Assembly: GCA_937862935.1 (NCBI GenBank) | Contig: CALMEO010000118.1 | Location: 1-48,663, forward strand | DNA: 48,663 nucleotides | Reading direction: 5' to 3' | DNA from: an uncultured bacterium | Lineage (GTDB): Bacteria; Patescibacteriota; Gracilibacteria; Absconditabacterales; Absconditicoccaceae | Part shown: positions 1 to 48,663 of the stretch, in pieces | Position numbering within the stretch: the stretch's first letter is position 1 | How the letters are laid out: the number at the start of each line of letters is the position of its first letter | Notes under the pieces: model-generated | What the model saw: only the letters and a program-made list of their open reading frames with translations | The model's database searches: none | Told to the model about the DNA's origin: nothing | Program-made: the position numbers and the translations under genes

Positions 1-8
1 AGTAGGAT

Positions 9-410
9 ATGTCGTATCTATCCTCTGCTCTATTATTTGATATTTTGATTTCTTGACCGATGGTAATCGAACTTGAGGGTGACAGACGTATTGGTACTGA
101 GGGCTTCGGTTTCTATATCAAAAAAGGCGAAGGTCTTGCACATCATTTGCCGGAGTTACAGGCATGGGCTACTACAGCCAATAACCTCAATCTTCCCATC
201 AAGAATAAAAAGGGAAAAATCACTTCTTATCCTACTTATATCAATTATCTTGGTAGATATGAAAGTGTCCTCTTTTAGGGAGATTTTGTTAATCTCTATG
301 AAGGAAAAGTCTTCCATAATGGTAAAGAAGTTGACTTCAATCAGCGGCTTGCTAATACAAAAAAAGCCAATGCTTTAGCCAAGAGAAAAGCTAATAAAAG
401 GCATAGGTAG
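9..410 (+). pseudogene. UAG-interrupted ORF, unknown function
   Basis: One reading frame runs from ATG at 9 to TAG at 408-410 and is interrupted by an in-frame TAG at 276-278. The part before it (about 89 residues, one TGA read as Gly) and the part after it (43 residues, very Lys/Arg-rich near its end) both look like protein, and no frame change is needed to join them. Another in-frame TAG lies at 3-5, so the gene may start upstream of the window. TAG is a genuine stop for many neighbours, so the simplest reading is a nonsense-mutated gene fragment. A gene from a phage or plasmid that reads UAG as an amino acid is the alternative. I do not recognise the family. Confidence 0.4.
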
Positions 411-420
411 TTATAATAGG

Positions 421-450
421 CTGTAGGTGTTTTACCTGCGGTTTTTTTTC
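421..450 (+). terminator. Rho-independent terminator
   Basis: An 8-bp stem (CTGTAGGT with ACCTGCGG, two G-U pairs) and a 5-base loop are followed by a T run. It lies about 10 bases after the stop of the UAG-interrupted ORF. Confidence 0.75.
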
Positions 451-459
451 TAAAGAATA

Positions 460-1272
460 CTATATTTTTTTGGATATTGGGACAAAGGTATTAGTTTTTT
501 CATTAAAATATATACACTCTTCGGGGATATCTATGTCTAATGACTTGATTCTTCATCAATCTAAACATACTATTTTCCCCTTTGTTGCCTCCTTATTCTC
601 TATTATTTTCTCAGTTATGTACGTTATTTGATCGTTTGTTGGTTGTCATTCTGGCATATTCTTTTTGATGTAACTAGCTATATCTTCTCATTTCTCTTTT
701 ATTATTTTTTCAAATTCTTTGGCCATATGTGATCATTCTACGAGTGATAGTGCTAATATTGTTATATCAAGCATATCATCACTTAAGAGTATATTTGTAA
801 CCATAGATTTTAGTTTGGCATAATCTTCAAATCACGCTCTTGCTTCAAATATTTGTGTCGAAGCATTATATATTATTTTTGTATCTTTATCTATTATATT
901 TGCTCTCTCTAATGATTCTACTAAGACAAGATTATAAATATGTGTATTGATATTTTTGTCTCCTTCATTTGATCTTCTAAAAAAATTTCAGCGATGTAGT
1001 GTGTCTCATAGTATCATGTTTCCTGCATTGAGAAAAAGTACCTGTATCTTTTTTCAGGGATATTTTTGGAGAAAATTCTGAATAAATCATGTGATGGATT
1101 TTGTATCGGTGATATCTAAGTATATTCTTTCTCATTCTTTTTTTTCTTTGGAGGTTTTGATAATATTAAAATTTTTTAGCAGTGCATGTTCTGCTGCTTT
1201 CCCTATAGTACTTGTCTCTGATCATACAACCAATCAGATCTCTTTATGTTGTGATATCGTTTTTATATCCAT
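460..1272 (-). CDS. SDR-family oxidoreductase
   Basis: A 270-residue protein with the layout of a classical short-chain dehydrogenase/reductase. The N-terminus has a Gly-rich nucleotide-binding turn after a beta strand (GLVVGSETSTIG; usual pattern TGxxxGxG, here degenerate). An LFLNAG segment near residue 87 corresponds to the NNAG motif. A catalytic-type Ser follows IIYNA, and YAKLK fits the YxxxK catalytic pair. Substrate cannot be told. The degenerate glycine motif leaves the choice of NAD or NADP open. It is a single gene facing the plus-strand ORF; ATG at 1272 follows immediately after an AT-rich TATACT. Eleven or so TGA codons are read as Gly. Confidence 0.7.
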
Positions 1273-1304
1273 AGTATAAGTATATCTTAAAGTTAAAAAA
1301 AGTC

Positions 1305-1328
1305 AAAAAAAAGAGCAGTCCTCTACTC
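1305..1328 (-). terminator. Hairpin with T8 on the minus strand, upstream of the SDR gene
   Basis: On the minus strand GAGTAG and CTGCTC pair around AGGA and are followed by eight T. It lies upstream of the SDR gene, so it would stop antisense transcripts arriving from the dsbB region, or act as an attenuator. No minus gene ends directly here. Confidence 0.45.
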
Positions 1329-1340
1329 CTCATTAACTCC

Positions 1341-1368
1341 TTGAAATAATTTTTTTTAACTGTATTAT
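1341..1368 (+). promoter_or_regulatory. Sigma70-type promoter for the dsbB-like gene
   Basis: TTGAAA and TATTAT are separated by 16 bases and lie about 38 bases upstream of the ATG at 1406. Confidence 0.5.
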
Positions 1369-1405
1369 CCAGATTCAATAGTATTTATTTTTTATCAATC
1401 ATTAT

Positions 1406-1867
1406 ATGAAGCCTATTGTTTTTTTACGTATTATTTTTGTCCAAGTAGTATTGGCAGTGATCTGATCCTTGTACTTTTCTAATTTTTGAGATCCTATAGC
1501 TAATACATTACAAGGACATATTTTTGGTGGGAGTGGTTTTGAACCTTGTCATTTGTGTCGATGGGCAAGAATCTTGATGTATCCTTTGCTTATAATCTCT
1601 TTTGTATGACTTCTTCGTAAAGATACAAAAATAGTATATACAATATTGCCTTTTTCTATTGCTGGACTTGTACTAACGGGCTATCATTATAGTATGCAAT
1701 ATATCAACGCACTAAATGTTTTTACTTGTGTACCTGGGAATCCATGTACTACTATTGACCGAAAAATATTTGGTATTGTTACTATTCCTGCTTTGGCTTG
1801 GTTGGCATTTCTTGTGATTACTCTCTGTGCGATGGCTATTCTTATTAAAGACAAAAAATATACCTAG
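1406..1867 (+). CDS. dsbB: DsbB/BdbC-like disulfide oxidoreductase
   Basis: A 153-residue membrane protein of the DsbB family, which oxidises thiol-disulfide partner proteins outside the membrane and passes electrons to quinone. Four hydrophobic segments are visible. The first redox pair is C-H-L-C near residues 48-51 and the second is C-V-P-G-N-P-C near residues 108-114. Codon CGA at 1559-1561 lies directly after the CxLC, where DsbB/BdbC proteins have Trp (CxLCW), and a second CGA at 1760-1762 lies before the FG-x-x-TIP helix where Trp is common; both support CGA=Trp here. It stands alone, with its own promoter. No DsbA-like partner is adjacent, although a DsbA could lie elsewhere. Confidence 0.85.
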
Positions 1868-1883
1868 ATTATATATGCTTCAC

Positions 1884-2348
1884 CTATATGTATTTTTTAT
1901 ATAAAAAAAGAGAGAATCAAAACCATTCTCCCTCAAATATTTTTGTAATAATCTTATTTGCAAAACGCAGATATGATTTTATAACCAACCCCATAACGAA
2001 ATACGCTATGATGTACCATTTTAACATATCAATACTTAACCATATGTTGTGATTTGTATATTTATAAAAGATTATAAGTTCCAGTATTGGTATACTAGAA
2101 ATGGTGTAGAGTAATGTTTCTATAAACCAATGTCTTTGTACGATTTCAATTGTCCGTCCGTACATAACTGCTATTACATTGGGAATTGTAGTGATGAGCG
2201 ATTTTGTTAGACAGAGCAATAGTAGTGTTTTTTCACTGTGAAGTATACCTATGTGTACAAAAAAAGTAACAATGAAAATCGAGGTATAAATGCTGATATA
2301 TTCTGTCCAAAATTTTTGTGTTTTGAGTGCCTTATTTATTTTCTTCAT
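1884..2348 (-). CDS. Small multi-pass membrane protein, unknown
   Basis: 154 residues beginning MKKINKAL, with about four hydrophobic helices and charged ends. A UGA-stop reading would end it after EGEWF; with UGA as Gly it runs 11 residues further to TAG. It converges on the dsbB-like gene with only 16 bases between the stops. I recognise no family. Confidence 0.6.
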
Positions 2349-2496
2349 GATTGTTTTGTTTTTCTTTGAGGTAGTGTAATATCTTTGTATTATGGGAAAT
2401 CAATATATATTTTTTCTGGATTTACTAAAAAATTACCCACTGATACAGGGGTAATTTTGATTGGGATGTGCTCCAAGTGTTTCATTTTATTTGCAT

Positions 2497-2763
2497 TTAT
2501 TTGCGAACAAAACGAATGTAGTAATCCGGTGGTATAATACCGTTTGTAGCGAGGTATAACTCACGATTTGTCTTGGGTGGACAGGTTAATATGAGACTTT
2601 CCCAAGTCATACATGGTAGTGTTGCAGTTTCTGTGAAATTTGTTTTTGTACTTCCCGATACTGTAGTTGTATACTTCTGTTGTGTACTTCCAGATATATC
2701 TATTTGATTCTGGTTTCCAATGTTAAGCGTTATGCTTTCTTCATAGATGTCTTTTTTGTTCAT
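2497..2763 (-). CDS. Small Ser/Thr-rich hypothetical protein
   Basis: 88 residues, no TGA codons, TAA stop. The central part is rich in Ser, Thr and Gln and holds two Cys (LPCMTW, ILTCPP), which could form a disulfide. No signal peptide or transmembrane segment is seen. The flanks 2349-2496 and 2764-2947 hold nothing I can assign. Confidence 0.4.
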   Translation of the reverse strand: MNKKDIYEESITLNIGNQNQIDISGSTQQKYTTTVSGSTKTNFTETATLPCMTWESLILTCPPKTNRELYLATNGIIPPDYYIRFVRK

Positions 2764-2947
2764 ACTTATTTTTTTATTTTTTTAGTTATTTTTATCCTTT
2801 CTTTTTTATCCTTTTGTAGAGGATATAAAACGTGGTGGATACTTCCATTTTGTTTACTTGTTCTTTTTGTTTTTTACCATAGGCTTTTGTTTTATATATG
2901 TATATATACTTATATAGTTATAGTATATAAAGTCAAACATAGATATT

Positions 2948-4063
2948 TTATTGTGAAACATTTACTCCTAGTGTTTTTTCTAGTTCATCTATCATAATGC
3001 TTGCATAGGATCATCCTTGTAAGGTAAAATTGAGTACTATATCGTCTTGTTGAAAATGTACGCTTACTTTCTGAGGGAATACCCAAATCGGTCTTCTGAT
3101 TCAAAATATTTTGTAGTTTTCACATAATTTCAAACTCTTTTCTGTGATTCAATTTTTTTCAAGCAATCATTGTTCTTTATTACCTGCAATAGTTCCTTTG
3201 GGTGCTAATAATAGATTATATCAGACTACGGGTCACGTGATTATCATAGTATCTGGATTGAAAGGGATTTCTCATGTAAGATTTTTGGGATAACGAAAAA
3301 ATTGTTTGCTCTTTTTTGTATCATCAAAAAGCTGTACGGTATTTGTCTTTGCTTGGTATATTCACCATTGGTTTTTTTTGTCGCTTGTTGTATCTAGAAC
3401 GATATCCCCATCCAATATTTGGAGTCATTTTTTTGTCCTTGTATAGATATATTCGTTTAGCATTTTGCTTCCATAGGATTGTATTTTGAAAATAATGTCT
3501 TTTTTGTCTTTTATATTTGATTTTCATTGGAGGAGTTCACTCCCCTGTTTTGGATTTATTCCACTTATACCAAATCTTTGATTTCAAAACAAATTGGGAA
3601 ATCATTTCTTAAAGAGACTGAGTATCTTTCTATTTGAGATATCTTTTTCTTTTACGCTCAAATGCTTATTTGCTCTCAATTTTATATAGAAGCTATTTTT
3701 TATCGGTGTTGTCATCCCTATAGGATCAGTATGCCAAGCTGTTTTGAGTACTTTTGCTACTTCTCCTATACTTGCCATAAATGCTTTTTCTCCTCCAAGT
3801 TTTTTTAATGCACGTTTGTATATACATATTCGTTGTCTTGTGATAGCTTTTTTATCTTTGAGTCCTGCTATCCCAAGGGTCAATCTAGGGATATTACAAG
3901 AAGAGCAAATATGGTTTACTACATCCATAGTGTTGAGATTTCTTTTTTCAAAAAACACAAAAAAAACATCTCCTTTGTCAGCAAAGGTAAACGGTAGTTC
4001 CTCTGTCACGATGAAGTCCTGTGATTTTTGTTTAAAGGAAAATAATTTATCATCTATACTCAT
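2948..4063 (-). CDS. truD: tRNA pseudouridine synthase D
   Basis: 371 residues. TruD makes pseudouridine 13 in tRNA. The signature AGLKDKKAITRQ near residues 66-77 contains the catalytic Asp of the family. A second family motif, NQRFGISG, and the C-terminal GGSYASIMIDEL stretch are both present, so the gene is complete. CGA at 3830-3832 follows the ITRQ, where bacterial TruD often has Trp and archaeal or eukaryotic members have Arg. Under the standard code only the first 153 residues would be made. The upstream gap 4064-4276 separates it from the divergent OLD gene. Confidence 0.92.
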
Positions 4064-4276
4064 GGATATCTTATTTATTTACTAAAATCTATTTTATTCC
4101 TTTCTCGTTGTGTGATCTACATATATCTGCCATTGGCTGTATGTTTTTTAGATATTTTATTTTTGAAAAGTAAATGCATGTTTGCGGTAGATAGCTCTAC
4201 AAATTTGCAAAAATATTTTTTTTGAGTATACTTATATGGTAGGAATATACAAGTATTTATCCTGCTCTGATCACGT

Positions 4277-6211
4277 ATGCAACTAAGTAATATCAAAATT
4301 TCAAACATTTTGAGTTTTCCTTATCAACCCGATCTTTCAAAGATTGAAGGTGTAAAATTTCATAATAAAAAAGATACCAATGTGAATGTACTTATCTGAC
4401 CAAATGGTGCTGGTAAAAGCTGATTTTTACATATAATCAATCAGTTTATCAGGGTTGGGATTTTTAATGATTATATCTATGATAAACCACTTATCTCTAG
4501 TAAAAATACTGATTATCATCAGGTCATTACCCGTAATACACAATATACAGAGTGACTTCATCCTCATTTTACTACTCCTGACAAACCATCACACCTTATT
4601 GTGGAGTTTTTGCTTACACAACATGATTATGATAATATGATACATATAAGTAAACATGCTAATATCTTGAATATGCTTATTAAAAAATATAGCACCTTGG
4701 ATATACGTTATCCTGTGTTCTCTCAGCAAGAAATCAGAAATATCCCTAATACCTTTGTTTTTAATTGTTCGCTTGCTATTGATTCTCAGCAAATTATTAT
4801 CGATCAAGATCATTTTTCTCTATGAGAACAATTTGTATTCTTGTATTTGCAGACTATAGAACTTATTCAGATTTGTATCGATATTCATAATGAATTTGAA
4901 AGAAAGGATGGAGAACTGCCAATAGATCATCTCAAGAATGGGATTTGATTTATAGGCATGAACAGAAGCCTACATAAAGTCTCTAATTCTATAGATCCTC
5001 ATGCTTGGGATACCTTTCTGTGAAATAAAAATTCATCTGATTATCATTCCTATATTTGATTTTACCTTTGTGCAAAAAAAATACGAAATATTATTTCAGA
5101 TCATGCTCCTTTGTATATGGATGAAGAGCATATGAAACATTATCGTGAGAAACTCGAAAAATCAGATTTTTATATTAGTTTATCGGCTAGTATCCAAAAA
5201 TATTTTAATAGAACTTTACATATCGAATATAGCAATTCACTCATTACTTTTTCTCTAATAGATGTTTTTGGTAATAGTGCTACATTTTCTCAGTTGAGTG
5301 ATGGAGAACAATCCTTGTTATCTATGGTTTTTACTATGTATGGCTATGATCTTAAAGATGGTATGATTATTGTCAATGAGCCAGAAATCCATTTTCACCC
5401 TCAAATGCAAAGAAGTTTTTCGAGAATGATAGAAAAAATCAATGAACGTATAGGGACTCAATTTATACTTTCTACCTACTCACCCTTGTTTATTAATGAA
5501 TCCAATATTGGGAATGTCTATAGATTTTCAAAGATACAATGAAATACACAAATCAAAAATCCACTTATTACCTTATCTCATGATGAAGCGACTTTGGTAC
5601 ATCTTCTCAAATTTGAAAATCTTTCCAAAATATTTTTCGTCAATAATATCATTATGGTAGAATGAGAGACTGATGCTTATTTCTTTGAGTTTTATTTGAA
5701 ATATCTCCACACACTTCCGCAACGAAAAAGTAAAATAACCGACTATGAAATCATAAATATCAATGGTAAATGAAGTTATAAGGTTCGAAGCCACTTTCTT
5801 TCTAGATTTGGTTTACAATCATTTTTTATAGGTGATTGGGATAATATCGTAGATTATGGCTTTATGACCCAAACTGATCTGTGATATTATTATAAACAAA
5901 CAAGAATACATTACGCTGGACTTAAAAAAAGTGGTAAAACTCACCGTAATTATAATAAACTCGTTGATACTATACAGAATGTTTTCCCCAAAACGTATAC
6001 CTATTTGATTACCAATATTGATACACTTTATAAGAAGCATGTCTTTATTCTCAAAAAATGAGATATAGAAGCATATATTGGTATGCCAGAAAAATGATTA
6101 GAAAAAATGGTAAAATTTTGTCATTATGATTTTAGTCGTCGATTGCATGATAAAAATTTTGATTCGTGTAGACAAGAATTTGAGACAATTTTTACTACTA
6201 TATTTACATAA
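4277..6211 (+). CDS. OLD-family ATP-dependent endonuclease (ATPase + TOPRIM)
   Basis: 644 residues. The N-terminal ABC/SMC-like ATPase has Walker A GPNGAGKS near residue 40, the signature LSDGEQSLLSM near residue 343, and Walker B IIVNEPEIHFHP near residue 370. The C-terminal TOPRIM domain has the metal-binding IMVEGETDAYFF, followed by a FFIGDWD segment that supplies the second acidic cluster. This arrangement defines the OLD (overcoming lysogenization defect) nucleases, known from phage P2 and from bacterial defence systems such as Gabija, where a helicase partner is next door. No helicase is adjacent, so it appears to be a stand-alone class 1 OLD. TGA encodes the Gly in Walker A, so the gene needs UGA=Gly to work. 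Confidence 0.88.
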
Positions 6212-6226
6212 TTTTTTTAAAGAAAA

Positions 6227-6253
6227 ACTCTGAAATTTTTTTATATTCAGAGT
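6227..6253 (-). terminator. Terminator between convergent genes
   Basis: A perfect 8-bp stem (ACTCTGAA with TTCAGAGT) is followed on the minus strand by TTTTTCTTT. It ends the operon whose last gene is at 6281-6850. Confidence 0.65.
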
Positions 6254-6280
6254 CTATATAGTAAGATGAGGTTTCTGGTA

Positions 6281-6850
6281 TTATCCTTGAAAAATAAAAA
6301 ATCCTGCGACTATAATGAAAATAAGTGAAAGTCATATAAATATCAAATTTTTGAGTTTTTCATTTTTTATCATCCCCTTTAATTGTCCTATTTTTTCTTC
6401 TAGTTTTTGCTTTTCTATAATGGCTTCTTGTTTTTCTTTGTTGTAGTCTGGTAACGCAATCATATGTTGTATCTTGCTTTCAAGTTCAGAAACTCTTTGC
6501 TGAAGCACAAAAATGACTTTATTTTTTTCTTCGAGCATCTTTTCTTTTTCTTTGAAGATAAGAAAAAATTTTTCTACTTTTTGATCAATAGCATCTTCTA
6601 AGTCGTTCTTATGTGCTATACCTGTATTATTGCTGGTATTTGATTGGTTAATGATTTCTGTATTGAGCTCTTGATGAAGTGTTGCAAATTCTTGCTTTAG
6701 TGCAAGTACCTCTTCTTTTGCTAATAGTACCTTATTAGCTATTTTCTTATAGGACAATTTTCCACTTTTGATATATCTATCTATAGTTCTTGTAGAGATA
6801 TTCAAAGATTTTGATGCGACTTCTCTAGTTACGTTGTACGTTTTACTCAT
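6281..6850 (-). CDS. HTH protein with coiled coil and C-terminal membrane anchor
   Basis: 189 residues. The N-terminal part (about residues 5-45) fits a MerR/excisionase-type helix-turn-helix, with REVASKSLNISTRTIDRYI as the helical core and a following KIANKVLLAKEEV wing. A long Gln/Glu/Lys-rich coiled coil fills residues 50-165. After a TGA-coded Gly comes a hydrophobic helix (LIFIIVAGFFIF) ending the protein. It would be a DNA-binding protein tethered to the membrane. ATG at 6850 is preferred to a TTG two codons earlier. Target genes are unknown. Confidence 0.65.
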
Positions 6851-6941
6851 AATCAACTAATATTAATAATTTAAAATACGTATGCAATATACCTATCTCT
6901 CTATGATAAGGCTTTCTGCTTTTCTTTGGCTTTATTTTTGT

Positions 6942-7205
6942 TTATTGGTTAAGATCAAATTTGGTAGGTTCTGGTTCTTGGATATTATCTAATAGTGATT
7001 GTATAAATAATACTAATAATACCCCTTCTAGCATCCCCATAGAAATGATATATAAATATACCCCAGCTATGTATTTATAATATCACATAAAGAAGTATAT
7101 TCATGACATTGCTGGTCCTGCACCTGCATTTTGAATATATGGTATTACTATTAGTATAAATACAATGATGACAAACCAAAGATACATTATTGTTTTTTTT
7201 TTCAT
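6942..7205 (-). CDS. Small membrane protein, unknown
   Basis: 87 residues starting MKKKTIMYLW, with two or three hydrophobic helices and a short acidic tail. Two TGA codons sit in the middle, so the standard code hides the gene. It lies between the HTH protein and the holin-family gene, probably co-transcribed with them. Confidence 0.55.
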
Positions 7206-7242
7206 TTTTTATATCGTCTATTAAATAAAGATACTTTCTAGA

Positions 7243-7626
7243 TTATATTATTTTTTTGATTAAAAAGTATATTACGCTGAGTATAAGGGATAATATAAAT
7301 GTTTGTACAAGGGTTCCAAGTTGTACACCAATCCCAATATCTAAATAGTTAACTGTTTGTTCAAAAATATAGAGAACAATAAGATTGAGTAATAATGATG
7401 ATAGTCAAAGTGTTATTATCCTTATGGGTAAGGTAAGTATTTTTAGTACATTTTTGAGTACTGAATTTATCAACCAGAAGATGATTCCTAAGACTCCAAA
7501 GATGATATAGCTGTCTTTGTAGATGGATTCTATTTTAAATCCAAGTTCTGGTATATAATTTACAATGACATACAACACTACCCCGTTCACGACAATATTG
7601 ACTAGAAGATGTTTAATCGGCTTCAT
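7243..7626 (-). CDS. Phage holin family 4-like membrane protein
   Basis: 127 residues with four hydrophobic segments and an N-terminal KPIKHLLVNIVVNGVVLY stretch, then a short polar turn and further helices with LPIRIITLG. This organisation matches the PF04020 family (YvlD-like, four-TM proteins named after a phage holin but found on many chromosomes), whose role is unknown. A TGA at residue 74 is read as Gly. It is not evidence of a prophage by itself. Confidence 0.6.
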
Positions 7627-7794
7627 ATCTATATCTAATAGCTAAAATGTATCATATAATAGATATCAGTAATAGAACTGATACATATTTGTCTACTGTT
7701 TTCAATATCATTTCATATTCTTCTTATTGGCTTTTTAACATACTTTTGTCATTTTTGTTAAAAATATGTCAATTTATGTACATATCTGTCTCAT

Positions 7795-8202
7795 TTAGTC
7801 CTCTATCAAATCATCGAATGTGTCATTTTTACCGTCTTTTGTGTATGTGTGAATTGCATTTCTTGTGGCTAGTATGGCTATAACTGCTGCCCTCTTTCTT
7901 CTTGGTGATACTTCAAACCCATGGTCTACCATTGTCTGATAATTTCGTTGTAGTACATCTTTTATGGATTTTCCTATAATAAACTCTGATAAGAAGCTAG
8001 CTGCAGCTGTACTTATATTTGAACAATTTCCATCAAAACTGTAATTTTTTATTATATTGTTTGTGATCTCTAGATATACGACAATATCATCTCAACAAAT
8101 AAAATTACCCTCGTGTTGCTTTATAGTATATTCTTTTAAAGCAAAATTCTGGAGAGGGTTTTTAGCATATTCTTGTATCATGATATTTTGTTCTTCGCTC
8201 AT
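7795..8202 (-). CDS. IscU/SufU-like Fe-S scaffold
   Basis: 135 residues with the U-type scaffold pattern. The first ligand is Cys in FICGDD, with the usual CGD motif, and the second lies in FDGNCSNISTAAAS. The third conserved Cys of the family, normally in an RxKCA segment near the C-terminus, is absent: this part reads RRKRAAVIAI. Either cluster ligation differs, or the protein works as a sulfur-transfer partner rather than a scaffold. The sufCB pair lies about 3 kb away on the same strand, but no cysteine desulfurase is in the window. Confidence 0.75.
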
Positions 8203-8213
8203 TGTATTTGGTC

Positions 8214-8249
8214 TGTAAAGTCCGTAAAGTCTGTAAGGTCCCTAAAATC
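8214..8249. repeat. 9-bp tandem repeat
   Basis: Three copies close to TGTAAAGTC in tandem (8214-8222, 8223-8231, 8232-8240) plus a fourth degenerate unit, just upstream of the IscU-like start codon at 8202. Two GACTGTATA copies follow at about 8251 and 8281. A role as regulatory site is possible but unproven. Confidence 0.6.
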
Positions 8250-8289
8250 GACTGTATAAGTTTTCGACTTTATGGCTTTTGACTGTATA

Positions 8290-8562
8290 CTAATCTAGTC
8301 TATATCGGAGACATTCTATAAGTCTTTTTATCATAAGGATAATCTTATTACTTATTTCTATAAATCACTTGCTTGCTATTATTTCGAGGCGTTCTATTTG
8401 GCTTGCAACATTGTGGACTGCAATCAAAAATTTATTTGAATTGATTTCTAATACTACATCATATGATCCATCTCCATTTTCTGTAAAGAGTGCAGTGACA
8501 TTGTCTAGGCAGATCTTTTGCTGACATGTGTCCATAGGAGTGATAAGGTTCATTTGATTCAT
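8290..8562 (-). CDS. Small hypothetical protein
   Basis: 90 residues starting MNQMNLITPMD, with a beta-strand-rich centre (SYDVVLEINSNKFLIAV) and a basic C-terminal helix ending at TAG. One TGA is read as Gly. It is first in the minus-strand run that continues to the IscU-like gene. Family not recognised. Confidence 0.45.
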
Positions 8563-8685
8563 AGCATATCGCTAAATAAAATACCAAAAGATGAAAAATG
8601 TTGGTACGAGCTTTTTTATGGTTTTAAAAAATAAATGCAATAGAAAAACTGTTTGATTTTTTCTGGAAAAATCATCTTGATTTTT

Positions 8686-8714
8686 TTGTACAAAACATTA
8701 TATTTTTTTATAAT
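8686..8714 (+). promoter_or_regulatory. Promoter for the AbiEi-like gene
   Basis: TTGTAC and a perfect TATAAT with a 17-base spacer, 24 bases upstream of the ATG at 8739. Confidence 0.65.
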
Positions 8715-8738
8715 ATTTTTATAGGTAAGTACTTGTTT

Positions 8739-9509
8739 ATGTCTAATAAAGTTTTTGACAATCTTGTTAAAAAACTGATTAAATATAGAGGAAAGCTCGT
8801 AGATGGGGAAAAAATTTCATTGCTCCTTAAATCCTCTCTTGCTGAAGATTTTTCGTTACAGAAAATGTATAAGATTGTGTATTACCTTAAGATCAGGGGA
8901 TATCTTGAAAATCTTAAAAAAAACATATTCTTTGTTAAGGATCCTGATCATACCTATACCACAGAGGAGATCATTGATCTTTTCTATCGAACCATTGTCA
9001 AGAAACATTGTACAGATTTTCTCAAAGGTAATCGATATATTTGATGACTTAAGGCCCTTGAATTGAACCTTTCTTCATTTGATATCCCTGATGAACTCTC
9101 TATCGTTAATCAGTATAAACAAGCTACCGAAGTCATAATGTTCGAAAAACAAATAGTGTTTAAAACCTATTCTAAAAATAAGACAGATAATCTGTTTAAG
9201 TTTTTTTGGAAATTTACTAAAAAAATATCTATAGGTAAACATATTTTTCCTATTGCTGGTTTGGAATTAGCTATTTTGGAAAGTCTTTATAATCCATGAA
9301 TGATTTCTCAGTGATATATCAACGAACTGGTAAAAAAAGTAATAAGAAAATACCATACAACATTGGATATAGCTATCTGGGAATCTATTTTGAGAAAAAA
9401 TAAACATAATACAAGTATCAATAGGTTGTATACACTTACAAAAACTATTGATCCTGTCTTGGCTGATACACTCAAAAATCTTATCAAGAAATATGGGTAT
9501 TTTATATAA
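8739..9509 (+). CDS. Hypothetical protein, possibly AbiEi-like
   Basis: 256 residues. The N-terminal third looks like a winged-helix segment. It is followed by a KGNRYIGGLKALELNL stretch and later by AGLELAILESLYNP, which together resemble the layout of AbiEi-type antitoxins and related type IV toxin-antitoxin regulators. The match is by pattern only. No AbiEii nucleotidyltransferase toxin is adjacent, so if the family assignment is right this is an orphan. Start ATG at 8739 is preferred to a TTG two codons earlier because it fits the promoter spacing. Confidence 0.4.
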
Positions 9510-9547
9510 TTAGAGTAGTATTTCTTATTTTTTACGTACCTATACTT

Positions 9548-10543
9548 TTATTTTCGTAAAAATTCTAACTCTCTGATGTATTCATATACATGTCATAAGA
9601 TTGAGAATTGTTTATCGTAATATCCATCTAAGAGCTTCTGACAATCAAATGCCATTACTTTTTGAACTTCGTATTTATCAAAAGCATAAGGTCCATTATG
9701 GATTCCATAATAGAGATAATAGTATTCTGATTGAGTATCGGTTTGTTTTAATCCTATTCTTTGTAGAATTAGCTCTGTTTCTATTCCCATTTCTTCTAAT
9801 AGCTCTGCGTGTGCAGTTTCCTCTATACTTTGTCATAATGTTTGATGTCCTCAAGGCATATCCCATTTATTTGCTCCCGTAGCTTTGGTTGGCGCTCTTT
9901 GTTGAAGTATTACTTGTTTCGCTGTGTTAAAAAGCATAATATGAGCAGCTCTGTGATATACAGATGGATTACTATGTGCTTCTCTTTTTAAGATAGAACC
10001 TATTTCATGATTATCTTTGTCTACTTGTAGTAATATTTCATCTTGTGTACTATTCATACTTGCGATAGTTGCCATTACTTCGTTTAATGTGCTTAGTTGT
10101 AATGTATACATTCAATCTATATTTTCCAATTCTTTTCTCTGCACTCGTTTAAATTCAATAAATTCATCTCAAACATTAGTTTCTCATGATTGGTATTCTA
10201 ATAAATATTCCATAGTAATTCCATTACAACGATGGTCGTATCATTTGTCGGACACTGCTGTCACCATTTTTTTTATTTTAGCTTGTATTCAAGGTACTTC
10301 TTTTTGAAGTATTCTATTGATCGTTTCTTCTGGTGTTTCATCGAAATACATTCTTCCTCAGGGAAATATCCATTCGATTTTATTCTCCAGATTAATGTGC
10401 AGTTGTTTTTTTCCTATAAAAAATTCTGGTTCTGTATAGATATTATCTTTGTCTTTTCTGAAAATCACTAAATCTATGTTGAGCATAGGTGGTACACGAT
10501 CTATAAGTTCTTTAATATGATCTTCTTTGGTAATAGTATACAT
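9548..10543 (-). CDS. Tandem double-Nudix fusion protein
   Basis: 331 residues holding two Nudix domains. The first (about residues 15-150) has a degenerate box, GGRMYFDETPEETINRIL followed by QKEVPGI, in which the REUxEE core is lost; it resembles GDP-mannose mannosyl hydrolases and may only bind. The second (about 170-325) has GGHQTLGQSIEETAH then AELLEEMGI, with the core E-x-x-E-E intact but Gln for the first Glu and Ala for Arg. A DNHEIGSILKREAH lead-in recalls IDI/YfcD-type Nudix proteins. CGA at 10145-10147 encodes the residue before VQRKEL, normally Trp in this context. Its ATG overlaps the stop of the HD gene by one base (TAATG), so translation is likely coupled. Confidence 0.75.
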
Positions 10544-11115
10544 TATTCCTCTTTAGCTTCTAAAATGAGCTTTTTGAATTGATAATAATATGGTTCAAGT
10601 TCTTGTTTACAAATATCGAGAGAAAGTATATTATATTTTTCTTCTACTTTGTTTTCTACTTGTGCTAAGGTTCGATCTGTATCTTCGTTTCTCTTACCGA
10701 AAAGAATGATTATGGAAATAAATCATCTAGGATGAAGTATTCTGTAACAATCTGCATTGGCACATATCTCTGCTTCCAATGATGGGTAGTGTGTGTTTGT
10801 TCAATGATGGTTATTTACACATACAAGTACTTCTTCTATTATATTTGATGCTACATTAAGTTTTTGTAAAAATATCTTGCTAGCTTCTGTGCTTTTTTGT
10901 ACATGTTCAGCTGCATTGCCCTCTTTGCTACATTCACCCAACTTGATATCCATAAGAAGCGTTCCAAGAGCTATGATGTCTTTATTAGCACCTAATGTTT
11001 TTGCTAACTCTTGCCCTTTTTCAAATGATAATATTAGATGTTCTTTTTTTGGCGTTCAATATTTTTCAGTTTCTCCTAAAGCGTATGCTCGTGCTGCCTG
11101 TATAATATCTTCCAT
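10543..11115 (-). CDS. HD-domain protein with a missing HD histidine
   Basis: 190 residues with the helical layout of HD phosphohydrolases: an early His in KKEHLILSFEKG, the central pair region GTLLMDIKLGE, and a later VNNHHG. The HD dyad of the family is MD here, so one metal ligand is missing; catalysis is doubtful or metal binding altered. It sits between sufB (30-base gap) and the Nudix gene (1-base overlap), so all are probably one transcript. Pairing of HD and Nudix proteins suggests nucleotide housekeeping, but the substrate is unknown. Confidence 0.6.
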
Positions 11116-11145
11116 GATAGTAAGCTACAATATAAATTGATTTTG

Positions 11146-12531
11146 TTACCCAATAGATCCTTCCATTTCAAGTTCTACTAATTTATTCAATTCTCCAGCG
11201 TATTCTAAGGGAAGTTTTTTAATAACCGAAGAAAAGAATCCATTGACGATCATAGTTGTTGCTTTGTCTTTTGTTAGTCAGCGAGCCATGAGGTAGAAAA
11301 GTTCAGATTCATTTATTTTCCCTGCACTCGCTTCGTGGGCTACGATGGCGGTATCATTTTTTGATTGAATTTTTGGGATGGTATTGGACACAGAAGTATC
11401 ATCAAATAGTAATGCATCGCATTGCGTATTATTTACTGCATAATCTGCTCATGGAGCAATATTGACTAGTCCACGATAAGTATTAATTCCTCATTTTCTG
11501 GAGATAGATTTGGCTACGATATTTGATGATGTATGTTTTCCTATATGGATTGCTTTGGATCCTGTATCTTGATGCTGTCACTCCCCTGCAACTGCTATTC
11601 CCAACATATCTGTTGTGCTGTAATCTCCTTTGAGGATAGAACAAGGATAGAGCATAGTTGTACATGATCAAAGATTTCCATTAACCCATTCCATATAACT
11701 ATGTTCTTCTATGATAGCTCTCTTGGTATTTAGATTGTAGGTGTTTGTTGACCGATTTTCTACTGATGAATATTTCATTTTAGCGTTTTTCCCTACAAAA
11801 ATCTCTACGAGTCCAGCATGGAGTGCAGCTTTATCAAACTTTGGTGCTGAACATCCTTCGATGTAGCTTCCTTCAGCATTATCTTCTATGATGATCATAG
11901 TATGCTCAAATTGTCCTCAGCCATAGGTATTCATACGAAAATATGCTTGTAATGGATCAGTAAGCTTGACTCCTTTTGGTACATAGATAAATGTCCCTCA
12001 GCTCCAAACGGCTCCATGTAAAGCTGCAAATATATGATCATTTGCAGGCACCAATTTCATAAAATACTTCTTCACTAATTCTGGATATTTGATTACTGCT
12101 TGTGGCATATCCTCAAAAATTATGCCTTTTTTTGATCGTTTTTCTTGGATTTGATGATATACGTTGAGGGAATCATATTGTCCACCAGCTCCAGCGAGAT
12201 ATTTTTGTTCAGCTTCTGGAATTCAGAGTCTTTTGAACTTTTCTTTTATCTCTACAGGTACATCTTCCCGGTTATTTGTATATCATTCGTTATCGCTTTT
12301 GGGTTTTGCATAATAGACAATATCATCGAGATCGAGTTTAGAAAGATTAGGTCATCGTGTTGGCATTTTCATGTTTTTGAAAATTTCTAGACACTGTAAA
12401 CGATGTTTTAACATTCGTTCTGGTTCTTTTTGATCAGCAGAAATTTTTCTCACGGTATCTTCTGTGAGTTTGCTGAGATAGAGCTCATATTCTATCTTGT
12501 CTGATGATTCGAGTGTTGATCTTAGTGACAT
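11146..12531 (-). CDS. sufB: Fe-S cluster assembly protein SufB
   Basis: 461 residues, full length for SufB, the scaffold component of the SufBC(D) complex that assembles Fe-S clusters. Family segments in order: AVWSGGTFIYVPKGVKL, EGCSAPKFD, NTKRA, MEWVNGNLGS, GGGQHQDTGSKAIH, the conserved beta-helix core, and C-terminal EMEGSIG. Four codons fall on conserved Trp positions: CGA at 12415-12417 (EPExML), CGA at 12355-12357 (MPTxGPNLS), CGA at 12136-12138 (QEKxSKKG) and CGG at 11752-11754 (ENxSTN, QNW in homologues). True arginines (YFRMN, TYRG, MARG) use CGT or CGC. No SufD or SufS is present in the window. Confidence 0.95.
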
Positions 12532-12533
12532 AT

Positions 12534-13277
12534 TTATTTGTTTGCTACATCAATAAATCCTTCTTTCTTTATTGTTTCAATGATATCTTGATTCCCTTGT
12601 TTGACAATTTTCCCTTTTTCTAGGACATAGACATGATCGACTGGAATATATTTGAGAATATCAAAAATGTGAGTAATAATAATGAAACTATTTTTTGTAT
12701 GATTGAGTTTGGATATCATTTTGACTACTGATTTGAATGCGTCAACATCTAAACCACTATCTATCTCGTCTAAAAAGATATAGGTGGGGTCCAAAAGTTT
12801 GAGTTGTAATATCTCTATCTTTCTCCTTTCTCCTCCACTAAATCCGACATTGAGATCTCTTCGAAGAAACTCCATAGAGATTTCTAACTCTTTTATAAAT
12901 GGCTCTATGATTTTTTTAAAACTAAGAAATGATGTGGTTCATCATATTTTTGCATCATAAATTGATCTCAAAAATTCAAAAAGTTTGATGCCTTTGATTT
13001 CTGGTATATGTTGAAATGCTACAAAGATTCATAGTTTAGCTCTCTCGTGAGGATCTAGTTCTAAAAGATTGATTTTTAATTCTTCATCTTCAATTTTTAA
13101 TTCTCCATTGCTTATTTTGTATTTAGGATGTCCCATTATTGCCATTGCTAATGATGATTTTCATGATCCATTTTTTCCGATCACACAATAATTCTTTCAT
13201 AACTCAAAATTCATTGATATTGTGTCTAAAATTATTTTGTTTTCTACTTCTACTGATAATTTGTTTATTGTTAGCAT
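12534..13277 (-). CDS. sufC: Fe-S assembly ATPase SufC
   Basis: 247 residues. ABC ATPase of the SUF system that drives conformational change in SufB. Walker A GKNGSGKSS lies near residue 35, the Q-loop region is AFQHIPEIKG, the signature is FSGGERRK near residue 147, and Walker B with the D-loop is IFLDEIDSGLD. TGA codes a Gly of Walker A and other glycines. The stop of sufC lies 2 bases before the sufB ATG, so both are translated from one mRNA. Confidence 0.93.
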
Positions 13278-13280
13278 AGT

Positions 13281-14474
13281 TTATTTATGTAAATCGATAA
13301 AATCTCATGAATTACCATAAAACTGGTTAAATATAGTATTGATATATCTTTCTGAAGAATAATTTCATTTCCCTCTTATATCAAGTATGGTATTGATTCG
13401 TGATTGGTTGGTCTTTTGAATCTCTTGTAAGGTTTTCTTTTCATTTTCATCAAAGAAGTTTTTGTATTTTACCTCTTTCGTAGATTTTTTCTGTTCTTGA
13501 TTTTCCATCTTATTGTCTTCTAATTTTTGAAGGAGTTCTTGTACAGCACTTTCTATCTCTTGGTTGATTTCTGCATCATTTTTTGATTGTTTACAGAGCT
13601 CCTGTATGTCCTGAGTATTATTACTTTTGAGTGCTTCTATGGTAGTTATATGTTGCTCTTGATATTGTTGTAATCACTGCTTTCCTTTGCTTATAGAAGG
13701 GAGAATGTTTTCGTAAGGGGTATCTATACAGCGTAATGGGTCTTCTAATCTCTTAGCTAAATCAGATATATATGTATCTGTATTCTTCTGTATCTGTCAT
13801 TGGAATAAAGCAACTTGTTCTTTGCTTGTGTCTACTATATAACGTAGTTTCTCATAACATATGGTATCTATACTCGAAGCGTTTTTGCTTATATATATTT
13901 CTTCTTGATTTAGTACGTTTTTTATGTTTTTTGTAATAGTTATAATATCTTTCATCTCTGTTATTATGGTTTGCCCTATACCATAACATGTTTTGATATC
14001 AACAAGAGCAGATAATGAGGTGATGGTTGTCTTATTCTTGTTGATAGCATGTGTTATGTTTTTTGATTTTGATAACTGTTTAGCTATATCAAAACTTTGT
14101 TGTGCTTGAGCTACAAATATCTGAGCGTTTTGTAATCAAGAGATACTATTTTCTAGTGCATTTTGGTATGCTAAAAGTGTTTGAATAGTTCCACGATTAT
14201 AGTATTCTTCGCTTGTATTTCCGCTAATGATTTGTAACGCTTTTTTATACTCTTGTTGTTGTATCGCTTTATTGGCCTCTATTGTATGTTGTATTTTTGT
14301 CACTTTCTGACCTAGCTTACTTTCGATATCGACTGTTTTTTTTGATGCTAATATATCATACATTTTTCATTCATTATATGCTTGTATAATATATACACAA
14401 GAAAAAAATAATCATATGCACGCGATGATACTATATATATAATTATCTTTTTTATTGATAAATTCTCTTTTCAT
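13281..14474 (-). CDS. Membrane-anchored coiled-coil protein, unknown
   Basis: 397 residues: a positively charged start (MKREFINKKD), one hydrophobic segment (IYSIIACIWLFFSCVYIIQA) near residue 20, then long helical stretches rich in Gln, Glu, Lys and Ile, with coiled-coil character and repeated Q-x-x-Q motifs. It ends 3 bases before the sufC ATG, so it is the promoter-proximal gene of the suf operon. No domain recognised. It may be an envelope protein carried into the operon rather than a SUF partner. Confidence 0.6.
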
Positions 14475-14567
14475 ATATGTTGTTATATGTTAGGATAAGA
14501 TTCTTCTCTTATGTTAGTTATTCTCCTAAAAAGTTCAATAACTAATTAATTGTTTCAGATAATAAAA

Positions 14568-14592
14568 AGATAAGGTTGACTATCCCTTATCT
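14568..14592 (-). terminator. Terminator of the pilB operon
   Basis: An 8-bp perfect stem (AGATAAGG with CCTTATCT) is followed on the minus strand by TTTTTATT, 34 bases after the stop of the secreted protein gene. Confidence 0.75.
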
Positions 14593-14625
14593 CTGTATTA
14601 TTTATTTTCTTTTGCTTTTTATTTT

Positions 14626-15366
14626 TTACCATGTATATTGTTTTATTAATGCATCTATCTTGTTGAGATCTGGCAAAATGTCATCTCTAAATATTTTAAA
14701 ATTTTTTGTTATTATTTCTTGTTTAACAAAGAGCACATCATACTTTTTCTGAAGTAATGCTAGATAAAATACGAGCTTGTTCATAATACCTATCTTTGCA
14801 TTATATTGGATCCTGTTTTTAGCAATACAGTTTTCATGAACTATAGCATCTGTCAGTGACGCTTCCATAATTTTCTGATCATATCTTTCTATAGCATCAA
14901 AATATGCCTTATCACTTATGCTCTTTTCTGTTATACATGATTGCATATCTCCCTTAAATATTTCCATCTCTTGTTTTATATATGTTACAATAGCATCTCA
15001 TTTTTGTAATTCTTTATTGCTATCGTTGAGGTATTTGGTTAGGGTATCTTCTTTATTCGTTGATACATCTAACATTTCTATAATATCTGTTTTAGTAAGT
15101 TCTTCTAGTCTTTTGATTGTGCTTAGTGTCTCTCATTCATAATTACCTACTGCGCTAGTTTTTTCTATCAATATAAGATGTAAATTTATTATTGTATAAC
15201 TTAATTCGTTTATAGAGAAATCGTTAGCACTTAAAGAATCATTGTTATCTTCAAAAATAATATTGCCTATTCCAACCTCTTGTGCTTGCACATTTTGTAT
15301 TCCACTATTGTCTTGAAATAGTCATGTCATTAGCACTATTAGAATACCTATCATTATTTTTTTCAT
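14626..15366 (-). CDS. Secreted coiled-coil protein, unknown
   Basis: 246 residues with a signal-peptide-like N-terminus (MKKIMIGILIVLMTGLF) ending near VQAQEV. The remainder is helical, with charged Lys/Glu heptad-like stretches and two Cys (QSCIT, HENCIA). It is the last gene of the operon after pilC (gap 21 bases), so it may act with the pilus machinery. Family not recognised. Confidence 0.6.
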
Positions 15367-15387
15367 GACCAAATATATAATATAAAA

Positions 15388-16476
15388 TTATTTAATGACA
15401 TTGACAAGCTCTGCCATAGGCAAAAAGATTGATCCCACAATTAATCATATGACAACTGCAATCATTGCCATAAGAAGTGGTTCAATAAGACTCATTAAAA
15501 TATCTATTTTTGTTTGTAACATGTCACGATAAAAATCTGACATTTTTTTTAGAACCTCAGTGATATTTCCTGTATCCTCGCCTACATGAACAATTTGAAC
15601 TAGAATTGGATCAAATAATGATGATCATTCCATTGATTCAGCGAATGAAAATCCTGCATTAAGATTTTCCTTTATTTCTATAGTTTTTTTTCTGTAAAAA
15701 AAGTTTGTAAACGTGTTTCCTATCAGTTTTAATGATAAAATTGGACTTACTCATGCACTATATAATTGACTTAATAGTTTAGAAAATTTATACATATAAT
15801 ATGTTTTAACTACTCATGAAACTGCTGGCGTAGTAACCATTAATTTATCTATAAATATTTTGAATGCTAAAATATATTTATATAAAAATTTATAGAGAAA
15901 AACTATCCCTATACCAATTATAAGAATAAGATACCATGTTCTTTGTAAAAAATTTGATGCTCACATCATGAATTTTGTCAGATTAGGCAGGCTTTCTTCG
16001 TTGGGAAACATTGTTACTATTGTTGGGATAACATAAATAAGTAAAATCGTTATTGCTATAATAGCAAAAGCTATAAGTACAAGAGGGTATGTCATTGCTT
16101 TTTTTATCTTTCCTTGTATTCTTTGAGCATTTTCAAGCTCTATAGCCATTTCTTCCAAAATTTCTGGTAGATTACCCATAGTTTCTGCTGATTTTACTAA
16201 CGCAATTTCTTCTTCTTGAAAAAAATAACTATGATTTTTCATGGCTTGGGAAAAGGTATATCATTGTGTAAGTTGATCAATCAGATCTTGGATAATCATA
16301 ATCAATCCTTTATTTGTTTCAGATTTTTTTATAGAAAATAATGCATCTCTCAATCCCAATCCTGATTTTTGGGTTAATGCTAACAATCTAAAAAAATTTG
16401 TTTTTTCTTTGAGCTTAGGAGCAAAAAACTTTTGGATGATAAATTTTTCTAAGACACCTAATTTACTTACTTCCAT
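15388..16476 (-). CDS. pilC: Type IV pilus/type II secretion inner-membrane platform (PilC/GspF family)
   Basis: 362 residues, close to the usual 400. Two repeats of the family are visible: a first T2SF domain (NFFRLLALTQKSGLGLRDAL ... QEEEIALVKSAETMGNLPE) and a second starting YKFSKLLSQLYSAGVSP with LVQIVHVGEDTGNITE. Three hydrophobic segments follow, the last ending GSIFLPMAELVNVIK. The protein anchors the assembly ATPase at the inner membrane. It lies 79 bases downstream of the pilB gene. Confidence 0.9.
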
Positions 16477-16555
16477 ATGGTTATAACTGAATAAAAGTAT
16501 GGAATAGAGAATTTGATCTTTATTACTTTGACCTTCTTCCCTTGTCCCTTAATTT

Positions 16556-17875
16556 TTATTTGTCGAATTTTGCTTTCACGTATCTATAAACTTCATCTAG
16601 TGTTGTCATCCCTTTGATAACCTTAAATACACCATCTCTTTCTAAATTAATCATCCCTTTTTCAAGTGCTACTGTTTCTACTTCAAATGCTGATTTTCAT
16701 TCTAAAAGCATATTTTTTATTTTATCTGTATAATCCATCATCTCAAATAAACCTACTCTACCCTTGTATCATGTTCCTCCACATACAGAACATTTTTCTC
16801 CTGTTATTGGATCTTTACCTGTTCCTATATAAGTTTTTTCATCATTAATAAAATCATTTCGTTGTTGTTGGTCTATTCCTCTACTCAATATTTCTTTTTT
16901 GAGTGCTTCTTTTTCAAAATTTCTAAAACTTTCTTTGGCAAATTTGTATTTTGGATTGTCTTTGACTGAAATTTGTGTCTTACAATGATCACATACTCTT
17001 CTAATCAGTCTCTCTGCCATTACGAGATTAAAGGTACCTACAAGCATATATGGTTTTGCTCAGAGATTATATACTCTTGTGATTGTTTCTGCTGATGAAT
17101 TGGTATGTACCGTAGAAAATACTAGGTGTCCTGTCATAGCTGATTCCATAGCCATATCCAATGTTTCTCTATCACGAATTTCTCCTACCATCATAATATC
17201 AGGATCTTGTCTGAGTCATCATCTCAGTCCATTCGCAAAAGTAAATCCTATATCTGATCTAATCTGTGCTTGATTGAGTCCTGGCATTTTGTTTTCTACT
17301 GGATCTTCATAGGTGATTATATTTACTTCACTTGTATTTACAAAATCGAGACAAGCATAAAGTGTTGTTGTCTTACCTGAACCTGTTGGTCCTGTCATAA
17401 GGATGATTCCGTTGGGATACTTAAGATGTCTGAAAATAATATCTTTATTGCTTCATTCTATTCCTAATTGTTCCAATGGTGGTATCTTTTTTGATTTATC
17501 TACAATACGCATGACAAGACATTCTCACCACACACTTGGAAACGTATTTGCACGAAGATCAATTTCTTTGTTAGTTAACGTAACGCTTGATACTCTTGCA
17601 TCTTGAGGAATCCTTTTTTCATCTGGTCTCATTTGTCCAGATTCTATCTTAAATTTTGAAATAATACTTTCATGAAGATTTTTTGGATATTGAACAAGTT
17701 CTTCTAGTATTCCATCTATTCTTATTCTTATCCTACAATAATTTTCTAATGGTTCAATATGAATATCTGATGCTCCTGATTCTACACCAACAGTAAGAAG
17801 ATTATCAAAAATTTTTACCACATCTGATTGGATAACTGCTTCATCTAATTTTGCTTTGTAATCAATTTCTACCAT
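16556..17875 (-). CDS. pilB: Type IV pilus assembly ATPase (PilB/GspE family)
   Basis: 439 residues. Domains in order: a short N2 region ([20 protein letters not shown]), Walker [11 protein letters not shown] near residue 165, the Asp box YEDPVE, Walker [12 protein letters not shown], the His box STVHTN, and a C-terminal tetracysteine zinc site (CDHC ... CSVC). It powers pilus extension or secretion by hydrolysing ATP. It is shorter than PilB (about 560) because the N-terminal MshEN domain is absent; a stop lies just upstream of the ATG, so the start is firm. Confidence 0.92.
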
Positions 17876-18187
17876 GCTAATTTACTAATATATAAATATG
17901 ATGTTTGATACTCGATTTATAAATAATATATTTGAATTGCTGTATGGTTATTGTATCTAGAATCTCCTATCTAGAATATGGTATAATTATATCCTAAAAC
18001 GCTAAAAAAAGCAAAAAAAACTATAACTATTTAAGCTTAAAATATGCTTTTAGTTTATTGTGGTATTATTATTATTTGAATATATTGACTTATTTTTTTT
18101 GTAATCTATAAATTTTGTATAAGTATGTTGTTTTTTGTTCGTTTTTTTTTACACTTTAAATATGATTTATTTTATTATTTTTTTTCT
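17876..18187. other. Intergenic region with a 10-bp direct repeat
   Basis: 312 bases between divergent pilB and the Holliday-junction-resolvase-related gene, strongly AT-rich, without an ORF I support. TATCTAGAAT occurs twice, at 17954-17963 and 17968-17977, 4 bases apart, and a plus-strand TATAAT follows at 17982-17987. This looks like a possible operator over a promoter, but no gene starts near it. Confidence 0.35.
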
Positions 18188-18577
18188 ATGAATATTGACC
18201 TTTGGCTCATTAGTATATGAGTTATTATATGAATACTTATCTGATATCTTGTCGCAAAATTATATTTTATGATTAGAATAAAAAGACAAAGAAGTGATGC
18301 AGTAACAAGGTCTCGTAACGTAGTTCTTGGACATGTTCATGAAAAAATAGCTCCTTTGCTTCCAAATTTTCCATATTCGTACAAGGATTTGGTTTTTTTA
18401 TGAAAATGAGTCGATTATCTTGTCCTTGATGGACTCTCAAAAGGTAATCTGCGTGAAATAATTTTTTTGGAGGTAAAAAGTGGTAGTTCACAACTTAATA
18501 AAAATGAACAGATGGTCAGAGAATGTATACATCAAAAACGTGTGAAGTATGAAATATGGAGAAATTCCGCTACCTAA
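18188..18577 (+). CDS. Holliday-junction-resolvase-related nuclease
   Basis: 129 residues. A hydrophobic N-terminal segment (about residues 4-28) is followed by a nuclease-like core: FLGKGVDYLVLDGL, then EIIFLEVKSGSS with the E-V-K triad of the PD-(D/E)xK fold, then KRVKYEIW at the end. This is the pattern of the PF10107 family described as related to Holliday-junction resolvases. TGA codons lie in the anchor and before the core. No partner gene is adjacent. Confidence 0.8.
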
Positions 18578-18611
18578 TATTTTTATTCTGTTGTTTGCTT
18601 ATTTTAAAATA

Positions 18612-18639
18612 TTGATATTCTTAATATCTTTCTTATAAT
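18612..18639 (+). promoter_or_regulatory. Promoter for the tRNA
   Basis: TTGATA and TATAAT with a 16-base spacer, about 100 bases upstream of the tRNA. The stretch between holds a tRNA-like 5' half and a CTCC-CGCT-GGAG hairpin that I cannot name. Confidence 0.5.
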
Positions 18640-18738
18640 TTCTATTATACGTTTGATATTTATCTTATAGGGCTATGGTTAAAATAATAGAATGCTTGTC
18701 TCTCCCGCTGGAGCGGAATAAACTACCCCAGTTGTAAT

Positions 18739-18812
18739 AGGATTGTGGTGAAATGGTATCACATCGGTCTCCGAAGCCGAATTCATAGGTTCGATTCCTA
18801 TCAATCCTGCCA
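18739..18812 (+). tRNA. tRNA-Trp-like with anticodon CCG
   Basis: A complete cloverleaf: acceptor AGGATTG/CAATCCT, D-arm GTGA/TCAC, anticodon arm TCGGT-CTCCGAA-GCCGA (anticodon CCG at 18771-18773), T-arm ATAGG-TTCGATT-CCTAT and encoded CCA at 18810-18812. A standard decoder would call it tRNA-Arg(CCG). The A1-U72 pair, G2-C71, G3-C70, discriminator G73 and an anticodon arm like bacterial tRNA-Trp, with only the last anticodon base changed, make it a tRNA-Trp that reads CGG. A hairpin (CCTGCC-AAA-GGCAGG) overlaps its 3' end at 18806-18820. Confidence 0.85.
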
Positions 18813-18854
18813 AAGGCAGGTAAAATCTGAATTTAAAAATATATACGTATATAC

Positions 18855-19535
18855 ATGAATAAAAAATTACAGACAATATTTGATTATCTCAAAGAACTCT
18901 TTCCTAATCCAGAAACTGAGCTTCGCTACTCTACTCCTTTTCAATTTGTAGTAGCGGTAATGTTGTCTGCTCAAGCTACGGATGTGCAGGTCAACAAAGT
19001 AACTGAGAAACTTTTTAAAAAAATAAAAACATCTGATGATCTTTTAAAGATGTGATTTGCTCCCTTTGAACGTAGTATCAAATCAGTAAATTATTATCAT
19101 TCCAAGGCTAAACATATTTTTGCTACCACAACAATAATGAATAATGAAAAATTAATAATGAAAAATGAAGGAAAGAAATATTTAATACCAGATACTCTCC
19201 AAGAACTCCAAAAATTTCCTTGAATTTGAATTAAAACAGCAAAACTCATCGCTCATGTCTTGTTTGATAAACCATTTATTGCTGTAGATACCCATATCCA
19301 TAGAGTAAGTAATAGGCTTGGACTTGTCAAAACAATAACACCGGAGAAGACATCAGAACTTCTTGAAAAGATTATTCCAGATAGTTACAAAGATCATGCA
19401 CATCATGCCTTGGTGTTGTTTGGTCGTTATCATTGCAAAGCAGTGAAACCGAAGTGCGATACATGTAAACTACAAAGACTATGTAACTACTATAAAAAAA
19501 ATGTTATTGTGAACACAGCGAAGCAATCTAAGTAA
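18855..19535 (+). CDS. nth: Endonuclease III with a repeat-derived insertion
   Basis: 226 residues. This is the base-excision-repair glycosylase/AP lyase: helix-hairpin-helix PGIGIKTA with the catalytic Lys, the catalytic Asp in AVDTHIHR, and the [4Fe-4S] cysteines in the C-x6-C-x2-C-x5-C spacing at the C-terminus. Between the HhH and the N-terminal domain lies an unusual extra stretch, TTIMNNEKLIMKNEG (about residues 92-106), encoded by an AT-rich sequence that resembles the dispersed repeats of this genome. It appears to be an in-frame insertion in a loop. TGA codons give glycines in the HhH. Confidence 0.92.
19133..19170 (+). repeat. AT-rich dispersed repeat arm inside nth
   Basis: AATAATGAATAATG followed by AAAAATTAATAATGAAAAATG, close to the arms of the intergenic repeats at 26680, 24681 and 45768. 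It is in frame and adds about 13 residues to endonuclease III. Confidence 0.55.
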
Positions 19536-19587
19536 AAGAACTAAGATTGATTACTAAAAAATAACTTTTTATATTATATAGCTATGA

Positions 19588-20274
19588 ATGTTGAAACTTA
19601 TTGAGCCACAATGGTGAGTAACTCTTTTGAAGTCACTTTTTGCTTGGATGCAAGCTAGTGTTTTTTGGTCCTATTGGATTCCTATATTAGCGGATGTGTT
19701 TGTGTTTACCTATCCTGTGTATTTGATTGGACTTTATATATATTGAATGGTAGAAGGTAGAAGTTGAAAAGTAAAAAAAGAAATGGATTCCGGTCGCAAC
19801 ACTTGACGCTGGAATGAGGTAACTACATGATTATATAATAAAATAGCGGCATTATATATTTTTGTTGGGGTTATGGTGAGTGTTGCTGTGAATGTTGGTA
19901 TCCAATTTTTTATCGATAAAACTAGGCCAAATTTTGTACTTGAATTGACTGATCTCAAACATGAAACGGTTCTCAATGCGTTTATGCCAAGTAGTAGTTT
20001 TCCTTCTGATCATGCAGCCGTGACTATGAGTATTGCTATGATGTCGCTTTTCCGAGGGATAAAAAACAAAGACAAAAAATTCCTCCGATTTGGAGGAATC
20101 CTGATTATATTTTCATTGATCACATGATTTGCTAGAGTGAGCTCTGGTGTCCATTGGCCGACTGATATTATCTGAGGAAGTGTCGTTGGGATAATTGTTC
20201 CTTTGTTCCTTATGCGAAAGCCGATCTATACCTTTGGTACTTGAATAGCTGAAAGAATCGGGAAAATTATTTAA
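19588..20274 (+). CDS. PAP2-family phosphatase, membrane
   Basis: 228 residues with five or six hydrophobic segments. The three signature elements of PAP2 phosphatases are present in altered form: DKTRP for KxxxxxxRP, FPSDHAAVT for PSGH, and ARVSSGVHWPTD for SRxxxxxHxxxD, so the catalytic His and Asp remain. It would dephosphorylate a lipid or isoprenoid phosphate (for example undecaprenyl diphosphate or phosphatidic acid). Start is the ATG at 19588; the ATG at 19584 is in another frame. Its stop overlaps that of the opposite gene by 3 bases. Confidence 0.8.
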
Positions 20275-23198
20275 GCTTTTGCTGGTGTCTCTTTTCGTTC
20301 TGTTGTTAATTTTCCATCAGTATTTTTTATGGTAATAGATCATTCTTTTGCTGTATTTGTAGCTTCATCAGGATTTTTCTTTACTTCAATAGTTATTGTT
20401 TTATCTTTAGCTTCTTTGATTGTAAATGTTTGTTTACTAACATCTATGTTGTTGGTAATATCTTTATCGAGTGTCATCTTGTCTATTTTATAAGCCTCAT
20501 CTTTATTTTCTCTTTGTTTTAATCACCAAAATGTAAACATATTTTTTATATCGGACATATTGTTTTTTACCATCGTTCCTAATGTTATTTGAGATGTTTC
20601 TGATATAAGACTATCGTAGGATCATTTTTCTGTAAAGATATTAGATATTTTTTGAACTTCTTTTTCATAGATATTTTTATTGTCTAATGTGTATGTTCCT
20701 CATTCAAACTTTGTTTTTGCTGTTTTTGTTGTTTCTTTACCTAACTCGGTTTTTACTTCTGTTCGTTTCTCTGCTATAGATCTTTCTACTGGTATCTTCT
20801 CTATTTTGTCTCATGTTTTTATTACTATTTTTGTTGTTTTTTCGTTTTCATCTACGTAAGTAAGTACTCACCCAATTGTTGCCTGTTCTATATTTATTGT
20901 TGTTGTACCACGAATTATTTGTAGTTTTTTTGGTGATTTTGTTACATCTATTATTTCATTGATTGTTTTTTTGTCCCCTTCTGCATTGAGTTTCTCATTA
21001 GTAAAGTATGTATCTTTATCAATAAATATTAGTGCCTCTGTTGGTACTTGTGTTTCTACAGGTGGAGGCGGTGGTGGTGTCTTATCATTATTTAGTTTGT
21101 TTTCGGTCATCACATATCCAAGATCTTTATCTGAAAATAGTGATGCGGTAAGATATCTTGCGATATCTTGTTCGCTTTGTATAAGGTATTTGTACGTTTC
21201 TTTCCCTATTGCTACTCCTTGTTCATTCATCCTTGTTCATATTTCTTTTTTGTCTGTTGTTTCTGTTTTTATTTCATGATTACTCTTTGCAATATTTTCT
21301 CGTGTAGTATCGTTATTTAAGATACTTTTGATTACTCATCTAAAATCACCTTTTATTTCTGAAATAGCTTGTTTTTTTGTTGTGGTGTCTGTTGTTATGG
21401 TTACTATATCGTTGATATTTGTCTGTGTATTGTATTTTTTGTTGTGTATATCTAGTCATTTTTTGAGAACGTTTACGCTGATGTTTTTATAATATCATTC
21501 ATCTATCATAAGATCGACATATGTTTTTTTCTTACTTTCAAAAGCTTTTTCCATATCTTCACCAGTTTCTGGTCTTTCAGTTACTCATTCCATAAAACCT
21601 GTTTCTAAAAAGTTCAAACCTTTAGTTGTTTTGCTTTTAACTATATTGTTTATGCTTGATATTTGCTCCTCAGATAGCTCGTATTCTTTTTTATATATTT
21701 CATTTATCTTCTTTTCATATCATTTACCAAACATCTTGAGTAGGGATCGTTTTCCCATCCCGAACATTTTGAGTACACTAAAGAGCATAGGTCCAAAGGT
21801 CTCAATCAAAGAATCTAGTCCTTTGGAAAGGGTTTCTTGAAAAGTTTGTTTGTCTACATTTGCTAGTTGTGCTCTTATTCTTTCCAATAATTTTCCGTTG
21901 TCACTTGTTTTATTTATATTCCATGTATTTTTATCGACTATTTTATTGAAGTTTTCTATCTGATCTTTGGGAGTAGTTCATAAATATTTGAGATTTATAG
22001 CATCTCATACTATTACATTGTTGAGATAGGTGTTGAGTAATAATTCATTTTGGGTATTTACTATATAGTCTAGTATGACCCCATAATATCCATTTATTTT
22101 TGGTTCTTTGTCACTTGGGGACTCATATTTATTTATTTCTTCTAATAATCATTTTCCTAATAATCCACTCAAAAAGTTTGCTGGATCTTTTTGTCATCAT
22201 AAAATATCTTCAAACTCCCTGTAGCTTCCGTTTCCATCAAGTTCTTTTATATTATCTTCAATCGTTGCTGAATCATTTCGTACTCCTTCATATACTTCTG
22301 ATCTTGCTGTATGAAGAACATCTGTTGATGATCAAAACATAATATCTTCGGTTCTTTCTTTTGCTGCTTCAACTGCTTTTTGTTTTGTTGTTTCATCTTT
22401 TTCAACTGCAGGTATCTCTTTAAATTTTACTTGAATATACTTATATTTCGGATTGTTTTTTGTATCGTAATTTTTTACTTCGTAACTTTCTACTTCTTGT
22501 TTATTTCCTCAATAAAATTTTAAAAGTTTTTCGAAGTTTTGTTGTTCCTGTGTCTTATTTATATCATCCTGCTTTCGATTTTTCATTAGAAGTGCATTTC
22601 GTGCTGTTTGGTTTTTTTCAAATAAATTATCTGCAATTTCACGAGATGGTGTTGCATTAAGTAGTGAATTGAGAATATCCGTCTCCTTTGATTCTAAAAA
22701 CGTTAGTCTCTCTGTCAAAATCTTTTGTGTCGCAGGTAGTATTGTTGCTAATCCTAGTAATTCTGTCGTCCTTTTCTTGTCAAAATTTTTCACATACTCT
22801 GGATTTGCTTCTATTGATTTTAGATCAATCAAATTTTGTATATCTCACAGTAGTTTTGTAATCTTTGGATCACTAACATTAAGGGCTTTCATATCTGTAT
22901 CAAATGCTTGTTTAGCGTCTATATATGTTTGAAGTCTTGGCTCTTTTATGTTTGTTGCATCGATTGTGGCTAATTTATTAGCATCACTAATGTCTGCTAA
23001 TATCAATTCTAAAACTATTCTTGAATTTAGCATAAAAGCTGCTGCTTTTTCTTGTATTTCTCATTTTTTGTCTTTTGTTTCTGCAATATCCATTTGTCCG
23101 ACGAATGATATTCATTTTTCTTGAATTTTTTGATCAAATTCTTTGAAAGTTTGTCTGTCTACATTGATATCTATATCTTGTTTTGGAGTTTCAACCAT
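20271..23198 (-). CDS. Large helical protein, unknown
   Basis: 975 residues with no recognised domain. The protein is highly charged and helical in its first 700 residues, has a short proline run (PPPPPPVETQ) near residue 700, and a more beta-rich Thr/Lys/Ile C-terminus. There is no signal peptide and no clear transmembrane segment. More than twenty TGA codons are read as Gly. The upstream partner (23224-23514) is 25 bases away. The Pro-rich linker with a separate C-terminal domain suggests a scaffold or structural role, but this is inference. Confidence 0.7.
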
Positions 23199-23223
23199 TG
23201 GTATATTCAAAAATATATAAAAT

Positions 23224-23514
23224 CTATATTGTCTTGATCATTTCATCTAATACATCCAATGATTTTTGATCACGAAGATGTTGTTCTCGTTCTATTTTTT
23301 GTATCTTTTCCAGAATATTTTTTGATACTTGAAGTTTTTTTTTGGTTTCATTATCTTCTATCTCATGTATTGTTTTTGCAAATATATCTATTAAGCTATC
23401 TAGAGTTTTATCGTCTAAAGTGTTACCATCTATGAGTATTTTGAGTCCTCTTGCAAGTGGTCGATATCCTATCAGTGTATCTAGAATTTTGAGAATATAG
23501 TTTTTCTTTGTCAT
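23224..23514 (-). CDS. Small helical protein, unknown
   Basis: 96 residues, no TGA codons, TAG stop. Helical and charged, with a positively charged N-terminal part and an acidic C-terminal part. It starts the operon with the 975-residue protein and may be a small partner of it. CGA at residue 17 (GYxPLARG) would be Trp under the recoded code. Confidence 0.5.
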   Translation of the reverse strand: MTKKNYILKILDTLIGYRPLARGLKILIDGNTLDDKTLDSLIDIFAKTIHEIEDNETKKKLQVSKNILEKIQKIEREQHLRDQKSLDVLDEMIKTI

Positions 23515-23602
23515 AAATTATGATTATTGTAGATAAAATAATGGTTTCAGATGATTTATTCATCCTATAATTGTACTCCTAAACTTGTAAAAATACAAAA
23601 AA

Positions 23603-23620
23603 AGTCCGCTGTAGCAGACT
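23603..23620 (-). terminator. Terminator after the methyltransferase gene
   Basis: On the minus strand AGTCTGC/GCGGACT (one G-U pair) with loop TACA is followed by TTTTTTT. It lies 24 bases after the stop at 23644. Confidence 0.8.
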
Positions 23621-23643
23621 TAATTAATTGACATGTATATAAT

Positions 23644-24675
23644 TTAGCTTATAATTATTATTTTTCTTCCTAACTGCTGTCCTTCTCTTCCATAAATTTC
23701 AGGTATGCTCTGTATTTTTACTCCTATTTTGTTCGCATATTTTGTCAAAACTTGCTGTATACCATTGTCTTGTCATATATATCGTGGGATAGTACAGACC
23801 GCTACGGCTCACAACTCCTTGATTCTATCTAAAAAGCTTTTGTAGAGATCACTAACTCGTTCTTGAAATTTTTGAATATCTTGATCTGAAGTTGATTTTT
23901 TTACGATTGGTCATAATCGTCACTCACTAATCACTAATATATCTTTTCCTTCTAATTGATTTCATAGTTTCTCTCTAATATCATGGGTAAAAATATTAAA
24001 GGTTTTGTCTGGAGTAGAAAACTTATTGATCTTTCGCCATGGAGTATTTTTTTCAGCATAATTTGTTTTTATATCTGATCCTACGAAATCATATCCCATA
24101 TAGTTAGCTAGCATCCCTGTCGTTCATGATCAGACAAATGGGTCATAGATACATATTTTTTCTATATCGAGTTGTGATTTGTGAATAAATTCTGCTAGTC
24201 AGATATTGATCATCATATGTGCTAACTTTGCTGGCATCATACCCATTTCCATACTACGTCCTGGTTTGCCAAAGTCTATTGTTTCATAAAGTTCAATGTT
24301 TTGATACCATTCTACTATACCATATAATCCGTTTTCTAGGTTTATAATCTCTTTTCCTTTGTTTTTTATCTCTTTGTCCGTGTGGAAAATGTCGACCAAT
24401 TTATATCTTCTGATTCCTACTGTTCTTTTTAGATGTTTCCCGTTTGCTTCATTCTGGATTCCTATAATCTTTACGTCTACCAACAATTCTTGTAATTCTT
24501 TTTCTTTTACTACTGTCCCTATTTTGATAGTTCATCACAACTGAGGTAATAATTCTGCATATTTTGTATCAAAAATCACTATCCCCTTTTTTGGATAAAA
24601 AATTTCTTTTGCCTGAACCAATTCAAGTTCTTTCATACTTATTTCTGGATTTTTCCCTAGGATTGCGAAATACAT
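23644..24675 (-). CDS. Trm11-like tRNA guanosine-N2 methyltransferase
   Basis: 343 residues. An N-terminal THUMP-like half is followed by a Rossmann methyltransferase. Motifs: DPFVGSGTTG (SAM-binding loop), NYMGYDFVGSDI (Gly/Asp for the second SAM contact), and the preceding KPGRSMEMGMMPAKLAHMM typical of Trm11-type enzymes that make m2G10 in tRNA. The catalytic region normally written DPPY reads ISEGxLGP, with CGA (Trp) in the x position, so the usual acidic/proline motif is altered and the reaction should not be assumed. The three glycines in the SAM loop include TGA codons. Confidence 0.75.
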
Positions 24676-24680
24676 AAAAT

Positions 24681-24745
24681 TAATGAATAATTAAAAATGA
24701 ATGATTAACCAATGATGGATTTGTCTTGTTGTAGACTATAGTAAA
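24681..24745. repeat. Dispersed AT-rich repeat with TAGACTATAGT core
   Basis: TAATGAATAATTAAAAATGA is followed by ATGATTAACC and a TAGACTATAGT core. The latter part matches, in inverted orientation, the repeat after infB (45840-45900). See the repeat finding. Confidence 0.55.
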
Positions 24746-24772
24746 ATTGTCCTTAAAAACAAATAAAAGAAA

Positions 24773-24797
24773 AAGTCTAACTGAGTTGGTTAGACTT
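24773..24797 (-). terminator. Terminator of atpC
   Basis: A perfect 9-bp stem AAGTCTAAC/GTTAGACTT with a T-rich minus-strand tail (TTTCTTTTATTT). Confidence 0.7.
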
Positions 24798-24877
24798 AAT
24801 CATGTTTACAAAACATAAAGTTGCTAAACAAATGTCTTGTATGTCCTAGCAATATATCTTTTATTATTACCGGCTAT

Positions 24878-25306
24878 TTATGCAGTTTGAAGCATTCTTT
24901 TGAGTTCAATATCAGCGTGGATTTTTTCTAGTTTTATCAATGCTTTTTCTATCTCTTCTATGCTTCATTCTGTTTTGAGTCTTTTAATTTTCTCTTCGAG
25001 ATTTTTTTTGTTTTGTAATAATATGTTTTCTGACTCTTCAGGAGCAAGTGTTGCTTCAGCACTAACGATACGAATAATTTTTCCATCGATAAATACCATT
25101 CCTTTTGATGTACTTACGTATATTTCATCTCCTACTTGGATGTTATTCTTCATTGGCCATATTTTAATGATTCCAGGTTTTACTGAGGTTACCATAGGAG
25201 GATGTCCTTCCATGACCTTAAGATTTTCTGTCTCTGTAGGGATTGATGTCTTTTCAATTTCCCCTTCAAAGATGACTTTTGCTGGTGTTGATATCTTTAA
25301 TTTCAT
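24878..25306 (-). CDS. atpC: F1 ATP synthase epsilon subunit
   Basis: 142 residues. The N-terminal beta-sandwich begins MKLKISTPAKVIFEGE and contains EGHPPMVTSVKPG; the C-terminal two-helix hairpin (EESENILLQNKKNLEEKIK ... IEEIEKALIKLEK) is complete. The subunit couples the F1 head to the rotor and can inhibit ATP hydrolysis. The rest of the ATP synthase operon is not in the window, so this copy is isolated here, with its own promoter and terminator. Confidence 0.88.
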
Positions 25307-25406
25307 AGGCTATATTATTGATATAAAGCTTGAAATTTGGCACTTAATACTTGATAATTTTTGCTTGTATTTTGTATTATCATCATATTTTCTGCTTCAT
25401 ACTATA

Positions 25407-25434
25407 ATTATATGCCGTATAGTCCTCTATGCAA
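25407..25434 (-). promoter_or_regulatory. Promoter for atpC
   Basis: On the minus strand TTGCAT and TATAAT are 16 bases apart, about 100 bases upstream of the atpC ATG. Confidence 0.5.
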
Positions 25435-25521
25435 ATATCCTGCATTTTACATATATATTTGATTTGACACTTCATTATAATTAGATGTGATATACGATTG
25501 TTTACTATATTTTATTGTTTA

Positions 25522-26676
25522 TCACTGTTTTTTGTTGAGTGATCTTCTTATAAATGCTGGAGTTTCTAAGTCTTCTGTGGGAACCTCGTTTTCTATCTTA
25601 TTTTCTTGTGAAATATCTTTTTTAATTTCTCTCATGATAAAATTTTCTGATTCTCTTCTCATAGTTGGTCTCCCTAAAATATCTCTTTTTGGTTGTTTTA
25701 GGATATCTTCTTTACTTTGTTCTTCAAATCCTGTAGCAATGATTGTTACTTTAACTTCATCTTCCATACTATCATCAAGTGTCATTCCCCAGAAGAAGTT
25801 TACATCTGGATCTATTATTTCTTCAACTATTGCTGCAGCTTCTCTTACTTCAGCAGGAGTCAAATCATGTCCACCTGAAACAGCGAAAATAATACTTTTT
25901 GCTCCATCTAAATTTTCTTCTAATAATGGATTTTCTATTGCTTTTCTTGTAGCTTCTACTGCTCTCTTTTCTCCTGCTCCATAGCCTATTCCAAGTAATG
26001 CATTTCCAGAATCAGTCATTACTGCTTTTACATCTGCAAAATCGATATTAATATCTCCTGGTTTGATGATAAGCTCAGATATTCATTGTACTCAAAGGAA
26101 TAATATTTTATCTATCAACATAAATGCTTGTTTGAATGTTGTTTTCTTATCTGCAACATTATATATTTTGTCATTAGGTATTACAATAAGCGTGTCTACT
26201 GCATCTTTGATTTTTTTGAGTCCATCTTCAGCATTCATACCTCTTCTATTTCATTCAAAACTAAATGGTTTTGTTACAATAGCAACAGTAAGGATGCCCA
26301 TGCCTTTTGCGATATTTGCAATAACTGGAGCTGCTCATGTTCATGTTCCCCCTCCCATTCCACAGGTAATAAATACCATATCTGTATCTTGAAGCATAGC
26401 TTTTATTTCTGCTTCACTTTCTTCAGCTGCTTTTCTTCCTATGTCAGGATTAGCTCATGCACCAAGTCATTTGGTAAGATTGAGTCCTATATTTACTTTC
26501 TTTTCAGCTAGATTAGTAGCAAGATCTTGTGCATCAGTATTGATAGCAACAAATCCAACTCCTTCCAATCATTCTGTTATCATTCTATTGAGAGCTTTGT
26601 TTCCACAACCACCCACTCCTAATACTTTGATCTTAGCTCCTGGGATAAATTCTGGATTGATTTCGTGAATTACCAT
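25522..26676 (-). CDS. ftsZ: Cell division protein FtsZ
   Basis: 384 residues. GTP-binding tubulin-like Z-ring protein: [13 protein letters not shown] near residue 20, the tubulin signature GGGTGTGAAP near residue 105, [14 protein letters not shown], and NTDAQDL. The C-terminal tail ([13 protein letters not shown]) ends as FtsA-binding tails often do, with a conserved hydrophobic patch before basic residues. It follows ftsA on the same strand, with 108 bases of AT-rich repeat between. Confidence 0.95.
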
Positions 26677-26679
26677 TTT

Positions 26680-26786
26680 TAAACTAATTAATAATTAAAA
26701 ATTAATAATGAATAATGTTGGTATATTTTTATTAATAAATAGATTCCTTCGTTGTTAATTATTAGTTATTCGTTTTTTATTAGTTT
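26680..26786. repeat. AT-rich inverted-repeat element between ftsA and ftsZ
   Basis: The left arm (AATTAATAATTAAAAATTAA, then TAATGAATAATGTTGGTAT) and right arm (TTAATTATTAGTTATTCG then TTTTTTATTAG) are imperfect inverted copies about 30 bases apart. The 20-base ATAATGAATAATGTTGGTAT recurs exactly after infB at about 45795-45814. Confidence 0.6.
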
Positions 26787-27963
26787 AGAATAGATCTTTA
26801 AAGAAACCTCCTATTTTCCCAACAAAATCGAGATTAAATTTTAGTCATACTCCTTTTCTTCCTTCTGAGTATTTATTTGACCATACATAGGTTCCCAATA
26901 CATTGATAAATTGAATGTTTGATGAAATGTCACCAAGATTGAGAATATTGTCTTTACCGTAAAATGTAGCCAATTTAAATACATCTTTTGCTAGAAGATC
27001 GAGATTTGGCATTCTTGCCCCTCATCAAATTAAGAGAATTCCTCCTGCCAACCTTCCATCTCTTTCAAGATTTTTGAGGTGATCATTTATCCTAAGAAAT
27101 ATTTCTTCATATCTAGCGTTTATTATATCTGAGAGGAATAAACTATCTATAGAACTATCGTCCCCTATTCTTTCTTTCTGAAGAATAGCTGATCCGTGGG
27201 TTCTTTTAATCTCTTCAGCTTCTTTGATATCTACCTGCATACCTATAGAGATATCTTTGGTCACATCTTCGCTTCCCATAGGAAGTGTTCCATATCCTAA
27301 TGGATATCCATCTTCGTAGATAACGTAACTTGTTTGATTTTTTCAGATATCAACAAGAATAGTTCCTAAATCTTTGTGATCGTAATCCAATGCTACTTCA
27401 CTTGCTACGATAATATTTGGCACGATATCTACGATATTTAATCCGACTTTTTCAAAAGCGTCTATAATACCATTATAAATATTTTTTGGTATCATAAAAA
27501 CATCAGCAATGAGTTCGAGTTTCTTTCCCTTCATTCCGATTGGATCTTTTTCTCTTTTTGTCTCATCTATAAGAAAATGTACAGGTACTATTTTTATGGT
27601 TTCGAAATTGTTCTTATTGGAAATTTCTGCAATTACTCTTGAAAGATGATCAATATCTTCTGGTCCTATTTCTTCTGTCATGATTCTTTTTTGTTCTATT
27701 ATTCTATTAACTATCATCTCTGGATGTGATATACCAACAAATACTTCTTCTATGAAATCTCCTCAGAGTTTTTTAATGAATGATTCTGTGATTTTGTTTA
27801 TAGTGTTTACAAAATTTTCTGCATCGAGAATTTTTCCTTTACGCATTCCCTGTGTAGGTTCCATTTGTTTGGCTAATATAATCTCTTTCCCGTCATCATT
27901 AGCAAAAACTACTCATTTGATGACATCATTTCCGATATCGAAGACTGCTTTGATGTCTTTCAT
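26785..27963 (-). CDS. ftsA: Cell division protein FtsA
   Basis: 392 residues, actin-fold membrane tether of FtsZ. Features: DIGNDVIKGVVFAND near residue 8 (phosphate 1), the SHS2 segment with VEEVFVGISHP, the phosphate-2 strand TILVDIGKNQTSYVIYEDG, and GILLIGGGARMPNLD for the adenosine motif. The C-terminal amphipathic membrane helix could be the terminal GKIGGFFKDLF. Gene order ftsA-ftsZ is the usual one. Confidence 0.9.
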
Positions 27964-28155
27964 ATTCGTTTTTTGTGTTATATAAATAAAAATACCAATA
28001 TTTTATCTATCATTGATGTAGTAATATGATCAAAAAAAACAAAGCTATTTTAATCTATTGTGATATACTATGGTTATCAATAATTTTTTTACTAAAATTA
28101 GTATTGCTAATATATGGTTATCAGTTTAAAATAAGCAGATAAATAGGGGAAAATT

Positions 28156-28278
28156 ATGGAAAATGAAGTAAGAAAATCCTTATTAAATATTTTTTTGAAA
28201 AACAAAAAATATGGTTTTTTGTTTGCCATGTCTCTTTTGTTTCTATCTTACTGAGCTCTCCTTTTATACATCATATAG
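28156..28278 (+). CDS. Possible small membrane protein
   Basis: A 40-residue ORF with a purine-rich AGGGGA seven bases before the ATG, then a charged start (MENEVRKSLLNIF) and one hydrophobic helix. It ends at TAG 28276-28278 and overlaps the 3' end of the nucleotidyltransferase gene on the other strand by 31 bases, so it is uncertain. The rest of 27964-28155 holds only AT-rich sequence. Confidence 0.3.
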
Positions 28279-29141
28279 AGTAGATGAATTTTTTTTCTTA
28301 TATCCATATGAAATTTGAGCATATTATTATTAACTATTATTCCCCACCCCCTATCTTTAAATTGTTTTGACTTGTAGATAACTATAGGTAATCGAATTAG
28401 TTTTATTAATAACTCAGTTCCTTTTCCTAGGATTCCTCACCATATAAATTCCATTATCTTTTTGAATGTATTCTTTCCTGCTATTGGTGTGATTCAGATA
28501 TGGATACAATGCCTTCCTGGAAAGTTTGGTAAAGCACTTTCTAACCATTTATTATGTGTATATATATTTTCTTGATTTTCTTGGTATAAGGGTACTAGAT
28601 GTGCTAGCCAGTAAATAAAATAGATGTCATTTTGTGGTAACATGATATTGTAGAGATTTTGATGCGTATGCGTTACATAGAAACTGAGACAGAATTTTTT
28701 CTTCTTTCCCCATATTCCTCCTCTCTTTAGACCAAATACAAAAAATAGTAGTGCACTCCAAAATCTTGCACGCCAAAGTGATCATTTCTTGGTTATTATA
28801 AAGAGATCTATATCGGAATCTTTATGTAAAGCGTTGAAAGTAATAGAATTACAGAGATATATAGACTGAATAAATGGTACAGATCTATATAATCGAACAA
28901 ATTTATTGATATGTTTGATAAAATCATCCATATAGGGGTTTTTTTTGTCCCAGCTGTACTTTTCCTCATCAGGGGGAAATTTTTGGCCTCTCAGGATATC
29001 TTCTTGTTTTTTCCATCATTTCTTCTCGAAAAGGAAATAGCTAGAATGCTGAGGAATATCGTACTTCATGATTTTGTAAAAAATGAGATGCTGTTGATCA
29101 TCTAAGATATTTACTAGAGGGAAATTATAATTTTTAGTCAT
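28248..29141 (-). CDS. Nucleotidyltransferase-fold protein
   Basis: 297 residues. Near residue 103 the protein has YLCNSITF followed by KDSDIDLFIIT, the Gly/Ser-x10-D-x-D pattern of polymerase-beta-like nucleotidyltransferases, with DSD and D-L-F-I-I. The remainder is a helical, Trp-rich region. Similar proteins are common in CPR genomes; substrate is unknown. Several TGA codons are read as Gly. Confidence 0.65.
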
Positions 29142-29308
29142 ATAATATGTATTCTACTAAAGTAGTGGGAGTATAAGAATTATTATATTCTTTTCAATTA
29201 TAAAAAAATATTCAAGCAGACCCTGAATAGTATATATTTTCCAAATCTACATTAGTTTATACAAAATATTTCTTAATCTTTATCTGTATTATATATTTTT
29301 CATTGTTT

Positions 29309-29956
29309 TTAATTGTCCCATTCGGCACAATCACCTGTTTCAGTAAAATTCAGACACATATATTTTTTGAGTTGTAGTGTCCTGATATCACTTTCGAAAC
29401 GTGCAATTTCTTTACATCACGTTCATTCATTATTACATTGTCGAAAGATATTTTCTCCTGTACTTAAGAAACCTGTTCCAAGATAAAAAGATTGTAGTGT
29501 TGAATTCTCTTGTATCCCTTTATTAATATAGAGATCATAATCATCTCAACGTAATTGTATTGTATACGTATTAGTAGTACAATAGTTGGTATTTATATTT
29601 CCTGTTATTTCTATGTCAGCATATACGATATATGGGGTATTTTCTCCTGTTGTGTATTTAAGCTGTATGTGTTGACCTGATGTGGGCATAAAACTGATAC
29701 TATATTGTTTAGGAAAAATTGCTGTGGCTCATGTAAAGAGTGATTTACTACTCAATCCTGCATACAAAAAATTATTTACTTGTCCATAAATTGTCTCTAT
29801 GCAAGCTTGACCATAGAGGATATCCTTATTTTTGATTTGAAAAGAAGATCTAAATGATACAAATAATATACTTACAATCATTATAACAATAAGCATCTCT
29901 AGGAAACTAAACCCTCTCTTTTTGAATGATAAATGATGGATAATAGATGATTTCAA
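29309..29956 (-). CDS. Type IV pilin-like protein (prepilin)
   Basis: 215 residues. A class III prepilin leader (MKSSIIHHLSFKKRG) is followed by FSFLEMLIVIMIVSILFVSF; the Gly-Phe cleavage site and Glu at position +5 are present. The globular part is mostly beta and holds two Cys pairs near the C-terminus. The only start in frame is TTG at 29956, because an in-frame TAA lies just upstream and no ATG follows before the leader. The leader DNA (GATAAATGATGGATAATAG) belongs to the dispersed repeat element. The secretion genes for it are probably pilB and pilC at 15-18 kb. Confidence 0.75.
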
Positions 29957-30085
29957 ATTAATTTTAGATTAGAGATGATAAATGATAGAGATATGAATTG
30001 GTTCTATTATATAGACTATTATAAATTACTGTAGTTTGTATGTATAATACAAATATTTATCATTTAATTTTCATCATTTATCATT
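29918..30085. repeat. AT-rich dispersed repeat over the pilin start
   Basis: GATAAATGATGGATAATAG and GATGATAAATGATAG on the left, TATAGACTATTATAAATTAC in the middle, and ATTTATCATTTAATTTTCATC and ATTTATCATTG on the right form inverted arms. The arms reach into the 5' end of the pilin gene and up to the dnaN stop. Confidence 0.5.
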
Positions 30086-30094
30086 GTTTTTTGC

Positions 30095-31228
30095 TTATGA
30101 ATTTATAAGTGGTCTCACTACATACCTATATGAAGCATCATCTTTGTCCATTAAGATAAGTGGTTTTTGATTGTCTATTACATTAAAAATCAATTCATCT
30201 CCTTTGATGATTTTAATAAAATCAGTGATATATTTCCCATTTATTCCAAAGCTAAGCGCTGGTCATTCGATAATCGCTGGGATGTTTGTTGTACCTGCTC
30301 ATTTGTCTGTTTTTCCTGAGGAAATTATAATACTATCTTGATTGGTCTCAATTTGTATATAATTATTAATATCTCTTGTAAGTATTCCTATTTTCCTGAT
30401 AGCTTTTTCACAAAGATTTTTATCTACTAAGATTTTAGTATTGAATATTTTTGGCATAATTTCTTCTCTATCATATTCAGGGAAATTTCCTTGAATCAGT
30501 AGAGATGTAGCTAATATTTTCATATCTTTTACTTGTGTTTGGAATGCAATTAGGTTCTCTGAATATTTAACAGTCAGTGTTTCTGATTCATTATTCATTG
30601 CATATTCTGATATTTTTTGAATATCTGTCATCGTTACTTTGGGTACAATCAAAGCAAAGTCAGCGCCTTTAATTCCTGATGGCGCTTTAAATTCTGACAA
30701 TCTAAATGAATCCGTACCTACAAAAACTAAATTATCTTCTTTGGCTTTTAATAATACTCCGGTTAATACTGGACTAAAATTCTTTTCTGTAACTGCATAT
30801 TCTACTTTAGATACTCCTTCAGCAAACAATTGTGTCTCTACAGAAAGTGTATTTTCATTGGGTACTTCTGGCAAAGCAACGTATTCACTTGCTGCGATAC
30901 CATTGATGTCAAAATTATCTTTAGCTGATTTTAATGTCATAATTTGTGACTTTTGATCTACACTTATCTCTACTTCTTTTTCTTCTATACTTTTGATAAT
31001 ATCAGAAAACATTCTTGCATTTACGGTAATAGCTCCTTCCATAATTATTTTACATGGAATTTCTATTTCGATATATTTCTCCATATCAGTGGATCTTAAA
31101 AGTAATCCATCAATCCCTGCCTTGAAATAGAAGTTTTGTAATATTGGTAATGTTGCATTTTTTGATACGAATCTCAATCCGAGATCAATTACTTCCAACA
31201 ATTTAGCTGTTTCAATAGTAATTTTCAT
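30095..31228 (-). CDS. dnaN: DNA polymerase III beta sliding clamp
   Basis: 377 residues, the normal length of the clamp, which encircles DNA and tethers the polymerase. Three tandem clamp folds are visible; motifs are ATLPILQNFYF near residue 27, TGVLLKAKEDNLVFVGTDSFRLS near residue 155 and a final SYRYVVRPLINS, close to the conserved YVVMPMRL end. ATG at 31228; a TTG one codon earlier is less likely. It lies 94 bases downstream of uppS. Confidence 0.93.
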
Positions 31229-31322
31229 CAATACATGATAGTAAAAAATTAAAATATTAGGAAGATTAGCATATTAAGTTACTATAGAAAAAATAATTTT
31301 TAATTTTTACTAATTTTTTACC

Positions 31323-32066
31323 TTATTTTCAGTAGTTGCGCAAATCTGCCATTTCATTGAACCAAACTAATGCTTTTTTATATGATTCTATATCAAATTC
31401 TGGACATTTTTTCCCGGTAAAATACAATTCTGCATATCCTATCCGCCATGACATAAATCCCGATGTTCTTTGTGCTTGATCTCATTTTGTTCTTATTACT
31501 AGTTCAATGGGTGGAACATCCCCCAAATCTAGGCTGTTGCTAATTTCTTCTTCGGTCAATGTTGTGAGGTCCTTTTTAGTTTCCGCTAATTTTTGTATTC
31601 CTCTTATTATTTCATCTCTTCCTCCGTAATTTATAGCAAACACAAAATATCTGTCTGTATTATATGTATTCCTTTGTTGCTTAGCTAGTAAATATTCTCT
31701 AAAGTCGTCAGTAATACCCTTGAGATTTCCTATTACCTTGAAGTTTATCTTATGTTCTTTCATAAATTCATCAAGATCTTCATCTACAATTTTGTACATA
31801 GTCATAAGAAAATCAAACTCCTCCTTTGGTCTCTTTTGTCCATTTTCTGTACTCAATCATCGAAGTGTAAATATTTTGATGTCTGTTTCAGTAAATGTAT
31901 GGATAATGAGTTCAATTGCTTTTTCGTATGATATCATATATGCTTCAGCTACTGTTTTATCGTTTGCTTTGGCTCGTGTTCTATTCCCATCAGGTATAAT
32001 AGCTACATGTTTTGGATATTGCATCTGTGATAAATAAGAATGAAAATAATAAAAAAAATATTCCAT
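31323..32066 (-). CDS. uppS: Undecaprenyl diphosphate synthase
   Basis: 247 residues. Makes the C55 carrier lipid for cell-wall polymers by adding isopentenyl units. Motifs: HVAIIPDGNRTxAKAN (active-site Asp; x is CGA at 31974-31976, normally the Trp of DGNRRW), NYGGRDEI, and IRTKGDQAQRTSGFMSW then GYAELYF. The start at 32066 gives the normal length; an ATG at 32024, nearer the first strand, is possible. The PAP2 phosphatase at 19588 could act on its product. Confidence 0.9.
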
Positions 32067-32172
32067 AGAATGTACACCAATTGATATGTTTTTGTTCTGG
32101 ATATTCAAGGTAAAAAAAATCTGTTTTCCTTTTCTATATTCTCTGTATTTTTTTAATATATTAATTATTAAA

Positions 32173-32202
32173 TTGACTTATTCTTTAAAATAAGTATATA
32201 CA
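32173..32202 (+). promoter_or_regulatory. Promoter for the PRPP synthetase gene
   Basis: TTGACT is followed by TATATA (spacer 16) or TATACA (spacer 18), about 30 bases before the ATG. Confidence 0.6.
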
Positions 32203-32229
32203 TACTATCTATTTATCTATTTATTTTGT

Positions 32230-33825
32230 ATGATGATAGTACATCCTAATCAAAAAATGGTGTTTAATGACAAACTGCATATTATAGGAGTAGAAGGTAC
32301 TGATGCTATCGTCAATAAGATAGTTGCTCAATTGCGTGTTAATTTTACTACTATCTCAAAGGAAATAGTACCGTATATGCATTTCGCAAATGGAGAAGCA
32401 AAAGTTGAATTAAGTGAATCTGTTCGTTGAAAATTTACTTATTTGATCTGTGATAGATATGGAAAATATTCTTCTCAAGATATTAAATATAATGATAGAT
32501 TAATGCAGGAACTGCTTCTCGTCCAATGTGCTAAAAACCATTGAGCAAAATGAATATCTATGTGATGAATGTCAGAATCTAACAGAAAATGAGAATGATT
32601 TCTTCCTATATATAATCAAGCTGAATCATTTCAAAGTATTTTTGGCCCCATGTATTCTACCAACACCTTAGAAACAAGCAGTATTGATCTGCTTAATCCT
32701 GAAACAAAGCTTGTCCAAAATGTTATTAAAGAATTTGAAGCAAAAAATCGTATGTTACCCAATCAGAAGGAAAAAATTCATTTGATAGGGACCCAAGATA
32801 CTATGTGATTGGTTGCATCTATGCAAGCATATCTTGTAAATGCTTTATGATCTGATGTGGTTTCTAGTGAAACTTCTTTATATAAAGAATCCTCTCTTGG
32901 TATTACTGAAATTGATCTCAAAAACTCGTTTGCTGGTAAACATGTATATGTTGTTGGTGATGTTAATGGTAAGAAAAATGTTGATCACTTTACTATAAGT
33001 TATAATGATAGATTAGTACAGTTATTTCTTTTATTGAAATATGCAAGAGATTATGCTGCTAAGACGGTAAATGTAATTCCCACATGTTTCCCTTATAGTA
33101 GACAAGACAAACCTACGCAGTGAGGACTTAAGGAGAGAGTTGTAAGAGAGCCATCTTCTGCTCAATTTATGATTGATATTTTACAAGATACTTTTGGTGT
33201 AGATTATTGCCTTACTATGGATATTCATAATCCTGCTGTTATTAATAATTCTATAGAAACAAATTTTGTGAATTTATATACCTGATGGATGATCCAACAT
33301 GTATCAGATATTTTGAAGAAGGAAGGGAAAAATGACTTGATTATCGCTCCTATGGATGAATGATGATTAAAAAAGGTTTCTTCTATAGCCAAAGATTTAC
33401 AATTTAATTATTTAACGGTTATTAAAACTAGGGATTATTCAAAAATTAATTCTGTAGATGAAATATTTGTGCATGGAGACGTACAAGGAAAAAATATTCT
33501 TATTCATGATGATATCTTAGATACCTGAGGTAGTCTTATTAAACTTGTACAAAAACTTCACGAGCTTGGTGCACGTAGTGTCAATATTGCTATTACCCAT
33601 GGCATGTTTAATAATGATGCTCTTGATAAACTTCAACTATTGTATGAACAATGATTATTTGAACATATCTATGTTAGTAATACCGTATATAGAGATATAG
33701 ATTTGTATCCTGATTTTATAAAAGTTGTTGATGCTTCTATTAATTTTGCAGATCCTATCAAATCCATCTATTCATGAGAAAGTATAAATTATAACTACTG
33801 AGTCACTCCAGCAACTACTCAATAA
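32230..33825 (+). CDS. prs: PRPP synthetase with duplicated N-terminal half
   Basis: 531 residues, far longer than the usual 315. Residues about 175-510 form a full ribose-phosphate pyrophosphokinase: TCFPYSRQDKPTQGG with the catalytic loop, DYCLTMDIHNP, and the PRPP-binding loop DDILDTGGSLIKL. Residues 1-170 are a second copy of the N-terminal half: FANGEAKVELSESV then YNDRLMQELLLVQCAKNHGAK, which mirrors YNDRLVQLFLLLKYARDYAAK in the second half. The first copy lacks the SRQDK loop and probably does not bind substrate. Both TGA-coded glycines of the PRPP loop fit the family. Its stop overlaps the opposite miaB stop by 11 bases. Confidence 0.85.
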
Positions 33826-35287
33826 TCTCTCCATAGAGTTTGAATGGTATTGCTTTTGTTATTTTTACCATAATAAACTCCCCTATTTTTATCTTATCTT
33901 TAAGTTTCAATTCTCAATCTTTGAGTTCTATAATTATCTGTTTCATATTATCTGTATATCCTTCTAGTATTCATTTACTGATTTTATTAACAAGTATTTC
34001 TTTATTTTTTCATATTTCTTTTTCGTTGTTTTTATGTGAAATATCTTTCAATACTTCATTGAGTCTGTTTCGTCTGTCTCGTTTTATCTCACGTGAAATA
34101 TTGTCAGAATAATTTTTTGCTGCTAATGTCCCAGGCCTAGGAGAATAGATTCCAATATATACCATATCAAATCATCCATATGTTATAAGGTCTAATGTTT
34201 GCTGAAAATCTTCTTCCGTTTCATCCGGGAATCCTACGATAATATCCGTTGTAATACTAATATTTTTTTTAATTTTTTTTATATTGTTAATAAAATCTTT
34301 GGATTGCTCTACAGTATATCCTCTAAACATTCTTTTTAAGACATTATTTGATCATGACTGAAGCGGAATATGAATATGTGGACACAATTTAGTTTCTTTT
34401 GTATGTAAGTCCAACAATTCTTTATTGTAATAGGTAGGATATGGTGATGTATATCTTAATCGTTTGAGTCATTGGAGTTTGAGTATCTTTTTGATAATGG
34501 TAGTGAAGTCTGGATGTTTGTTTACTATTTGTCCTAGAAGTACTATCTCTTCTACTCCATTTTTTATGTGTATCTTTGCTTCATCTACAATCTGATCAAT
34601 AGAAAAATATTTTTCCAATCATCTTGCATATGGAACTATGCAATATGCACAAAATTGATTACATCAGGTAGCAATAGGAATATATGCTGTTTTTTGATGA
34701 GTATTCATAGATGTGCTTATGTTTTTGGGGATTATTTTTTCATATTCATGTATTAGTGTTTGGTCATAAGATATATTGTATCCAATTTTTTTGAGTATCA
34801 AAGGAAGGAATCACGTATCATCTATCCTTCGCATAAGCTCTATATTTTTTCGCTTTTGTGTAAGATTATGAAATATAGGGTTGAAGATATTGTTTATTCC
34901 AACAATTTCAGGAGTCTTTTCTGATGATTTCATATGATTTATTTCCTCTGTACTTACTCATATCACCATTGGATTTTTTGTTTTTATAGATCACATAAAA
35001 TTTCCTATTTTTAACTTTGTTTTTTCTTTTTTTAGTTTTGAATTTCTCATATTGTGTTGGATCATACATCAAGTAATCCATATTTTTTGGTTTTGTTTAA
35101 TGGTTTTGAATTTTCCTGTTATCTTATCTTCAGCTTTTTGTTTGATCGAACAGGTATCAAAAATTACTATATCTGCTTCTTTGATATTTTCTGTATACAA
35201 AAGTCAGCAATTGGTAAGTACTGCTTTTATTCTTGCACTATCTGCATAGTTCATTTGACATCCAAAAACTAGAATATGAAACTTCAT
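33815..35287 (-). CDS. miaB: tRNA-2-methylthio-N6-isopentenyladenosine synthase
   Basis: 490 residues, a radical-SAM methylthiotransferase. UPF0004 N-terminal domain: FGCQMNYADSARI near residue 8, DTCSIKQKAEDK and TGCMIQ supply three auxiliary-cluster Cys. The radical-SAM core has C-N-Q-F-C-A-Y-C (CxxxCxxC) near residue 208, then IVPYARG, LGQ, PHIHIPLQSGS and TDIIVGFPDET. The TRAM-like C-terminus ends KLYGEIIE. The protein modifies A37 of tRNAs reading UNN codons. One CGA (KxLRYTSP) is Trp or Arg in relatives and is not diagnostic. Confidence 0.93.
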
Positions 35288-35431
35288 TTTTTTATTTACT
35301 TTCAGATAAAGAAACTTTAGGGTAGCGATTTGATTTTTGTAGTCAATAATAAAATAAAAAAGTCTTGTATTTTTTGAAGAAAAGAGTATCAGTTTCCCGC
35401 TAAAAACAAAAAACTAAATAAATCTTTTCCA

Positions 35432-35788
35432 ATGAACTATCCTAAATTTGCTGTTACAGAAGCAACAATGAGAAAACTTTTTGAACCGGATGGATTTTTT
35501 CATACTTGTCGTCAGGAAGATATTCTCTCACCAGGTTCTACATGGTACATATCTAAATCGTCTGATGGGAAACTTTTATTGTTGATCCAGCTAGTAGGTA
35601 CTACATCTACAACTTTAGCTTCTCTCCGATGGGAAGGCAAACCTTATACTAAAGCAACCAATCCTTGGCTTCTAAAAAAAGAAGCTACGACTAAGGAAAA
35701 ACAAAACTTTATTGTTGATATGGTTGATACCTTTTTCCAACCTCACCCCAAGCGAATTCATTTGGGAATGATGCAATGGAATCATTAA
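35432..35788 (+). CDS. Hypothetical protein
   Basis: 118 residues, no TGA codon. Mixed alpha/beta with STWYISKSSDGKLLLLIQ and FFQPHPKRIHLGMMQW near the end, and several aromatic residues. No signal peptide. It is a single gene followed closely by a strong terminator; upstream 35288-35431 is AT-rich without a feature I support. Family not recognised. Confidence 0.55.
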   Translation: MNYPKFAVTEATMRKLFEPDGFFHTCRQEDILSPGSTWYISKSSDGKLLLLIQLVGTTSTTLASLRWEGKPYTKATNPWLLKKEATTKEKQNFIVDMVDTFFQPHPKRIHLGMMQWNH

Positions 35789-35801
35789 TCAAACTCGATT
35801 G

Positions 35802-35830
35802 CTACGTGTGTATTTGCACGTAGTTTTTTT
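35802..35830 (+). terminator. Rho-independent terminator
   Basis: A perfect 7-bp stem CTACGTG/CACGTAG with an 8-base loop and seven T, 14 bases after the stop at 35788. Confidence 0.9.
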
Positions 35831-35889
35831 TAGTTTGCATACTCTTTTCTTTTTTATATTATTTTCGCTGTTTATCCTTTATCGACTTA

Positions 35890-36873
35890 ATGATTACTAT
35901 TTTATTTATTGTATTCCTTATTCTTCTCTTTCCTCTTTTCTTTCCTTGATATTATGTGAGTGAATTACTTATAAGCTTTTTGCCATATATTGCTATTATT
36001 AGCTTATTGCTTATTAGTATAACTTTTATCAATTTTAGAAAAAAAATAAAATCAGGAAAACATTCTCCTGTCCATCATTATCTTCGAGGTATATCGTTTT
36101 TGATATCCTGTTTTTTATTCTTTTGGTATAGTAAACAATTTAATGTTTTTTATATTCAGGAGCCTCCTCTTCAAACCATACAATCATGAACTATAAAAAT
36201 ATTATTTGCTAATATCCATAAAGATAATACTCAATATGAAGGGATAAGAAAAACCATTGCTGATACTGATCCTGATATGGTTATGTTCGTCGAATTTGCT
36301 GATCATCATTATGCTAACCTCAAAACAATTTTACAAACAAACTATCCTTATACTAATAATACTACCCGATCAAAAAAATTTGTAGGAAGTATGGTATTTA
36401 GTAAATATCCACTTATCAATAAAGCTGATGATTTTCCTCAATGAATGCGAAGATATGGATACTTTTCACTTTCGTATGCTAATCAAGAAATTTATTTTTA
36501 TCTTCTACATACTAGTTCTCCTGATAGTTACCCTCATTTTCTTATGAGAAATGAACAACTTACTACGTTTGTGGAAGATTTCAAAAGTCATGAATCTGAT
36601 AGAAAACATGATAATATCGTAACTGTAGGAGATTTTAATATTACTCCTTGGTCTTCCTATTATAATATATTATCACGTGTATTTTCTGGTGAACTTGTAA
36701 ACGTAACCAAACGTATCCCTTTTCTTTTTACTCGAAAGTTAAAATGAATGCCTTTTTTTCAAGCACATATTGACCATTTATGGACTACCCCTTCTCTCAA
36801 AGTACAGACATTTACACCTATCACTATACCATGATCAGACCATAAAGGATTCTTTTTTACTCTTCAACTATAA
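35890..36873 (+). CDS. Membrane-anchored endonuclease/exonuclease/phosphatase-family protein
   Basis: 327 residues. Three hydrophobic segments fill residues 1-90, followed by a soluble EEP (DNase I-like) domain: ILFANIHKDN, VMFVEFAD (metal-binding Glu), LHTSSPDS, VGDFNITPWS, HIDHLWTT and GSDHKG, giving the catalytic Asn, Asp and His. CGA at 36733-36735 (LFTxKLKG) lies where homologues have the Trp of a PTW motif. The active site faces outward or inward depending on topology; the substrate (DNA, nucleotide or lipid phosphate) is unknown. Start ATG 35890; a GTG at 35956 is internal. Confidence 0.8.
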
Positions 36874-36946
36874 TATACTTCTATTTTTTTATCTTATTAT
36901 ATTGTTTTGTAACGTGTAAGCCGCATTATAGTAATTATAACAAAAT

Positions 36947-36974
36947 TTGCAAAATTACTAAAAAACAGTATAAT
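36947..36974 (+). promoter_or_regulatory. Promoter with long leader
   Basis: TTGCAA and TATAAT with a 16-base spacer lie 130 bases upstream of the ATG at 37107, implying a leader of about 125 bases. The rest of 36874-37106 is AT-rich without a riboswitch I can recognise. Confidence 0.5.
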
Positions 36975-37106
36975 TGTACTGATTTATAGTATATTATGGG
37001 ATAATTTCCTTTTGAATTTATTACTATAATAACTATATATTCCTCAATTACCCATACAAAATGTGCGTTTTGAAGGAGAATTTATATCGTTTATATCCTA
37101 TAAGCC

Positions 37107-38000
37107 ATGATAAACAAAAAAGAAAGACCTACAGAAGATTGACAACTTTGAGCTATTAAAAAAGATTTCTTTTTTGATATGGAAGGTGAAAAACCGACTA
37201 AGGATTCTCTAGATCCTAAGAAATCTATCTGTTTATTTAGTACAGATTCTCTTTCTGGATATGGATTAGATCTTGTATTTGAACTTGTTAAAGAAGCATG
37301 ATTTGATGGAATAGACTTGGCTATTTGGAAAAATTTTGATTCTCGAAAAATAGATTATGTAAAAAAACTCTCTGCAAATTATCAGCTTCCTGTTAAAGTT
37401 ATTCAAACCTCTGACAATCTCAATGATAAGGAAATCAATAGAGCTATCGACTTGTGCTATGAACTTGGCGCTGATACTATCACCATCAATGCTCCAAAAT
37501 TTTTCAATTTCAAAGCATTTGCTTTTATTACGGACAATATATTAAAACGAAGAAAAGAACATAAAAGTATTCATTTTGCCATTATTAATCCAGAAGATTC
37601 AAGTCTTTTCGCTTTACCAATACCAAAATATCGTTTCAGTAACATGGTAGAAATTGTAAAAAAATATCTGTGTTATATATGACTTGATATCTCTAATCTT
37701 GATTCTGATTCTTTTGAAAGTGACTTCCTCAGGAAAATGAAGGATTTTCTTCCTTATCTTGCTATTATTTATCTTTCGGATAAAAGTAGAGTTGGAGAAT
37801 GACATATTTTGCCTGGAGATTGAGTATTAAAATTACCTACTTTTCTCAAAAAGCTTAAAGAATATTGATATACTCGCTATTTAAGTACCAAAATAACGAT
37901 TTCTAAGTCTGATCTTGCTGACTGTGATAAGGTAAAACTTATCCTCAAAAAATCTAGAACCTATCTTCAAGAATACTATGATGAGTTAAAACTTAATTAA
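37107..38000 (+). CDS. Sugar phosphate isomerase/epimerase-like TIM-barrel protein
   Basis: 297 residues. The core begins after about 35 charged residues with CLFSTDSLS, then GFDGIDLAIW, GADTITINAP and a late HILPGDGVLKL, following the xylose-isomerase-like TIM-barrel (AP2Ec) pattern. The usual metal-binding Glu and His set is not fully visible, so activity is not certain. TAA stands immediately before the GCC-ATG, fixing the start. A strong terminator follows. Confidence 0.7.
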
Positions 38001-38001
38001 A

Positions 38002-38024
38002 AAAATCCCCATAGTGGGGATTTT
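38002..38024. terminator. Bidirectional terminator
   Basis: AAAATCCCC pairs with GGGGATTTT around a short loop; T tracts flank both sides, so it serves the TIM-barrel gene on plus and the small gene at 38045 on minus. Confidence 0.8.
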
Positions 38025-38044
38025 AATTGTCCAAAAAGAGTTTC

Positions 38045-38242
38045 TTAACTCTTTTTTTCTTTATTCCTAAAAATATAGTAAACTATCATAAATGGGAAGG
38101 CAAGTATTTTTCTGATAGTAGGATTTATCCAAAGAAATGCTGGATACTCTTTAAATATCATTTTAAGAAAATCCCCGAACTTATTGGTTTCTTTGTGTGT
38201 ATCAAAAGGATAAATAATGAGATCTCGAAGGAAACGAAACAT
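38045..38242 (-). CDS. Small basic protein, unknown
   Basis: 65 residues, no TGA codon: MFRFLxDLIIYPF with CGA (Trp) at x, a hydrophobic C-terminal half (ILAFPFMIVYYIF) and a basic KEKKS end. Probably membrane associated. It starts 66 bases downstream of the trigger factor stop and ends at the shared terminator. A plus-strand ORF over the same bases is a shadow. Confidence 0.45.
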   Translation of the reverse strand: MFRFLRDLIIYPFDTHKETNKFGDFLKMIFKEYPAFLWINPTIRKILAFPFMIVYYIFRNKEKKS

Positions 38243-38308
38243 AAATTATACTACTTATGAGGTAAAAGATGATAGATGAAAATTTTCCTTGTCCCTCGTA
38301 CTTGTTTG

Positions 38309-39550
38309 TTAGTGGGTATGTGGATTTTTTGTTTTTACTTCTGTACCATCATTTTTCACAAGTTTATCATAAAGTTTTTGTTCTACATCCATATGTGCTG
38401 TTTGATTCCAATCTACGTCTAATGCGAGCAATTGTGTAAATTTTTGTAAGATAAAGAATTTTTCTAAGCTTTCTTCAGCCGCTTTAGTTATATCTTCAAA
38501 AAATGCTTTTGCTTTTTCGTCTCCCATATTTTTAAAATATTGTTCCATTTTTTCTTTACCTCCCAATCTTTCTTCAAGACTTTTCATTCTCGTCTTCATT
38601 TCTTCTTTTACTAATGTTTGTGGTATCATTACCTTCATTGTTTTATTTCTTATATTTTCTAATACTCCCTCTATTTTCTTGATAAGTTCTTGATCATATT
38701 TTTGGTGTTCGATTGATTCTTTAATGTGAGCAATTAGATCATCTTGATTCTGCATTTTTGTATCGTCTCATAAGAGTTTTTTGAGCATTTCAGGAGTCAT
38801 CTCTGGAAGTACTATTTTTTTGATATCTTTTACTGTAAGCTTTATTTTTTCTGCTTTAGTGTCACTTTTTTTGTTATGAAGTACAGCAGGAAGTTTTTCC
38901 TCATCATGAACAAGCTCTATCACTTCATTAAGTTTCTTGTTAATAAATGTCTTGGGGAAAAATGGATCTTCAGCAAACTCTTGTTCACCAACATAGGTAT
39001 GTCATGTATGTACTACGTTTCCTTCTTTATCCAAATATTCAAGTGCAATTTTAGAAATCGTCTCGAGTTGGATGCTATCAGTATCTTGATAATCAGCATA
39101 TTGTTTCTTTATATTCATTAATGTTCCTTCGATTTCTTCTTCAGTAGCAATATTATCAATAGGCGTACATGATTGTTTTTCTCGATCATTATTTATTACT
39201 TCTACTTCTGGAAATATATCTAGTTTAAGATTTATGATAGTAGTATCATCTTTTTGTTCTTGTTTGAGATCATAAGGTTCACCTATCAATTTAATATCTG
39301 GTTGTTCTTTTAGTATTTCTTGGAGTCCTTTATTGATAAGCTTTTCATATGCACCTACAGAAATATATTCTGGTTGGATGTTTTTTTCTATCATATCAAG
39401 TGGTGCTGAACCTTTTCTAAAACCTGGTGCTTCATAGTCTTTTTGAAACTCCTTGAGCATAATAAGTTTAGCGTCTTCATATTCTTTTGTTGTGATGGTG
39501 AGTTGAATCTCATAGTTTGCATGTGCTCATTTTTTTACTTGTTTTTCCAT
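38309..39550 (-). CDS. tig: Trigger factor
   Basis: 413 residues, ribosome-associated chaperone. The N-terminal ribosome-binding domain includes the signature APGFRKGSAP (usual GFRxGxxP). A degenerate PPIase domain follows, with a TYVGEQEF stretch, and then a long helical C-terminal domain (IPQTLVKEEMKTRMKSLEERL). Two TGA codons are read as Gly. The 14-base gap before the AT-rich 39551-39690 stretch leaves no obvious promoter. Confidence 0.9.
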
Positions 39551-39685
39551 TGTAAACGTGAAAGTATAAAAAAATCTAATGCATAGAGGATATAGAAAAT
39601 ATATAAGAATTCAAGATAAAGAAAAATCATCTAATTTCTTCGTTGTGTTTTACCTGTTTCTTAGAGTGTATACTTTTATAGAATA

Positions 39686-39718
39686 AAAATCAGATCCTCT
39701 TTGATAAGGTCCGATTTT
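39686..39718 (-). terminator. Terminator after the exported-protein operon
   Basis: An 11-bp stem AAAATCAGATC/GGTCCGATTTT with one mismatch and one G-U, and a T-rich tail on the minus strand. It follows the stop at 39751. Confidence 0.65.
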
Positions 39719-39750
39719 TATTTGTTTCATAACATATACTATTGTTACTA

Positions 39751-40443
39751 TTAATCTGCAAAGGTCGCTTCTCCTATTCATATTTCCTCTCGAATAGGTA
39801 CAGGATTAGTAGGACTAAATATTACTGGTTCACAGGTACTTTTCCATGATATGCCTGAAGTTGTTCCTGTTTGTGCACCAGGATAACATATTTGTAGTGG
39901 ACAATATGATCATGCTGATCCAAGAGCGGGTAATGATAATCTAATTGTCCCTATTGCAGCTTCGTTACAACTAGAAGAAGTACCCAAATTTGTATTTCCT
40001 CCTACTGTTGAAAGTTGTAGTGTTCCATATACGTGAAGTTTTGATCCATTTGGATCTAAACTGTCTCACACAAAAAGATTTTCTTTGATCATTCCATTCC
40101 CTTCAACATATATCGCTGGTCTGTATTTTTCTGCAAGCAATGGTTTCATTTCTTTTGTATTATTGTCTGCTACATATAAATTACTCACTACTCCCATTAT
40201 TCAGTTTGCTATCAAACTTCACGGAGTCTTCAAAAAACTTCAAGATTCTGTTCGTCCATTTACAAAATCATGAACTTTTTGTCATCGACTTACTTCGAGC
40301 GTTCAATCTGCTACTGGTTTTGCTTCTCATGATAGTATGCTTGTAAAAGCTGCTAGCACTATTGCACTCAAGACAACGAAGAACGTAATAAAAAATAAAG
40401 ATACTTTTTTAAATACAAATTTTCACACTTTTTTAGATGACAT
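39751..40443 (-). CDS. Exported surface protein
   Basis: 230 residues. A basic start and hydrophobic segment (SLFFITFFVVLSAIVLAAF) form a signal peptide or anchor. The body is Gly/Ser/Thr-rich with short beta strands (ENLFVGDSLDPNGSKLHVYG) resembling repeat units of the larger neighbour, and two Cys near the C-terminus (SYCPLQICYPG). It lies 52 bases downstream of the large surface protein and likely shares its transcript. Function unknown; probably a cell-surface component. Confidence 0.6.
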
Positions 40444-40494
40444 CTTTAAAAAATAAATATATAAAACATTATAAACAATTAACTACTACTTATA

Positions 40495-42979
40495 TTATTT
40501 TCATCGTGTACAGCTCGTAGATCATCGTAGTGATAATCATCGACCACATGAGCTATTTATAACAATTCATGTCGTTCATCATGTTGCATAACAATTTATC
40601 GTTGAAGTTATATTATATTGATTTGTCGCTGTCAATACTGGAATAAAGGTTCAGATAGTTTTATATTCATGAGTTGTTCCTGAAAATGATGATACGTTAT
40701 TTATTCCTATAAAATCACCAAAATTTAATGAATATATTGCTCGATTTTGTTCTATTCCATTAAACATTACCTCTAATGGTAAATTTCATGATGTAGGATT
40801 CATAGTAAAACTACATTGTGGCATCTCTCGTTGACATGATGAGGTACATCCATCATTATTAGTTATATTTCCATCATCACATAGTTCTCCTGTTTGTACT
40901 ACTCCGTTTCAACATGCTATATTTAGCACACAAGATCCTCAACTTAAAGTATATCATGGAGCACATATATAGTTACATGATGAAGTACTTGGAGTTGTGT
41001 TGTATGCATATATATTTATAGGCGTCCATAGCGTACATAATGTTCCATTTGAATCTCAACATGTTTGTAAAATTCCTGTTGCTGTATTTGCTATAGCATT
41101 TACGGGAAGAGAAAGACATGCTTCGTTTTTTGTTTCTCGCTGACATGATGAGGTACATCCATCATTATTAGTTATGTTTCCATCATCACATTCTTCTTCT
41201 GCTGATTTTTCTACTACTCCATTTCAACACGATACATTTAATACACATGTAGATATACTTCAGCTCCAGGTATATCACGAAGCACATGTGTATTGACATG
41301 CTGTTGTACTGGGCACTGGATTATATGACGGAGTCAGATTTGATGGCATCCGTAATTGACACGTAGTTCCATTGGAAACGCTACATGTTTGTGGTATTTG
41401 TGTTACGGTATTTGCGATAGTATTTGCCGGTATACTTCAACAAGTACCTGTTCTTGTTTCTCGTTGGCATGATGAGGTACATCCATCATTATTAGTTATA
41501 TTTCCATCATCACATAGTTCTCCTGTTTGTACTACTCCATTTCAACAAGCTACATTTAGTACACATGTAGATATACTTCAGCTCCAGGTATATCATGTGC
41601 TACATTTATAGTAACATTGTGTTGTACTTGGTGTTATATTGTATGTATAAGTAAGACTTGGTAGCCAAGATGTACATGTTGATCCATTAGATGTATTACA
41701 TGTTTGTGTTACGTTAATTGCTGTGTTTGGTAAGGTGTTTGCTGGTAATGATGTACATGCTTGTGGTATTGGATTAGTTTCTCGTTGACATAATGAGGTA
41801 CATCCATCATTATTAGCTATATTTCCATCATCACATAGTTCTCCTGTTTGTACTACTCCATTTCAACAAACTATTGGCAATCAAGTATCACATGTTCATC
41901 ATAGAACAATCCAAGTAGCTCCATCGCATCATTGAAAACAACTATCTTCAAATTTTACCGTTCATGCTTCTGTTGGTGAACAATTTTGTAGTAATCAAGA
42001 TCATGATCATAAATTTTTTATTCACAATCACATCATATTAAGATTTAGTGTTGCTATATGGTTTCATAGATTGTCTCATATTCATGTTCATGCTGGTCAT
42101 GCTGGTCATGTCGCTCATTGTGCTCACGTAGCTCATGTATTTCCTTGAGGTCACTGTATTGTCTCTATAAATCAACTAATATGATTATAAATACTACCGC
42201 TTGTTGAACCTATTATTGTTCCACTAGCATTAGTACCTAAAACCACTTTGTTTGATAAATTACTTATTCTGACATTACCACCATTTATCTCCAATCTTTC
42301 TTGGGGATTGATTGTTCCGATACCTACATTGCCTAATGGATTGATAGTAAAATATTCTTGATGACCAAGTGCTCCTATAAAAAACACATTAGGATTTGAA
42401 TCTCATCATGCAATCCATGTCTCCACTGGTGTTTCTAAACGTAAACTCGCTGCATTTCCTGCCACTGTTTCTTCTATATAGATATCTGTATCTCATGATC
42501 CTTTGACATGTAGTTTACCATCCATTATCGCGGTTCCTATACCTACATTCCCTTGAGGGATACTATACATATCGTTGCCTGCTATCATCCAATCTTCATC
42601 ACTTGATGGTACAATTACTGTTTCACCAGTCACTCCTCATGAGACAACAAGGTTGGTAGTGTATGCATAGATAAGATTTCATTGATTATCTACTCCGAGA
42701 ACTTTCCCTGCGAAATTTCCTGGTGCTGCGGTAATTCCACCACCTGTAGTATTTACATATGTTAAGATAATTAAAATCAAATCGTGTTGTTCCATTACTT
42801 GTTCCATCATTTGTTATGGTTATCCTTCCTATCGTCTGCCATGCATTATTTATATCTGAAAGAATATTTATATCAGCAAGAGTAATTACTGATGAAAATC
42901 ATAAAACTATTGTAAGAAACAATAATATCATATTTTTTATTGAAAGATTCTTTGATCACACTCTATGAACTTTGAACAT
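40495..42979 (-). CDS. Large surface protein: collagen-like, DUF4215 and PKD segments, with a frameshift
   Basis: Two overlapping frames together make about 825 residues. The first (42686-42979) holds a signal peptide (KNMILLFLTIVLG) and the start of a beta-rich domain; the second (40495 up to about 42810) continues without a new signal. The shift is near 42765-42790 and needs one base gained or lost. Segments after it: VGIG repeats with GNVGIG..., a collagen-like stretch (GPQGNTGATGAQ..., near 42100) in which most Gly codons are TGA, four DUF4215 cysteine-rich repeats (CGNGVVQTGELCDDGN, NNDGCTSSCQ), and a PKD-like end (LNFGDF). It is probably an adhesin or host-contact protein. Confidence 0.75.
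40834..41885 (-). repeat. Four DUF4215 coding repeats
   Basis: Near-identical blocks with a common GAGGTACATCC start at about 40841, 41150, 41474 and 41795, at periods of 309, 324 and 321 bases. Each encodes CGNGVV...CDDGN and NNDGCTS then C. Between blocks are diverged CxxCxx segments with YTWSGSISTCVLN. Confidence 0.8.
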
Positions 42980-43325
42980 GCAAGCATGGGTTAAAAACTA
43001 AATTAGTATGTGTTGTGCGAGAACTATACTATATATACGTTGGTATATATTTCCTATGTTCTGAATTATATCTAATTATACTCAGAAATATCAAAAAATG
43101 CAAATTTTAATAATTACTTTTTTTTGTGTTATTATTCTTTCTTGTATGTAAAATATTTTTATTTCTTTTTGTTTTATGGAAAGTAATGGAATAAACTAAT
43201 TTAGCTTGATATTTACCTATATATTTATACTATCATCAGCACATTTTTATCTTTATCTAGATAAAAACGACGTTAAGGTTTTAAAAAGACCTTTCTGTAT
43301 ATTGTTTTATGTTATTTTTTTATGT
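42980..43325. other. Intergenic region, divergent promoters
   Basis: 346 bases between the surface protein and infB, strongly AT-rich. A minus promoter is at 43065-43094. A plus candidate for infB is TTGATA at 43206-43211 with TACTAT at 43228-43233 (16-base spacer). No ORF in either direction looks real. Confidence 0.45.
43065..43094 (-). promoter_or_regulatory. Promoter for the surface-protein operon
   Basis: Minus-strand TTGATA and TATAAT with an 18-base spacer, about 85 bases upstream of the ATG at 42979. Confidence 0.5.
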
Positions 43326-45767
43326 ATGCCAAAAGTATCTATTAAACCAGCAACAAAACCAGCAATAAAAAAAACACCGGTCAAGGTATCGGCACAAAAA
43401 TCTGGAAAATCCTCACTAGAGACTAAAAAATCTTCTAAAATCAAGGAGGGAAAATCTTCTGTAGAAAATGAAATAACTACAAAGGTACTCAAAGCTGATG
43501 AACTTATGGGTGAATGAGGATGATTTTTGTCATGATTGTGATTTAAAAAAGAAGAGAAAACCGTTAAACAAAAAGAGGAAGAACAACATAGAGAAGAAGA
43601 ACAAGAAGAAAGTATTATCTTAGAGAAACCTAGACGTAGTCCTATGTCTTTTGATAAGGTTGAACAGACAACAGCACATATAATAGGTAGAAGAGATGAT
43701 TCTTTTGTTAGTAAACCAACTATTAGGTCATCAGCTAAACCTGTAACTAAGCCATTGAGCGCACCAATATCTACGAGTATTTCAACACCTAGGCCAAGAA
43801 ATGCTACACCTCAACATGGAGGTAAACAATTTCCTACAAGGACTGGATATCAATGATCTAAACCGCACTATGGAACTAATCAACAAAGTAGACCATTTAA
43901 TAGACCATCTTTTCAGCAAGCAAAACCAACTGTACAACAGCCCGTCAGAGTTGTTACCCCAAAAATACAAAAAGTTGCTACAACTTCTGCCAATCTTGTA
44001 AAAAAAATAGAGATATATATCAATGACAAAATTACCGTAAAAGAATTTTCTGAGAAAATGTGAGTACCTTTACCAGAACTCATGAAAAAACTTATCCAAA
44101 ATAAGATTATGACCTCTATAACTGCATCTTTAGACTTTGATACTGCAGCATTGATAGCCAGTGAATTTAATATTCTCGTAAAAAAACATGATAATAAGGT
44201 TGACGTTCAAACATTTATGAGCGGAGACTTACAAGAGATTCTTGATATGGATAAAGATGCTGAACATCTACTTCCAAGACCACCTATTGTTACCGTTATG
44301 GGACATGTAGATCATGGAAAGACTTCGCTTCTCGATTATCTCAGAAAAACCGTTATCGCTGAAGGTGAAGCGGGAGGAATCACTCAATCTATTTGAGCTT
44401 CTGTTGTGGAATATAATGGGAAGGAAATATGTTTTATCGACACTCCAGGACATGAATTATTTACTAGTTTGAGAGCTAGATGAGCTAAATTGACAAATAT
44501 AGCAATTATTGTTGTAGCTGCTGATGATAGTGTCATGCCTCAGACTATAGAATCTATTTCTCATGCAAAAGAATCTGGTGTACCTATTATCATTGCTATT
44601 ACCAAGATAGATAAACCAGGTAAAAATATGGAACAAATCAAACAAGATCTTGCCAAATATGGTCTTACTCCAGAAGATTGGTGAGGAGATACTCCTATGA
44701 TTGGTATTTCATCCAAAACAGGACAAGGTATACCAGAACTTCTTGAAACTGTTCTTCTTCAATCAGAAATGCTTGATCTTAAATATAATCCGGACAGATC
44801 TGCAGTTGGTGTCGTTGTTGATGCTCATAAAGACCCAAAACAAGGTGTTGTCTCTAGTATTATAGTAATGACAGGAACGCTTAAAGTTTGAGATACTGTG
44901 GTTGCATACAATACTACAGGAAAGATTAGAAGAATGCAAAATCGAAAATGACAAAACATTACTTCAGCTACGTGATGAGAACCAATACAGGTTCTTGGAA
45001 TTACACATTTACCAGATCCAGGACGTATTGTAGAGGTAGTAAAAAATGAAAAGGAGGCACAAGCTAAAATATCACTTATTCAAGAGCAAGTAAATATAAA
45101 TGCTGGAGATTCGGTTGTTAAACAGTTTATTTCAGAATTACAGACTAACGTTTTTTGAGCAGAACTTAAGCTTATCTTGAAATCTGATGGCTCAAGTAGT
45201 TTAGAAGCACTTCAACAAGCAGTTGATGGAATTATATTACCTAAAAATGTCACGATAAGAATAATTCAGGCAAGTGTAGGACATTTTTCTGATTCTGATA
45301 TTGCTCTTGCACAAGCATCGTGAGCATTACTCTTGGGATTCAATATTTCCATGAATGCTATATTAAAAAAGAAATCAGACTCTATGAAAATTGAAATGAA
45401 AAATTTTGATATTATCTATGAGCTTGTTGATTATCTCAATAATCTCCTTCTTGGTATGGTAGAAATAGAACAACATGAAGTAATGTTTGCAAAACTTGAG
45501 GTACTTGGTATCTTCTTTACCAAAAATAAAGATATGACGGTATGAGGGAAAGTTATTTTTGGAAAACTTCATGGTAAGCCAAAATTTAGTGTAATGAGAG
45601 GTGAAGATATTCTTTGTACTGGTCATGTGGTTTCTTTACATAAAAACAAAGATGAGGTAAAGGAAGTTGGTGAAGGTGATCAGTGTGGAATCAAAGTGAC
45701 TACGTGAAAGAAAATAGAGATTTGAGATATTATAGAATTTTATGAAATGCAAGATATACCAGATTAG
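43326..45767 (+). CDS. infB: Translation initiation factor IF-2
   Basis: 813 residues. A lysine-rich flexible N-terminal region (residues 1-240) is followed by the IF2N motif ([20 protein letters not shown]) and a G domain with GHVDHGKTS near residue 325, DTPGHE, and ITKID (TKID for the usual NKID). Domains II and C-terminal IF2-C follow ([31 protein letters not shown]). It brings initiator tRNA to the ribosome. Many glycines, including in the N-terminal GEGGxFLSG run, are TGA-coded. Start ATG 43326; upstream TTG candidates lie in the promoter. Confidence 0.95.
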
Positions 45768-45900
45768 AAAATAATTGATAATGAATAGTTGATAATGAAT
45801 AATGTTGGTATTGTTTCATTATGAACTATTGTAATTGTAACTATAGTCTATAAAAAAACAGTATCCATTATTATTCATCATTCATTTTTCATTATTGATC
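45768..45900. repeat. AT-rich inverted-repeat element after infB
   Basis: The left arm GATAATGAATAGTTGATAAT then GAATAATGTTGGTAT and right arm ATTATTCATC then ATTCATTTTTCATTATTG are inverted. ACTATAGTCTA lies between. The left arm shares 20 bases with the ftsA-ftsZ element; the inner part matches 24681-24745 in inverted orientation. Confidence 0.6.
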
Positions 45901-45905
45901 TTGTT

Positions 45906-46433
45906 ATGAAATTGATCGTTGGTTTATGAAATCCAGGTAAAGAATACGAAATCACAAGGCACAATATATGATTTATGATTGTGAACGATTTTTTGAAAGA
46001 TGGAGATTGGCATATGGAATATGGAAAATGGAAAGGCGAATGGCAGGAATCAATTATCGGAGATCAAAAAGTTTTTTTTCTGAAGCCTATGGAATTTATG
46101 AATCGTTCATGATGAGCAGTGTGAGCATTAGCCCGCTTCTATAAAATAGAACCCAAAGATATCTTAGTGATTCATGATGATATTGATCTTCCCGTAGGTA
46201 AAATTCAGTTAAAATTATGATGAAGTAGTGCTGGACATAATTGATTAAAAGATATCATTACTGTTTTAGGTACTAAAGATTTTTGGAGATTGAGAATCGG
46301 TGTTGATAGGCCTATAAATCAAAAATATGTTGCAGAATACGTACTCACTCCTTTCAAAGAAGAAGAAAAGAACCTCATCGATGATAAGATGAATCACATA
46401 GAGACACATATTACCACGTTTTTATCTAGTTAA
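45906..46433 (+). CDS. pth: Peptidyl-tRNA hydrolase
   Basis: 175 residues. Frees tRNA from stalled peptidyl-tRNA. [20 protein letters not shown] gives the N-terminal binding segment with the catalytic His; [24 protein letters not shown] (catalytic Asp) and GGSSAGHNGLKDI complete the family motifs. TGA codons supply several of these glycines. Slightly short at the C-terminus, but complete. Confidence 0.93.
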
Positions 46434-46444
46434 TAATTAAACTC

Positions 46445-46828
46445 ATGAAAAAATTATTCTTACTTACTACTATGTTTTGATTGCTTGTGTTTGCTGGATG
46501 TTCATCAAACCAGACACCAGAAACTATTGATGAAGTTACTTCAACATCAGAAACTCCTGTAGTAGAACAAGAACAAGCACCTACAGTTTTGCCGACAGTA
46601 TATACTACTCAAGATGTAGAAGCACATGCGACAGCTGATTCTTGTCGATCTATTGTAAGAGGTCAAGTCTATGATTTTACTGCTCGATCATCACAACATC
46701 CTGGATGAGCTGATAAAATTCTCGCTATTTGTGGAAAAGACGCTACACCAGTTTTTGAAAAAGTTCATGGGGGCAAAGAAAAACCAGAAATGAAGTTGGA
46801 GGATTTCTATATAGGAAATCTTAAATAA
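46445..46828 (+). CDS. Lipoprotein with a cytochrome b5-like domain
   Basis: 127 residues. The signal ends in the lipobox LVFAGC (lipidated Cys near residue 19) followed by a Thr/Glu/Pro linker. The C-terminal part reads SCxSIVRGQVYDFTAxSSQHPGGADKI then CGKDATPVFEKVHG, the cytochrome b5-like fold with HPGG and FEKVH giving the two haem-binding His. Both x positions are CGA (46646-46648, 46685-46687) where the family has Trp (CW...VYD and TxW..HPGG). It starts 11 bases after pth. A small surface or periplasmic haem protein; an electron-transfer partner is unknown. Confidence 0.8.
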
Positions 46829-46850
46829 GTATTTACTTTATTGTATATAA

Positions 46851-46875
46851 AAAAACTACCCTATAGGTAGTTTTT
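46851..46875. terminator. Bidirectional terminator
   Basis: AAAAACTACC/GGTAGTTTTT around CTATA with T tracts on both sides, between the lipoprotein gene and the convergent DUF2461 gene. Confidence 0.85.
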
Positions 46876-46879
46876 TTAT

Positions 46880-47536
46880 TTAGGTGCGAGCTTTATTGAG
46901 AAAATCATTAAATGGTTTCATAATCTTAAATAGAGAAAGACAGTATGTAGAGAAGTTTGGATCTAATACTTTCTTTTCTGATATACTATGTCCTAAATAT
47001 CGTGATTTCATCTTGAGGAACTCCCCTGCTTTGTGGTTTGTATCAAATCACTTTGGTACTCTCTTATATTTTTCTCAGAGTACTTCACCGAATGCTTTCT
47101 TGAATGTTGGAGCGGTAATTATTTTTTGTCGTTGTGTATAATGTTTTGCTATATATATTCTCACTCTTTCCGCTACAGCCCTTGGTGGGAGATATATTCC
47201 TCCACCGATAAAATTTTCTTCTATGCCTATATCTACATAATATCCTGCACCATTTCCATGTTTTCCTTCTTCGCGGATGATGAGTCCAAAATTAGTTTTA
47301 TAGGGAGATTTATCTTTGGTAAAGCGGATATCTTTATTGAAACGAAAGGTTGCATCTTTGATATCTAACATTCAAATGCTTGTATCTAGTTCCCTCGTTT
47401 TCTCTATGAGTTTTTTTCCAAATTCCCAGAAATTATCTCTGACTAGGTAATAGAGATCCCTATTTTTATTCATTCGTTCTAGATTATTGTTTTCTTTGAC
47501 TGCTTTGAGAAAAGCAAAGGTTACTTCTGTAATCAT
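46880..47536 (-). CDS. DUF2461 family protein
   Basis: 218 residues. TFRFNKDIRFTKDKSPYKTNFG near residue 60 and GYYVDIGIEENFIGGGIYLP fit the TIGR02453/DUF2461 family of unknown function. A TGA-coded Gly follows FGEVL. The start ATG 47536 lies 8 bases after the ligA stop, so it is the second gene of the ligA operon. Earlier alternative starts overlap ligA and are not used. Confidence 0.8.
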
Positions 47537-47544
47537 TTTTATTA

Positions 47545-48663
47545 TTAAAATAAACTTTGTGTTGTTGGTTTTTTTTTGACTTCTGTACTCATATGTTTGA
47601 GAAATGGGAATTGTTTTACAATAGTATCCCATCATTCGTATATCTGGATTCCAAGCTCTTGCGCCTTATCTTTTTTACTACTTGCTTTTTCTCCAATCAG
47701 AATAAAATCTGTCGTTTTTGTAGGAGATTCGTTGAAAATATAGCCATTACGTTGAAAATATTCTGTGATGGTTTTTCTTGATACATCAAATGATCAGGTG
47801 ATGGAAAAACTTCCTTTCACTTCATCGGTACGTATATGATCAGTATATTTTTTTGGATCCATATTCACTCCATATGCTTCTAACTGTTTCAAAAGTTTTA
47901 TATTATCTTTGTCTTGAAAAAATGTGCTTATACTTTCTACACTTTTCTCTCCTATTCAGTATATAGACCTAAGTAATTCCTGATTAGTTACTAGATCTAT
48001 CATCTTTAATGTATCATTTATCATTTCTTTTGCTAGGTCTTGTGCCATCTTTTTCCCTACATGCGAAATCCCTAGTCCATTGAGTAATCTTCGTAATGCT
48101 TTCTGTTTTGACTCCTCTACTCCATTGGTTATTTCAGCTACTTTTTTGTCTCCAAATCATGGAAATCTACGCAATTGCATCTGTACTGTATGGTCTGTTA
48201 GCTTATAGATATCGGCAATATTCTCTATAATTTTATTATCTACTAAAATATCAACAATACTCTCTCCTATCCCCTGGATATCCATACAATTTTTGCTGAC
48301 AAAATGTTGGATTTGTTGTTTTATCTTATCGGGACAATAGGAATTTGTACAGTAATAATGCATATCTCTATTGCTCACAGGTTCGTGACATGAGGGACAT
48401 GTTTCTGGTGAATTAATCATACTTTCTTCGCCTGTTCTGCGGTCAGTAATCACACTTACAATATAAGGAATCACTTCGCCGCTTCTTTGTAACCATATTC
48501 GATCATTGATATGAATATCTTTTTGTTTGATAAAATCTCGATTGTGTAAACTCACTCTTTTGAGTGTTGCTCAGCTTAATTGTACGGGTTCAAAATTTGC
48601 TACTGGCGTAAGGATTCCAGTTCTTCCTACTTGAACATCTACGGAAGTAATTTGTGTAGCTGC
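47545..48663 (-). CDS. ligA: NAD-dependent DNA ligase, C-terminal part
   Basis: 372 residues are inside the window; the N-terminal adenylation domain is beyond 48663. Order: end of the nucleotidyltransferase domain and OB fold (QVGRTGILTPVANFEPVQLS), VSLHNxDFIKQKDI, the zinc finger CPSC...CTNSYC, helix-hairpin-helix motifs (IQGIGESIV, GLGISHVGKK), and a C-terminal BRCT (GSFSITGSFDVSRKTITEYF). It seals nicks in replication and repair. CGA codons at NxDF and NDxIW are Trp or Arg in relatives. TAA stop at 47545. Confidence 0.93.

Follow-up and report, generated by a model that had tools for sequence, protein, structure and literature searches.

Evidence for UGA as glycine and CGA and CGG as tryptophan in chromosomal DNA of an Absconditabacterales (SR1) bacterium

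Introduction

In Absconditabacteria, UGA encodes glycine, and CGA and CGG encode tryptophan, as described in the parts covered of Shulgina and Eddy (2021; PMC8629427); in the parts of the literature covered, the combination of UGA as glycine with CGA as tryptophan is described for this group only. NCBI translation table 25 (SR1 and Gracilibacteria) shares with the genome analyzed here UGA as glycine, a tRNA-UCA and the fact that no release factor 2 (RF2) was found, but it keeps CGA and CGG as arginine; for CGA, this fits two families termed f14 and f22 below and not the order studied here. The number of the code with UGA as glycine and CGA/CGG as tryptophan is presumably translation table 37, a phrase which was not found in the literature searched on this code. 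Capture of CGG by a tRNA-CCG of tryptophan identity at low GC content also links the present case to Anaerococcus and the Bacilli clade Onthovivens, where, according to the parts covered of PMC8629427 and PMC13092985, CGA remains arginine, whereas it is tryptophan in the order analyzed here.

The whole stretch of DNA that was analyzed (48,663 nucleotides; the window) almost certainly belongs to the chromosome of an uncultured bacterium of the Absconditabacterales (SR1) with UGA as glycine and both CGA and CGG as tryptophan. The preliminary description had noted that this code is not new, and indeed it has been known since 2021 for Absconditabacteria (PMC8629427). In the covered parts of that paper, the same three reassignments, low GC content, mainly AGA for arginine, and tryptophan-type tRNA-UCG and tRNA-CCG are reported, and UppS serves as the showcase gene. 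Our data hint at two additions, a high share of CGA and changed anticodon contacts of tryptophanyl-tRNA synthetase (TrpRS). Furthermore, independently chosen genes and order-wide data confirm a rare natural bacterial code with changed sense codons and provide correct translations of the window. Annotation of this clade is directly affected: table 11 breaks genes, and table 25 places arginine instead of tryptophan.

Results and Discussion

Open reading frames (ORFs) of the window were determined with UGA as a sense codon.

Positions 73 to 48555, unstranded: stretch read with UGA as glycine; 52 ORFs of at least 60 amino acids with an overlap of at most 20%, covering 92% of the window (48% with the standard code)

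TGA occurred 328 times in the 14,955 codons of these 52 ORFs, and 35 of them contained CGA or CGG. When ORFs of at least 100 amino acids were considered (code 25, overlap at most 20%), 42 of 44 had in-frame TGA, in agreement with the earlier claim that almost every gene needs UGA. The glycine positions named in support of that claim were also found: TGA stands for glycine in the Walker A motif of OLD (residue 96) and of SufC, in the PRPP loop and in Pth, and additionally in the GGGTGTG motif of FtsZ. The GC content of the window was 0.31, and arginine was mainly encoded by AGA.

SufB and SufC were aligned to profiles built from 80 standard-code loci of other bacteria. The 674 aligned columns comprised 45 glycine and 6 tryptophan columns, and in 20 columns arginine scored best.

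11146 to 12531, minus strand: SufB (TIGR01980, E 2.6e-186); five CGA/CGG codons (residues 39, 59, 88, 132 and 260) and ten TGA codons
12415 to 12417, minus strand: SufB CGA in a tryptophan column (W 0.45, R 0.02)
12355 to 12357, minus strand: SufB CGA in a tryptophan column (W 0.28, R 0.03)
12268 to 12270, minus strand: SufB CGG in a tryptophan column (W 0.45), absent from the preliminary description
12136 to 12138, minus strand: SufB CGA (residue 132) in a Leu/Val/Ile column, given as tryptophan in the preliminary description
11752 to 11754, minus strand: SufB CGG in a tryptophan column (W 0.45)
12534 to 13277, minus strand: SufC; TGA in Walker A and in further glycine columns
12861 to 12863, minus strand: sole CGA of SufC (residue 139), in a Glu/Asp column according to the column test

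Eleven of 14 TGA codons fell into glycine columns (p 1e-11), and TGA scored best as glycine (+28.0 bits over 14 codons; next alanine, -1.9). CGA scored best as tryptophan (+8.5 bits over 4 codons; next tyrosine, +1.4; arginine, -3.0), as did CGG (+10.6 bits over 2 codons; arginine, -2.3). Four of the six CGA/CGG codons of both genes, including both CGG codons of SufB, were located in the 6 tryptophan columns (p 3e-8), and the tryptophan-minus-arginine score was matched by none of 20,000 random codon sets. The profile alignments proposed as a check on an arginine reading thus favored tryptophan for both codons. All ten codons listed as tryptophan in the preliminary description are in frame, each being CGA or CGG; of its four SufB sites, those at 12415, 12355 and 11752 hold as tryptophan columns and that at 12136 to 12138 does not. 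Two CGA codons, SufB 132 and SufC 139, speak against tryptophan. The 20 arginine-best columns contained AGA (6), AAA (6), CGT (3), CGC (1) and four other codons, and neither CGA nor CGG.

Pfam domain scores were compared for CGA/CGG read as tryptophan or as arginine. Of the 15 proteins tested, 14 contributed a total of 20 domain rows, over which the difference summed to +62.7 bits in favor of tryptophan. For the DsbB-like, cytochrome-b5-like, Nudix and EEP proteins below, the figures are scores of whole domains and not of single-site columns.

46880 to 47635, minus strand: DUF2461 protein; three CGA codons; +18.0 bits for tryptophan, the biggest single gain
46445 to 46828, plus strand: cytochrome-b5-like lipoprotein; residues 68 and 81 encoded by CGA; +13.4 bits
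31323 to 32108, minus strand: UppS; CGA at the tryptophan of GNRxW (31974-31976), one more CGA and one CGG; +10.9 bits
9548 to 10543, minus strand: double Nudix protein; two CGA codons, one of them at 10145-10147; NUDIX +6.8 bits
1406 to 1867, plus strand: DsbB-like protein; CGA at 1559-1561 and another; +6.0 bits
35890 to 36873, plus strand: EEP family protein; four CGA codons including 36733-36735; +2.7 bits

The UppS codon at 31974-31976, said to occupy a conserved tryptophan, lies opposite tryptophan in the four PDB sequences for which alignments were displayed among 31 matches.

For 25 genomes of the order, the analysis was extended to 21 genes of the ribosomal operon, giving 11 conserved tryptophan and 112 conserved arginine columns. 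The order comprises 49 genomes of one family and, by database labels, 22 genera. CGA/CGG occurred 41 times in tryptophan columns (CGA 34, CGG 7) and never in arginine columns, which contained AGA (2238), AGG (188), CGT (78) and CGC (7), the four codons named for conserved arginines in the preliminary description. The 18 CGG codons of this set comprised 7 in tryptophan, none in arginine and 11 in variable columns. Nine relatives outside the order had 16 CGA codons in arginine and none in tryptophan columns, and four standard-code genomes had 10 CGA and 2 CGG in arginine columns and none in tryptophan columns. AGG initially seen at tryptophan columns was an artefact of shadow frames; 12 of 33 seed families were judged to be such frames by sequence and removed before the final counts. 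A tree of the 21 ribosomal-operon proteins, the check suggested for placing the window in the Absconditabacterales, united the 27 included genomes of the order in a clade (FastTree local support 1.0), adjoined by the UGA-reading families f14 and f22. An order with CGA as tryptophan beside families with CGA as arginine is the published Absconditabacteria/Gracilibacteria pattern, and we infer that the order bears the name Absconditabacterales. The code and the clade proposed in the preliminary description are both supported.

The own genome contained tRNAs with anticodons CCG, UCG, UCA and CCA, the first of them within the window. Identity elements for tryptophan and arginine were used as in the covered parts of PMC8629427.

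18739 to 18812, plus strand: tRNA with anticodon CCG (reads CGG) and tryptophan identity; A1:U72, discriminator G73, U20 (no A20), CCA encoded; read by eye

ARAGORN labels this gene as tRNA-Arg, going by the anticodon. The tRNA-UCG, located outside the window, is also of tryptophan type with G73 and without A20. Judged by these elements, both tRNAs are probably charged with tryptophan; tRNA-CCG would read CGG, and tRNA-UCG would read CGA and probably CGG, too, with arginine presumably encoded by AGA, AGG, CGU and CGC. Among the genomes drawn, the tryptophan-type UCG pattern was found in 12 of 21 within the family versus 2 of 124 outside, and the CCG pattern in 18 of 21 versus 2 of 124. A tRNA-Arg-GCG, which in the Absconditabacteria code would serve CGU and CGC in place of an ACG tRNA, was not found in the own assembly and is present in 8 of 8 other genomes of the genus. 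The tRNA-UCA (G000:C88) carries glycine elements (G1:C72, C2:G71, G3:C70, U73). A search with a prfB model, for which 10 of 14 controls were positive, gave no RF2 above the cut-off of 370 in the own genome; the best match (235 bits) is taken to be RF1, and since the genome is 95.4% complete, absence of RF2 is not absolute. Because no RF2 was found and tRNA-UCA is of glycine type, UGA would be free for use as a sense codon with this tRNA as its reader.

Insertion of both tryptophan and arginine at CGA and CGG is improbable, arginine at a low level being conceivable. C35 is a determinant for arginyl-tRNA synthetase (ArgRS) in other bacteria, so that ArgRS might also recognize these tRNAs, and 58 of the 97 CGA codons of the ribosomal set lie in variable columns. 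However, the ribosomal set has no CGA or CGG at conserved arginine, and A20, read by eye, is present in tRNA-Arg CCU and UCU of the own genome and missing from tRNA-CCG and tRNA-UCG.

Still less probable is a code in which only UGA is changed, CGA and CGG remain arginine, and the coincidences with tryptophan are chance substitutions. UGA as glycine alone does not imply CGA as tryptophan, because 12 of 29 CGA codons of f14 and 4 of the 19 of f22 sit in arginine columns and none in tryptophan columns, nearly all CGA of these families coming from two genomes (G061, n = 30; G107, n = 20). Additionally, 5 of the 20 Pfam rows scored higher with arginine, among them SufBD_N (-2.7), AP_endonuc_2 (-2.1) and Radical_SAM (-1.9 bits), and a BRCT match of 20.7 bits with arginine disappeared from the listing with tryptophan. 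Against this stand the distribution over the order's 11 tryptophan and 112 arginine columns, the SufB/SufC p-value and the existence of tryptophan-type tRNAs for both codons.

Per 10,000 codons of whole ORFs, the window contained 52 CGA and 56 UGG, i.e. nearly equal numbers, and CGG was scarce (8 codons); tryptophan content was 1.12% instead of 0.56%, a figure that favors the tryptophan reading. Other pieces of the assembly, 70.7 kb in total, matched this usage (CGA 56.5, TGG 68.8 and TGA 212 per 10,000). Since our counts cover whole ORFs and those of PMC8629427 aligned Pfam domains, comparison with the value below 37 per 10,000 given for Absconditabacteria in the covered parts of that paper is approximate; CGA about as frequent as UGG and above this maximum hints at an addition to the known code. 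A mixture of genes from organisms with different codes is extremely unlikely: the bin is contaminated and includes a phage-like contig, C55, in which in-frame TGA is rare and which carries tRNA genes of its own, among them the ACG tRNA gene, but UGA, CGA and tRNA-CCG occur along a single contig, and the 70.7 kb share its usage.

One TrpRS was found, which matched TIGR00233 above cut-off and bacterial PDB chains best. Some CPR bacteria have archaeal-type tRNA-Trp and TrpRS, as reported in the covered parts of PMC5370408; a CPR lineage and unusual tryptophan charging are common to both cases, but the present tRNAs carry the bacterial G73 and the synthetase is of bacterial type. Outside the earliest-branching genus, g16, T225 and K274, two readers of C35, were kept in 44 of 44 TrpRS sequences of the order. 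In 39 of these 44, the residue corresponding to E. coli Ser227, which touches A36, was lost, and in 39 of 44 Gly271, which touches C34, was replaced by lysine. The changes at 227 and 271 fit a tolerant anticodon pocket, which would now depend on the shared C35 and accept A as well as G at position 36 and C as well as U at position 34; hence, a single TrpRS might charge tRNAs with anticodons CCA, CCG and UCG. The pattern is suggestive of a link to codon reassignment. That the enzyme was rebuilt together with the code, with CGA as a co-equal tryptophan codon, is a tentative proposal which we consider possible rather than probable. The synthetase pattern makes the tolerance of TrpRS for new anticodons accessible to simple charging assays. 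In the covered parts of PMC8629427, MetRS is compared for AGG as methionine, and a TrpRS comparison is not mentioned. Loss of Asp226 was compared with the CGA plus CGG share in 27 genomes (Mann-Whitney p 0.048, uncorrected for kinship) and was not used.

The TrpRS of g16 (G030, G031) retains the canonical TDS motif. A tryptophan-type tRNA-UCG was not found in g16 (36 of 36 tRNA places read in G031, 35 of 43 in G030), and its ribosomal set contained no CGA. An intermediate stage with CGG alone reassigned, which these findings had suggested for this genus, was dropped, because both codons occur in G031 (249 kb; 18 CGA and 24 CGG in 63,455 codons) and Pfam favors tryptophan over arginine. Tryptophan scored higher in 7 of 8 rows (YgjP +9.2 with a single CGA, DnaJ_C +3.5, SecY +2.7, TatD +2.5, CHAP +0.9, OBG +0.5, Mur_M +0.3, Mur_C -0.2 bits), a sample biased since 7 of 32 ORFs with CGA/CGG were picked by eye as recognizable; a weak Dynamin_N row (-0.2) was uncounted and remaining rows were equal. 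Furthermore, genus g8 had seemed to lack a reader of CGA, but this was rejected: the tRNA pattern had missed the UCG gene solely through a loop ending in C38, and tryptophan-type tRNA-UCG is present in both G019 and G020 of g8 and also in G002.

Codon meaning in the window

The window (contig C118; 48,663 bp, GC 0.307) belongs to an assembly of 1.32 Mb in 141 contigs (completeness 95.4%, contamination 4.2%). With UGA held open, 52 ORFs of ≥60 aa (overlap ≤20%) covered 92% of it, as compared to 48% covered by 82 such ORFs under table 11; for ORFs of ≥100 aa, coverage was 89% versus 23%. In-frame TGA was present in 42 of the 44 window ORFs of ≥100 aa. Codon counts (n = 14,955) were TGA 328, GGN 633, TGG 84, CGA 77, CGG 8, AGA 252, AGG 48, CGT 56, and CGC 15. 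A 771-aa DUF4215-repeat protein (40495-42810) contained 46 in-frame TGA, the runner-up ORF 23. An OLD/PtuA-like ATPase (4112-6211) was weakly similar to anti-phage retron effector ATPases.

Codon meaning was determined in two window genes:

11146-12531, minus strand: SufB
12534-13277, minus strand: SufC

Both were aligned, with TGA, CGA, and CGG masked as X, to profiles from 80 standard-code loci, a set rich in Actinobacteria and therefore of lower effective depth; three further window genes had no homologues among these loci. TGA scored best as Gly (summed log-odds +28.0 over 14 codons; next Ala, -1.9), CGA as Trp (+8.5 over four codons; next Tyr, +1.4; Arg -3.0), and CGG as Trp (+10.6 over two codons; Arg -2.3). 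Control codons gave Arg for AGA (+19.0) and CGT (+8.7), Trp for TGG (+10.6), and Gly for GGA (+52.5); the single AGG scored higher as Lys (+2.4) than as Arg (+1.4). The six Trp columns held CGA/CGG in four cases and TGG in two; four of six CGA/CGG codons occupied Trp columns (p 3e-8), and none occurred in the 20 Arg-best columns. All ten CGA/CGG coordinates cited in the preliminary description were in frame with the stated codon. One of them, SufB 12136-12138, had been claimed as a Trp site, but its column in the SufB profile is not Trp; the CGG at SufB 12268-12270, absent from that description, is in a Trp column.

Furthermore, 15 of the 35 ORFs holding CGA/CGG were scanned against Pfam with these codons read as Trp and as Arg, the only two readings compared; the other 20 include 20271-23246 and 40495-42810. 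A family was found for 14 of the 15 ORFs.

Pfam score, Trp minus Arg reading (bits)
UppS: +10.9
DsbB: +6.0
SUFBD_core: +4.2
SufBD_N: -2.7
TruD: +2.1
PAP2: +2.2
DNA_ligase_OB: +0.3
HHH_2: 0
HHH_5: -0.1
NUDIX: +6.8
Radical_SAM: -1.9
UPF0004: -0.1
TRAM: 0
Exo_endo_phos: +2.7
AP_endonuc_2: -2.1
Trigger_N: +2.4
Trigger_C: 0
Cyt-b5: +13.4
DUF2461: +18.0
N6_N4_Mtase: +0.6

The total was +62.7 bits (12 rows up, five down, three equal), with the weaker overlapping rows PAP2_3 (+2.0), NUDIX_4 (+4.5), and HHH_8 (-0.1) kept out of the sum. A BRCT match reached 20.7 bits with Arg and was not listed with Trp.

Codon usage and distribution of the code

The code itself is already known: PMC8629427 describes all three reassignments and the tRNA logic, and PMC13092985 repeats them. 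Additions of modest weight reported here are the high share of CGA and the pattern seen in the synthetase. Per 10,000 codons, the window contained 52 CGA and 56 UGG, and 70.7 kb of other assembly pieces 56.5 CGA, 11.2 CGG, and 68.8 UGG; hence, about half of the Trp codons are CGA/CGG. Shulgina and Eddy report fewer than 37 CGA for every species of theirs (PMC8629427), a maximum exceeded here, although the comparison of our whole ORFs with their aligned Pfam domains is approximate.

The order comprises 49 genomes, all of a single family and divided among 22 genera (tool's labels). Ribosomal operons of 40 genomes (27 in the order, 13 outside) were compared, retaining 21 of 33 seed families. Columns were called conserved at 70% agreement of unambiguous codons, CGA, CGG, and TGA having no vote except in four standard-code genomes. 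FastTree on the concatenated proteins recovered the order as a clade (support 1.0), with genus g16 splitting off first (0.978 for the remainder) and families f14 and f22 apparently adjoining the order. In the 25 order genomes without g16, 11 conserved-Trp columns held TGG 210, CGA 34, and CGG 7 times, and 112 conserved-Arg columns AGA 2238, AGG 188, CGT 78, CGC 7, and neither CGA nor CGG. By column type, the 97 CGA fell into Trp (34), Tyr (3), Phe (2), and variable (58), and the 18 CGG into Trp (7) and variable (11). In g16 (G031), CGA (2.8) and CGG (3.8) were nearly absent as compared to UGG (66 per 10,000).

All nine outside relatives (f14, f22, f12) contained in-frame TGA, G107 merely five times in the ribosomal set. 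Their CGA stood in Arg columns 16 times and never in Trp columns, but 50 of these CGA were contributed by two genomes alone (G061 30, G107 20). UGA=Gly is therefore spread wider than CGA=Trp, in agreement with the published picture. TGA-rich G059 (f12) adjoined standard-code G049, which has few aligned codons; UGA=Gly may have arisen separately there, or the placement may be an artefact of the tree.

tRNAs and release factor

tRNA genes bearing on the code
Window 18739-18812: anticodon CCG; A1:U72, G73, U20
Own genome, C106:7918-7992: anticodon UCG, the sole one; G1:U72, G73, U20
Own genome, contig C35: tRNA-Trp, anticodon CCA
Own genome, contig C88: anticodon UCA, with glycine elements
G101, C4:314124-314164 (L330): Trp-type tRNA-CCG, outside the order
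G059, C5:3059-3099 (L331): Trp-type tRNA-CCG, outside the order

ARAGORN named the window tRNA-CCG Arg. By eye, A20 was present in the own-genome tRNA-Arg CCU and UCU and absent from the CCG and UCG tRNAs. For the UCG pattern with U72-G73, matches came from 12 of 21 family genomes and from two of 124 outside, neither outside match receiving a tRNA-UCG call from ARAGORN. For the CCG pattern, the figures were 18 of 21 and two of 124, the latter (G101, f14; G059, f12) both called as tRNAs. These patterns overlook variants, such as the Trp-type UCG tRNAs with another loop end in G002, G019, and G020. G101 and G059 are candidates for CGG-only reassignment, and their CCG tRNAs agree with a published remark that CGG=Trp may extend into Gracilibacteria. 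Both contain in-frame TGA and carry the TrpRS motifs TDD and TDS, respectively.

The anticodon stem of the window tRNA-CCG closes with U31:G39, without a Watson-Crick pair there, which is relevant to the 4-bp-stem superwobble idea (PMC13092985). G030 (g16) has an Arg-type tRNA-UCG (G1:C72, A73, A20; CCA encoded), maybe from a contaminating contig; no tRNA-UCG was found in G031 (g16).

RF2 was not found above the cut-off in the 95.4% complete own genome. Host tRNA-Arg-GCG, present in all eight other genomes of the genus, was not found in the own assembly; since host Cys and Ser-UGA tRNA genes were likewise not found, assembly gaps are likely. The bin also contains a 105 kb phage-like contig, C55 (L032, L218, L219), with 27 tRNA genes, tRNA-Arg-ACG among them, within one 20 kb piece. 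Its in-frame TGA numbered 11 per 12,381 codons, TGA terminated three of 48 ORFs, and two pieces (3% of a 20 kb query) matched the Flavobacterium phage immuto baseplate region at ~80% identity. C55 is probably a contaminant, and its tRNAs should be left out of the host decoding set.

Tryptophanyl-tRNA synthetase

C69:7842-8810, minus strand: TrpRS, the sole match in the own genome

In the E. coli TrpRS-tRNA structure, as given in PMC12135181, C35 is contacted by Thr225, Asp226, and Lys274, A36 by Ser227 and the Thr225 backbone, and C34 by the backbones of Tyr270 and Gly271; this numbering agrees with the chain used here. We compared 46 order sequences from 45 genomes (G022 twice; G040 left out; no match in three of 49) with 47 others. 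The 44 order sequences without g16 all had T225 and K274, with D226 in 15, S227 in five, and Lys at 271 in 39; the two g16 enzymes had T225, D226, S227, K271, and K274. Outside the order, S227 occurred in 37/46 and G271 in 44/47.

It is possible, if doubtful, that TrpRS was rebuilt with the code, the C35 readers being kept and 227/271 changed, such that one enzyme would charge CCA, CCG, and UCG tRNAs. Ranked by loss in the order across 110 conserved columns, 271 was seventh and 227 fourteenth; both are among the most changed columns, but the branch is long and many other columns changed along it. Against such rebuilding, Ser227 is kept in g16 despite a Trp-type CCG tRNA, Gly271 is kept in G019, G020, and G001 despite Trp-type UCG tRNAs, Asp226, a C35 contact, is frequently lost, and five of eight f14 sequences are without Ser227. 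In a search with subscription journals mostly outside it, no publication naming both Absconditabacteria and tryptophanyl-tRNA synthetase was found, and none among the titles and abstracts listed dealt with this enzyme. G022 carries two TrpRS genes above the cut-off (C1:8115-9086 and C5:255139-256104) with differing anticodon-loop motifs, TDA and THS.

Follow-up and report, generated by a model that had tools for sequence, protein, structure and literature searches.

CGG specifies arginine in almost all other life. In the stretch of DNA analyzed here (the window: contig C118, 48,663 nt), ARAGORN found exactly one tRNA, at 18739-18812 on the forward strand, with anticodon CCG, and named it tRNA-Arg, the label that an earlier sequence-only reading had expected from standard annotation. 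The question raised by this locus is whether the label holds, i.e., whether the tRNA inserts arginine or tryptophan at CGG. Judging from sequence, we put the probability at roughly 93% that the gene encodes an elongator tRNA that would be charged with tryptophan by tryptophanyl-tRNA synthetase (TrpRS) and would insert tryptophan at CGG. The elements on which this reading draws are as follows:

18612..18639, forward strand: promoter-like TTGATA-16-TATAAT (11/12), ~100 nt upstream of the tRNA gene, weak evidence
18739..18812, forward strand: putative tRNA-Trp(CCG) gene with encoded 3' CCA, labeled tRNA-Arg(CCG) by ARAGORN
18739, forward strand: A1, whose partner U72 lies at 18808; A1-U72 is a minor Trp element
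18757, forward strand: U20 in the D loop; the bacterial Arg determinant A20 is absent (Arg identity set from PMC9976931)
18771..18773, forward strand: anticodon C34 C35 G36, for the codon CGG
18809, forward strand: G73 discriminator, the main bacterial Trp determinant, contacting Gln152 and Glu155 of E. coli TrpRS

Against the Rfam model RF00005, the tRNA scored 67.9 bits (E 5.5e-15; cut-off 29), and the structure of minimum free energy is a perfect cloverleaf of 7, 4, 5, and 5 pairs. The fold energy itself is unremarkable (z -0.93), so that the gene owes its support to the covariance score and to conservation; promoter-like sites upstream were not commoner than in shuffled sequence. In Sprinzl numbering, the acceptor stem reads A1-U72, G2-C71, G3-C70, A4-U69, U5-A68, U6-A67, and G7-C66, the anticodon loop C32 U33 C34 C35 G36 A37 A38, and a 4-nt variable loop and G73 complete the picture; the Trp-like acceptor start, discriminator, and anticodon loop described in the sequence-only reading are all present as stated. 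The main determinant of arginine identity in bacteria is A20, while tryptophan identity is set by G73, the first pairs of the acceptor stem, and the anticodon (PMC9976931). Given U20, G73, and these acceptor pairs, the CCG tRNA lacks the key Arg element and carries every Trp element except A36. It does combine C35 with G36 and G73, in keeping with the C35, G/U36, and A/G73 of tRNA-Arg, a combination that is not exclusive to arginine. It shares G73, A1-U72, G2-C71, G3-C70, C34, C35, and the lack of A20 with canonical bacterial tRNA-Trp(CCA), but differs from it in having G36 rather than the A36 that is read by Ser227 of TrpRS, a variable loop of 4 rather than 5 nt, and a different D stem. The combination of a CCG or UCG anticodon with G73 and no A20, used as a criterion in PMC8629427, is found in the window tRNA.

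The host assembly (1.32 Mb, 141 contigs, 95% complete, 4.2% contamination) appears to belong to the Absconditabacterales, as its closest named TrpRS loci are those of candidate division SR1 (78-79%) and of other Absconditabacterales. ARAGORN reported 62 tRNAs in the stretches of the genome covered, including a CCA tRNA-Trp (C35:6372-6445) and a UCG tRNA (C106:7918-7992) with G1-U72, G73, and U20, i.e., the UCG relative with the same Trp-type signature that had been expected elsewhere in the genome. The genome's own Arg(UCU) and Arg(CCU) tRNAs carry A20 and A73. Among the 62 tRNAs, none from the host contigs was an Arg tRNA for CGU/CGC; a GCG tRNA pattern was matched in 46 of 49 genomes of the order, so this genome's copy probably lies in an assembly gap. 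A tRNA(UCA) at C88:18958-19031 is the reader of UGA as glycine, and on most contigs 20 to 40% of glycines are spelled UGA, with UGA=Gly throughout.

We then surveyed the order by searching anticodon-loop patterns over 49 genomes and confirming the matches with ARAGORN. The CCG tRNA was found in 42 of the 49 genomes and the UCG tRNA in 39. Order CCG tRNAs carry G73 in 43/43 cases, A1-U72 in 41/43, and A20 in 1/43, and the UCG tRNAs G73 in 38/39, N1-U72 in 33/39, and A20 in 1/39, while the GCG tRNA of the order is Arg-like (A73 18/21, A20 18/21, G1-C72 20/21). The Trp-type identity first proposed for the CCG tRNA thus extends across the order, in which true Arg tRNAs carry A20 and A73. Within the order, only one or two hits were of the Arg type (L155, L212), and these appear to stem from contaminant contigs. 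Outside the order, most CCG and UCG tRNAs are of the Arg type, with A73, A20, and mostly G1-C72. Two UGA-recoding genomes outside the order, G059 (C4:314124) and G012 (C5:3059), have a CCG tRNA with G73 and A1-U72 and no UCG match (L280, L281), and in two others (G014, G051) the UCG tRNA is of the Arg type and CCG gave no match; in this small sample, the Trp-type CCG and Arg-type UCG states look mutually exclusive. The CCG tRNAs of G059 and G012 are in line with the mixed picture already published for Gracilibacteria.

The position of the gene is conserved as well. The same two genes flank the CCG gene in this genome and in four other members of the genus:

18044..18577, forward strand: upstream neighbor, endonuclease related to Holliday junction resolvase (PF10107)
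18855..19535, forward strand: downstream neighbor, endonuclease III-like HhH-GPD protein (PF00730)

This kept position, together with conservation in 42/49 genomes, excludes a chance structure. The 20 best matches to the CCG tRNA among annotated phage tRNAs were mostly Trp or Gln, and none was Arg.

The ancestry of the tRNA is a separate matter from its present identity. Within the order, the CCG and UCG tRNAs have the same type of D stem and a variable loop of 4 nt, neither of which is seen in the order's CCA tRNA. In nearest-neighbor comparisons of the tRNA body that included the acceptor stem, tRNA-Trp was nearer (0.589 vs 0.515 for outside CCG tRNAs), while leaving out the acceptor stem gave a tie, at 0.617 to outside tRNA-Trp and 0.625 to outside tRNA-Arg(CCG). 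The sequence-only description of a tRNA-Trp with CCA changed to CCG therefore stands for its Trp-type elements and not for the history of anticodon mutation that it implied. Either an Arg tRNA may have changed its identity or a Trp tRNA its anticodon, the body outside the acceptor stem being equally near to both.

Protein evidence on the meaning of the codons comes in part from TrpRS itself. One of its tryptophans is invariant in 80 of 81 outgroup sequences, and the codon for it in this genome is CGG. Across 29 order sequences (27 distinct), the same column holds UGG 18 times, CGG six times, and CGA five times, and never another Arg codon; among the 27 distinct genes, 11 of 16 CGR codons fall in this single column out of 327. 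Three window genes with CGR codons align as follows:

11146..12531, reverse strand: SufB, with three CGA and two CGG; CGA39, CGA59, and CGG260 stand opposite Trp of E. coli SufB, and none opposite Arg
31323..32108, reverse strand: UppS; CGA45 stands opposite Trp, CGA83 mostly opposite Tyr, and CGG222 opposite Gln of solved homologues
46880..47635, reverse strand: TIGR02453/DUF2461 protein with three CGA; 184.1 bits with CGA as Trp, 164.7 as Arg

When ten residues were tried for CGR in SufB, its NCBIfam score was highest with Trp (648.2 bits), followed by Tyr (631.3), with Arg at 619.6. Summed over eleven window proteins with CGR, scored with one model per protein, Trp exceeded Arg by ~67 bits, nine of the differences being positive and two negative. 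Scoring CGG only, in ten proteins on other contigs, gave Trp an advantage over Arg of only 8 bits, or ~18 without a FabH-like and a PhoH-like gene, from which most of the negative differences came; Trp was clear in MiaA and in an MTH1-like Nudix protein, where CGG stands at a conserved tryptophan (in WFR and WNGFGG, respectively). Overall, both CGA and CGG occur opposite conserved tryptophans, with weaker evidence for CGG alone. A pairwise codon test of the genome against outgroup flanks yielded almost no CGR columns. Among 76,556 codons from ORFs of at least 150 aa, some of them possibly spurious, UGG was used 64.8, CGA 55.0, and CGG 6.8 times per 10,000, which indicates that the reassignment of CGA is far advanced and that CGG is still rare: CGA, read by the UCG tRNA, bears most of the recoding, and CGG is a minor codon. 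Reading as glutamine, as for CGG in Peptacetobacter, was ruled out, as the tRNA has no U35 and SufB scored 28 bits higher with Trp than with Gln. The window also encodes, at 40495-42810 on the reverse strand, a 771-aa protein with DUF4215 repeats that contains 46 UGA and nine CGR codons, several of the CGA in a repeated CTSxCQ-CGA-E motif.

The two CGG-bearing genes set apart above, FabH-like and PhoH-like, score better with Arg than with Trp and have CGR at conserved Arg positions. Of their 26 and 33 Gly codons, respectively, none is UGA, in a host that spells about a third of its glycines as UGA. They look imported, with their standard-code spelling retained, and import would explain their Arg-type CGR. 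The FabH-like gene (C88:963-2033, forward strand; L358) has CGG where solved homologues have Arg or Lys and is probably an import unadapted to the host code. In the PhoH-like gene (C70:1384-2976, reverse strand; L355, also L371-L385), the CGR codons lie at conserved Arg positions, and over 15 order genomes UGA makes up 3 of 429 Gly-type codons (counted stop to stop) vs 286 of 679 in the flanking genes. A search of 32 genomes from the same class but other orders found no such gene, and phage PhoH is distant. The simplest explanation is that the gene was imported repeatedly from standard-code bacteria; active avoidance of UGA may be an alternative. Runs of genes with little or no UGA also occur at C70:9888-12996 (L355) and C65:8975-11788 (L352), on contigs that otherwise use UGA; some genes of these runs carry Bacteroidota-like signal peptides, and the runs are either imported islands or assembly joins.

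Could the gene nevertheless be an ordinary tRNA-Arg(CCG), charged by ArgRS, with CGG still meaning arginine? C35 and G36 are Arg determinants, and G73 is allowed in bacterial tRNA-Arg (PMC9976931); the body without its acceptor stem is as near to outside tRNA-Arg(CCG) as to tRNA-Trp, and the FabH-like and PhoH-like genes do place CGR at conserved arginines. We nonetheless consider this very unlikely, given U20 in place of A20, A1-U72, and G3-C70, a Trp signature kept order-wide beside the real Arg tRNAs of the same genome, and tryptophan at the CGR columns of genes inherited vertically, among them the invariant tryptophan column of TrpRS. Just as improbable is an ambiguous code in which CGG is partly Trp and partly Arg, through competition between TrpRS and ArgRS or through partial decoding. 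The rarity of CGG would suit such an early stage of reassignment, and some genes do have CGR at Arg positions. Those genes, however, lack UGA and are accounted for by import; CGA occurs nearly as often as UGG, and TrpRS itself spells its invariant Trp as CGG.

Least probable, to a point where we give it almost no weight, is that the gene belongs to a phage or to some other organism whose DNA ended up in this bin. Such misbinning probably did occur: a phage-like contig (C55) in the assembly carries ~30 tRNAs, and the D arm of its tRNA-Trp(CCA) resembles those of the CCG and UCG tRNAs. The CCG gene, however, sits on a contig of 48.7 kb in which in-frame UGA is frequent (229 per 10,000); its two neighbors are those seen in four genus members, and the tRNA occurs in 42 of the 49 order genomes. 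The contig C55 was ruled out as the source, since none of its tRNAs has this anticodon and the CCG tRNA is order-wide and syntenic. This phage-like contig (104.6 kb; L031, 70000-88000) carries its tRNAs, Arg(ACG) and Trp(CCA) among them, amid GIY-YIG homing endonucleases, and also encodes QueC and a Por secretion tail domain protein; it is probably a Bacteroidota phage binned by mistake.

If the tRNA is charged with tryptophan, as we favor, TrpRS has to accept G36. A search with PF00579 found one TrpRS and one TyrRS in this genome, and each order genome searched gave one strong TrpRS match. In the E. coli TrpRS-tRNA structure, G73 is contacted by Gln152 and Glu155, C35 by Thr225, Asp226, and Lys274, A36 by Ser227 and the Thr225 backbone, and C34 by the backbones of Tyr270 and Gly271 (PMC12135181). 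Order TrpRS retain Gln152, Glu155, Thr225, and Lys274 in 29/29 sequences, while Asp226 is retained in 8/29 (72/80 outside), Ser227, the reader of A36, in 2/29 (64/80 outside), and position 271 is Lys in 27/29 but Gly in 73/80 outside. These changes are suggestive of a relaxed reading of bases 34 and 36 with the readers of G73 and C35 retained, although the enrichment at the pocket was not significant (changes in 3 of 6 contact columns vs 27 of the 123 conserved columns elsewhere; Fisher p = 0.14; one clade), and Ser227 is also replaced, by Asp, in several Gracilibacteria in which the search turned up no Trp-type CCG tRNA. A change from M to K at TrpRS column 220 was left out of account because E. 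coli also has K there. The earlier demand that TrpRS accept a changed anticodon agrees with the single TrpRS found, whose A36-reading position is altered in most of the order.

Accommodation of the tRNA could then proceed as follows. ArgRS would not take the CCG tRNA, because A20 is missing, and TrpRS would recognize it by G73, C35, and the first pairs of the acceptor stem; at base 36, which is A in tRNA-Trp but G here, the changes in the anticodon pocket would relax recognition and thereby permit charging. By extension, the order's only TrpRS may have co-evolved with the code, the loss of Ser227 and the change of Gly271 to Lys letting one enzyme charge the CCA, CCG, and UCG tRNAs via G73 and C35. 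The code would by now be locked in, because the enzyme's own invariant Trp is CGG or CGA in 11 of 29 genes. We regard this co-evolution scenario as having about even chances.

The reassignment is already published for this clade, and the genome is a further member. According to Shulgina and Eddy 2021 (PMC8629427), CGA and CGG were proposed to encode Trp in Absconditabacteria, with tRNA-CCG and tRNA-UCG genes whose features are consistent with tryptophan; the clade, the two codons, and UGA=Gly are the same here. CGA reaches 55 per 10,000 here against 65 for UGG in ORFs of at least 150 aa, and stays below 37 per 10,000 in that study, figures that are not strictly comparable because the latter were counted in Pfam domains. 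The same source describes a Trp-featured tRNA-CCG that reads CGG in Anaerococcus and Onthovivens (Bacilli, RFN20), which differ in that CGG alone is reassigned, there is no tRNA-UCG, and CGA stays Arg via an inosine tRNA. In the portions of PMC8629427 consulted, we found no mention of near parity of CGA with UGG, of standard-code genes inside recoded chromosomes, of a recoded invariant Trp in TrpRS, or of its pocket residues.

Sense-codon changes away from arginine are rare in bacteria, and the case for Absconditabacterales has so far been based on computation. The tRNA pair, the self-referential codons of TrpRS, and its pocket residues make the reassignment concretely testable in vitro. NCBI table 25, applied to the clade in recent papers, keeps CGA and CGG as Arg; if all CGR codons in vertically inherited genes are Trp, about half of this genome's tryptophans (in the ORFs counted, ~470 out of 970 Trp-type codons) would be annotated as arginine. 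The consequences would extend to gene transfer and phages, in that imported genes using CGR for arginine would be mistranslated.
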